A DNA stretch of 36,416 nt from a virus. Below are positions 1 through 36,416 of the stretch, piece by piece (the first letter of the stretch is position 1; every line of letters starts with the position of its first letter). A model generated the notes under the pieces. That model had not been told where the DNA came from, did no database searches, and was given only the letters and a program-made list of their open reading frames with translations. The DNA lies in the IMG/VR virus record IMGVR_UViG_3300023181_000058, positions 1 through 36,416 of that record; one strand, given 5' to 3'. The position numbers were made by a program, and so were the translations under genes.

Positions 1-133
1 TGGAGGCTATCGTGGAGGAGAACGTAGCTCTTAAAGGAGAGGTTACTGCCCTTAAGGGGGAGTTATCTACTTTTAAAGCTGAGTTTACAGCTCTAAAAGT
101 TGCGCTTAAGCACGACGACGGTAAAGGCGCTGC
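1..133. repeat. Terminal direct repeat, left copy (circular overlap)
   Basis: This segment is repeated at 36284-36416. Bases 1-126 match exactly, position 127 (G) differs from 36410 (T), and the last six bases match again. The reading frame of the scaffold gene passes through the junction without a break. The repeat is therefore best read as the overlap of a circular or circularly permuted genome rather than two functional copies. A true short terminal repeat cannot be excluded from sequence alone. Confidence 0.93.
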
Positions 134-179
134 GGCCGCTGCAGCAACTTCTACAAAGCTTAACTTTAAAGTAGTATAA
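1..179 (+). CDS. Prohead scaffold-like protein, C-terminal part
   Basis: Continuation of the gene that starts at 35995 on the other side of the circular junction. Joined (35995-36283 plus 1-179) it encodes 155 residues and stops at TAA 177-179. This part holds the end of a Leu/Val/Ala heptad coiled coil, a run of six alanines and a short basic/hydrophobic tail ending LNFKVV. The major capsid gene begins five bases after the stop. Scaffolds often bind the capsid protein through a C-terminal tail, and the position after a ClpP-like protease fits, but the scaffold role is inferred from context and composition. Confidence 0.72.
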   Translation, partial: EAIVEENVALKGEVTALKGELSTFKAEFTALKVALKHDDGKGAAAAAATSTKLNFKVV

Positions 180-183
180 TCAC

Positions 184-1242
184 ATGGCAACATTAAACGA
201 AATTTGCATACCTGAGGGTAAGGTTATCGAGGATATCCTTGACTTAACCTCAATTGAGCAGGCGATTATACTTGACAGTGCCAAATATAACACTACTATC
301 CAGGCAGACGAGGACAGCGTCTTTATCTCTCCTGAGATCCTTGTAGATGCGTCGATTATGGTGGGCTGTGAGATAACAGATAGCTGCGATCTGCCTACTG
401 TTTTGGAAACCCAACAGTATAACCTTATGACCGGTTGCAATCTGTGTTTGAACGAAATGACTTCAAACCAAAAGAAAGCCTTTGGCATAAGCTTTAAAAG
501 CCGCCCTTTACCTACCGCTAAGTTAGAGGCAAGGTACGAGAACGCTTTTAATATGGGTTTACTTGCGACTTCTCGAAAAGTTAACTGGTTAGGTGACACA
601 ACTTATATACTTGCGAACTTGTCAGCTGCAGCGCAAGCTGCGGGACTTCTACCGGCTTATAAAAAAGTTAACGGTATTTGGACTAAGCTTATGGCTCTGA
701 CTCCGGATGCCCCGCACTACGCCGGCACAGTAGCAACTAAAAACGCCCTTACAACCAAAGCCGCGCAAACGGCATGGACCGGCGACGAGGTACTTGCGGT
801 TGTTGACGGCATGAGAGCACTACAAAGTGCTACTATGTCACTTCTACCTGACACGCTTAAATATGTTTGGCTTACGAGCGAAATGTACGACGCACTTATT
901 CAGTCTATGAAAGTTAAAAGCTTCGACCTTTGCTGTGTTGGAACGCTTGCGACTCAGGTAGCTGGAGGTAAAGAGGTTGTTACTATCCAATACGGAGACT
1001 TAACACTTATCAAGTACGAAGAGTTTACGGCGGCGATTCGTGACCTTGCCTTAGTTGGTACAGCGTGGAACCTTCCAAACAGGGCGGTATTAGCTTTAGG
1101 CCTGCCAAACGTTAACTACACAGAGCAGACAGATTTCGAATCTGAGTTCCATGCAGTTACAGGTAACTACGAAGCTTCGAGCAGCCTTACAACGGCTATC
1201 GTTGATCCGTACCCTGGTGACTTCTACGTAACGGCTTATTAA
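184..1242 (+). CDS. Major capsid protein
   Basis: 352 residues with no signal peptide or membrane segment, in the size range of HK97-fold major capsid proteins. The gene follows directly after a ClpP-like protease and a coiled-coil scaffold, the classic protease-scaffold-capsid order, and a portal gene lies 1.1 kb downstream. Residues about 195-330 show the alternating helix/strand pattern expected of a capsid A-domain, including WLTSEMYDALIQ and QYGDLTLIKYEEF. The N-terminal 100 residues are Cys-rich for a virion protein (four Cys between residues about 62 and 88), which might reflect disulfides or metal binding. The call rests mainly on synteny and size. Confidence 0.78.
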   Translation: MATLNEICIPEGKVIEDILDLTSIEQAIILDSAKYNTTIQADEDSVFISPEILVDASIMVGCEITDSCDLPTVLETQQYNLMTGCNLCLNEMTSNQKKAFGISFKSRPLPTAKLEARYENAFNMGLLATSRKVNWLGDTTYILANLSAAAQAAGLLPAYKKVNGIWTKLMALTPDAPHYAGTVATKNALTTKAAQTAWTGDEVLAVVDGMRALQSATMSLLPDTLKYVWLTSEMYDALIQSMKVKSFDLCCVGTLATQVAGGKEVVTIQYGDLTLIKYEEFTAAIRDLALVGTAWNLPNRAVLALGLPNVNYTEQTDFESEFHAVTGNYEASSSLTTAIVDPYPGDFYVTAY

Positions 1243-1261
1243 TTTAATACTTTAAAAGAAT

Positions 1262-1876
1262 ATGGCTTTATGTTATAAACCCGGAGACGTACTAAAAGCG
1301 TGCGACTCCTCAGATTTACAAGCCCTCTCCGGGGGGCTTTTAATAAACCTTAAAGCCTTTAGGGGTACTAAGAGTTTAACGGACAAATTCACTTATACAG
1401 ACATAGAAGTAATCGACCCTGATACAGGGGACTACCCTCTGCCTGCGAGTGATTACTACCCTATGTTAGTAGAGTGGGAGAAAAACGCTGTTAAGCCTAA
1501 CTATGAGGTAGTTTCGAGCGACGTCAAAAAAGACACTTACACGCAAATTGCAAGCGGTCTTATTATAGCGAACTCTGAGACTAACGACGGTAAGGAAACT
1601 ATTATGGCCTTAGCTACGGAAAAATATGTTTTCGTTTATGCTCTTTCGGGCGTGAATGCTGACGTTAATAAATTCCACGTGCTGGGATCTAAAAACGGCA
1701 TGCAGTTCGTTGCAGAGGCAACAAGTGACGACGTAGGCGGCAGGGTAACCGGCTCGCTAAGAAGCCTTACAGGAGGTGGAGAGCTTAATCCTAACGGTTA
1801 TAACTTCTTACTTGCAACAGGTATAGCAGACACTGAGGCGTTATTTAATAACCGCTTTGAGGTTGTAACCCCTTAA
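1262..1876 (+). CDS. Virion structural protein, possible tail tube
   Basis: 204 residues, predicted mostly beta, soluble, no signal peptide. The gene starts 19 bases after the capsid stop and is probably in the same transcript. The C-terminal third (about residues 135-185, around LGSKNGMQFVAEATSDD and NGYNFLLATG) resembles the layout of siphovirus tail-tube proteins, where a short loop precedes a final strand reading NGY. No other tail-tube candidate was recognised in the late genes. A capsid decoration protein is an alternative. The specific role is uncertain. Confidence 0.5.
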   Translation: MALCYKPGDVLKACDSSDLQALSGGLLINLKAFRGTKSLTDKFTYTDIEVIDPDTGDYPLPASDYYPMLVEWEKNAVKPNYEVVSSDVKKDTYTQIASGLIIANSETNDGKETIMALATEKYVFVYALSGVNADVNKFHVLGSKNGMQFVAEATSDDVGGRVTGSLRSLTGGGELNPNGYNFLLATGIADTEALFNNRFEVVTP

Positions 1877-1880
1877 GGGT

Positions 1881-2351
1881 ATGACTACTGATCAATATAA
1901 CGCCTTGCCGGAAGAGGCAAGGCGTTTTATTCAACAACACGCCGGGTGCTTAGGCTGCGGCAACAAAGAGAAAAAATTAACCGTAGCGTATGAACGCTAT
2001 CTAAACGATAAAAAAATGGCAGCATATCAGTTAAGAGGCGGAGGAGTTAACTACAACTACAATAACGCGCGCGGCGTTTTGTACAATGTGAGAGTTGACG
2101 ACACCCCGGAAGAGATAAGGGATAAAATGAAACTCGCTAAAGCATTATACGCTAAAGCCCCGCATTTGTTTTTATCTTACAACGAGAGCGAAGTAGAGAA
2201 AACTCTAAAAGCTTCTCCAAAAGAAGAGGTTATAAACCTTGACAAAAAGAAAAAACCGGCAGCTAAGAAAGTTGACGAGACCCCGGTCGAAGAGACTGAA
2301 ATAGCAGAGGACAAAGAAGCCGAAGCAAATACAGAGGATAACGACCTCTAA
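1881..2351 (+). CDS. Structural-region protein with CxxC and acidic tail
   Basis: 156 residues, family not recognised. Residues 23-26 form a CLGC pair followed by GNKEKK, which could bind a metal. A central region rich in Tyr and Asn (YNYNNARGVLYNVRVDD) is followed by a helix and then a low-complexity Lys/Glu tail (about residues 110-156). It sits between the possible tube gene and the portal, four bases after the former and twelve before the latter, so it probably belongs to head assembly or completion. Its start overlaps nothing and no alternative ATG is nearby. Confidence 0.5.
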   Translation: MTTDQYNALPEEARRFIQQHAGCLGCGNKEKKLTVAYERYLNDKKMAAYQLRGGGVNYNYNNARGVLYNVRVDDTPEEIRDKMKLAKALYAKAPHLFLSYNESEVEKTLKASPKEEVINLDKKKKPAAKKVDETPVEETEIAEDKEAEANTEDNDL

Positions 2352-2363
2352 AAAATTAAGCCT

Positions 2364-3425
2364 ATGTTTACTAACTTTTTTAAAGTCTTAGGCAGTAAAA
2401 AGAAAAAGACCGTCAAAGCGAAGGGCTATGTACAGCTCGGAGGCGAGGACGGTCTTTATTTTCAAGACCTTGACGACGCATATTTAAACAGCCCTACGGC
2501 AACAATGGCACTTCTAAAGTTTCATGAGTATTGCGTACCTCAAAACCTAAAAGATGAATACCAAAAACTTTGGAAAAAAATCGAAAACGATTATATTCGT
2601 TACGGTTATTTTGCTATAAAAGTTTCATATATAATAGACGGGAAAATAAGGGGTTACGAATATGCAAACCCTAAACATTATCTCGCAAAAGAAAAAGACG
2701 ACAACGATAACGTTTCTCTGTATTTGAATACAAAAACGAACGTTACTTACCCGGCATTTAACTCTAACGAGGCTATAATCAAATCCCAGTTTGTTAAAGC
2801 CGGGGGTTATGAAAGTTTTACAGGGCAAATCTATATATATAACGATAGCTCTTTACCTTACAGGATTACGCCTTTGTACTCCGTCCTTAAATGGATGCGT
2901 ACTGAGGCGGACGCCAGCACTTACATAGACAAGGCTTGCGATAATGCAATGTTCGGTAATAATATATTTATCGTTAAGAAGTCAAGTGACGCCTCGGCGA
3001 GAGAGCTCGAGGTTATCTCAGAGGTTAAAGAGGCCGTTTCATCTGTCAAAGGAGTAGAAGAGGCCGCACAAAATTTAATGATTGAGTATAGCGGAGACAT
3101 AGAGGACGTTACAAAACTACTATCCAAAGTCTCCATATCTAACGATGTAAATGTAGATTTGCTAAACGCTGCAGACGACAAAGCCTCCGAAAAAATTTGC
3201 ATGGCGTGCTACGGCATACCTCCTATCCTGGTTAAACAGAATGAGGGCGTTTTCGGCAATAGTGGCGAAGCTATAACAGTGGCTACAGAATTTTATAAAG
3301 CCACTTGTCAAAAAGAGGCGGCTAATATTTTAAGCGGCCTTAAAGAGATTGGTTTTATAATAACTAACGAAACAACAGCAATAGAAAATGGCAGCACTAA
3401 CGACACCGACAGCCCAGCAGCTTAG
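2364..3425 (+). CDS. Portal protein
   Basis: 353 residues, short for a portal. Portal-like features are an N-terminal helical region with PKHY (about 105-108), a long central helix after YSVLKWMRTEADASTYIDKACDNAMFG, and near residue 285 an ACYGIPPILV segment, the turn typical of portal stem/crown junctions. EGVFGNSGEAI follows it. In the virion it would form the dodecameric DNA gateway. It lies downstream of the capsid gene, whereas portal usually precedes the protease. The 3' end overlaps the next gene by 38 bases in another frame. Confidence 0.72.
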   Translation: MFTNFFKVLGSKKKKTVKAKGYVQLGGEDGLYFQDLDDAYLNSPTATMALLKFHEYCVPQNLKDEYQKLWKKIENDYIRYGYFAIKVSYIIDGKIRGYEYANPKHYLAKEKDDNDNVSLYLNTKTNVTYPAFNSNEAIIKSQFVKAGGYESFTGQIYIYNDSSLPYRITPLYSVLKWMRTEADASTYIDKACDNAMFGNNIFIVKKSSDASARELEVISEVKEAVSSVKGVEEAAQNLMIEYSGDIEDVTKLLSKVSISNDVNVDLLNAADDKASEKICMACYGIPPILVKQNEGVFGNSGEAITVATEFYKATCQKEAANILSGLKEIGFIITNETTAIENGSTNDTDSPAA

Positions 3426-3849
3426 GGAATTTTATCCGATTTCTGCCTCTATTCCTGGTACCACGATAGAGGAGTGGGCGAACTATGTAAAAAACCACAT
3501 ATTTTTAAAGATGTTTGGTTATGAGGCGGCTTCACAAATAATTGCCGGTACTATAGAGGATAACGCAAGTGCTACCTTTATAGGCTTTCAAAAGTTTTTA
3601 GCTTTATGCTGCGCTTATGTAGGGGTTAAAGATCCTTTAGTCTCTACTAACTTCGGCGCAAAGGTTATAGACCGCCCGGGTGTTATAAACCCCACTAATA
3701 ACCAAAAGAGTATAACCCTTATCGATATAGAAAATACTATATCTATACATTACCGCGCCGCTTGGGGCTACATAGCTACAACGACCTGCGGTAAAGGCTT
3801 ACCAAATTGGGACGGCGGTTACTTCTCCTATAAAACCTCTCGATTATGA
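3388..3849 (+). CDS. Putative head-tail connector
   Basis: 153 residues. It starts inside the end of the portal gene and ends overlapping the next ATG by four bases. The N-terminal half is helical (EFYPISASIPGTTIEEWANYVKNHIFLKMFGYEAA), and a C-terminal part reads as strands with a WDGGYFSYKT ending. Small helical proteins encoded right after the portal are commonly head-completion adaptors (gp6/gp15 types). The assignment is from position and size; no diagnostic motif was seen. Confidence 0.48.
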   Translation: MAALTTPTAQQLREFYPISASIPGTTIEEWANYVKNHIFLKMFGYEAASQIIAGTIEDNASATFIGFQKFLALCCAYVGVKDPLVSTNFGAKVIDRPGVINPTNNQKSITLIDIENTISIHYRAAWGYIATTTCGKGLPNWDGGYFSYKTSRL

Positions 3850-4205
3850 TAGATTACTATGAGTTTGACAACGCAAACGTTGAGGGGGATAAGGAGGCCG
3901 TAATAGTTCCTAATACCCCTACCCTTATAAACAAGCTCAGCGCGAACGAAACTAACGGCATTAAGGATAAGATCAACGAGATTATTGATAATTTAGAGAC
4001 AGGCGGCAGCAGCCCGGAGCCGCTCTTGTTTATCGCCGCTGCTACAGGTACGGGGCAGACATTCACAGGGGTAACCTTTAAAGCTGGCTCAGTACTCAAA
4101 TCAAAAGCGGAACTTTTTAAAGGTACTGAATGGACGCAAACAGGCAACTCAATAACTATCCTTGTAAACGTCAATATTAATAACACAATTTATATTAAAC
4201 CCTAA
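3846..4205 (+). CDS. Virion appendage protein, possibly fibre-associated
   Basis: 119 residues, coupled to both neighbours by four-base and one-base overlaps. The N-terminal part has an oligomerisation-like helix (about residues 33-50, NETNGIKDKINEIIDNLE) followed by a Gly/Ser linker. The last 60 residues read as a small beta domain (TGTGQTFTGVTFKAGSVLKS and TQTGNSITILV). This helix-linker-beta layout is common in phage fibre and baseplate accessory proteins. It precedes the large fibre gene, so a structural role in the host-contact apparatus is likely; the family was not identified. Confidence 0.5.
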   Translation: MIDYYEFDNANVEGDKEAVIVPNTPTLINKLSANETNGIKDKINEIIDNLETGGSSPEPLLFIAAATGTGQTFTGVTFKAGSVLKSKAELFKGTEWTQTGNSITILVNVNINNTIYIKP

Positions 4206-6751
4206 TGAAAAAAATATTATTATTTATAGTCGCCTTATTAGGTGTAACTGTCTACGGACAGGCAGACTTTCCGGAGGGTATTTACTCCGGTGCCGGCGTA
4301 GTTGTAGACGGCCAAGTAAAGAGCAACGCCAGTGAGCCAATAGCTCCCGAGGACTTAACCCGCAAAGATTACGTAGACACCAAGTCAGGCGGCGGCAAGA
4401 TATACACAGTGCAGGCGGCAACCGTCGACAATGTACGCAACGACTTTCCTTCACAGGTAGTTTTAGACAATGGAGATATATTATGGGCTTTCAGTCATTT
4501 TGGCGCTGACGGATCCGACATAGACGGGTATTACGTCGCTGGAAAAGTATCTTCTGACGGCGGCAGGACGTGGGGCAGCGTATTCATGCTGCAAGACATT
4601 ATACCAGGCACCGACAATATAGGTGCTGTTTCATTGCACAAACGTAATGACGGGAAAATATTAATGTTGGCATTTGCTCAAACGGCACCAGTGCCTACGC
4701 CTGAATCAAGAATATATAAAATAGTTTTCAATCAGGATTTTACAGTATTTACAGCACCTGTTAATATTACTCCCGCCGTTGGCTATTGGAATCCTGCGGC
4801 CGACAGAATTTTCAAAAACCCCGCAAACGGCGATTTGCTTTACCCTGTTTCTAATGTTTTGTCAGGTCCCGGTACAAGTTTTGAAAGTACATATTACTCT
4901 ACAATATGGAAGAGTACAGATGAAGGGGCTACATGGGTAGATTTAAACCTTACCATAGGCCAAAACAGAAAAGTTTTTAATAATACTGTTGGAGGTGGGA
5001 CAGAGCCCGGCATCTACTACACTCCCGAAGGTCTTATTTGTTATTTCAGGACTTTAACAGGGGATACGTGGGCAGTTAGATTGAATTCCTCATACACTCC
5101 TGTCGGTGATGAATTTATATTGTTTTCGTCTGCTAACGCCTGCGCGTCTGTAAAATGGATTTCATCTATAAACATGGCTGTTGCAGGCAGAACAAGGCTT
5201 ATAAACGGAAGTCCTTACGGCGACAATAACAGGAAGTTTTTAGACTTGTTAGCATCAACAAACGGTCGAAATTTCAGTCCGGTAAACGAGATAGACCACG
5301 CTTCGGAAGCTACTGACTGGTACGTTAATGAGCCGATGGTTTTTGAGTATAATAACACTGTTTTAATAGGATATAGTAATAGTAAGACCGGACCTAAAAC
5401 GGCAAGTTTATTTAATAAAATATATCCTAAATCGTTTTTCAATTCTTATGTATATAAACCTGAACCTCAAATAAATTTAACAGATAGCGGGAAGGGTAGT
5501 TTAATAAATGGGGTCAATAATCTACTTAATGTAGAGGGCACACTAAATGTTGCTATGACTTCTTACCCTAAAGGCGGGACTTACAGTATTACAGGGAGCT
5601 CTGTAACAGGCGCTTTTAAAATATCACTGCCTAACAATAAAGATTCGCATATAACAATAAAAGGATTTATATATCACGATACAAACAATTCAAGTTTAAG
5701 CTTTGAGATTACTTGTAACGCTTCTAACATGGCTAAAAACACCGTTAGAATAAACGGTTATCGTATTGCTTCAAACATAAACGTTAGATTTGTGGACGGT
5801 ACAACTCCTAAAATTTTAATCGGCGATTTATCCTCTACATGGCTTTACACCTCTTTAATTATAACCGAGGTTGCAGCCAGTTACGACACGAGATTAAGCG
5901 ATATAGCCGAAGGTTGGAAGGTTGAAATAGAATCATCTTCTTACGGCACGGTTGTAAGTACCAAAAACCCGATTTCCGAAACAACTATTGACGGGGGCAC
6001 GCTCAAATTATATAATGGCGCAGGAGGCTCACAGCTGAAATTGGAACGAAACGGCAACGGTGTTTCGTTTGTCCAGAATTCCGATGGATCAGCAATGTTT
6101 ATAATGAATAAAGCCGAAAGTGATGCCTTTATAAGTTTCTTCGACGGTTCTATGAATACAACTTTTGGGGGGTTTTCGGATGCCGGTTATAAATTAGATG
6201 TTCAGGGGACAGGCAGGTTTACAGGACAACTGACAGTACCAACACCTTCGACAGGTTCGAGTGCAACCCCTAAAACATATGTAGATACGGCAGACGCTTT
6301 GAAAGCCAATATTGCTGCTCCTACGTTTACAGGAGACGCTAAGGCAGTAACACCAACAGCAGGGGATAATGACACGAGCATCGCGACAACTGCCTTTGTG
6401 GGAACTGCTTTATCGAATAATTATATAAATACCGTAGACGCTATAGTAACCCCAACGTTAACAAACAGTACGACCCTGACCTCTCCCGGAGCGTGGGGGA
6501 TAGGAGGCTACTATAATGGTAACCTTGTTATTTACGCTAATGCTACAGGAGGCCCTATAGTTGTGACTCTGCCCTCTGCGGCATCTATGGGGGGCAGGAC
6601 ATTAAATGTGATTAAAATAGACGGGTCGGCGAACTCTGTAACTATAAGCGGAGGCGCGACAAATATAAACGGAGCGACTACTTACTTACTTACTACGCAA
6701 TACCAAAACGTAACTGTAAAATCTAACAGCACACAATTTTATATATTCTAA
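4205..6751 (+). CDS. Tail fibre with BNR/sialidase-like domain and signal peptide
   Basis: 848 residues. Residues 1-19 form a Sec signal peptide (MKKILLFIVALLGVTVYGQ), unusual for a virion protein. Residues about 65-420 read as a sialidase-type beta propeller with Asp boxes SSDGGRTW (116-123) and STDEGATW (237-244). A beta-rich middle region follows. From about 680 the protein carries tail-fibre repeats (KTYVDTADALKAN, then PTFTGDAKAVTPTAGDNDTS and IATTAFV) and a compact C-terminal beta domain. An early copy of the KDYVDTK motif lies at 54-60. The likely role is receptor recognition or surface-glycan binding; sialidase activity cannot be claimed because the Arg triad was not established. The start overlaps the previous stop by one base. 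Confidence 0.75.
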   Translation: MKKILLFIVALLGVTVYGQADFPEGIYSGAGVVVDGQVKSNASEPIAPEDLTRKDYVDTKSGGGKIYTVQAATVDNVRNDFPSQVVLDNGDILWAFSHFGADGSDIDGYYVAGKVSSDGGRTWGSVFMLQDIIPGTDNIGAVSLHKRNDGKILMLAFAQTAPVPTPESRIYKIVFNQDFTVFTAPVNITPAVGYWNPAADRIFKNPANGDLLYPVSNVLSGPGTSFESTYYSTIWKSTDEGATWVDLNLTIGQNRKVFNNTVGGGTEPGIYYTPEGLICYFRTLTGDTWAVRLNSSYTPVGDEFILFSSANACASVKWISSINMAVAGRTRLINGSPYGDNNRKFLDLLASTNGRNFSPVNEIDHASEATDWYVNEPMVFEYNNTVLIGYSNSKTGPKTASLFNKIYPKSFFNSYVYKPEPQINLTDSGKGSLINGVNNLLNVEGTLNVAMTSYPKGGTYSITGSSVTGAFKISLPNNKDSHITIKGFIYHDTNNSSLSFEITCNASNMAKNTVRINGYRIASNINVRFVDGTTPKILIGDLSSTWLYTSLIITEVAASYDTRLSDIAEGWKVEIESSSYGTVVSTKNPISETTIDGGTLKLYNGAGGSQLKLERNGNGVSFVQNSDGSAMFIMNKAESDAFISFFDGSMNTTFGGFSDAGYKLDVQGTGRFTGQLTVPTPSTGSSATPKTYVDTADALKANIAAPTFTGDAKAVTPTAGDNDTSIATTAFVGTALSNNYINTVDAIVTPTLTNSTTLTSPGAWGIGGYYNGNLVIYANATGGPIVVTLPSAASMGGRTLNVIKIDGSANSVTISGGATNINGATTYLLTTQYQNVTVKSNSTQFYIF

Positions 6752-6754
6752 CTC

Positions 6755-7330
6755 ATGAAAAGATTACTATTTTTACTACTACCTTTTTTATCGTTTGCCC
6801 AAAACTACACAATCCCTGAGCCTAACTTTAGGGTTAACCGCACGGCAACGCTTCAGCTAAGCACTGCCTGGCAGACAGTAGATTTTAACGGCACATCTAT
6901 TTACAACGCAAATACTTTCGGTCTTGATCCGGCAACCGGTAACCGCTTTGTATATTGGGACAGCACAAATAAACTGATAAAGTTTATAACGGACTATCCT
7001 TTTAATTACAGCTTTACGATTTACCCCGAAACCTCGGCAAACCTAATAACCACAAGGGCGACGCTGCAATTCAGATACGTTGTGCCTAACGGCATAAGCC
7101 CCGGCGTTGATTTGATTACCCCCTTTGTAGATACCGCCACACCTTATTGCGATTTAGGAGAGGTAACTATATTGGCCAATGGCGTAAAACATACCCCCAT
7201 AAGCCTGCCTTTATCCGTCACAAAGGAATTGGGCGCAAAAGGCGTGAGGGTAGAAATGAGATTATCGAACTCTTTAATAACACTGGGCGTGTGCAACCTG
7301 ACAAACTGTGCGCTATCAGTAAAACCTTAA
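6755..7330 (+). CDS. Exported beta-sandwich protein in fibre region
   Basis: 191 residues with a clear signal peptide (MKRLLFLLLPFLSFAQ, cleavage after FAQ), followed by an all-beta region. The pattern STAWQTVDFNG, GLDPATGNRFVYW and SFTIYPE resembles a C1q/TNF-like jelly roll often used for trimeric receptor binding; this is inference from the pattern. Several Cys in the C-terminal half could form disulfides after export. It starts four bases after the fibre gene and ends before the holin, so it probably acts at the cell surface or on the virion tip. The family was not identified. Confidence 0.55.
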   Translation: MKRLLFLLLPFLSFAQNYTIPEPNFRVNRTATLQLSTAWQTVDFNGTSIYNANTFGLDPATGNRFVYWDSTNKLIKFITDYPFNYSFTIYPETSANLITTRATLQFRYVVPNGISPGVDLITPFVDTATPYCDLGEVTILANGVKHTPISLPLSVTKELGAKGVRVEMRLSNSLITLGVCNLTNCALSVKP

Positions 7331-7334
7331 ACAG

Positions 7335-7604
7335 ATGGAAAAAGTTATTGTATCAAAACAGTTTAGCCTTAAGGCGAGAGATTTTATAAAGGGTGCGCTT
7401 ATGGCCGTGCTGGTTCCGTGCCTTTTAGTTATCCAGCAAAGCCTCGATAAAGGAGAGTTTACTTTTAACTGGAAAGCTATAGGGATGACTGCGGTAGGGG
7501 CTTTCCTGGCTTACATAATAAAGAATTTCTTAGACAAGCCTAAGACTATAGTAGTGGCCGAAACTAACGCCGATGCCGAAACACTTAAAAGAAATTTAGA
7601 ATAG
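7335..7604 (+). CDS. Holin, two transmembrane segments
   Basis: 89 residues with two hydrophobic helices (about 19-36, GALMAVLVPCLLVIQQS, and 48-66, AIGMTAVGAFLAYIIKNF) and a charged hydrophilic tail. Size and topology match class II holins, which permeabilise the inner membrane at lysis. It opens a compact lysis cassette, with a one-base overlap to the next gene and the lysozyme two genes downstream. No antiholin dual start is evident. Confidence 0.68.
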   Translation: MEKVIVSKQFSLKARDFIKGALMAVLVPCLLVIQQSLDKGEFTFNWKAIGMTAVGAFLAYIIKNFLDKPKTIVVAETNADAETLKRNLE

Positions 7605-7864
7605 TGTTTACAGAGTTAGCCCCCTACATAGTTAGTGCCGGCGGAGCTGTTTCTTACCTCCTGGCATGGCGTGAAAAGAAAGCCGCAGCCAGTGCCCGGG
7701 AGGGCGACGCATTGCAGATAATGCAAATGGCTTACGCACAATTCGCAAAAGACGCAATGTTTGAAATAGGGCAGCTTAAAGAAGAGGTAAGAATGTTAAC
7801 CGAGGTAGTGAGAGCGTATAAACAGACTTGCGATAGCTGCCCGCATAAACAAAATAAATTATGA
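7604..7864 (+). CDS. Lysis-cassette membrane protein with helical tail
   Basis: 86 residues, starting at GTG 7604 that shares a base with the holin stop. One membrane segment lies near residues 6-23 (APYIVSAGGAVSYLLAW), followed by a long amphipathic helix likely to form a coiled coil (about 35-72) and a C-terminal CDSC motif. Small proteins of this layout near Bacteroidota phage lysozymes may be holin partners or inner-membrane spanin subunits. It overlaps the lysozyme start by four bases. The function is inferred from context only. Confidence 0.55.
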   Translation: MFTELAPYIVSAGGAVSYLLAWREKKAAASAREGDALQIMQMAYAQFAKDAMFEIGQLKEEVRMLTEVVRAYKQTCDSCPHKQNKL

Positions 7865-8352
7865 TAAATAAAAAAGGCATAGAACTAATAAAAACTTTTG
7901 AGTCCCTGCACGACGGGGACCTTAAGGCTATCGGGCTGCAGCCCAAAATGGACCCGATTGGTATATGGACTGAGGGCTACGGCCGGGCCATGCGTGACAA
8001 GTCCGGGAAGTTTATAAAGGGTGCCGCTAATAAGAAACTGGCCTATGATAGTATAACTATACTTACCGAAGCCGAAGCTGAGAAAGCCCTTGTAAGCGAT
8101 TTAAAAGTGTACGAGGACATAGTAGAGCGTAAAATAAAAATAACGCTCACAGAGAACCAGCGCGCAGCTCTGGTATCGCATACCTATAATACGGGAGGCT
8201 CTGCAACTTTGTTCAAGCTAATAAACGACAGAGTGGGAGAGAGAGCTGTTTATTTGTGGTTTACGACTAAATATATTACCGCTGATGGAGTAGCCCTCAA
8301 AGGCCTTGTAAGACGCAGGAAAGCCGAAGCAGATTTATTTTTTACGGTTTAA
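7861..8352 (+). CDS. Endolysin, GH24 lysozyme
   Basis: 163 residues resembling T4-type lysozymes that cleave the MurNAc-GlcNAc bond of peptidoglycan. The probable catalytic set is E14 (KTFESLHDG), D31 and T37 in DPIGIWTEGYGR, where the D-to-T spacing of six matches T4 lysozyme D20-T26. The Glu-to-Asp spacing is longer than in T4. The segment TENQRAALVSHTYNTG (about 98-113) is the conserved GH24 core helix. There is no signal peptide, so release through the holin is expected. It is the third gene of the lysis cassette and is followed by a terminator. Confidence 0.88.
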   Translation: MINKKGIELIKTFESLHDGDLKAIGLQPKMDPIGIWTEGYGRAMRDKSGKFIKGAANKKLAYDSITILTEAEAEKALVSDLKVYEDIVERKIKITLTENQRAALVSHTYNTGGSATLFKLINDRVGERAVYLWFTTKYITADGVALKGLVRRRKAEADLFFTV

Positions 8353-8375
8353 AGCTTTATATAAAAAATAATTTG

Positions 8376-8383
8376 TATATTTG
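8376..8383 (+). promoter_or_regulatory. Possible Bacteroidetes-type promoter, -7 box
   Basis: TATATTTG matches the Bacteroidetes -7 consensus TAnnTTTG exactly. No clear TTTG lies at the expected -33 distance (only GTTTA near 8347-8351). A terminator follows within 75 bases, so transcripts would be short or attenuated before the lipoprotein gene at 8469. Confidence 0.35.
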
Positions 8384-8421
8384 GTTTTCGGTTAAACATA
8401 ATAGTAAGGTTATTAGGTTTT

Positions 8422-8456
8422 AAAGCTCTCCCCGGTAACGTGGAGAGCTTTTTTAA
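8422..8456 (+). terminator. Rho-independent terminator
   Basis: A perfect 10-bp stem pairs 8422-8431 with 8442-8451 (AAAGCTCTCC with GGAGAGCTTT), has a ten-base loop and runs into six T. It lies after the lysozyme and 12 bases before the lipoprotein start, so it would end or attenuate the main late transcript. Confidence 0.85.
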
Positions 8457-8468
8457 TTTACATGGATT

Positions 8469-8951
8469 ATGAGATATATAATAGTAGTATTAGTGTGCGT
8501 GCTCTTATCGGGGTGCGACATACAAAAAGAAGCGTCTAAACGCAAAACGGAAACTTCTCTATCTGAGGACTGGGAGCAAAGGGAATTTAGGCCCTCGGCA
8601 GAGGTGCGATATAGCCCTCCTGCTAACGTAATACTCCGGGACACTACGATAGTAATTGTTAACTCGGAAGGATCTAAAATAAAGCTGCAATACGACGAAA
8701 AAGGCGTTATGCGAGAGGCAGAATGTTTGCCCGCGCTTATCGATTTGGTTACAAAAATGTCTAAACAGTTCGATCAATCCGAAAAAGAAAAGCAAAAAAG
8801 TAAAACCGAAGAATTCTCGAGCACCTGGATTTTGTATATTGTAATCGGTTTGGCTGTTGCTATATGTTTTGGTTTTTTCCTTACCTTCAAAACAATTACT
8901 AAAAATTCAGCCGCTTTAACGGCTATTTTGGATAAAATCGGAAACACGTAA
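8469..8951 (+). CDS. Lipoprotein with C-terminal TM segment, candidate u-spanin
   Basis: 160 residues. The N-terminus is a lipoprotein signal with lipobox LLSGC (Cys16). A periplasm-sized hydrophilic stretch of about 100 residues, partly charged helix (LIDLVTKMSKQFDQSEKEKQK), is followed by a membrane helix (about 119-142, STWILYIVIGLAVAICFGFFLTF). A lipid anchor at the N-terminus plus a C-terminal membrane helix is the topology of unimolecular spanins such as T1 gp11, which fuse outer and inner membranes at the end of lysis. Position after holin and lysozyme supports this. A terminator separates it from the lysozyme. Confidence 0.62.
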   Translation: MRYIIVVLVCVLLSGCDIQKEASKRKTETSLSEDWEQREFRPSAEVRYSPPANVILRDTTIVIVNSEGSKIKLQYDEKGVMREAECLPALIDLVTKMSKQFDQSEKEKQKSKTEEFSSTWILYIVIGLAVAICFGFFLTFKTITKNSAALTAILDKIGNT

Positions 8952-8984
8952 ACAATAAATCTAAGCTCTTTGTTTACCTATTAG

Positions 8985-9005
8985 CCCCTTATTTTAAGGG
9001 GTTTT
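8985..9005 (+). terminator. Rho-independent terminator after the u-spanin gene
   Basis: CCCCTTA and TAAGGGG form a 7-bp stem (8985-8991 with 8995-9001) around a three-base loop, followed by TTTT. Upstream, GTAAACAA at 8948 and TTGTTTAC at 8970-8977 can form a second hairpin. It closes the late transcription unit. Confidence 0.75.
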
Positions 9006-9013
9006 CTATTACT

Positions 9014-9141
9014 GTAAACTATATAAACAATAATATTATAAAATATATAATAGTAATTAATATAATAATATAGGGTAATAAAAAAATACATATTAGTATA
9101 TAATATAGAGTTTTGACGTTTTTTGTGTTTATATTGTTTAC
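9014..9141. repeat. Duplicated 128/129-bp AT-rich cassette, copy A
   Basis: Two 9-mers in direct tandem (9014-9022, 9023-9031) face two inverted 9-mers in tandem (9124-9132, 9133-9141) across a 92-bp A/T core. The same arrangement with clearly related sequence recurs at 24796-24924, including TATAAACAATAAT, AAAATATATAAT and AAAAAAATACATAT blocks. The two copies align over their whole length with small indels. Confidence 0.8.
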
Positions 9142-9218
9142 GCTTACCAATTTGCTGATTGTCAAACAGTTAAACGTAAACGATAAAAATAATTTAAATT
9201 TTTTTAGTTTACACTTGT

Positions 9219-9246
9219 TTTGTATTTGTTTTTGGTTATATATTTG
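9219..9246 (+). promoter_or_regulatory. Early promoter
   Basis: The -7 box TATATTTG (9239-9246) matches the consensus exactly. TTG-containing -33 candidates lie at 9215-9217 and 9219-9222. The start would be about 6 bases downstream, giving a leader of roughly 12 bases before ATG 9264. An inverted 9-mer at 9204-9212 lies just upstream and could be an operator. Confidence 0.65.
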
Positions 9247-9263
9247 CCTCAAACAAAACAGAT

Positions 9264-9689
9264 ATGGTTAACCTCAAAAAAATAATTACAGATAAGAAGC
9301 TCGACAAGATCCAACTTGCAAAGGCTTTATTCCCCTCAGTACTGCACCCGGTATTGGCCCTTGACAGGGTACTATCGGAAAAAGTAGAAATGACAGCCGA
9401 GCAATACAGGATACTGTCCGACATAACGCAAATCCCCATAGGCTTTCTAATCTCTGACAAGTGGCTGGTTTATTCCGATAGCCCTAACAATATTAAATTT
9501 CTAAGAGGCGACATAGTGGCGATACTGAATACAAAGAACTGGCTAACCGTTGTACATGAGTACAGAGACGGGGCTTACCTACCTACCTACGAGGTAAAGG
9601 CACAGAACGCACCGTTAAAGGTTTTTCTGCAAGACCTTACCGACATGGTAATCTCAAACAACGTAACACATTTAAAATCCATAAAATAA
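9264..9689 (+). CDS. Small HTH-type early regulator
   Basis: 141 residues. Residues about 1-65 read as a Cro/C1-like helix-turn-helix fold (KLDKIQLAKALFPS, then VLALDRVLSEKVEMTAEQYRILSDITQIPIGFLIS), where TQIPIGFLI matches the end of XRE-type domains. The C-terminal half is a small alpha/beta region of unknown role. It is the first gene after control region A, so it is well placed to sense or bind the 9-mer repeats there or to govern the early genes. No integrase accompanies it, so it need not be a lysogeny repressor. Confidence 0.6.
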   Translation: MVNLKKIITDKKLDKIQLAKALFPSVLHPVLALDRVLSEKVEMTAEQYRILSDITQIPIGFLISDKWLVYSDSPNNIKFLRGDIVAILNTKNWLTVVHEYRDGAYLPTYEVKAQNAPLKVFLQDLTDMVISNNVTHLKSIK

Positions 9690-9694
9690 TAATC

Positions 9695-10189
9695 ATGAGT
9701 ACAATTAATTTATCAGTAGACTTAAACGAGCTTAACTCGGATCAAGTACAAGCTTTATCTAATTTTGTTTCGTCTTTCGACAAATTCAGTGCCGTAACCG
9801 GAGAGCAAAACGCTATAAAAGTTGATATCTCCGAAGAGGCTAAAGAAGAGCCGGTAAAAAAGACAAGGGCTAAGAAAAACACAACCGTACAGGCGGGAGA
9901 GTTTGCAGGGCAAGAACGTACCGAGTCGGTAGCTGACGAGTACCAAGCTGCGGCTAACCTTACGGTAGTAGATGCGACAGACGCAGAGGATGACGACATA
10001 ATGGGCGATACCCCCGCAACTGCTAAAGCTTACTCCCTTGACGATGTAAGAGAGTTGGTAAAAGAAAAAGCCGTTAAGCACAGAGAGCTTATAAAAAACA
10101 GCATACCCGATTACGGCGGCACTAACGTAGCTACTATACCGGCGTCTAAGTACCCGGCTTTCGTTGAGTTCCTTAACGGGCTTAAATAG
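9695..10189 (+). CDS. Early protein of unknown function, acidic linker
   Basis: 164 residues in three parts: an N-terminal helix with heptads (about 1-35), a charged linker with a KKTRAKK cluster and an acidic run (DATDAEDDD), and a C-terminal helical domain (about 112-164, SLDDVRELVKEKAVKHRELI to FLNGLK). The C-terminal part resembles a small domain seen at the ends of phage early proteins that pairs a DVR helix with a final helix after a P-x-x-Y/F. The partner is unknown. Its stop overlaps the GTG start of the nuclease gene by one base. Confidence 0.55.
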   Translation: MSTINLSVDLNELNSDQVQALSNFVSSFDKFSAVTGEQNAIKVDISEEAKEEPVKKTRAKKNTTVQAGEFAGQERTESVADEYQAAANLTVVDATDAEDDDIMGDTPATAKAYSLDDVRELVKEKAVKHRELIKNSIPDYGGTNVATIPASKYPAFVEFLNGLK

Positions 10190-11565
10190 TGAATAGCCAG
10201 CTTAGGCAGCTTGTAAGGACTTACCTTAAAACCTTTAAGGCTAAGACACCGGAAGCGCAGGAGGCAGATATTAAAGCTGTCTCCTCGCAACTGGAAGTAT
10301 ACCAGGCTAACCGCCATGCAATGGCTACACACTATCAACAGGCTGCTATTATTTACCTAAGATACTTACGACGCATGGAACATAAAAAAGAAATACAGCA
10401 CAGCGAGAGAGCGCACGCCCTCTTATCGGCTTCGAGTGCTTCACGCTGGCTCAACTGTACACCAAGCCCCCGCCTTGAAGAGGGTTTCCCTAACGAGAGC
10501 AGCAGCTTCGCAGAGGAGGGAACGCTTGCACATGAGCTGGCAGAGGTTTTTTTAAAAGAAGCTTTAGGCTTAACCACAATAAAGAAAGCGACTCTTAAAG
10601 TAGAAGAGATTACAGAGAACGCCCTATACTCTCACGACATGGAGGACTATGTTATGAAACACATAGACTACGTACTCGAGCAGTATAATGAGGCTATGCG
10701 CAAAGACAAGCTCGCCGTTATCCTGATAGAGGAGAGGGTAGATATTACGCACCTAATTGAGGACGGCTTTGGTACTTGCGACGTCATAGTGATAGCTAAC
10801 GGAGTAATGGAGGTTATCGACCTTAAGTACGGCTTAGGGGTTCGCGTAGATGCTAAAGACAACAGCCAGTTAAAACTATATGCTTTAGGCGCATTAGAGG
10901 CTTACGACTTCTTATACGATGTACACACTGTTAAACTGACAGTAACGCAGCCTCGCATGGACTCGATAAGCTCGTGGGATATAACGGCCAAGGACTTAAG
11001 GGACTGGGGCGAAACCGTAGTTAAGCCTACCGCTAAAATAGCCTACTCAGGAGAGGGCGAGCAAAAGACGGGAGACTGGTGCCGTTTCTGTAAAGCCTCT
11101 GCCAGGTGCAAGGCTCAAAACGATTTAGCACTTGAAGCCGCTAAGCAAGCCTTTACCGATCCTAAGCTTTTAACCGACGAGGAGCTTGTAGAGATATACG
11201 CCAAAATACCTAATATTGAGAAGTGGTTTAAAGACGTCTCGGGGTATATGTATAAAGAGGCTTTAGACGGGAAAGCGTGGGAGGGCTACAAGCTGGTAGA
11301 CGGCCAAGCCCGCAGAGCATGGGTAGACGAGGAGGCAGTAAAGGAGAAACTTTATGGAGAGTACAAGACCGAGGAGTATATTAACGCTAAGGTTAAAGGT
11401 ATAGGCGACATTGAGAAACTGGTAGGTAAAAAGAATTTTCCTATTATGTTTGAAAACCTTGTCAAGTCTCCTAAGACTGCACCGTCTTTAGTTCCGGTAA
11501 GCGATACACGCCCAGCTATGGAGAAAACGGAATACTTCGCTGACGACTTCGAGGACGAACTTTAA
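10189..11565 (+). CDS. DUF2800 Cas4/RecB-like PD-(D/E)XK nuclease
   Basis: 458 residues. The family core starts near residue 70 (HALLSASSASRWLNCTPSPRLEEG). It shows GTLAHELAE (nuclease motif I with His), DVIV and VIDLKYG (the D...(D/E)-x-K catalytic pair, about 210-218), and a Cys set with the first Cys in WLNC and CRFCKASARC (about 302-311) that probably holds an iron-sulfur cluster as in Cas4/AddB. It probably acts as a DNA exonuclease in replication or recombination with the ssDNA-binding protein encoded next. The GTG start at 10189 adds about 62 helical residues ahead of the family core; ATG 10375 is an alternative start. Confidence 0.8.
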   Translation: MNSQLRQLVRTYLKTFKAKTPEAQEADIKAVSSQLEVYQANRHAMATHYQQAAIIYLRYLRRMEHKKEIQHSERAHALLSASSASRWLNCTPSPRLEEGFPNESSSFAEEGTLAHELAEVFLKEALGLTTIKKATLKVEEITENALYSHDMEDYVMKHIDYVLEQYNEAMRKDKLAVILIEERVDITHLIEDGFGTCDVIVIANGVMEVIDLKYGLGVRVDAKDNSQLKLYALGALEAYDFLYDVHTVKLTVTQPRMDSISSWDITAKDLRDWGETVVKPTAKIAYSGEGEQKTGDWCRFCKASARCKAQNDLALEAAKQAFTDPKLLTDEELVEIYAKIPNIEKWFKDVSGYMYKEALDGKAWEGYKLVDGQARRAWVDEEAVKEKLYGEYKTEEYINAKVKGIGDIEKLVGKKNFPIMFENLVKSPKTAPSLVPVSDTRPAMEKTEYFADDFEDEL

Positions 11566-11575
11566 TAAAATAAAG

Positions 11576-11607
11576 TTTGCATATATTAAAAAATAATTTT
11601 ACATTTA
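11576..11607 (+). promoter_or_regulatory. Promoter for the ssDNA-binding protein
   Basis: TTTG at 11576-11579 and TACATTTA at 11600-11607, spaced by 20 bases, fit the Bacteroidetes -33/-7 pattern with one mismatch. The leader to ATG 11642 would be about 28 bases. It allows high expression of a stoichiometric protein independently of the upstream genes. Confidence 0.55.
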
Positions 11608-11641
11608 CAATTCAAATATTAATAACGAAAATCACGTAATT

Positions 11642-12172
11642 ATGTCAACACAGATCACAACGGGTAAAGTCAGGTTAAGCTACGCGCACCTATTTGAAGC
11701 GGTAGCAATCCAGGAGGGGCAACAAAAAAAGTTTAGCACGGCTATACTTATCCCCAAAACAGACAAGGCAACTATTAACGCTATCAACGCAGCAGTAGAA
11801 GCCGCTAAGGAAAAAGATAAAGGCAAGTGGGGAGGCAAAATTCCTGCACCTTCTTTATTGAAAACCCCACTAAGGGACGGCGACGAAGAGAAGCCGGACG
11901 ATGAAAACTACGCAGGCATGTACTTCTTAAATGCATCATCTACAAAAATGCCTAAGGTAGTAGATAAAAACAAGCACGAAATTTTAGACGCTGACGAAGT
12001 ATATAGCGGCTGCTTTGCAAGAGTAGTCCTTAACTTCTACGGCTTTAATGTTCAGTCTAAAGGTGTAGCCGCAGGATTACAAGCGGTGCAAAAGCTTGAG
12101 GACGGCGACAGATTAGGCGGCGGCGGTGTAAACATAGACGAAGCCTTTGGCGACGACGGAGACGACCTGTAG
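11642..12172 (+). CDS. ssDNA-binding protein, DUF2815/Enc34 type
   Basis: 176 residues matching the layout of the DUF2815 (phage Enc34) single-stranded DNA-binding family. The N-terminal strand reads ITTGKVRLSYAHLFEA, then FSTAILIPKTDKATI, a long helix, GMYFLNASSTKMPKVVD and the aromatic FYGFN segment. The acidic C-terminal tip (DEAFGDDGDDL) is like the protein-interaction tail of SSBs. It should coat ssDNA during phage replication and may partner the Cas4-like nuclease just upstream. It has its own promoter and is followed by a 462-bp noncoding region. Confidence 0.82.
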   Translation: MSTQITTGKVRLSYAHLFEAVAIQEGQQKKFSTAILIPKTDKATINAINAAVEAAKEKDKGKWGGKIPAPSLLKTPLRDGDEEKPDDENYAGMYFLNASSTKMPKVVDKNKHEILDADEVYSGCFARVVLNFYGFNVQSKGVAAGLQAVQKLEDGDRLGGGGVNIDEAFGDDGDDL

Positions 12173-12334
12173 ACTTAATAGTTGAAAGTATCTCAACTCC
12201 AACAGTAACAGAGTATAACTATAACTGCGGGCATATGTTTTAGCCGCTTGACATGGCGCTAAACAAATAAAACATTCTTTCGATTATAGAAGTTAATAAT
12301 AGTCGGCCTTTAAAGTTAGGCACATAACTTGAAA

Positions 12335-12394
12335 AGAGTAGCAGGTTATTGGTATGGGCTTTATTGCCTGCGGGTTCGAGTCCCGCCTACTCTC
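12335..12394 (+). tRNA. tRNA-like element 1 (degenerate; acceptor and T arm only)
   Basis: A perfect 7-bp acceptor stem (12335-12341 with 12387-12393, AGAGTAG/CTACTCT) and a perfect 5-bp T stem with canonical loop (GCGGG TTCGAGT CCCGC, 12370-12386) are intact. Only 28 bases lie between them, against over 40 in a normal tRNA. A D-loop-like ATTGGTA is present, and GGGC/GCCT can close a short arm with a six-base loop, but no standard D arm plus anticodon arm can be drawn. No amino acid is assigned. It is a tRNA remnant or a truncated tRNA mimic. Confidence 0.45.
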
Positions 12395-12467
12395 AAATTG
12401 TTTCGATTATTGATTAAAGCCGACAAGGCGGCTTGCTAACGCGAACCTGTATCAGGGCCTTGTATTT

Positions 12468-12536
12468 GGGGGAGTAGCTTAATTGGATAAAGCAGAAATG
12501 GCCACAACGTTACAGGTTCGACTCCTGTCTCCTTCA
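12468..12536 (+). tRNA. tRNA-like element 2 (degenerate anticodon arm)
   Basis: The acceptor stem GGGGGAG/CTCCTTC (two G-U pairs), TA, a 4-bp D stem GCTT/AAGC with loop AATTGGATA, and the T arm ACAGG TTCGACT CCTGT are all canonical. Between base 26 and the T stem only 17 bases remain. If ACGTT (12507-12511) is the variable region, the anticodon arm is reduced to 12 bases centred on TGGCCA, as if the loop were lost. If the 17 bases are read as a full arm, stem mismatches appear and CCA or CAC would be the anticodon. It is probably not a decoding tRNA. Confidence 0.45.
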
Positions 12537-12552
12537 CAAAATAAAATCCCCC

Positions 12553-12619
12553 AAACCCTGCTTAAACTCAACATTAAGAATTTGATACTTTTTAATGTAC
12601 TCATTAAGCGGGGTTTTTT
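12553..12619 (+). terminator. Long rho-independent terminator
   Basis: A 13-bp stem (12553-12565 with 12604-12616, one U-G pair) encloses an inner 7-bp stem ACATTAA/TTAATGT, and the run TTTTTT ends at 12619. It insulates the polymerase gene at 12635 from the ssDNA-binding protein/ncRNA transcript, so a promoter or readthrough is needed for polA. Confidence 0.82.
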
Positions 12620-12634
12620 ACCTAATAACCTGAC

Positions 12635-14593
12635 ATGAAAAAAAACCTTTACTTAGATATTGAGACTTTCTCAAGTGTCGATATTGCCGACTGCGGTAGT
12701 TACAAGTATTTCGAGTCTTTAGACTTCGAGATATTAATGGTAGCTTTCGCCTTTGACAAAGAACCCGAGCAGATTATAGACCTTACTTGCGAGCCTTTCC
12801 CCGACTGGCTTAAAGCCGCTTTAGTCGACCCTTCTATTATCAAGCACGCCCATAACGCTAACTTTGAAAGACGCGCTTTTATCGCCTATGGCATAGAGAC
12901 GCCGATAGAGCAATGGGAATGCTCACAGGTTAAAGCTGCTTATTGTGGCCTGCCTCTCCCCCTTGACGGAGTAGGTAAAGCTCTTAAGCTTGACAGCTCC
13001 GTAGCTAAAATATCCGAGGGTAAAGCTTTAATTAAATATTTCTGTTGCCCTGTTAAGCCTACTAAGGTTAACGGTATGCGATCACGTAACTTACCGCAAC
13101 ATAACCCGGAAAAGTGGGAACGGTTTAAAACTTATTGTATAGGGGACGTCAAAGCAGAGAGGGCCATATTAGACATATTGTCTATATACGAACTCCCACA
13201 ATCCGAAAAAATAAACTACATACTCGACCAGGAGATAAACGACAGAGGCATTCTTATCGATTTGGGCATGGCGAAAAATGCCTATGAAATCGATAACCTT
13301 TTCTCTGCCGAACTCTATAAAAGGCTACAGGAGTTAACCGGCCTCGCTAACCCTAACAGCCCCGCCCAGTTAGGCAAATGGCTCGGGGATAAGTTGGGCG
13401 TATCTGTACCGAGTATAGCTAAAGAAGCTATCGAGAATTTACTAAAAGGCTGTAAAAATGAAGAGGTAGAAAGAGCCCTTAAGATTAGACAGCTCGGGGG
13501 TAAAACCTCAACAAAGAAATATTTAGCAATGCTAAACTGTGCCTGCGACGACAAGAGAGGTCGCGGGCTTTTCCAGTTCTATGGAGGCAACCGGACAGGA
13601 CGTTGGGCAGGGCGTTTAATACAAATGCAAAATCTACCTAAGAACCATTTAGCCGACTTACAGGGTGCGCGTAATATAGTGGCGTCAGGGGATTACGATC
13701 TTATCACAATGCTTTATGACGACGTCTCAAGCGTACTGAGCCAGCTTATCCGTACCACGTTTATAGCTAAGCCCGGTCACACTTTTGCCGTAGCTGACTT
13801 TAGCGCGATAGAGGCGCGGGTTATAGCGTGGCTATCAGGGGAGCAATGGAGGCTTAGGGTTTTCAATACACACGGTAAAATTTACGAGGCTTCGGCCTCA
13901 AAGATGTTTAACATACCTATAGAGTCGGTTACTAAGACCTCAGACTACAGGGCGAGAGGTAAAGTCGCCGAGCTCGCTCTTGGCTTCCAGGGCTCAGTCG
14001 GAGCATTAATAAAAATGGATAAAGACAAAGAGATTAAAGAGTCAGAAATGCCCGGCATAGTGAAGAGGTGGAGAGCTGCGAGCCCTGCAATCGTACAACT
14101 TTGGAAAGATTTAGAGGGTTGTGCTTTAAGGGCTGTAAAGACCCGTAAGAAAATAATAACTATACATAAGGGCTTAGAGTTCGACTATGACGGCAACGTA
14201 CTTACTATTAAATTACCTTCGGGGAGAAAGCTGTTTTATCAATCGCCAAGCCTTACGAAAAACCAATGGGGTAACGACTCATTAAGGTATAAGGGTATGG
14301 ATCAGGAGACCAAGCAATGGGGCTATGTCGATACCTACGGCGGTAAAATAACTGAGAACATAGTACAGGCCATTGCCAGGGATTTGTTAGCCGAGGCTAT
14401 GCTTAGAGTAAATGAGGCAGGCTTTGACATAGTCCTACACGTACATGATGAGGCCGCATGTGAGATACCTTTAACTGGGGCAGAGGCTTTGCTTACTAAT
14501 TTATGTAATATAATGGGCGAGCGTGTAAGCTGGGCAGAGGGTTTACCCCTTGCGGCTGACGGCTACCTTACCCCGTTCTACAAAAAAGATTAA
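12635..14593 (+). CDS. polA: Family A DNA polymerase with 3'-5' exonuclease domain
   Basis: 652 residues, the usual length for phage family A polymerases. The N-terminal DEDD proofreading domain shows Exo I YLDIETFSS (D8, E10), Exo II HAHNANFERR and Exo III CIGDVKAERAI. The polymerase domain shows motif A VADFSAIEARV (near D388), motif B RGKVAELALGFQGS and motif C HVHDE (near residue 604). It should replicate the phage genome. No 5'-3' exonuclease domain is present. It begins 15 bases after a strong terminator, and a 28-bp repeated element follows its stop. Confidence 0.93.
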   Translation: MKKNLYLDIETFSSVDIADCGSYKYFESLDFEILMVAFAFDKEPEQIIDLTCEPFPDWLKAALVDPSIIKHAHNANFERRAFIAYGIETPIEQWECSQVKAAYCGLPLPLDGVGKALKLDSSVAKISEGKALIKYFCCPVKPTKVNGMRSRNLPQHNPEKWERFKTYCIGDVKAERAILDILSIYELPQSEKINYILDQEINDRGILIDLGMAKNAYEIDNLFSAELYKRLQELTGLANPNSPAQLGKWLGDKLGVSVPSIAKEAIENLLKGCKNEEVERALKIRQLGGKTSTKKYLAMLNCACDDKRGRGLFQFYGGNRTGRWAGRLIQMQNLPKNHLADLQGARNIVASGDYDLITMLYDDVSSVLSQLIRTTFIAKPGHTFAVADFSAIEARVIAWLSGEQWRLRVFNTHGKIYEASASKMFNIPIESVTKTSDYRARGKVAELALGFQGSVGALIKMDKDKEIKESEMPGIVKRWRAASPAIVQLWKDLEGCALRAVKTRKKIITIHKGLEFDYDGNVLTIKLPSGRKLFYQSPSLTKNQWGNDSLRYKGMDQETKQWGYVDTYGGKITENIVQAIARDLLAEAMLRVNEAGFDIVLHVHDEAACEIPLTGAEALLTNLCNIMGERVSWAEGLPLAADGYLTPFYKKD

Positions 14594-14598
14594 TAAAA

Positions 14599-14626
14599 AG
14601 TGTTAAAGTTTTAAAACGTATTACAT
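14599..14626. promoter_or_regulatory. 28-bp repeated element with palindrome, copy 1
   Basis: Identical to 21282-21309. It contains GTTTTAAAAC, a perfect 10-bp palindrome (14608-14617). It starts six bases after the polymerase stop and lies upstream of the gene at 14667. A shared operator or upstream promoter element is the simplest reading. Confidence 0.7.
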
Positions 14627-14633
14627 TTTAATA

Positions 14634-14641
14634 TATCTTTA
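14634..14641 (+). promoter_or_regulatory. Possible -7 box downstream of repeat copy 1
   Basis: TATCTTTA matches seven of eight positions of TAnnTTTG. It lies 8 bases after the 28-bp repeat and 25 bases before ATG 14667. The -33 region would fall inside the repeat. Weaker than the other boxes in this genome. Confidence 0.4.
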
Positions 14642-14666
14642 CGCTATAATTAAAAAACCTAATATT

Positions 14667-15047
14667 ATGGGCTTTAAAGAGAGACTTAACAGCTTAAAAG
14701 ATTATACAACTCTTGTTTATAGCGATGTTACTTTAGACAGACTTATAAAAGATTTGGAAACAGCGCACTACGTAGAAATACCAAAAAAAAGACCGAGTAA
14801 AAAAGTTGTAAAATCCCCATCTTTTAAAGTAGATATAACAGAAAACGGTAAATCTTATAACCTTAGTTTTAATACAGAGAAGGAACTCGAAAATTGGACC
14901 AAGATTAAAGTTAAAAGCAGGGCGGATATTATAGACGCCGCTTTTGGAAAACGCCCTAAATGGGTAGATAAATTTTGGGAGGCTGAGAGAAAGCAGAAAG
15001 TTACAGAGGCTTTTGGGGCTTTTGAGATTAAGATAACAACCACTTAA
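14667..15047 (+). CDS. Early hypothetical protein
   Basis: 126 residues, not recognised. It is basic in the middle (KKRPSKKVVK) and has a small beta-like region (SFKVDITENGKSYNLSFNTEKELENW) followed by a helical tail with KRPKWVDKFWEAERKQ. It follows the first repeated regulatory element and begins a run of nine tightly packed genes through the SNF2 helicase. Association with DNA replication is suggested only by neighbours. Confidence 0.6.
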   Translation: MGFKERLNSLKDYTTLVYSDVTLDRLIKDLETAHYVEIPKKRPSKKVVKSPSFKVDITENGKSYNLSFNTEKELENWTKIKVKSRADIIDAAFGKRPKWVDKFWEAERKQKVTEAFGAFEIKITTT

Positions 15048-15056
15048 AATATAATT

Positions 15057-15392
15057 ATGGCACAACACACACGACCGGAACGCTCCGACAACAGGGGCGG
15101 ACATAAGAAAAAAACTACTACAAAGAAAATGTTTACCCACAGGGTAGAGGAGAGCAAGCACGAGGAGCTGCACCGATACGCCGATAAGCTTAACGAGGAG
15201 GTAAAGAATGGAATACCCACATTTACAATAAGTGAATTTAAAGAAGGGGCTGAAACTTTTACACCTTCTTTAAAACTTAGCTGGTGCGAGGCAAAGCTCA
15301 AAATAGAAAATTTAAGGCAAAAATTTTGTGGAGATAAAACAGTATATTTCGAAATAGTAAAGAACGAACCATGCAACACGACGGAAAAATAA
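15057..15392 (+). CDS. Early hypothetical protein, basic N-terminus
   Basis: 111 residues, not recognised. The first 25 residues are strongly basic (RNA/DNA-binding or disordered, GGHKKKTTTKK), followed by a helix (VEESKHEELHRYADKLNEEV) and a mixed C-terminal part with two Cys. Its 3' end overlaps the primase/helicase gene by 22 bases in another frame, suggesting coupled translation. Confidence 0.55.
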   Translation: MAQHTRPERSDNRGGHKKKTTTKKMFTHRVEESKHEELHRYADKLNEEVKNGIPTFTISEFKEGAETFTPSLKLSWCEAKLKIENLRQKFCGDKTVYFEIVKNEPCNTTEK

Positions 15393-17746
15393 ATATCGCT
15401 ACCGGCTTTAGTGCCAAGTCCACCGTTTGGAAAAATAAAACTTGGAATTGGTCGGACTTCGTCGCAAGGATTAAAGAGCCTAACCATACTAACGAAACCT
15501 TTAAGGAGTTCATAGGCGCAAGCAAAGAAGAGCAAAGCAAGATTAAGGACGTAGGCGGCTACGTGGGGGCTTACCTGAGAAACGGAAAGCGCAGCCCCTC
15601 TAACGTTGTACACCGTCAACTCGCTACACTCGATATTGATTTTGCACATTTAGACTTTTGGGACGACTTTACTATGCTCTTCGGTTGCGCTGCTATCCTG
15701 CACGGAACGCACAAGCATTCAGATTTAGACCCGAGATACAGACTGTTAATACCTTTAAGCCGTGAGGCCACCCCTGACGAGTATGTAGCCGTAACACGTA
15801 AGATCGCCGGGCTCTTAGGTATAGAACTTTTTGATAATACTACCTTTGAGACTAACAGGCTTATGTTTTGGCCCTCTACACCGAAAGACGTCGAGTACTA
15901 TTTCGAGTATCAGGACGGTCCCTGGATAGATGTAGACGCAATGCTTGAAAGTTATATAGATTGGAAGGATACCAGCCTATGGCCGACAGCAGATAAGAAA
16001 ATAAGGGAGCTTGCCGGAGCTATGCAAAAGCAGGAGGATCCGTTAACTAAGTCCGGTATAGTCGGGGCTTTCTGCCGTACCTATACTATTAGCGAGGCGA
16101 TAGCTAAATTCTTATCGGAGGAGTATATCCCGACTATTAAAGACGACCGTTACACCTATACCAAAGGCTCAACAGCCGCCGGGCTTATGGTGTACGACGA
16201 TAAATTTGCGCACTCTCATCACGGTACTGACCCATGTAGTGGCAGGACTTGTAATGTTTTCGACCTGGTGCGCCTTCACAAGTTCGGGCACTTAGATAAC
16301 GAGGGGGGCACCCAGCGCCCTAAAAGCTTCGCAGCTATGGAGGACTTTGCCCGTGCTGATAAAGAAGTTAAAAAGACTATAGCCGTAGAGGTATTAGAGG
16401 ACAACAAATATGATTACTTTGCCGACGATGTAGAAAACGTTGAAGGGGACCAGGACAATATCGAGTGGATGACAGAGCTTGAGGCAGACGCCAAAGGCAA
16501 ATATTTATCAAGTGCCATTAATATAAATACTATCTTCTCTAACGACCCGAGGCTTAAAGATACTTTCAAGCGCAACGACTTTGACGGTAAGCGCTATGTG
16601 TTTCGCTCGCTGCCCTGGCGCAAGGTTACAACTCCCGAGCCGATTAAGGACGTAGATTATAGCGGACTGCGCAACTATATTGAGAGCATTTACGGCATAG
16701 CCGGGACGCTTAAGATAGACGACAGCCTCGCCCTCGAATTTGAAAAGCAGAGTTTCCACCCTATAAAAGATTATCTTAAGGGTTTAACGTGGGACGGTAT
16801 AGAGCGTATCGATACTTTACTTATTGATTACTTCGGGTGCCTGGATAATATCTACACACGAGAAGCAAGCCGTAAGACTTTAGTCGCAGCAGTTAAGAGG
16901 GTATTCTTACCCGGTTGTAAGTACGATAACGTCCTTACCCTCGTAGGTCCGCAGGGGACTAATAAAAGCACCTTCTTTAAGAAGCTGGGCCAGGATTGGT
17001 TTAGTGATACCTTTATGACGGTGCAGGGTAAAGAGGCATTAGAGCAGATACAGGGGAGTTGGATAATAGAAATGGCTGAGCTGGCAGGGCTGCGCAAGGC
17101 AGAGGTCGAGGCGATAAAACATTTTACCTCTAAGCAACAGGACGAGTTTAGACCGGCCTACGCCCGCACCTCGGAGGTATATAAAAGGCAATGCATATTC
17201 GTAGCTACTACAAATAAAAAAGACTTCTTAACAGACCCCTCGGGTAATCGTAGGTTTTGGCCTATTGAGGTTATAAGAGAGCGCAGGACAAAAAACGTTT
17301 GGACAGATTTAGATGCAGAGGTCAATCAGTTATGGGCCGAGGCTATGCAACTCTTTAAGAACGGGGAGAATGTTTTCTTTAGCGATCAAGCCGAGGAGCT
17401 TGCCCTTAAGGAGCAGCGCAAGCACTCCGAGACAGACGAGAGACGCGGTATAATTGAGGACTACTTAGACGCCCGACTTCCCGAGGACTGGGACAAACTC
17501 GATATTTACGAGCGCAGGCAACACCTTGACAGTCCCGCAGCTAAAGAGGGCAGACTTCGGGAGGTTGTTTGTATGGCCGAAATATGGTGCGAGTGCCTCG
17601 GTAAGAACAAGGAGGACATGAGCCGATACAACACCCGCGAGATTAACGATATAATGAAGTCGTTAGAGGACTGGGACTACCACGCAACTACTAAAAACTT
17701 CGGCTATTACGGCAAACAGAAATATTACTCAAGACAAGAATTATAA
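15371..17746 (+). CDS. Prim-pol/VapE-type helicase fusion
   Basis: 791 residues. The N-terminal AEP-like primase domain (about 20-200) has the acidic pair LDID (near residue 87) and THKHSDLDPRYRLLIPL with the catalytic-type His (near 115). The C-terminal VapE/SF3-like ATPase has Walker A GPQGTNKST (near 527), Walker B WIIEMAEL, a HFTSKQQDEFRPAYAR segment and sensor/arginine elements ATTNKKDFLTDPSGNRRFWPI. It probably primes and unwinds DNA at the replication fork. It overlaps its neighbours at both ends (22 and 1 bases), placing it in the replication operon. VapE N-terminal families in Bacteroidota look similar. Confidence 0.87.
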   Translation: MQHDGKINIATGFSAKSTVWKNKTWNWSDFVARIKEPNHTNETFKEFIGASKEEQSKIKDVGGYVGAYLRNGKRSPSNVVHRQLATLDIDFAHLDFWDDFTMLFGCAAILHGTHKHSDLDPRYRLLIPLSREATPDEYVAVTRKIAGLLGIELFDNTTFETNRLMFWPSTPKDVEYYFEYQDGPWIDVDAMLESYIDWKDTSLWPTADKKIRELAGAMQKQEDPLTKSGIVGAFCRTYTISEAIAKFLSEEYIPTIKDDRYTYTKGSTAAGLMVYDDKFAHSHHGTDPCSGRTCNVFDLVRLHKFGHLDNEGGTQRPKSFAAMEDFARADKEVKKTIAVEVLEDNKYDYFADDVENVEGDQDNIEWMTELEADAKGKYLSSAININTIFSNDPRLKDTFKRNDFDGKRYVFRSLPWRKVTTPEPIKDVDYSGLRNYIESIYGIAGTLKIDDSLALEFEKQSFHPIKDYLKGLTWDGIERIDTLLIDYFGCLDNIYTREASRKTLVAAVKRVFLPGCKYDNVLTLVGPQGTNKSTFFKKLGQDWFSDTFMTVQGKEALEQIQGSWIIEMAELAGLRKAEVEAIKHFTSKQQDEFRPAYARTSEVYKRQCIFVATTNKKDFLTDPSGNRRFWPIEVIRERRTKNVWTDLDAEVNQLWAEAMQLFKNGENVFFSDQAEELALKEQRKHSETDERRGIIEDYLDARLPEDWDKLDIYERRQHLDSPAAKEGRLREVVCMAEIWCECLGKNKEDMSRYNTREINDIMKSLEDWDYHATTKNFGYYGKQKYYSRQEL

Positions 17747-18228
17747 TGTATAAAGGTAAAATAATATTAGACGCTTGTTGCGGAAGTAGAATGTTTTGGT
17801 TTAATAAACAAAACCCCGATACCTTATACGCCGACATACGAGAAGAGTCCCACGTTCTTTGCGACGGGAGGGAGCTACATATAAAACCCGACATAGTTTG
17901 CGATTTTAGAGCAATGCCTTTTCCTGACGAGGTTTTTAAATTAGTGGTTTTTGATCCTCCGCATTTAAAGAATGCCGGGCCTAACGGCTGGCAAGGTAAG
18001 AAATACGGCATACTGTCCGATAATTGGAAAAACGATATAATGCAAGGTTTTTCTGAATGCATGCGGGTGCTTGAGATAGGGGGAACTTTGATTTTCAAAT
18101 GGAACGAGGACCAAATTAAAGTAAGCGAAATACTAAAGGCAATAGGATATGTTCCTTTATTTGGGCATAAGTCCGGTAAGCAACAAAAAACCCACTGGCT
18201 AACCTTTATAAAAGAGGACGAGTTATGA
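17746..18228 (+). CDS. Class I SAM-dependent methyltransferase
   Basis: 160 residues with SAM motif I ILDACCGSRMFW (about 7-18), an acidic turn LYADIRE, and motif IV VVFDPPH (67-73), where DPPH replaces the DPPY of adenine methylases. It ends with a beta-hairpin around GTLIFKWNEDQIK. It belongs to a compact methyltransferase type often encoded beside VapE and VRR-NUC genes in Firmicutes prophages. The substrate is probably DNA (inference). Its ATG shares a base with the previous stop and it overlaps the next gene by four bases. Confidence 0.75.
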   Translation: MYKGKIILDACCGSRMFWFNKQNPDTLYADIREESHVLCDGRELHIKPDIVCDFRAMPFPDEVFKLVVFDPPHLKNAGPNGWQGKKYGILSDNWKNDIMQGFSECMRVLEIGGTLIFKWNEDQIKVSEILKAIGYVPLFGHKSGKQQKTHWLTFIKEDEL

Positions 18229-18566
18229 AAACCTACACGGTTGCCGATATCGCCAGCTTTAGAGGCTGCACACTTAATACAGTTAACGGCTGGATAAAGC
18301 TTAACAGGGTAACCCCGGACTTTAAAGACAGCCGAGGCGTTAGGCTGTACGGGTATAAAAAAGCTTCTTACTTACTGGAAACCAGCCCACAATACTTAAG
18401 GCAAGGTAAAATATTTAAGTGTATCGATATGCATATACAAGGTATGCCTGTAGACGACATAGCGGAGGAGTGCCGATTATGCACGGTTACGATACTTAAA
18501 CTAATAAAGGCCTTTAAGGAGACAGGAGAGATAACCCTTGAGAGCAAATTAAATTTTATACTATGA
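18225..18566 (+). CDS. Double helix-turn-helix DNA-binding protein
   Basis: 113 residues. Residues 1-40 fit a MerR/excisionase-like HTH (YTVADIASFRGCTLNTVNGWIKLNRV). Residues about 70-105 form a second HTH of Hin/IS type (DMHIQGMPVDDIAEECRLCTVTILKLIKAFKETGEI). It probably binds DNA as an early or middle regulator, or loads replication proteins. It overlaps both neighbours by four bases. The first half alone could be mistaken for an excisionase, but no integrase is present. Confidence 0.65.
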   Translation: MKTYTVADIASFRGCTLNTVNGWIKLNRVTPDFKDSRGVRLYGYKKASYLLETSPQYLRQGKIFKCIDMHIQGMPVDDIAEECRLCTVTILKLIKAFKETGEITLESKLNFIL

Positions 18567-18856
18567 AAAAAGATAGCATAGAGTCGGAGAAAGTACTTGA
18601 AAAGAAACTACACGACAAAGTCAAAGCGTTAGGAGGCTGGACGCTTAAGCTCCTGCCCACCTTCGTAAGCGGCTTACCTGACCGGCTTGTTTTGTACCAG
18701 GGTAAAGCTACCTTTATAGAGCTTAAGAGTACAGGCAAAAAAGCACGCCCGGACCAACTCTCAATACATAGAAAGCTCGAGGGCTTCGGCTTCGAGGTTC
18801 ACGTTATAGACAGTACCGAGGGAATTATTAATTTTGTAAACAGTTTAGAGTTATGA
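18563..18856 (+). CDS. VRR-NUC domain nuclease
   Basis: 97 residues, a stand-alone VRR-NUC domain of the PD-(D/E)XK superfamily. Key elements are GLPD (37-40), FIELKS with E53 and K55 as the E-x-K pair, and a following ARPDQLSIHRKL with the conserved Gln65. These proteins are thought to cut branched DNA such as Holliday junctions, and they commonly neighbour SNF2-like helicases in phages, as here. It overlaps both neighbours by four bases. Confidence 0.87.
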   Translation: MKKDSIESEKVLEKKLHDKVKALGGWTLKLLPTFVSGLPDRLVLYQGKATFIELKSTGKKARPDQLSIHRKLEGFGFEVHVIDSTEGIINFVNSLEL

Positions 18857-19185
18857 TAATAGCATACATTGCGCACCCAGTAGGCGGAAACGTCGGGGGT
18901 AACATAGAAAAAATATTAAGGATAGTAAGGGAGATAAATTTACAGGAGCCGGACGTAGTGCCCTTTGTGCCTTACCTGGCCGACATCTTGGCTATGGACG
19001 ACGCCAATCCGATAGAACGTGAAAGAGGTATTAAGAATGATACCCACGTACTAAAGAACGGAGGTGTAAACCAAATACGTTTATACGGCCACAAGATAAG
19101 CTCCGGCATGAGAGCAGAGTTAAACCTTGCCAAGTCGTTAGGTATCGAGGTGCGGTGCAGCGAACATTTAAAAGCCGAATTATGA
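18853..19185 (+). CDS. Nucleoside 2-deoxyribosyltransferase-like protein (DUF4406/7768 type)
   Basis: 110 residues. The opening IIAYIAHPVGGNVGGNIEKI, the central VPFVPYLADIL and the later INxIRLYG/SSGMRAELNLAKSLGIEV pattern fit small phage proteins related to nucleoside deoxyribosyltransferases, which exchange bases on deoxynucleosides. The catalytic Glu expected in that fold could be in MRAEL (about 86-90). Role in nucleotide metabolism is inferred. Coupled by four-base overlaps to the nuclease and the adenine methylase. Confidence 0.6.
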   Translation: MIIAYIAHPVGGNVGGNIEKILRIVREINLQEPDVVPFVPYLADILAMDDANPIERERGIKNDTHVLKNGGVNQIRLYGHKISSGMRAELNLAKSLGIEVRCSEHLKAEL

Positions 19186-19904
19186 AATACATGGGGAGTA
19201 AAAGAAAAATAGCAGCCGAAATACTGCCTATTATTCTCTATGGCCGAAAACAGGGCCAGTATTATGTCGAGCCCTTCGCCGGAGGACTAAACACCTTGAT
19301 ACAAGTTAAAGACTTACGAATAGGGGCCGATATAAACGATTGCTTAATAGAATTTTATAAAGCTGTATGCAAAGGCTGGCTGCCTCCTATAAGAATAGAA
19401 AAGGAAGAGTACTACGCTATTAAAGATAATCCAGGTTTAAATAAACCTTTGACTGGGTGGGCGGGCATTTTCTGCTCCTATGGCGCAAAATGGTTCGGGG
19501 GTTTTATTAGCGACTATCAAGAAAATAAGAGGCTTAAAAGCGGCAGATTACCTAATCATCAAGACGAGTCTTATAACAGTCTGCTTAAGCAGCGCGCTTT
19601 ATTTAAGGATGTGGACTTCAGAGTCTCAAGTTATGAAAATTTAGAGATACCTCCTAATAGTATTATCTATTGCGACCCTCCCTACAGAGGTACAACAGGG
19701 TACAAAGATAAGTTCGACCACGATGCTTTCTGGCAATGGTGTAGAGATAAGTCAGCAGAAGGGCACGCAGTTTACATAAGTGAGTACTCTGCGCCGGAGG
19801 ACTTTATTTGTGTGTGGCAAAAAGAGCTAAGTAGTCAGCTCTCCGCCAATACAAAACCAGGAGGCTCTAAACTTTCTATTGAAAAATTATACACTTATCT
19901 ATAA
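19182..19904 (+). CDS. dam: D12-class N6-adenine DNA methyltransferase
   Basis: 240 residues from ATG 19182, which overlaps the previous stop as ATGA; an upstream in-frame start at 19155 lies inside the previous gene and is less likely. Motifs are KYMGSKRKIA (1-10), EPFAGG (30-35, SAM site) and CDPPYRG with DPPY at 165-168 (catalytic). The fold matches T4/Dam-type adenine methylases with a small target-recognition segment between the two motifs. It could protect phage DNA from restriction or control replication timing. No cognate endonuclease is adjacent. The gene symbol denotes the class only. Confidence 0.85.
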   Translation: MKYMGSKRKIAAEILPIILYGRKQGQYYVEPFAGGLNTLIQVKDLRIGADINDCLIEFYKAVCKGWLPPIRIEKEEYYAIKDNPGLNKPLTGWAGIFCSYGAKWFGGFISDYQENKRLKSGRLPNHQDESYNSLLKQRALFKDVDFRVSSYENLEIPPNSIIYCDPPYRGTTGYKDKFDHDAFWQWCRDKSAEGHAVYISEYSAPEDFICVWQKELSSQLSANTKPGGSKLSIEKLYTYL

Positions 19905-21283
19905 TGAACGAAACCAACCTACACAACTACCAGCACCGGACAGTTAACCACATTATATCCAACAAGCACGCTGGGGCTTTCCTGGATATGGGACTTGGTA
20001 AGACTGTAAGCACCTTAACCGCCATTAAGAAGTTAATGTACGAGGAGTTAGAAATCGACGCCGTGCTTGTGATCGCCCCTAAGCGGGTAGCCGAGTCCGT
20101 ATGGTCTGCCGAGCTTGCTAAGTGGGCGCACCTTAAAGGCCTGACTATATCAAAGATTGCAGGCGATGAAAAGAAGCGTAAGGCAGCTATAAGGACTAAA
20201 GCCGATATATACACCCTTAGCCGTGACAACGTCGTATGGTTCCAAAGCACTTACCAAAGCGTTAAGGTTTTCGGTAAAGACGTTATGCTCGTTATTGACG
20301 AGAGCAGCAGCTTTAAAAATCAGGCGTCTAAACGTTTCAAAGCCCTTAAACATTTACAGCCTGATTTTGCAAGGGTTGTGATACTTACCGGGACGCCTGC
20401 CCCTAACGGCTTAATGGATCTTTGGAGCCAGCTATGGCTGTTGGACCGTGGCGAAAGGCTGGGCAAGACTATAAGCCTATTCCGTGAGCGTTGCTTCACT
20501 AAGAGTTATAACGGCTTTACTTATGAACTTAAACAGGACCGCGAGAAGGATATACACAACGCTATTAAGGATATAGTTATCTCTATGAAAGCCGAGGACT
20601 ATTTAGACTTACCGCCGGCAATCTACAATAATATAGATATAACCCTGCCACCTTCAGTTATGGATAAGTACCTGGCCTTTGAGCGTGATAGGGTTATGGA
20701 AATGCTTAACAGCGAAACCGAGATCACAGCTATGAACGCTGCAGCATTAAGCAACAAGCTGTTGCAGTTTGCAGGGGGTGCTGTGTATGACGAGGACAGG
20801 ACAGTACATGAGATACACACCCTCAAGCTGGAAGCCGCCGAGGAGGTTGTAGAAGCCGCCAACGGCAAGCCCGTCCTTATGGCTTACACCTACAAGCACG
20901 AACTCGATAGGCTTATGGTTAAGCTTAAGGCCTATAAGCCCGTTAAGCTTGAGAGCGACCAGCATATAAACGACTGGAACGCCGGCAAGATACAAGTACT
21001 TTTAATGCATCCAGCCTCAGGAGGGCACGGCCTTAACTTGCAAGACGGCTCTAATATTGCGTTGTGGTACTCTTCTAACTGGTCGCTTGAGTTATACCAG
21101 CAGTTTAATAAAAGACTTGACAGGCAAGGGCAGCAGGAGCGCGTTATCATTAACAGGCTGGTAGCGTTAGGCACAGAGGATGAGCGTGTTATAGCCGCAC
21201 TCGATAACAAGGCCGACACACAGGAGAGCCTTATGCAGTCGATAAAAGCTAAGATAGAGAAGTACTCTAATATGTTAAAATAG
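19904..21283 (+). CDS. SNF2-family DEAD/DEAH-like helicase
   Basis: 459 residues. RecA-like domain 1 has a Q-like LHNYQHRTV, Walker A DMGLGKT (28-34), Walker B VIDESSSFKN (near 131-140) and motif III LTGTPAPNGLMDLWSQ. Domain 2 has HPASGGHGLNLQ (motif V) and NWSLELYQQFNKRLDRQGQ (motif VI). SNF2 proteins of this size act on double-stranded DNA and usually accompany VRR-NUC in phages. It starts on the base where the methylase stops. Its stop overlaps the second 28-bp repeated element. Confidence 0.88.
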   Translation: MNETNLHNYQHRTVNHIISNKHAGAFLDMGLGKTVSTLTAIKKLMYEELEIDAVLVIAPKRVAESVWSAELAKWAHLKGLTISKIAGDEKKRKAAIRTKADIYTLSRDNVVWFQSTYQSVKVFGKDVMLVIDESSSFKNQASKRFKALKHLQPDFARVVILTGTPAPNGLMDLWSQLWLLDRGERLGKTISLFRERCFTKSYNGFTYELKQDREKDIHNAIKDIVISMKAEDYLDLPPAIYNNIDITLPPSVMDKYLAFERDRVMEMLNSETEITAMNAAALSNKLLQFAGGAVYDEDRTVHEIHTLKLEAAEEVVEAANGKPVLMAYTYKHELDRLMVKLKAYKPVKLESDQHINDWNAGKIQVLLMHPASGGHGLNLQDGSNIALWYSSNWSLELYQQFNKRLDRQGQQERVIINRLVALGTEDERVIAALDNKADTQESLMQSIKAKIEKYSNMLK

Positions 21284-21309
21284 TGTTAAAGTTTTAAAAC
21301 GTATTACAT
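21282..21309. promoter_or_regulatory. 28-bp repeated element with palindrome, copy 2
   Basis: Exact copy of 14599-14626, again with GTTTTAAAAC (21291-21300) and again directly downstream of a replication-gene stop codon, whose last two bases it includes. It lies upstream of a consensus -7 box at 21326. Confidence 0.7.
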
Positions 21310-21325
21310 ATTAAAATAAGCGGTG

Positions 21326-21333
21326 TATATTTG
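21326..21333 (+). promoter_or_regulatory. Promoter -7 box for the 21.4-24.5 kb genes
   Basis: TATATTTG is an exact match to TAnnTTTG. It lies 17 bases after the 28-bp repeat and 33 bases before ATG 21366. The expected -33 site falls at the end of the repeat; no clear TTTG is seen there. Confidence 0.6.
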
Positions 21334-21365
21334 TACTCAGATAACAACTAATAAACTTCAATATT

Positions 21366-21542
21366 ATGAAAACTACAACCACAAGAGACACTAACACCTC
21401 GTTTTTCAAAGTAATTAAAAACGGCGCAGGATCTGAATTTTCAAGAAAAATAGAAAAGGGCTCGCCTGAATACGGAAACGCCTGTAACCTATTTCACAAA
21501 AATGGTATTGAGTTATCTGTCGGAAATTCAGTATCGGTATAA
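21366..21542 (+). CDS. Small early protein, unknown
   Basis: 58 residues, first gene after the promoter at 21326. It is polar with an N-terminal Thr run (MKTTTTRDTNTSFFKV) and one Cys, and has no membrane segment. Composition and promoter position suggest a real early host-interaction gene, but there is no family match. The 66 bases to the next gene show nothing further. Confidence 0.5.
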   Translation: MKTTTTRDTNTSFFKVIKNGAGSEFSRKIEKGSPEYGNACNLFHKNGIELSVGNSVSV

Positions 21543-21608
21543 TGCACCACGTCGATAAACTTTAACAACCACCACGCTATTTAAGAAAATAGCATAAAAC
21601 CTTAAATT

Positions 21609-22067
21609 ATGAAAAACTTAATCCTTTTACTCGCCCTCGTGCTGCTAAGCTCATGCGATGCTGACAGCCAAACACCTGTAACGCCTGAGAACGTTGCACA
21701 CGTAACTCAAACACCTGTGCCGGCGCACATGGTCGGAGAGTATAGAGCTATCGAGGGACACGACTACTCAAGCAATAAGCCCTATGAGCAGGGTGCGGTC
21801 TCTATAACTTTAGAAGCTATAGAGGTAAGCTTATCGCAGCACAGCTACAGCCTAAACCTTAGCGACTATGCTACTACCTCAAACCTTTTAGAGGACTGCT
21901 ATTATGACATATATGTAAACGGTGTTGTAATCAGGATAACCGACTTAGTTGCTAAGTACGGAGAGATTCGCATAAAGATAGACGGGGTAACTATCGCCAT
22001 ACTTAAGAAGGTAGTAGACACGCCGCAAGAGCCCGAGCAACCTAACACACCTGTAATAATAAACTAA
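21609..22067 (+). CDS. Early lipoprotein
   Basis: 152 residues with a lipoprotein signal (MKNLILLLALVLLSSCD, lipobox LSSC, Cys16). A Pro/Thr-rich spacer precedes a beta-rich domain (about 60-135) with repeated strand motifs such as YDIYVNGVVIRI and IRIKIDGVTIAIL. The tail is Pro-rich. It is expected at the cell envelope facing the periplasm or surface. A phage lipoprotein made early is a candidate for superinfection exclusion or envelope remodelling (inference). A second lipoprotein is encoded at 23194. Confidence 0.68.
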   Translation: MKNLILLLALVLLSSCDADSQTPVTPENVAHVTQTPVPAHMVGEYRAIEGHDYSSNKPYEQGAVSITLEAIEVSLSQHSYSLNLSDYATTSNLLEDCYYDIYVNGVVIRITDLVAKYGEIRIKIDGVTIAILKKVVDTPQEPEQPNTPVIIN

Positions 22068-22071
22068 CCTT

Positions 22072-22173
22072 ATGACTTACGAGCAACAAATAGAGGCGGT
22101 ACTAAAGCTATCGCCTTGCATCACGAGAGCCGGCGCAATATCAATCTTAAAAACTTTAGACTATGACAATTGA
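22072..22173 (+). CDS. Very small early ORF
   Basis: 33 residues (MTYEQQIEAVLKLSPCITRAGAISILKTLDYDN), starting five bases after the lipoprotein stop and overlapping the next gene by 11 bases. Tight packing and a helical, UBA-like pattern support translation, but the length makes this uncertain. Confidence 0.4.
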   Translation: MTYEQQIEAVLKLSPCITRAGAISILKTLDYDN

Positions 22174-22357
22174 AAATGTATCAATCGGGGATAGGTTTAA
22201 TACTTCTCGAGGGGTTTTCGAGGTAATAGACTTTAGAGAAACCCGGTCTTTAGTTTCAGGTGCCTTAACTAAATTAGTGGTACGGGCAGATAATATATCT
22301 ACTGATATGCAAGCAGAGTTTTCACTGCAAGAGGTAAAACGCTCCCGCATAGTATGA
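22163..22357 (+). CDS. Small beta-rich early protein
   Basis: 64 residues, predicted as a five-strand barrel-like fold (NVSIGDRFNTSRGVFEVIDF, then LTKLVVRADN and FSLQEVKRSRIV). The pattern is seen in small phage proteins of unknown role that carry a G-D-R-F or G-D turn followed by strands. It starts within the preceding mini-ORF. No function assigned. Confidence 0.52.
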   Translation: MTIENVSIGDRFNTSRGVFEVIDFRETRSLVSGALTKLVVRADNISTDMQAEFSLQEVKRSRIV

Positions 22358-22377
22358 AAAACCCTAAACAATAACCT

Positions 22378-22644
22378 ATGGAAACAATTAACCTTGAACA
22401 AATAAAAAACCAAGTGGCTAAAAAACACGGGTTTAAAGCATGGAAAGATGTAGGCGTTATTTACAGATACATCTATACAGATGAAATTGCCGAGTATTAC
22501 GCCCAACAATGCTGTGATGAACAGATAAAAGCATGTTGTGAAAATGCAAAAATACATGAAGACTGGAATGCAGACTATACTCAATGCAATTATTATGTTG
22601 ATGAAGATTCTATCCTATCTACCCCTAACGTAGTAAAACCGTGA
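22378..22644 (+). CDS. Small Cys-rich early protein
   Basis: 88 residues, with a helical stretch containing two CC pairs (QQCCDEQIKACCENAK, about 44-59) that could bind metal, and a polar C-terminus. Similar short proteins (IAEYYAQQCCDEQIKA-like) occur in Bacteroidota phages; the function is unknown to me. Its TGA overlaps the GTG start of the next gene. Confidence 0.55.
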   Translation: METINLEQIKNQVAKKHGFKAWKDVGVIYRYIYTDEIAEYYAQQCCDEQIKACCENAKIHEDWNADYTQCNYYVDEDSILSTPNVVKP

Positions 22645-22880
22645 GAGCCTTTAAACTTCTTAAGGACTGGGTAGACGCCTCTCGAGCAGTTGACAGGCAT
22701 AACGTGGCTAACCTTGTGTTAGTGGACCTTAACTACCATCACGGCGAGAAGCTGCCGACCGAGGACGTTATAGCGATATTCGAGGAGGTAGAGCAGAGAT
22801 TAACCGAGGCACTTAAAGCCCGGAGGGAGGAAATAACACAAGAGTTACACAGTATAAACGAATACCTTTTAAAAAGATGA
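22641..22880 (+). CDS. Small helical early protein
   Basis: 79 residues, starting at GTG 22641 (overlap GTGA). It is almost entirely helical, with a C-terminal coiled coil rich in Glu, Arg and Leu (about 45-78). It overlaps the following ATG by four bases. No family recognised; it is probably an oligomeric accessory protein. Confidence 0.5.
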   Translation: MRAFKLLKDWVDASRAVDRHNVANLVLVDLNYHHGEKLPTEDVIAIFEEVEQRLTEALKARREEITQELHSINEYLLKR

Positions 22881-23197
22881 AAAGAACTATAATAGTAGGA
22901 CGTCCCGGATCCTTCGCAAGTAAGAAAGCTTTAGAAATTGCAGGGCTAAAAAACACCCTCATTGTATCGGATTTAAGTTTTAAACACGTTGACCGAGATA
23001 CAAAAGCTATAATATTTGAGAACGTTAGATTTAAAGACACCTTACAAGTACACAACCTTATGATGTGTGAAGCTATCGAGTTTCGCCCTGTCTATGAAAA
23101 AGGGAAAACTTCTATAACGCCACATTTAGTATTTATAACTGACAACCTGCCGAAGTGGGTAGAGACTATCTATAAACCCGAAATTATAAGAATATGA
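22877..23197 (+). CDS. Possible degenerate P-loop/AAA-like mini-protein
   Basis: 106 residues arranged like half an AAA+ domain. TIIVGRPGSFASKKALEI occupies the P-loop position but is not a proper Walker A. AIIFENV (about 44-50) stands at Walker B with Glu, and LVFITDNLPKW (about 84-94) looks like the sensor 1 strand. It is too short for an active ATPase and may be an inhibitor or partner of a host or phage ATPase. The similarity is a visual impression. Overlaps both neighbours by four bases. Confidence 0.48.
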   Translation: MKRTIIVGRPGSFASKKALEIAGLKNTLIVSDLSFKHVDRDTKAIIFENVRFKDTLQVHNLMMCEAIEFRPVYEKGKTSITPHLVFITDNLPKWVETIYKPEIIRI

Positions 23198-23490
23198 AAC
23201 ACTTAATTATTTTACTGGCTTTGTTTGGGCTAACGTCCTGCAAGCAACACGAGCCTAAATACGTCGGATGCGTCGAGCAGGAGTTTAGCATAAGCTACGT
23301 GGACGAGAGAGCGCCTAAGCTGTTTACCTATGTATGGTACAGAGATAAGGTAGTAGAGTCTTGGGGCGACGAGGTGGGTAACATTACCGACTCATTAGCT
23401 CAGGCTCGCAGAGACGAGGGGCTTGCCCTTCTCAAGATAATAAAGGAGATAAACGTTAAACCGATAACACTTAATAAGCATGGAAAGTAA
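23194..23490 (+). CDS. Second early lipoprotein
   Basis: 98 residues with signal MKHLIILLALFGLTSCK (lipobox LTSC, Cys16). The mature part is short, with one more Cys (YVGCVEQEF), a beta stretch (KLFTYVWYRDKVVESWGD) and a helix. Envelope location is expected. Together with the protein at 21609 it suggests that early infection alters the cell surface. The 3' end overlaps the next gene by 11 bases. Confidence 0.62.
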   Translation: MKHLIILLALFGLTSCKQHEPKYVGCVEQEFSISYVDERAPKLFTYVWYRDKVVESWGDEVGNITDSLAQARRDEGLALLKIIKEINVKPITLNKHGK

Positions 23491-23683
23491 ACAAGTATTG
23501 GAACCAGGGACTACGTATTTTATAGACGCTACGGAATGCCATAGAGGCGTATATCAAGGAAAGAAAGAAGGTATTTTGTTTTTCGAGCCTTTGGATAGGG
23601 TAGGCTACGCGAGAGATGACAAAGGCCGTGTTATGTTTTATGACAACGGATATAAATATAAAGAGGTAGCCAATGGCGATTAA
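23480..23683 (+). CDS. Small early protein
   Basis: 67 residues, likely a compact beta fold (GTTYFIDATECHRGVYQGKKEGILFFEPLDRVGY). No family recognised. It overlaps the lipoprotein upstream and the DnaQ-like exonuclease downstream by 11 bases each, so it is translated in the same chain. Confidence 0.5.
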   Translation: MESKQVLEPGTTYFIDATECHRGVYQGKKEGILFFEPLDRVGYARDDKGRVMFYDNGYKYKEVANGD

Positions 23684-24263
23684 AATCCTATACTATGACT
23701 GCGAGACTACCGGCACCGACGAGCGTAAGCACGGCATACACCAGCTTAGCGTCTACATGGAAATAGACGGGAAGGTAGTAGAGACTATCGACTACAAGGT
23801 AGCACCACACCCTAAGGCAGCGTGTGTGCCGGAAGCCCTCGCGGTAGGGCAAGGTGTAACCGAGGAGCAGATAAGGGCGTACGAGCCTATGGAGGTTGTT
23901 TACCGCCGCTTTGTCGCTATGCTGGCCAAGTATGTAGACAGGTACGATAAGAAGGATAAAATCTACTTATGTGGGTTTAACTCTGCCGACTTTGATAACC
24001 GCTTCTTAAGGGCTTGGTTCAAGCATAACGGAGACAGCTACTTCGGTGCTTACTTCTACGGCGAGGACTTAGACGTCAGGATCCTTGCAGCGCAGTACCT
24101 GCTTAAAAGGCGTGGGCGCATGGAGAACTTCAAGCTTATGAGCGTTGCCCGGGAGCTTGGCATAACGGTAGACGAGAGCAGGCTGCACGACGCCTTATAC
24201 GATATTGAGCTAACCCGGGCTTGTTATCGGATTGTAACGGGTTTAGACGAGGAGGAACTTTAA
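23673..24263 (+). CDS. DnaQ-like 3'-5' exonuclease
   Basis: 196 residues of the DEDDh family. Exo I is YYDCETTGTD (D9, E11), Exo II GFNSADFDNRFL (Asp near 113-115) and Exo III HDALYDIELT (His and Asp near 177-182). This is a stand-alone exonuclease and is separate from the proofreading domain of the polymerase at 12635. It might trim replication intermediates, degrade host DNA, or act on RNA. It follows a string of small early genes by an 11-base overlap. Confidence 0.87.
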   Translation: MAIKILYYDCETTGTDERKHGIHQLSVYMEIDGKVVETIDYKVAPHPKAACVPEALAVGQGVTEEQIRAYEPMEVVYRRFVAMLAKYVDRYDKKDKIYLCGFNSADFDNRFLRAWFKHNGDSYFGAYFYGEDLDVRILAAQYLLKRRGRMENFKLMSVARELGITVDESRLHDALYDIELTRACYRIVTGLDEEEL

Positions 24264-24276
24264 AACTAATATAGAT

Positions 24277-24489
24277 ATGTCAAAAAGAGATTTAACGATT
24301 TACGTAGACGAAGTGATGAGCTCAGCTTACGCACATCAGGTAAAAGTAGAGCTTTCCGGAGCCAAGATAAACGAAGTTATGGAGCATTTTACTGTTAAAG
24401 AGGTTATAGAATACTTCGGCGCGGAGGACGTTTTAGCAGAAATAGAAAAAGAAGAGGTTTTAAAATACTTCGGGATAGATTTAATTTAG
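24277..24489 (+). CDS. Small repeat-containing early protein
   Basis: 70 residues, last gene of the early module. From about residue 34 the sequence shows four nine-residue units (VMEHFTVKE, VIEYFGAED, VLAEIEKEE, VLKYFGIDL), i.e. amphipathic helices with an aromatic position. Acidic overall. Could be an interaction module or inhibitor; no function known. A hairpin terminator follows within 30 bases of its stop. Confidence 0.55.
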   Translation: MSKRDLTIYVDEVMSSAYAHQVKVELSGAKINEVMEHFTVKEVIEYFGAEDVLAEIEKEEVLKYFGIDLI

Positions 24490-24517
24490 TCGGAGAGTAA
24501 ACAATAACTTTTATTAA

Positions 24518-24558
24518 GTGTAAACAATACTAAAATTATTGTTTACGCTTTTCTTTTG
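24518..24558 (+). terminator. Terminator built from inverted 9-mers
   Basis: 24518-24529 pairs with 24537-24548 (12 bp, one G-U) around a seven-base loop, followed by TTTTCTTTT. It would end the early transcript after the gene at 24277. The stem consists of two inverted copies of the GTAAACAAT repeat, so DNA-level binding and RNA-level termination may overlap. Confidence 0.68.
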
Positions 24559-24795
24559 TCTGGTAGCAAGGGTTTAGCGGTTGTGTAAACAAAGTAAACA
24601 ATACTTTGAGAAAAACTTTAGCGCAGTGTTGCAACTATATCACACCAGGTGGTCAAAATGTTATAAAAATGTGTATAAAATGTAAAGCGTTTAACAACAG
24701 CAGTTTAATGTAATCGGGGCGTAAACAGAGAAACAAGATTTTAGGTTTGATTGTTTACCACTTTAGCTCAGTAATGACGGGCTTTTACTATTACT

Positions 24796-24924
24796 ATAAA
24801 CAATATAAACAATAATAATATAAAATATATAATTAATAATAATATAGTATTATATAGTGAAAAAAAATACATATAATTATATATAATATAGTGAAAGTTG
24901 TTTTTTGTTGTTTACATTGTTTAT
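24796..24924. repeat. Duplicated 128/129-bp AT-rich cassette, copy B
   Basis: Two tandem ATAAACAAT 9-mers (24796-24804, 24805-24813) face two inverted ones (24907-24915, 24916-24924) over a 93-bp A/T core. Layout and sequence match 9014-9141, with small indels and substitutions. Confidence 0.8.
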
Positions 24925-25012
24925 TTGAACGTTAACCCCTGTAAACATTGGGGTTTATAAAGAAACAACAAAATTTTCATTTGTTTATTTGCATTATTCG
25001 ATACAGGTTTGA

Positions 25013-25020
25013 TATATTTG
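25013..25020 (+). promoter_or_regulatory. Late promoter, -7 box next to the terminase start
   Basis: TATATTTG matches TAnnTTTG exactly. TTTG at 24988-24991 (21 bases upstream) can serve as -33. The start of transcription would lie near 25025-25027, at or next to ATG 25026, implying a leaderless or nearly leaderless mRNA. Confidence 0.65.
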
Positions 25021-25025
25021 CAAGT

Positions 25026-25514
25026 ATGAACCCACGCAAAGAAATCATAATAACGAACATACTCGAGGAGTTAACAAAGGGTATAACCTTTAGCGACTGC
25101 CACGAACTTATGGATATGATTTGGGATTTACCCCGGACCACGTTTACGAAGTATTGGGCAGAGGCTAACAAGCGTTTTAACGTGGTAAACGAACGCACAC
25201 AGGCAAAAATAATGGCTTTGGTAGAGGACACCGCAGAGGAGCGGCAAAAGCTCGGTATATTGAACAAAATGGAGCGAATGAAAATCCTCAGCGATATAGC
25301 CAAAGGCGAAATACCGCTTAAAAAATACATAGTTGCTGACGGCGTTATACAAGAGCGCGACATAGTGGCAGACTACAACGACAGAAAGGCTGCTATCGCA
25401 GAGCTAAACAAGATGGACGGCGACTATGCCCCGGTTAAAAAAGACATTACCTCAGGGGGTGCAAGCTTAGCCCCGATTAACTTTCAAATCGTTTTAGACG
25501 ATGAGGAGACTTAA
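25026..25514 (+). CDS. terS: Terminase small subunit
   Basis: 162 residues from ATG 25026. A longer reading from TTG 24948 would run across the promoter and is rejected. The N-terminal half is helical with an HTH-like stretch (SDCHELMDMIWDLPRTTFTKYWAEANKRF), and the rest has a long helix (QAKIMALVEDTAEERQKLGILNKMERMKIL) and an adaptor-like region ADYNDRKAAIAELNKMDGDYAP typical of small terminases. It should recognise the packaging site and hand DNA to the large subunit. It overlaps the next gene by 14 bases. Confidence 0.77.
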   Translation: MNPRKEIIITNILEELTKGITFSDCHELMDMIWDLPRTTFTKYWAEANKRFNVVNERTQAKIMALVEDTAEERQKLGILNKMERMKILSDIAKGEIPLKKYIVADGVIQERDIVADYNDRKAAIAELNKMDGDYAPVKKDITSGGASLAPINFQIVLDDEET

Positions 25515-26823
25515 GCTATCTAAGAAGCAGACCAAAGCCTGGCACCTGCTTTTTGACGCTAAAACCCTGTTTGTCGGCTACGGTGGCGGCGCATACTCTG
25601 GTAAGTCCTACCTCATGTGCTATTGGCTTACGTTCATGAGCTGCAGCTACGCCGGTACAGCTTGGGGCCTGGGGCGTAAAGAGCTGATCACGCTTAAAAA
25701 GACCACGCTTGTAACGCTTTTCAAGGTGTTTAACGAGATAGGGCTTGTAAATGATCAGCATTATAACTACAACCAGCAGCTAAACAAAATAATCTTTTGG
25801 AACGGCTCAACTATCTACCTCCTAGATACGGCACATAAGCCCAGTGACCCGCTTTATGAACGCTTCGGAGGGCTTGAACTTACCGGGGCGGCTATTGACG
25901 AGAGCGCGGAGACAGACCCTAAGGCCATAGATATACTCTTTACCCGTTTAGGCCGGTGCTTAAATGATCAATACGGCATAAATAAGAAGCTGCTCGAATG
26001 TTTCAACCCGGCAAAGACCCACGTCTATACCCGCTATTACAAGCCCTGGAAGGATAACAACGAGCCGGAGCATAAGCGTTTCATACAGGCCTTGCCTACC
26101 GATAACCCGAGCCCGGACGTCGCAAGCTATATCGAGGGTATTATGCTTACCGGGGAGCAGGCGACTATCGAGAGGCTTATAAAGGGTAATTTTGAGTATG
26201 ACGACAACGTCCTTGCCTTACTACCGAGTTACGACAGCATTTGTAATATATTTACTAACAAGTTTATAGAGGGTACAGGCAAGCGTTACATGAGCTGCGA
26301 CATTGCTTACATGGGCGCTGACCGCTTCGTAGTGACGATTTGGAACGGTTTTAAAGTCGAGAAGGTAATCGCTATCGACAAGATAGATGAGACGGCAATC
26401 GGGGGGAGGCTTGTAGAGCTTGCAGAGTTCCACAAAATACCCTACTCAAATATCGTTTATGACGCTGACGGCCTGCGTAAGTTCACAGCCAACAGCATAA
26501 GTAAGCTTACAGCCGCTAAGCCGTTCGTCAATAACTCTGCCGCGATAAAAGATAAGCAGTATGGCAACTTTAAGACCGAGTGCGCTTTTAAGCTTAAGGG
26601 CTTAATCGAGGCTAACGGCATTTATATCGAGGATCAAACCTACCGCAAGCAAATAATGGCAGACTTAGAGACTATTTGCAGGGAGCCAATGGACGACGAG
26701 CTTAAAATCAAGCTGGAAAAGAAGAGCAAGCACAAAGAAAGAACCGGTAGCAGCCCCGATTTCTTTGATAGTTTGCTTATGCGAATGTATTTTGAGGTAA
26801 AAAACGTTGGCGGCTGGGTATAA
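25501..26823 (+). CDS. terL: Terminase large subunit
   Basis: 440 residues. The ATPase domain has Walker A GGGAYSGKS (28-36) and Walker B TGAAIDESAE (acidic pair near 133-134). The RNase H-like nuclease domain has CDIAYMGADRFV (first Asp near 267), VYDADGLRKF and the C-terminal SSPDFFDSLLMR acidic motif (near 419). It is the packaging motor that cuts concatemeric DNA and pumps it through the portal. It directly follows the small subunit. Headful or cos packaging cannot be decided from the motifs. Confidence 0.92.
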   Translation: MRRLKLSKKQTKAWHLLFDAKTLFVGYGGGAYSGKSYLMCYWLTFMSCSYAGTAWGLGRKELITLKKTTLVTLFKVFNEIGLVNDQHYNYNQQLNKIIFWNGSTIYLLDTAHKPSDPLYERFGGLELTGAAIDESAETDPKAIDILFTRLGRCLNDQYGINKKLLECFNPAKTHVYTRYYKPWKDNNEPEHKRFIQALPTDNPSPDVASYIEGIMLTGEQATIERLIKGNFEYDDNVLALLPSYDSICNIFTNKFIEGTGKRYMSCDIAYMGADRFVVTIWNGFKVEKVIAIDKIDETAIGGRLVELAEFHKIPYSNIVYDADGLRKFTANSISKLTAAKPFVNNSAAIKDKQYGNFKTECAFKLKGLIEANGIYIEDQTYRKQIMADLETICREPMDDELKIKLEKKSKHKERTGSSPDFFDSLLMRMYFEVKNVGGWV

Positions 26824-26856
26824 TTTTGTATATTGGCCGTCTAAAATCTAATAAAC

Positions 26857-27015
26857 ATGAAAAATAAAAAGCAATTGGTTGCTTTCGGCAACTACCTTTT
26901 GGGTAAAGAGCGTGCTAAAAGCGTTGTAAACGAGACATCTAAGAACAAAGTTACACATGCGGACTTAGAAAACTTTAAAGAAATTTGCAAGAGCCAAAAA
27001 GAAGTTGTAAGTTAG
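26857..27015 (+). CDS. Small late protein
   Basis: 52 residues (MKNKKQLVAFGNYLLGKERA to QKEVVS), starting 33 bases after terL. It is basic, helical and without a membrane segment. Similar short proteins with an F-G-N-Y-L-L core occur in Bacteroidota phages. A possible -7-like box TATATTGG lies at 26830. Function unknown. Confidence 0.52.
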   Translation: MKNKKQLVAFGNYLLGKERAKSVVNETSKNKVTHADLENFKEICKSQKEVVS

Positions 27016-27017
27016 CA

Positions 27018-27073
27018 GCTCGCTACTGATAAAAACATTAAACCCCTTTCATTTGTAGCGAGTGACTGGGGTT
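27018..27073 (+). other. Interleaved inverted repeats (possible pseudoknot)
   Basis: CTCGCTAC (27019-27026) pairs with GTAGCGAG (27055-27062), and AACCCC (27041-27046) pairs with GGGGTT (27068-27073). The order a-b-a'-b' is that of an H-type pseudoknot or of two competing hairpins. The second hairpin is followed by ATTTTAATTT and could act as a weak terminator. Confidence 0.45.
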
Positions 27074-27091
27074 ATTTTAATTTACGACATT

Positions 27092-27337
27092 ATGAAAAAA
27101 GTATTTAACATTTTAGGACCCTTGTTTTTATTAGCGTGCTTCTTTACAGCTTTACTCTTTAACTTCGGCTTAGTCAAAGAGAGCGCACTTGTTGTATTTC
27201 TTTCGTATGCCAGCTACTTCTTTGTAGGCTCTGCCTGCTTAGTGGCTTTAATTTGGTTCTGCATAGGTGTTACCAACCTAATAAAATTCTATTACGAGGT
27301 GTGGAAAGATAAGCGAGAGTATGAAAAAGAACGTTAA
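27092..27337 (+). CDS. Small membrane protein, two TM segments
   Basis: 81 residues from ATG 27092 (an upstream GTG at 27062 would include the pseudoknot and is rejected). Two hydrophobic helices (about 7-26 and 31-60, possibly three segments) and a highly charged tail (KDKREYEKER) suggest an inner-membrane protein. It lies in the late module, far from the lysis cassette. The function is unknown; a second holin or a DNA-ejection partner are guesses. It overlaps the next gene by 17 bases. Confidence 0.58.
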   Translation: MKKVFNILGPLFLLACFFTALLFNFGLVKESALVVFLSYASYFFVGSACLVALIWFCIGVTNLIKFYYEVWKDKREYEKER

Positions 27338-27803
27338 AAAATTAGTCCTCAATAACGAGGACTTTTTAGCTAAGGGGGTAAAGATAGGCTTCACAGTTGA
27401 CGACATTATGGCAGAGTTTAACGCCTACGACTGGCTTGATCTGACGACTACGCCTATCGAGCAGATAGCTGAGGACTTTAAAAAGCGTCTTAACTTCAAC
27501 AGTACCGAGACTATCCTTGTTAAGGGCTACGTTTATAAGTTCTCGCAGGCCGTCAAAGAGCTTAGCGCCCTTGTAGATGAAGTCCATAAGTCTTATAACA
27601 TACCAAGCAAAGGCGGCGTAAGCAACCCGCATATAAACCTGTACTATTATCTCAAGCTTTGGGCTGATAAAAAGTGCCTGCCTGTAAATTATCACGAGAC
27701 AGACTACAATAAAAGAAAGCTATTTAATTTTTATACAATTTTATTTGATATATTTGCAGATAAGCTGACCAATTATAACGCGTATCACGCTCAAAAGCAA
27801 TAA
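27321..27803 (+). CDS. Late hypothetical protein
   Basis: 160 residues, helical, not recognised. It starts within the previous gene. A segment (NLYYYLKLWADKKCLPVNYHETDYNKRK) is rich in aromatics and may be the core. It lies between terminase and the neck/tail genes, so it may be a packaging or assembly factor. A promoter-like TATATTTG (27749-27756) inside the 3' end is probably coincidental coding sequence. Confidence 0.52.
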   Translation: MKKNVKKLVLNNEDFLAKGVKIGFTVDDIMAEFNAYDWLDLTTTPIEQIAEDFKKRLNFNSTETILVKGYVYKFSQAVKELSALVDEVHKSYNIPSKGGVSNPHINLYYYLKLWADKKCLPVNYHETDYNKRKLFNFYTILFDIFADKLTNYNAYHAQKQ

Positions 27804-27807
27804 CCTT

Positions 27808-27951
27808 ATGGAAATAGTAAAGCGTATTTTATACGACCCTCTGCTTATAATCGAGTGCGTGTTATGGATAGGGTTTATAGTTGTGCTTATTATGTCGGTA
27901 AAGCTTGGCTTAGAAGCCGACAAAGACATTAAAAAGTTTAAAAGTAAATAG
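27808..27951 (+). CDS. Small single-pass membrane protein
   Basis: 47 residues with one hydrophobic segment (about 11-33, PLLIIECVLWIGFIVVLIMSV) and a basic tail (KKFKSK). Packed between two late genes (four bases after one stop, two before the next start). Function unknown. Confidence 0.5.
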   Translation: MEIVKRILYDPLLIIECVLWIGFIVVLIMSVKLGLEADKDIKKFKSK

Positions 27952-27953
27952 CC

Positions 27954-28439
27954 ATGCCAATATTAAAACCTATAGACGTCGATTATGTTTGCCCTGCACC
28001 CGGGGCAAGCCTTGACGACATATTTAAAAATATGTTCGGCTTTAACGATATTAAGTTTATACAGACAGATGCAGCCGGGGCACACCTTCCAGGTGTTGAC
28101 CCCTACTCGTTTTTCGCCGTTAACAGGGTTTTAGCTATCCGTCCTATTGAGACAAAGCCGTCTAACCGCTACAGCTCTGCAGCTTACGACTGCCTGCTTA
28201 CTATCGGCCGTGCAGTTGATCCCTCATTAGAGATAGAGACTATAAACGTAGACGGGCAATTTGACACGATAACCGCGCAGTTTATGGACTTAGGGTTTAT
28301 AAACACCCTTAAGAGTTATTTCACGTGCTGCGATTACCGTGTGCATATTATAAGCGTCGTACCTATATGGAACAGCGTTAAAGCCGTTAAGCCTGTAAAT
28401 CACTCAGGCGTAGAGATTAATTTAACCGTGACGATATGA
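27954..28439 (+). CDS. Putative tail-completion or neck protein
   Basis: 161 residues, alpha/beta, with an N-terminal ILKPIDVDYVCPAPG and conserved-looking central segment PYSFFAVNRVLAIRPIE. Size and position before another neck-sized protein and the large tail proteins match tail terminators, but there is no diagnostic motif. It ends with an ATGA overlap with a 38-residue membrane ORF. Confidence 0.45.
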   Translation: MPILKPIDVDYVCPAPGASLDDIFKNMFGFNDIKFIQTDAAGAHLPGVDPYSFFAVNRVLAIRPIETKPSNRYSSAAYDCLLTIGRAVDPSLEIETINVDGQFDTITAQFMDLGFINTLKSYFTCCDYRVHIISVVPIWNSVKAVKPVNHSGVEINLTVTI

Positions 28440-28552
28440 GCGATATAGGAGACGAAATATTGGCAAGTATTCTAAAAGGGGTTTTAGTTATATCTTTAAT
28501 ATTAGGGGTTATTATTTTCGGTATTTTCGCCTTAATACATTATATACTATGA
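28436..28552 (+). CDS. Micro membrane protein
   Basis: 38 residues: a short polar N-terminus (MSDIGDEILASILKG) then one hydrophobic helix to the C-terminus (VLVISLILGVIIFGIFALIHY). Four-base ATGA overlaps at both ends strongly suggest real translation. Third small membrane protein in the 27.0-28.6 kb stretch. Function unknown. Confidence 0.5.
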   Translation: MSDIGDEILASILKGVLVISLILGVIIFGIFALIHYIL

Positions 28553-28992
28553 CAGTAGAGGACGCCATACAGTTAGAAATAATAGAGCCGTTAAAGGCTG
28601 CTATCGTTGCTAACGATATGGTTGCTACAAGAGCCCTACTCAACTCTGTACGCTGGCAAAAGAATGAGAGCTTTGGACAGTTGAGCTATGATATTATAGC
28701 ACTCGACTATATCGTAGGACTGGACGCCGGGGTAGAACCTGGAGAGACGCCTTTCCCTACGATAGAGGCTCTCCAAAAATGGATAGCTGCAAAGGGATTA
28801 GATTTAAACCCGTATGCAGTTAGAAACTCAATTATCGCAAATGGCACAACCTGGTACAGACAGGGGGGCTCACATATAGTAACGGACTCGATTAACGCCG
28901 AAGCCTTTAACAAGGTTATAACGTTAGCAATGCCGGAAATTAAAAATGAAATAATAAGCACATGGCAATTACTTTTCAAAAACAGCCTTTAG
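28549..28992 (+). CDS. Putative neck/tail protein (HK97 gp10-like size)
   Basis: 147 residues, helical first half and a C-terminal part YAVRNSIIANGTTWYRQGGSHIVTDSINAEAF resembling the final region of small siphovirus neck or tail-completion proteins. Lies directly before the two large tail-tip proteins, overlapping the first by 31 bases. The role is an inference from position. Confidence 0.45.
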   Translation: MTVEDAIQLEIIEPLKAAIVANDMVATRALLNSVRWQKNESFGQLSYDIIALDYIVGLDAGVEPGETPFPTIEALQKWIAAKGLDLNPYAVRNSIIANGTTWYRQGGSHIVTDSINAEAFNKVITLAMPEIKNEIISTWQLLFKNSL

Positions 28993-30089
28993 AGTTCTTT
29001 AACGTTAACGAGCCCGCTATATTTGAGTTTACCTCTGATGAGGATTTAGGCGTTAACCCTAACGACCTGGTAGCAGACTTAGAACTGCGCAACCTATGGA
29101 CCGGGGACTGGTACGTCATTAAAAACATCTTGCCTAACTACCGATCGGGTGTTTTCCGTGTTGATGTATCGGGCTATATAAAAAGCATGTTGTTTACAAA
29201 GTTTGACTATAGCTGGGATTTACGATTTGGATCAATACAACGTTTCTCTATAGGGGTAAGCATACACGCTGAGAACGGTGCCGATATTTTCGGCGACGCT
29301 TTCGTATTTGATACCGGCTATATCTTTGACGAGACTTTTATTTTTGCCGAGGAGACGCCAAATGATACCGAGGTTAACGACGGATTTTACCCTATCGTCG
29401 GTATGACGTACCGCTCCGAAGAGCCTAAGCCTACAAAAGACGCCGACCTTGTTAATATTTTATCCCCTAAGTATGCGGAATTCGCCAAAGGCTTTACAAA
29501 TACCCTTAGCGTCTTTGTAGGCGAGGTTTTAGACGGCTTGCCAAAGTCTATTATAGTGGGAGGTGTATCTAACGCCCTGCCTACTCTAAAAGCTGTAAGA
29601 GCCGGAGGCATAACCTCAGCACAGATAGACAAGATGTACCTACCGGAACGTATAACAACTACTTACAATAATAACGCTATAGAGGTGTACGGTATAAGCT
29701 ACAAAGAGAGCGACTGTGAGGATACCCTGCAATTTAGATTTTATAACTCTTACGGAGGCTTTAGCTACTTCTACACACCAAAAGAAGCGCAGGAGGCGGG
29801 CAGAGGTAAGACGGCATTTATAAATAACGCTTTTTACAACCAACAAGACAACAAGAGTGCCCAGGTACAGCGATCAGCCGAGTACTCAGAGACGTTAAAT
29901 CTATCAGGTGTTAAGCGTATAGAGCTTGCCGAGCTTTTTAGGGAGTTGTTACGCTCTCCAAAAATAGAGGTTAATCTGCCTCACGGCTATACTGAGTGCG
30001 AGGTAAAGGGTAATTTTAGGGAGAGACAGCTTGATTTTGAATACAGCCTCGTAGTTACGACGTCTAACCCTGACATTATGACGCTATGA
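28962..30089 (+). CDS. Tail-tip protein 1
   Basis: 375 residues, beta-rich, no signal peptide. The opening ITFQKQPLEFFNVNEPAIFEF and GVFRVDVSGYIKSMLF motifs resemble Bacteroidota phage tail proteins that sit between the neck and tape measure. The C-terminal half contains repeated-looking strands (RFYNSYGGFSYFYT) and ends with FRERQLDFEYSLVVTTSNPD. It probably forms part of the distal tail or baseplate. It overlaps the next gene by four bases. Confidence 0.55.
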   Translation: MAITFQKQPLEFFNVNEPAIFEFTSDEDLGVNPNDLVADLELRNLWTGDWYVIKNILPNYRSGVFRVDVSGYIKSMLFTKFDYSWDLRFGSIQRFSIGVSIHAENGADIFGDAFVFDTGYIFDETFIFAEETPNDTEVNDGFYPIVGMTYRSEEPKPTKDADLVNILSPKYAEFAKGFTNTLSVFVGEVLDGLPKSIIVGGVSNALPTLKAVRAGGITSAQIDKMYLPERITTTYNNNAIEVYGISYKESDCEDTLQFRFYNSYGGFSYFYTPKEAQEAGRGKTAFINNAFYNQQDNKSAQVQRSAEYSETLNLSGVKRIELAELFRELLRSPKIEVNLPHGYTECEVKGNFRERQLDFEYSLVVTTSNPDIMTL

Positions 30090-32386
30090 TAGAGATTTAC
30101 CGCAAAGGTTTTAGACTTGATATACCCAGCACCCAGGTAGTAACGTTTAAGAAAGCGCAAAACCTTAATGGTGTACAAAACCGCTATAGTTACTCTAATA
30201 CTCTTTCAATAGAAAAGACAACCAATAACAAGAGGTTGCTTGATCTTACCGATTTACCTATGGGTAAAGCCCAAACCATGCAAAACGGTTACGAGGTGGA
30301 CGTGGTTTTGAACGGGTCTATACAACTACGTAACCAAATACTTAAGATTACCAAAGAATCACGCGATAAAGTAGATTTATACCTACTCTTTTCTGAGAGT
30401 AGCCTTGTCGCTACTCTGAAAGCTACGTATATTAACGAGGTTGTAAAGGATATAAAGTATAAAAAGACCCGTGACGACTTTGCTACACGTGCCTTTTTTG
30501 GCTTTGATACTATAACACCCTCGGTTTTTGTGCAAACACAGTCCCCGGCAGGGCAGTACGTAGCCGAGGAGATGCCTCTGCTTATTAATTTGCAGTGGCT
30601 GGTATTAAAGATGTTTACCGATAACGGTTATACGGTGTACGGGGATTTCACGCTTGACAGCAACACTATAAAAGAGTACTACGTAGCCCCTAATCAGGGG
30701 GTTTACCAGGTTTATAGTGGTAGCGGCGACGGTTTCTCTCCGGTGTTTGACGCCAACCTTACGGCTTTTGATTTGCTTAACCAAACGTTGGCATATTTCA
30801 ACTGCTACGCTACTACTGACGACACTTACCGCACGGTGGTTATAAACCAATGGTCCAACCTCAGTAATTACAAGACGTCTTTTAAAGACTACTCGCGTTT
30901 TTTTGTGGACTATCAGGATTTTACTTTTCAAAGCCGTTTAGCTAAGCGTAACGAAATGAAGTACAGCGATAGCGAGGAGACTTTTAACTCTTATTTTAGC
31001 AACCCCCTGAGCAGCGAGGACAGCGCGACATATCTCGACTCTAAATTTGGCTCAGGTAGTACCATGTTATTTGACGATGCCGAGGTAAACGACGACGGCA
31101 CAATAGCTCTAAGGGCTAACGGGGAACTGGGCGAAAGTTCGGCCATAAGGATATATAAAATATCCCCTGATTATAGCTATTTTTATGTGTATGAGGACGG
31201 CTTTAAAGGCTTTGCTCCGGTACAGGCACGGCGTGCCCTGTCAGTAAGCATGCGCGAGGTGTTTAATACCTTCCATAAAACATATACAGAATTTATCTTA
31301 ACGCCGCTTATCCAAAATGTTATATTTAGGTATGACGATATATTTGCTACCGACTTCTCTATGACAGAGGTTTTTTTCGTTGAGCAGCAGTCGAGCTACT
31401 GGATCCCTTTAGAGATAAACTTCTCTACTAAAAAGGACCAGATAGCCGTTAAATCGATGCTGGTTAAACAAAGAAAAGTGCCAAGCCCTATACTTAATAA
31501 TTTTAACGCTGTACTGCTTAATTTTAGGGAGCGCGTAGTATTTCCTGTTGAATATCTTTTAGCTATGTACCCTGTGCCGCCTAATGAGTACCCCTGGAGT
31601 GAGATAATATTTAAAAGCTATGATCAAAGTAAAAATAGCCTTTACGTTAACGGTGTTTTAGTCCCTGCTAATTCTTTGCCGCAGGCGTTCCCTATAGAGG
31701 GCATAGTTATAGAGTTTGAAGGGGACGAGCCGGGAGACACTATTCCGGACACTTTAACCGACTCTTTATACATACAGGCTATTGATAGTAATGGTGGTAT
31801 ATCTAACGATGCTTACATAACGTTGAAGCATACAGGAGTAGCGATATTGCAAAGCGACTTTATACAAAACGAACCTTACCACTTCGAGCAGCTAAACACA
31901 AATGCCGGAGGCCTAAGAATAAATATAATCGAGTATGTAGTGGGGCCACGCCCTAACCTTAACCAAACTATAACGAGTGTAGGCTTTGTCGATAGGACCG
32001 GCTCAAGCGTTCTCGAGGCTGACGACGATTTTAACCTTGTTGATCCTACCGAGATCTACACTAACGTTAAAGTTACTACGCCGGCATTCAATATGCGCAT
32101 AAGGACGGCTAACATAGGATTAGGCAAGGCGCAAGGACGTGTAAGGCTTATGATCTCTTACGGCACCGCCTTAAACATTATACAGGAGTGGGCGGCTAAC
32201 GATAACACCGATACGGTTATTAACGTGCCCTCTTACACACATACTAACTCTGTATCTGTAGTAGACGAAAAAATAAGAGTTTATTTTTGGATAGATTTTA
32301 AAAATTTAACAGGGTTTAACGGTATAGATTTTCAGCTTGATATAGAGGATTTCGGGGCGACAATAAAAACAACAAAAATATTTTAA
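30086..32386 (+). CDS. Tail-tip protein 2 (large baseplate-like)
   Basis: 766 residues. N-terminal region (about 1-115) contains KGFRLDIPSTQVVTFKKAQNLNG and IQLRNQILKITKESRDKVDLYLL, a pattern seen in Bacteroidota phage tail proteins and reminiscent of Dit/Tal-like hubs. The centre is large and aromatic-rich. The C-terminal about 200 residues form one or two beta-sandwich domains (TPAFNMRIRTANIGLG and VVDEKIRVYFWIDF) that may contact the host or fibres. Gene lies right upstream of the tape measure, where lambda-type phages have chaperones instead. Assigned by size, context and composition. Confidence 0.55.
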   Translation: MIEIYRKGFRLDIPSTQVVTFKKAQNLNGVQNRYSYSNTLSIEKTTNNKRLLDLTDLPMGKAQTMQNGYEVDVVLNGSIQLRNQILKITKESRDKVDLYLLFSESSLVATLKATYINEVVKDIKYKKTRDDFATRAFFGFDTITPSVFVQTQSPAGQYVAEEMPLLINLQWLVLKMFTDNGYTVYGDFTLDSNTIKEYYVAPNQGVYQVYSGSGDGFSPVFDANLTAFDLLNQTLAYFNCYATTDDTYRTVVINQWSNLSNYKTSFKDYSRFFVDYQDFTFQSRLAKRNEMKYSDSEETFNSYFSNPLSSEDSATYLDSKFGSGSTMLFDDAEVNDDGTIALRANGELGESSAIRIYKISPDYSYFYVYEDGFKGFAPVQARRALSVSMREVFNTFHKTYTEFILTPLIQNVIFRYDDIFATDFSMTEVFFVEQQSSYWIPLEINFSTKKDQIAVKSMLVKQRKVPSPILNNFNAVLLNFRERVVFPVEYLLAMYPVPPNEYPWSEIIFKSYDQSKNSLYVNGVLVPANSLPQAFPIEGIVIEFEGDEPGDTIPDTLTDSLYIQAIDSNGGISNDAYITLKHTGVAILQSDFIQNEPYHFEQLNTNAGGLRINIIEYVVGPRPNLNQTITSVGFVDRTGSSVLEADDDFNLVDPTEIYTNVKVTTPAFNMRIRTANIGLGKAQGRVRLMISYGTALNIIQEWAANDNTDTVINVPSYTHTNSVSVVDEKIRVYFWIDFKNLTGFNGIDFQLDIEDFGATIKTTKIF

Positions 32387-32390
32387 GGAT

Positions 32391-35228
32391 ATGGCCGAGG
32401 AGATAGTAATAGGTAAACTTATAATAGACAATACTGATTTAGTCAGGGCGCAGCTCGAGACTAAACAGTCTATTATAGAGGTAGAGACTGCACAGAAAGC
32501 ACTTAAAAAAGAAACTGACGGACTTACTACGGCCAACGAGCAGCAGCTACAGACTTTTATAAGCAATGAGGCTAAATTAAAAAGCCTTAAGGCTGAGTAC
32601 GCCGCAAACCAAAAGACAGTGCTCGAGCTGCAACGCGCACAGTCAGGGCTTGACGCTGCCCTTAAGGAGAACGTCAAGACTCAGGACCAGGCAATAGCAA
32701 ATACTAAAGCTCTTACCGAGGCACGCCGTAAAATCGACACCACTACAGTAGAGGGCACAAAGGCGATAAACGATATTAACGCTAAGATAGATGCAAATAA
32801 TAAGCTCATTAATGGCAGCAGCTCCGCACTCGAGAAACAAAAGGCCAATGTAGGTAACTACCCTCAGCTTATGAGCGCTGTCAGCTCTTCTTTTGGTGGG
32901 GCCACGCAGTCCGTCATAGGCTTCGCCCAAAAAGGTAAAGACATATTAGACGAGTTCGGCGGCACTCTTGACAGGGTTAAGCAGGCACAGGAGGCGAGCG
33001 CAAAAGCTACTCAAGCCTTTGCTGTAGCTAAGCAGATAGAAGTAACAGCGACCGAAGCGTCTAACGCAGCAACCGAGAGAGCGACCGTTATAGGCTTTAG
33101 ATATGCCGCAGGAGAGGCAACGCAGTCCGAAGCCCTTGCGGCTAATACCGTTGCTACTATTGCCAACGCGGAGGCAGAGGCGGCAAAGGCTGCAGCTACA
33201 AGTGCCGGAACTATTGCGACTAACGCAAGTACAATCGCTACTAAGTTGCTTAGTACGGCAATGCTGGGCATTCCTATATTTGCCTTACTTGCCTTACTTG
33301 CACCGCTTATCACGTTTTTAACCAGCACACAGGAGGGTATGGACGCCATAACCTCAGTTACGCGCCCTCTTGTCGCAATATTTGACGCCTTTATAGGTGT
33401 GCTGCAGAGTGTAGGCAAGGACTTAATGGCGGCATTCAGCAACCCTAAAAAGCTGTTAACCGACTTGGTAGAGTTTGTTAAAACAAATCTTATCAACAGG
33501 TTTAAAGCTTTCGGTGTTATACTTGAGGGTATAATTAACCTGGACTTTAAGAAGGTTGCTAACGGTTTCCTGCAAGCCGGTACAGGTGTTGAGAACCTTA
33601 CCGACAAGATAGGAGGTGCGGCCAAAGCTACAAGTAAATTCTTAAGCGACGCGGCAGCTAAAGGTACAGAGATCGACAGACTTACAAAAAGTATAGAGAG
33701 GGCACAGCTTTCATATAATAAGAAACTACAGGAGACAGGCGATTTAATAGACGAACAAAAGCTAAAATCTAAAGATACCTCGTTAAGTTTTAAGGAGCGA
33801 GAGACAGCAGCGCGTGAAATAATACGTCTTACTAAGGACTTGGGTAAAGACGAGGAGAACATAGTTAAGTTACAACTGCAACGCCTTAAGATACAACAGA
33901 CACTAAAGGACACAGGTAATAAAGGCCGTCAGGAGCTTATCGATTTAGAGGGCAAGCTTAACGACGCGCAGGATAGAGGCATAGACGCAGAACTTGAACA
34001 GACAAGAGTTATCGCAGGCGCGCGTAAAGAAGCCGCCCAAAAAGCTAAAGACGCGGCAGACAAAGCCCTACAGGAGGAGCTTAAGCAAAGGCGTAACGCT
34101 ATAGACCTTATTAAACTCGAAGCGGCACAGAGTAACCTGTCTACTGAGCAGAGGCTGGCTAATGCCCAAAAGATTTTCCAACTTGAAAATGAGTTGGCTA
34201 AAAAAAGCACTACAGGCTCCGACCAACAAAAAGCATTACTTGAGAACCGCCAAGCTCTGTCAAGTGAGATCCTGTCAATAGCTGAGGGGCAAATAAATAA
34301 GGAGCTTGAGGCACAGAAAAAAGCCTTCGCAGAGCGTGAAAAAATAACACAGGCAGAAAGAGACGCCGAGATACTAAGCGCGGAGGATCTTGCAAAAGCC
34401 CAAATTCTACTACTCGATAAGACTCTCCTTACAGAGAGGGATTACGCCGAGCAACTCAGGGTAATTAACGAGGGTAAAAACGAGAGTATTGCCTTAGCAA
34501 ATAAATCTTTTGAAGAGGGGGAAGCTGAGCGTAAAAAAGTACAGCTTGAAAACGAGAAAGCCCTTGCCGACGTAGCTTTTCAAATCCGTCTACAAGACTT
34601 GGAGGACAAAGGGCTACTCGAAGGAGAGCTCAGACTGGCGGTGTTAGCAGAGCAGTACGCGAGAGAGCAGGAGCTACTCGACGAGGCTTTAGCCAATAAG
34701 GATATAAGCCAGGAACTATTTAACCAAAAGAAATTATTAAGCGATAAGAAGTACGCCGCAGACACTAAGAAAATTGATAAGGAGCTGGCAAAACAAAAAC
34801 AAGCTAATAACGTCCAAATGGCTAACGACGGTATAAACGCTTTAACCGCCTTGTTCGGAGAGTCTAAAGCTTTGGCGGTTGCCTCGGCTTTAATGAATAC
34901 CTACCAGGGTATTACCGCAGCTTTGAAAGAGCCGACACTTGCGCAGCGAATTATCGGTGTTTCCTTTGCTACTCTTACCGGGTTTGCAGCAGTACGAAAT
35001 ATATTAAGCACTAATAAAGGCTCAAGCACAGCCTCCGGATCAGGTGGAGCGAGTGCGGTCACTACCTCGGGAGCCGGTAACTTTGTAAACTCACAACAGA
35101 CGCAAAATATAGCGACGGTAAGCGAGAGGCCAATAGAGCAAAATACGGTTGTTTCCCCTCCGGTATTAGTGCTGGAACAATTGCAGGAGGTGCAAAACCA
35201 GCAGCTCGTTAAAATAAATAGCGATTAA
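32391..35228 (+). CDS. Tape measure protein
   Basis: 945 residues, predominantly helical and rich in Ala, Glu, Lys and Gln. It has long coiled coils (about 10-165 and 430-800), a hydrophobic membrane-like segment (about 290-314, GIPIFALLALLAPLITFL) and a Ser/Gly/Thr/Gln-rich tail. At the rule of about 0.15 nm per residue the tail would be near 140 nm. It sets tail length and probably enters the host membrane during DNA ejection. No lysin domain or frameshifted chaperone pair was found upstream. Confidence 0.87.
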   Translation: MAEEIVIGKLIIDNTDLVRAQLETKQSIIEVETAQKALKKETDGLTTANEQQLQTFISNEAKLKSLKAEYAANQKTVLELQRAQSGLDAALKENVKTQDQAIANTKALTEARRKIDTTTVEGTKAINDINAKIDANNKLINGSSSALEKQKANVGNYPQLMSAVSSSFGGATQSVIGFAQKGKDILDEFGGTLDRVKQAQEASAKATQAFAVAKQIEVTATEASNAATERATVIGFRYAAGEATQSEALAANTVATIANAEAEAAKAAATSAGTIATNASTIATKLLSTAMLGIPIFALLALLAPLITFLTSTQEGMDAITSVTRPLVAIFDAFIGVLQSVGKDLMAAFSNPKKLLTDLVEFVKTNLINRFKAFGVILEGIINLDFKKVANGFLQAGTGVENLTDKIGGAAKATSKFLSDAAAKGTEIDRLTKSIERAQLSYNKKLQETGDLIDEQKLKSKDTSLSFKERETAAREIIRLTKDLGKDEENIVKLQLQRLKIQQTLKDTGNKGRQELIDLEGKLNDAQDRGIDAELEQTRVIAGARKEAAQKAKDAADKALQEELKQRRNAIDLIKLEAAQSNLSTEQRLANAQKIFQLENELAKKSTTGSDQQKALLENRQALSSEILSIAEGQINKELEAQKKAFAEREKITQAERDAEILSAEDLAKAQILLLDKTLLTERDYAEQLRVINEGKNESIALANKSFEEGEAERKKVQLENEKALADVAFQIRLQDLEDKGLLEGELRLAVLAEQYAREQELLDEALANKDISQELFNQKKLLSDKKYAADTKKIDKELAKQKQANNVQMANDGINALTALFGESKALAVASALMNTYQGITAALKEPTLAQRIIGVSFATLTGFAAVRNILSTNKGSSTASGSGGASAVTTSGAGNFVNSQQTQNIATVSERPIEQNTVVSPPVLVLEQLQEVQNQQLVKINSD

Positions 35229-35252
35229 TGGTATTTATATTATAAAAATTTT

Positions 35253-35260
35253 TACATTTG
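35253..35260 (+). promoter_or_regulatory. Promoter for the capsid gene block
   Basis: TACATTTG matches TAnnTTTG exactly, four bases before ATG 35265. No strong TTTG at -33. It would give a leaderless mRNA for the zinc-ribbon protein and downstream protease, scaffold and capsid genes. Confidence 0.5.
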
Positions 35261-35264
35261 TAAA

Positions 35265-35498
35265 ATGATGGATTTTATCAACGCGTTGGCAAACAGTATA
35301 AAAGGCAATCACACCGAGGAGTCTTTAAGACGCGCTAATATTTGCGCCGCTTGTCCCGAAAAAAGTAAAAAGTTTTATGCGACTTTTGTTGACGCTGAGA
35401 TAAAAGATATTGAGGGCTTTGTTTGTGATAGGTGCTTATGCCCCTTAGCTACAAAAGTCTTTGCAACCGAACCAAAAAACATTTGCCCAAAATGGTAG
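35265..35498 (+). CDS. Small zinc-ribbon protein
   Basis: 77 residues with Cys pairs CAAC (about 26-29) and CDRCLCPL (about 58-65), then ICPKW at the end. The C-x2-C ... C-x2-C-x-C-P-L ... C-P-x-W pattern is a widespread small phage zinc-binding type. Adjacent to the prohead protease and overlapping its start by seven bases; a structural or regulatory role is not known. The second ATG at 35268 is an alternative start. Confidence 0.66.
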   Translation: MMDFINALANSIKGNHTEESLRRANICAACPEKSKKFYATFVDAEIKDIEGFVCDRCLCPLATKVFATEPKNICPKW

Positions 35499-35983
35499 AG
35501 ATAAACGTAATAGGGGAGTTTAACCCGGCCTTAGAGAATAAGTTTACTAAAGATATCTCGGCTTTGAAAAAAGACGATATAGCCGTTTTAAACATAACCT
35601 CGCACGGCGGGCAGTTAGAAGTATTCAAAAGAATGGCTTCTAAAATACTGGCTCTAAAACAACAAGGTGTTAAGATAGCAACCTTTGTACCGGACTACGC
35701 AGAGAGTGCCGGTTTTTTTCTTTTCCTTTTAGGAGACGAAAGAGAGATAGCCGAGGACGCTACCGTACATTACCACGCCCCGAGGGTTAAGCTGGGAGAC
35801 GGTTTCGTCGGGACACTTCAAAACATGAGCGGGATAATGTCAGAGCTTCAAGCTTACCAGGATTTTACCAACTCTATTTTTAAAGCGAGTTGCGATATGG
35901 ATCCCGCGCTTTTCTCTTTATTGGAAAACTCAGAGCTTCCAATGAACAGAACCCACTTACAAACATTAGGAATTATTAATTAA
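35492..35983 (+). CDS. ClpP-like prohead protease
   Basis: 163 residues from ATG 35492, which overlaps the previous stop; an in-frame ATG at 35432 lies in the previous gene and is less likely. ClpP/crotonase fold elements: NITSHGG (34-40, oxyanion-type loop), AESAGFF with nucleophile-like S72, and TVHYHAPR with the probable catalytic His95. The third triad member is not assigned. It should mature the procapsid by cleaving scaffold or capsid protein. Directly followed by the scaffold gene. Confidence 0.85.
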   Translation: MVEINVIGEFNPALENKFTKDISALKKDDIAVLNITSHGGQLEVFKRMASKILALKQQGVKIATFVPDYAESAGFFLFLLGDEREIAEDATVHYHAPRVKLGDGFVGTLQNMSGIMSELQAYQDFTNSIFKASCDMDPALFSLLENSELPMNRTHLQTLGIIN

Positions 35984-35994
35984 ATATTTATACA

Positions 35995-36416
35995 ATGAAA
36001 ATCAAAAACGTTTTTTTGGCTTCGTTACTCACTAAGCTGGGCGCGGATGTTAAAGCGGAATTGATTATCGATGACTCTAACGGGACGTCGCTAACATTCC
36101 CCGAAATATCCGACGTCTCAGAAATTGCTGAGGGTGTTGCCGTAAGTGCCCCGGACGGTACTTATGTAATCGCTAACGGCGAGGACGCTATTACTATAGT
36201 TGTCCTTAGCGGGGTTATCTCAACTATGGAAGTCTCGACTCCTGACGTAGAGGGCTCTACAGACTCAGAACTTGAGACAGTTTTGGAGGCTATCGTGGAG
36301 GAGAACGTAGCTCTTAAAGGAGAGGTTACTGCCCTTAAGGGGGAGTTATCTACTTTTAAAGCTGAGTTTACAGCTCTAAAAGTTGCGCTTAAGCACGACG
36401 ACGGTAAAGTCGCTGC
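35995..36416 (+). CDS. Prohead scaffold-like protein, N-terminal part
   Basis: Starts at ATG 35995, 11 bases after the protease stop, and runs off the right end; the remainder is 1-179. The N-terminal part (KNVFLASLLTKLGADVKAEL) leads to two small beta units with SAPDGTYVIANGEDAITIVV and GVISTMEV, a pattern typical of the scaffold-like proteins next to ClpP proteases in Bacteroidota phages. A Leu-zipper-like coiled coil spans about residues 92-133. It should guide capsid assembly inside the prohead and be removed by the protease. Confidence 0.72.
   Translation, partial: MKIKNVFLASLLTKLGADVKAELIIDDSNGTSLTFPEISDVSEIAEGVAVSAPDGTYVIANGEDAITIVVLSGVISTMEVSTPDVEGSTDSELETVLEAIVEENVALKGEVTALKGELSTFKAEFTALKVALKHDDGKVA
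36284..36416. repeat. Terminal direct repeat, right copy (circular overlap)
   Basis: Right-hand partner of the repeat at 1-133. Its single difference (T36410 against G127) changes a Gly codon to Val in the scaffold gene and lies seven bases from the contig end, which suggests an end-of-contig error or a population variant. Removing one copy leaves a unit of about 36,283 bp. Confidence 0.93.

Follow-up and report, generated by a model that had tools for sequence, protein, structure and literature searches.

In satellite phage P4, a fused primase-helicase-origin binder, the alpha protein, recognises short iterons at ori1 and crr, two cis sites that lie apart. The locus analysed here resembles P4 in all three respects (a proposed fused protein of this type, short iterons and two separate cis sites), but P4 is a small satellite and, to our knowledge, neither the alpha primase nor the P4 iteron is related to its counterpart here. 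The Rep protein of SaPIs recognises iterons through its C-terminal domain at an origin that follows the rep gene directly, and for Cch2 the C-terminus on its own binds the putative origin (PMC7581432). In the siphophage SPP1, two similar sites, oriL and oriR, lie ~13 kb apart and combine repeats with an AT-rich DNA unwinding element (DUE) (PMC6316719). Our search of the open-access literature returned nothing on iterons together with VapE and phages, nor on Flavobacterium phage origins with iterons.

The window, that is, the whole stretch of viral DNA analysed (36,416 nucleotides), carries two AT-rich cassettes, C1 and C2 (Table 1). The original prediction had placed a duplicated cassette at both module boundaries, and the duplication proved real by motif counts, core AT content and alignment of C1 with C2. 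Exact RTAAACAAT occurs 11 times in the whole window versus 1.04 expected, a count reached in none of 100 shuffles, and all 11 matches fall within 8948-9141 and 24497-24924. Of the 23 matches to the 8-mer RTAAACAA, 15 fall in these two regions (17.5/kb inside versus 0.22/kb outside), which bears out the expected confinement of motif density. Both A/T cores coincide with the window's two most AT-rich 100-bp stretches, and C1 and C2 can be aligned over their whole length, most closely in the stretch that starts at the doublet and takes in the left half of the core. The layout reads, in order, a minus copy, a gap of ~45 bp, a pair of plus copies with a 9-bp period, a ~100-bp AT-rich core, a pair of minus copies, a further ~45 bp and a plus copy. 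The four core-flanking 9-mers predicted for each cassette are thus present as a layout, but two of the four are imperfect in C1 (GTAAACTAT at 9014 and ATAAACACA at 9124) and one in C2 (GTAAACAAC). Overlooked were the half module at 24497-24602 (two plus copies and a minus copy, then a plus doublet), whose like also occurs in three relatives (L009, L012 and L020), and the opposite-orientation outer site at a fixed 42-46 bp from each core-facing doublet. The extent of 16 kb given to the feature is simply the distance between two sites, which are 15.8 kb apart and bracket the ~15-kb early region. The C1 left spacer with its dyad AGCCCCTTATTTTAAGGGGTTTT also resembles the terminator of the lysis operon.

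Table 1 Features of the two cassettes and neighbouring genes in the window
Feature	Position	Strand	Remarks
Cassette C1 (early-operon side)	8948..9212		iterons 8948+, 8970-, 9014+ (1 mismatch), 9023+, AT core, 9125- (1 mismatch), 9134-, outer 9176+ (1 mismatch), 9205- (1 mismatch)
C1 left spacer	8978..9013	+	36 bp, carries dyad AGCCCCTTATTTTAAGGGGTTTT
C1 left doublet	9014..9031	+	GTAAACTAT ATAAACAAT, core-facing
C1 AT-rich core	9032..9124		putative DNA unwinding element, 88% AT
C1 right doublet, inverted	9125..9141	-	core-facing
Bacteroidota-type promoter-like site, between C1 and early operon	9219..9246	+	TTTG..TATATTTG
Small HTH-like protein, first early gene	9264..9689	+	kept with replication module
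DUF2800 / PD-(D/E)XK nuclease, replication module	10189..11565	+	
Enc34-type ssDNA-binding protein	11642..12172	+	
Family A DNA polymerase	12635..14593	+	
VapE-type primase-helicase, proposed self-loading initiator	15371..17746	+	homologous to SaPI5 PriRep1 (7pds)
VapE C-terminal winged-helix-like domain, residues 729-791	17555..17743	+	R752, Y753, N776: proposed iteron-reading residues
C2 half module	24497..24602		iterons 24497+, 24520+, 24539-, 24585+, 24594+; without AT core
Cassette C2 full module (terminase side)	24721..24988		24721+ and 24729+ (1 mismatch each), 24751-, 24796+, 24805+, core, 24908-, 24917-, 24961+ (1 mismatch), 24981-
C2 AT-rich core	24813..24907		putative DNA unwinding element, 90% AT
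Bacteroidota-type promoter-like site for terminase/late operon	24988..25020	+	TTTG-N21-TATATTTG
First late gene, probable terminase small subunit	25026..25514	+	named by position; ATG at 25026
Terminase large subunit	25501..26823	+	

The cassette layout recurs in dozens of phages, often with unrelated structural genes, alongside one replication module, to which the VapE primase-helicase belongs. A DNA-only pattern scan recovered phages with this common module and often nothing structural in common; the sole recovered contig without the module (G001) also lacked the doublet, and a reversed-pattern control gave 0 in 45 records. In the layout survey, covering 50 cassettes in 35 contigs, the doublet period was 9 in 39 of the 50, the core had a median of 100 bp and was AT-richer than its own genome in every cassette, and the outer minus site lay at 43-48 bp in 81% of those possessing one. 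The C1 arrangement, including its 36-bp left spacer, is kept upstream of the HTH gene in relatives, this gene being always near C1, and C2 lies directly upstream of the terminase. Pairing is not obligatory, because some relatives have only one recognisable site, and the terminase-side site also occurs in one-site phages. Four contigs (G041-G044) were considered as VapE phages without sites and this was rejected: G042 has the same layout, built from GGAAACA iterons, and ahead of the HTH gene G041/G044 carry GGTACTT/GGTAACT repeats; G041, G043 and G044 failed a stricter layout scan.

VapE of the window matches PriRep1 (7pds) with a phmmer value of 1e-70 across 364-782 and a Foldseek value of 5e-36 at 33% identity. 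Iteron copies in one phage switch together (GTAAACAG, GTAAACCA, RGAAACAA, GGAAACAG or AGGAACAA) while the layout is kept. N776 is shared by all 48 RTAAACAA phages, the four T2->G phages having K, T, V or R instead; among the 493 conserved columns of eight module proteins, no other is changed in all position-2 variants. R752-Y753 is likewise the only conserved pair, of 141, altered in all three position-7/8 (A7/A8) lineages. Two phages picked for a changed residue 776 (S in G045 and G046) lack an RTAAACAA doublet, their iterons being of the YTAAACAA type and AGGAACAA; the layout scan found no clear iteron array in three other VapE phages with residue 776 changed (G047, G048 and G050). The independent switches are few (~3-4 at position 2 and three at positions 7/8), and branch support for L273/L276 is weak. 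We propose that the VapE C-terminal domain may read the iteron, a role published for the C-terminal domains of SaPI Rep and Cch2 and suggested here by strong covariation. The two HTH proteins originally put forward as binders fared worse. The one at 18225 is missing from relatives that have the sites, and the one at 9264, which has no Pfam or PHROG match, is strongly variable among identical-motif phages (just 6/132 columns conserved), with no conserved column following the motif changes.

An iteron-cluster detector that used no gene information found a cluster 10-250 bp 3' of vapE in 22 of the 29 loci that do not come from two-site phages; every lineage has an iteron of its own. Firmicutes prophages carry an equivalent array of a different iteron at this distance, where SaPI origins lie. 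Generic-scan matches rejected as origins were low-complexity repeats in L313, L043, L045 and L048 and a tandem array in L331. The locus shares with SaPI5 PriRep1, SaPIbov1 Rep and SCCmec Cch2 a homologous initiator helicase, iterons as the probable recognition element and a similar array beside vapE in Firmicutes prophages, and at both cassettes short iterons flank an AT-rich region, as expected of a SaPI-type Rep/iteron origin. It differs in having two sites instead of one, neither adjoining vapE; the nearest cassette is ~6 kb off in the window, whereas the SaPI-type site lies directly downstream of rep. The sites here precede the early and late operons, bracketing the 15-kb early region, and the iteron sequence differs, in phages apparently infecting Bacteroidota. 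With SPP1 the locus has in common a pair of similarly organised sites far apart, each with repeats and an AT-rich DUE, putative here. SPP1, however, divides the work among gp38 (origin binder), gp39 (loader) and a DnaB-type helicase, and one VapE primase-helicase is proposed here for all three jobs; among the proteins scanned (part of the ORFs) there was no gp38-type organiser, gp39 loader or DnaB-type helicase, and VapE was the only replicative helicase found. Moreover, oriL lies inside the initiator gene and the SPP1 repeats are described as direct, whereas the doublets here are inverted.

Overall, the two cassettes are quite probably a pair of VapE-dependent iteron-type replication origins, one ahead of the early operon and one ahead of the terminase, in keeping with the first of the three readings offered originally. 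By analogy, they are best read as SaPI-type iteron origins, doubled as in SPP1 oriL/oriR. The VapE winged-helix-like domain would bind RTAAACAA iterons, with VapE acting as a self-loading initiator like SaPI5 PriRep1, and the inverted doublets would set helicase assemblies on both sides of the core. The core would then melt and the helicase load itself, after which primase, SSB and PolA would begin synthesis. The terminase-side site is probably the main origin, and the early-side site may be a duplicate serving as a second origin or, as has been suggested for SPP1 oriR, as a fork-stalling site. What the analysis shows are the sites, their conserved layout, their travelling with the module, the covariation of iteron and VapE, and similar arrays next to vapE elsewhere; that VapE binds, that the core melts and replication starts there, and how the two sites share the work, we infer. 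Cumulative GC skew, a suggested check, changes sign at neither C1 nor C2 and is uninformative on polarity because nearly all genes lie on one strand.

A transcriptional role is conceivable, because both cassettes abut promoter-like sequences. As a variant compatible with paired origins, cassette-bound VapE might start replication and also repress (C1) or activate (C2) the promoters next to them, which would tie replication to the early-late switch. This dual use is possible, if somewhat doubtful: the promoter-like sites lie 78 bp (C1) and 64 bp (C2) from the last core-facing iteron, and TAnnTTTG occurs within ~150 bp of most iteron clusters in relatives, but the promoter pattern has just two matches in the window, and its weight lies in position alone because this number is not above chance. 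The gene behind the second site has no PHROG match; Croceibacter phage P2559Y has terS annotated at the equivalent position, and a TTG start at 24948 is probably unused. It is unlikely that the cassettes are operator arrays, with an early regulator (the 9264 HTH or another) binding the 9-mers to switch adjacent early and late promoters. A TTTG..TAnnTTTG site follows each cassette ahead of the first early or late gene, and the HTH gene is retained wherever the module is conserved; yet covariation points to VapE and to no conserved HTH column, an operator has no need of an AT core between inverted iterons, and the Firmicutes relatives have their similar array just after vapE. Terminase recognition (pac/cos) or segregation sites are very improbable despite the position of C2 before the terminase in relatives, since the same sites stand beside unrelated terminases, the second copy is far from the terminase, the sites follow the replication module and not packaging genes, and no ParA/ParB-type gene was found among the proteins scanned. 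Equally remote is a host DNA-binding protein as the reader of a 9-mer common to phages of many sources, given that copies within a phage switch together and the switches track VapE residues.

Returning to paired VapE-dependent origins, we tentatively suggest a more specific picture: a widespread phage group may have two such origins exactly at both early/late boundaries, with VapE coupling two-site replication start to the early-to-late switch, and a recognition code in which residue 776 would read iteron positions 1-2 and residues 752-753 positions 7-8. If the paired-origin reading is true, it would provide a large and almost uncharacterised phage group, the nearest described relatives of which infect Bacteroidota, with a defined replication origin and an initiator that can be named, and would make the SaPI-type pair of self-loading helicase and origin a general phage replicon. 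The naturally matched iteron/VapE variants would also form a series in which to probe DNA recognition by such a helicase, and, through the duplication at operon boundaries, the question posed by SPP1 of why there are two origins would become testable in a second, unrelated replication system.

The original prediction described two similar cassettes, each with head-to-tail RTAAACAAT 9-mers (iterons) facing inverted copies across an AT-rich core, in this 36,416-bp siphophage-like contig, where practically every gene lies on the + strand. This layout was borne out, with three of the eight core-facing 9-mers being imperfect, and the early-operon-side (C1) and terminase-side (C2) cassettes, when aligned as had been suggested, matched along their length. 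The genome-wide motif scan proposed alongside detected 11 exact RTAAACAAT copies (1.04 expected), all of them within 8948-9141 and 24497-24924, and 15 of the 23 RTAAACAA matches fell inside the two cassette regions (17.5 vs 0.22 per kb outside). The two cores coincide with the two 100-bp segments of highest AT content in the window. Absent from the earlier description were an extra half module and a fixed spacing (42-46 bp) to the outer sites, which are oriented opposite to the doublet (two iterons 9 bp apart). The spacers contain a dyad, though a weak one; many phages have it as AGCCC..GGGCT and other relatives as ATTGAAAATCAAT, where it is IHF-site-like. The core half following the left doublet often begins with TAATATTATAAAAcctTTTaA, and some cores contain alternating tatatacgcg tracts. 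Promoter-like TTTG..TAnnTTTG sites downstream of both cassettes are the window's only two matches, a count not above chance.

Coordinates of the features in the window and in two other sequences
Feature	Coordinates	Remark
Early/replication region	9,264-24,489	
Late genes	25,026 to right end, continuing 1-8,951	
C1	8948-9212	
C1 spacer, outer site to doublet	8978-9013	
C1 core	9032-9124	88% AT
VapE	15371-17746	
Methyltransferase-like genes	17746-18228; 19155-19904	Within replication operon, outside conserved module
Extra half module	24497-24601	
C2	24721-24988	
C2 spacer, outer site to doublet	24759-24795	
C2 core	24813-24907	90% AT
P2559Y terminase-side cassette (KC688701.1, circular)	42880-43153 and 1-240	
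L331 (Erysipelotrichales) tandem array	4201-4630	Repeated 9-bp units with TTATTGC words; about 40 copies, both strands taken together

With VapE as the query, 46 viral contigs and Croceibacter phage P2559Y were gathered, and the same arrays were visible in many of them; a scan by DNA pattern only yielded 93 stretches. The doublet was found in 36 of 45 whole records versus 0 of 45 for the reversed-pattern control, and in a k-mer search given no motif beforehand, GTAAACAA ranked first among the clustered words of many relatives. Every retrieved doublet-bearing contig carries the replication module, often as its sole homology to the window, and the only contig lacking the module (G001) also lacks the doublet. 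Among 50 cassettes from 35 contigs, the doublet period was 9 in 39, the core measured 79-122 bp (median 100) and was richer in AT than its own genome in all 50, and the outer minus site, where present, lay at 43-48 bp in 81%. In relatives, one site precedes the HTH gene and the other precedes terminase genes, which look mutually unrelated. Four contigs (G020, G021, G022, and G025) retain the terminase-side site and miss the HTH-side one, which is weak evidence given that most contigs are metagenomic and possibly incomplete. The left core halves were more alike within genomes than between them (0.685 vs 0.564 over 40 bp, permutation p ~5e-4; 100% identical in G016), which suggests concerted evolution of the two sites. 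The P2559Y record begins inside its terminase-side cassette, so that the predicted origin is split over the record ends and left unannotated.

A gene-blind detector of inverted iterons plus doublet was also applied to VapE loci of other lineages. Among the 29 loci outside the two-site phages with a significant cluster, a few of which are near-duplicates, 22 had a cluster starting 10-250 bp past the stop codon of vapE on its 3' side, and another two had one about 1.15 kb past it. The iteron differs by lineage (e.g. TGTAACCAA, GTATCCATA, and GTGTTAC), often in an unchanged layout (e.g. L290, L306, L312, and L318). SaPI-like arrays, each lineage with its own iteron, lie about 30-250 bp after vapE in Firmicutes prophages (L302-L307, L311, L312, L316, L318, and L319) and are probably prophage origins. 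The long tandem array of L331 is distinct from its array after vapE.

Over its full length, the window's VapE is related to PHROG 256 'DNA helicase', and it has a VapE-like domain. PriRep1 is its closest solved structure, whether sequences (7pds, E 1e-70) or folds (E 5e-36, with an AlphaFold2 model of mean pLDDT 84.9) are compared. The SaPI origin lies directly downstream of the rep gene, its iterons being recognised by the Rep helicase C-terminal domain, and the isolated C-terminus of the SaPI Rep relative SCCmec Cch2 binds its putative origin, with the direct repeats being required (PMC7581432). The modelled VapE C-terminal domain (helix-helix-strand-strand) is compatible with a winged helix, in which R752/Y753 just before helix 756-764 and N776 at the end of strand 768-776 may contact DNA. 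L300 (CALYRM010000079, a MAG labelled Clostridia), probably a wrongly binned Bacteroidota-type phage contig, encodes a VapE that shares 59% identity with that of the window and has the RTAAACAA-type residues.

Some two-site phages keep the layout with another iteron, namely GTAAACAG (G033), GTAAACCA (L280, L281, and L287), RGAAACAA (L273, L276, and L277/L278), or GGAAACAG (G042). The column test covered eight module proteins with 2,797 columns in total, of which 493 reach a conservation of at least 97% among the RTAAACAA phages. VapE N776 was the single conserved column differing in all position-2 variants (to T, K, V, and R), of which only three of four were alignable for VRR-NUC and SNF2. 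No single conserved column in these eight proteins differed in all position-7/8 variants; R752-Y753 was the one of 141 adjacent conserved pairs altered in all (to RW, PY, and NF). This covariation reflects few switch events, iteron classes that we set from DNA counts, and a C-terminal pattern spotted by eye before the formal test. A tree without the C-terminal domain places the variant lineages at scattered positions among the RTAAACAA phages; branch support for L273/L276 is weak. Among contigs fetched for a changed residue 776, G045 and G046 (both S) lack the RTAAACAA doublet, their arrays being YTAAACAA-like and AGGAACAA, and the array scan gave no clear array in G047, G048, and G050.

Overall, C1 and C2 are best read as paired replication origins, whose iterons would be read by the VapE C-terminal domain. 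VapE hexamers, or parts of them, may assemble on the inverted doublets, after which the AT-rich core would melt, VapE would load itself and prime, and PolA with the Enc34-type SSB would extend. The outer sites and conserved spacer may help wrap or bend the complex; in L035, G041, and G042 the spacer matches, by eye, the IHF consensus WATCAANNNNTTR. One cassette may act as a barrier or late origin, the role put forward for SPP1 oriR (PMC6316719). Of the two, C2 is in our view the likelier main origin, since it holds more iterons in the window (11 vs 4 exact RTAAACAA copies) and the terminase-side site is the one kept in single-site phages.
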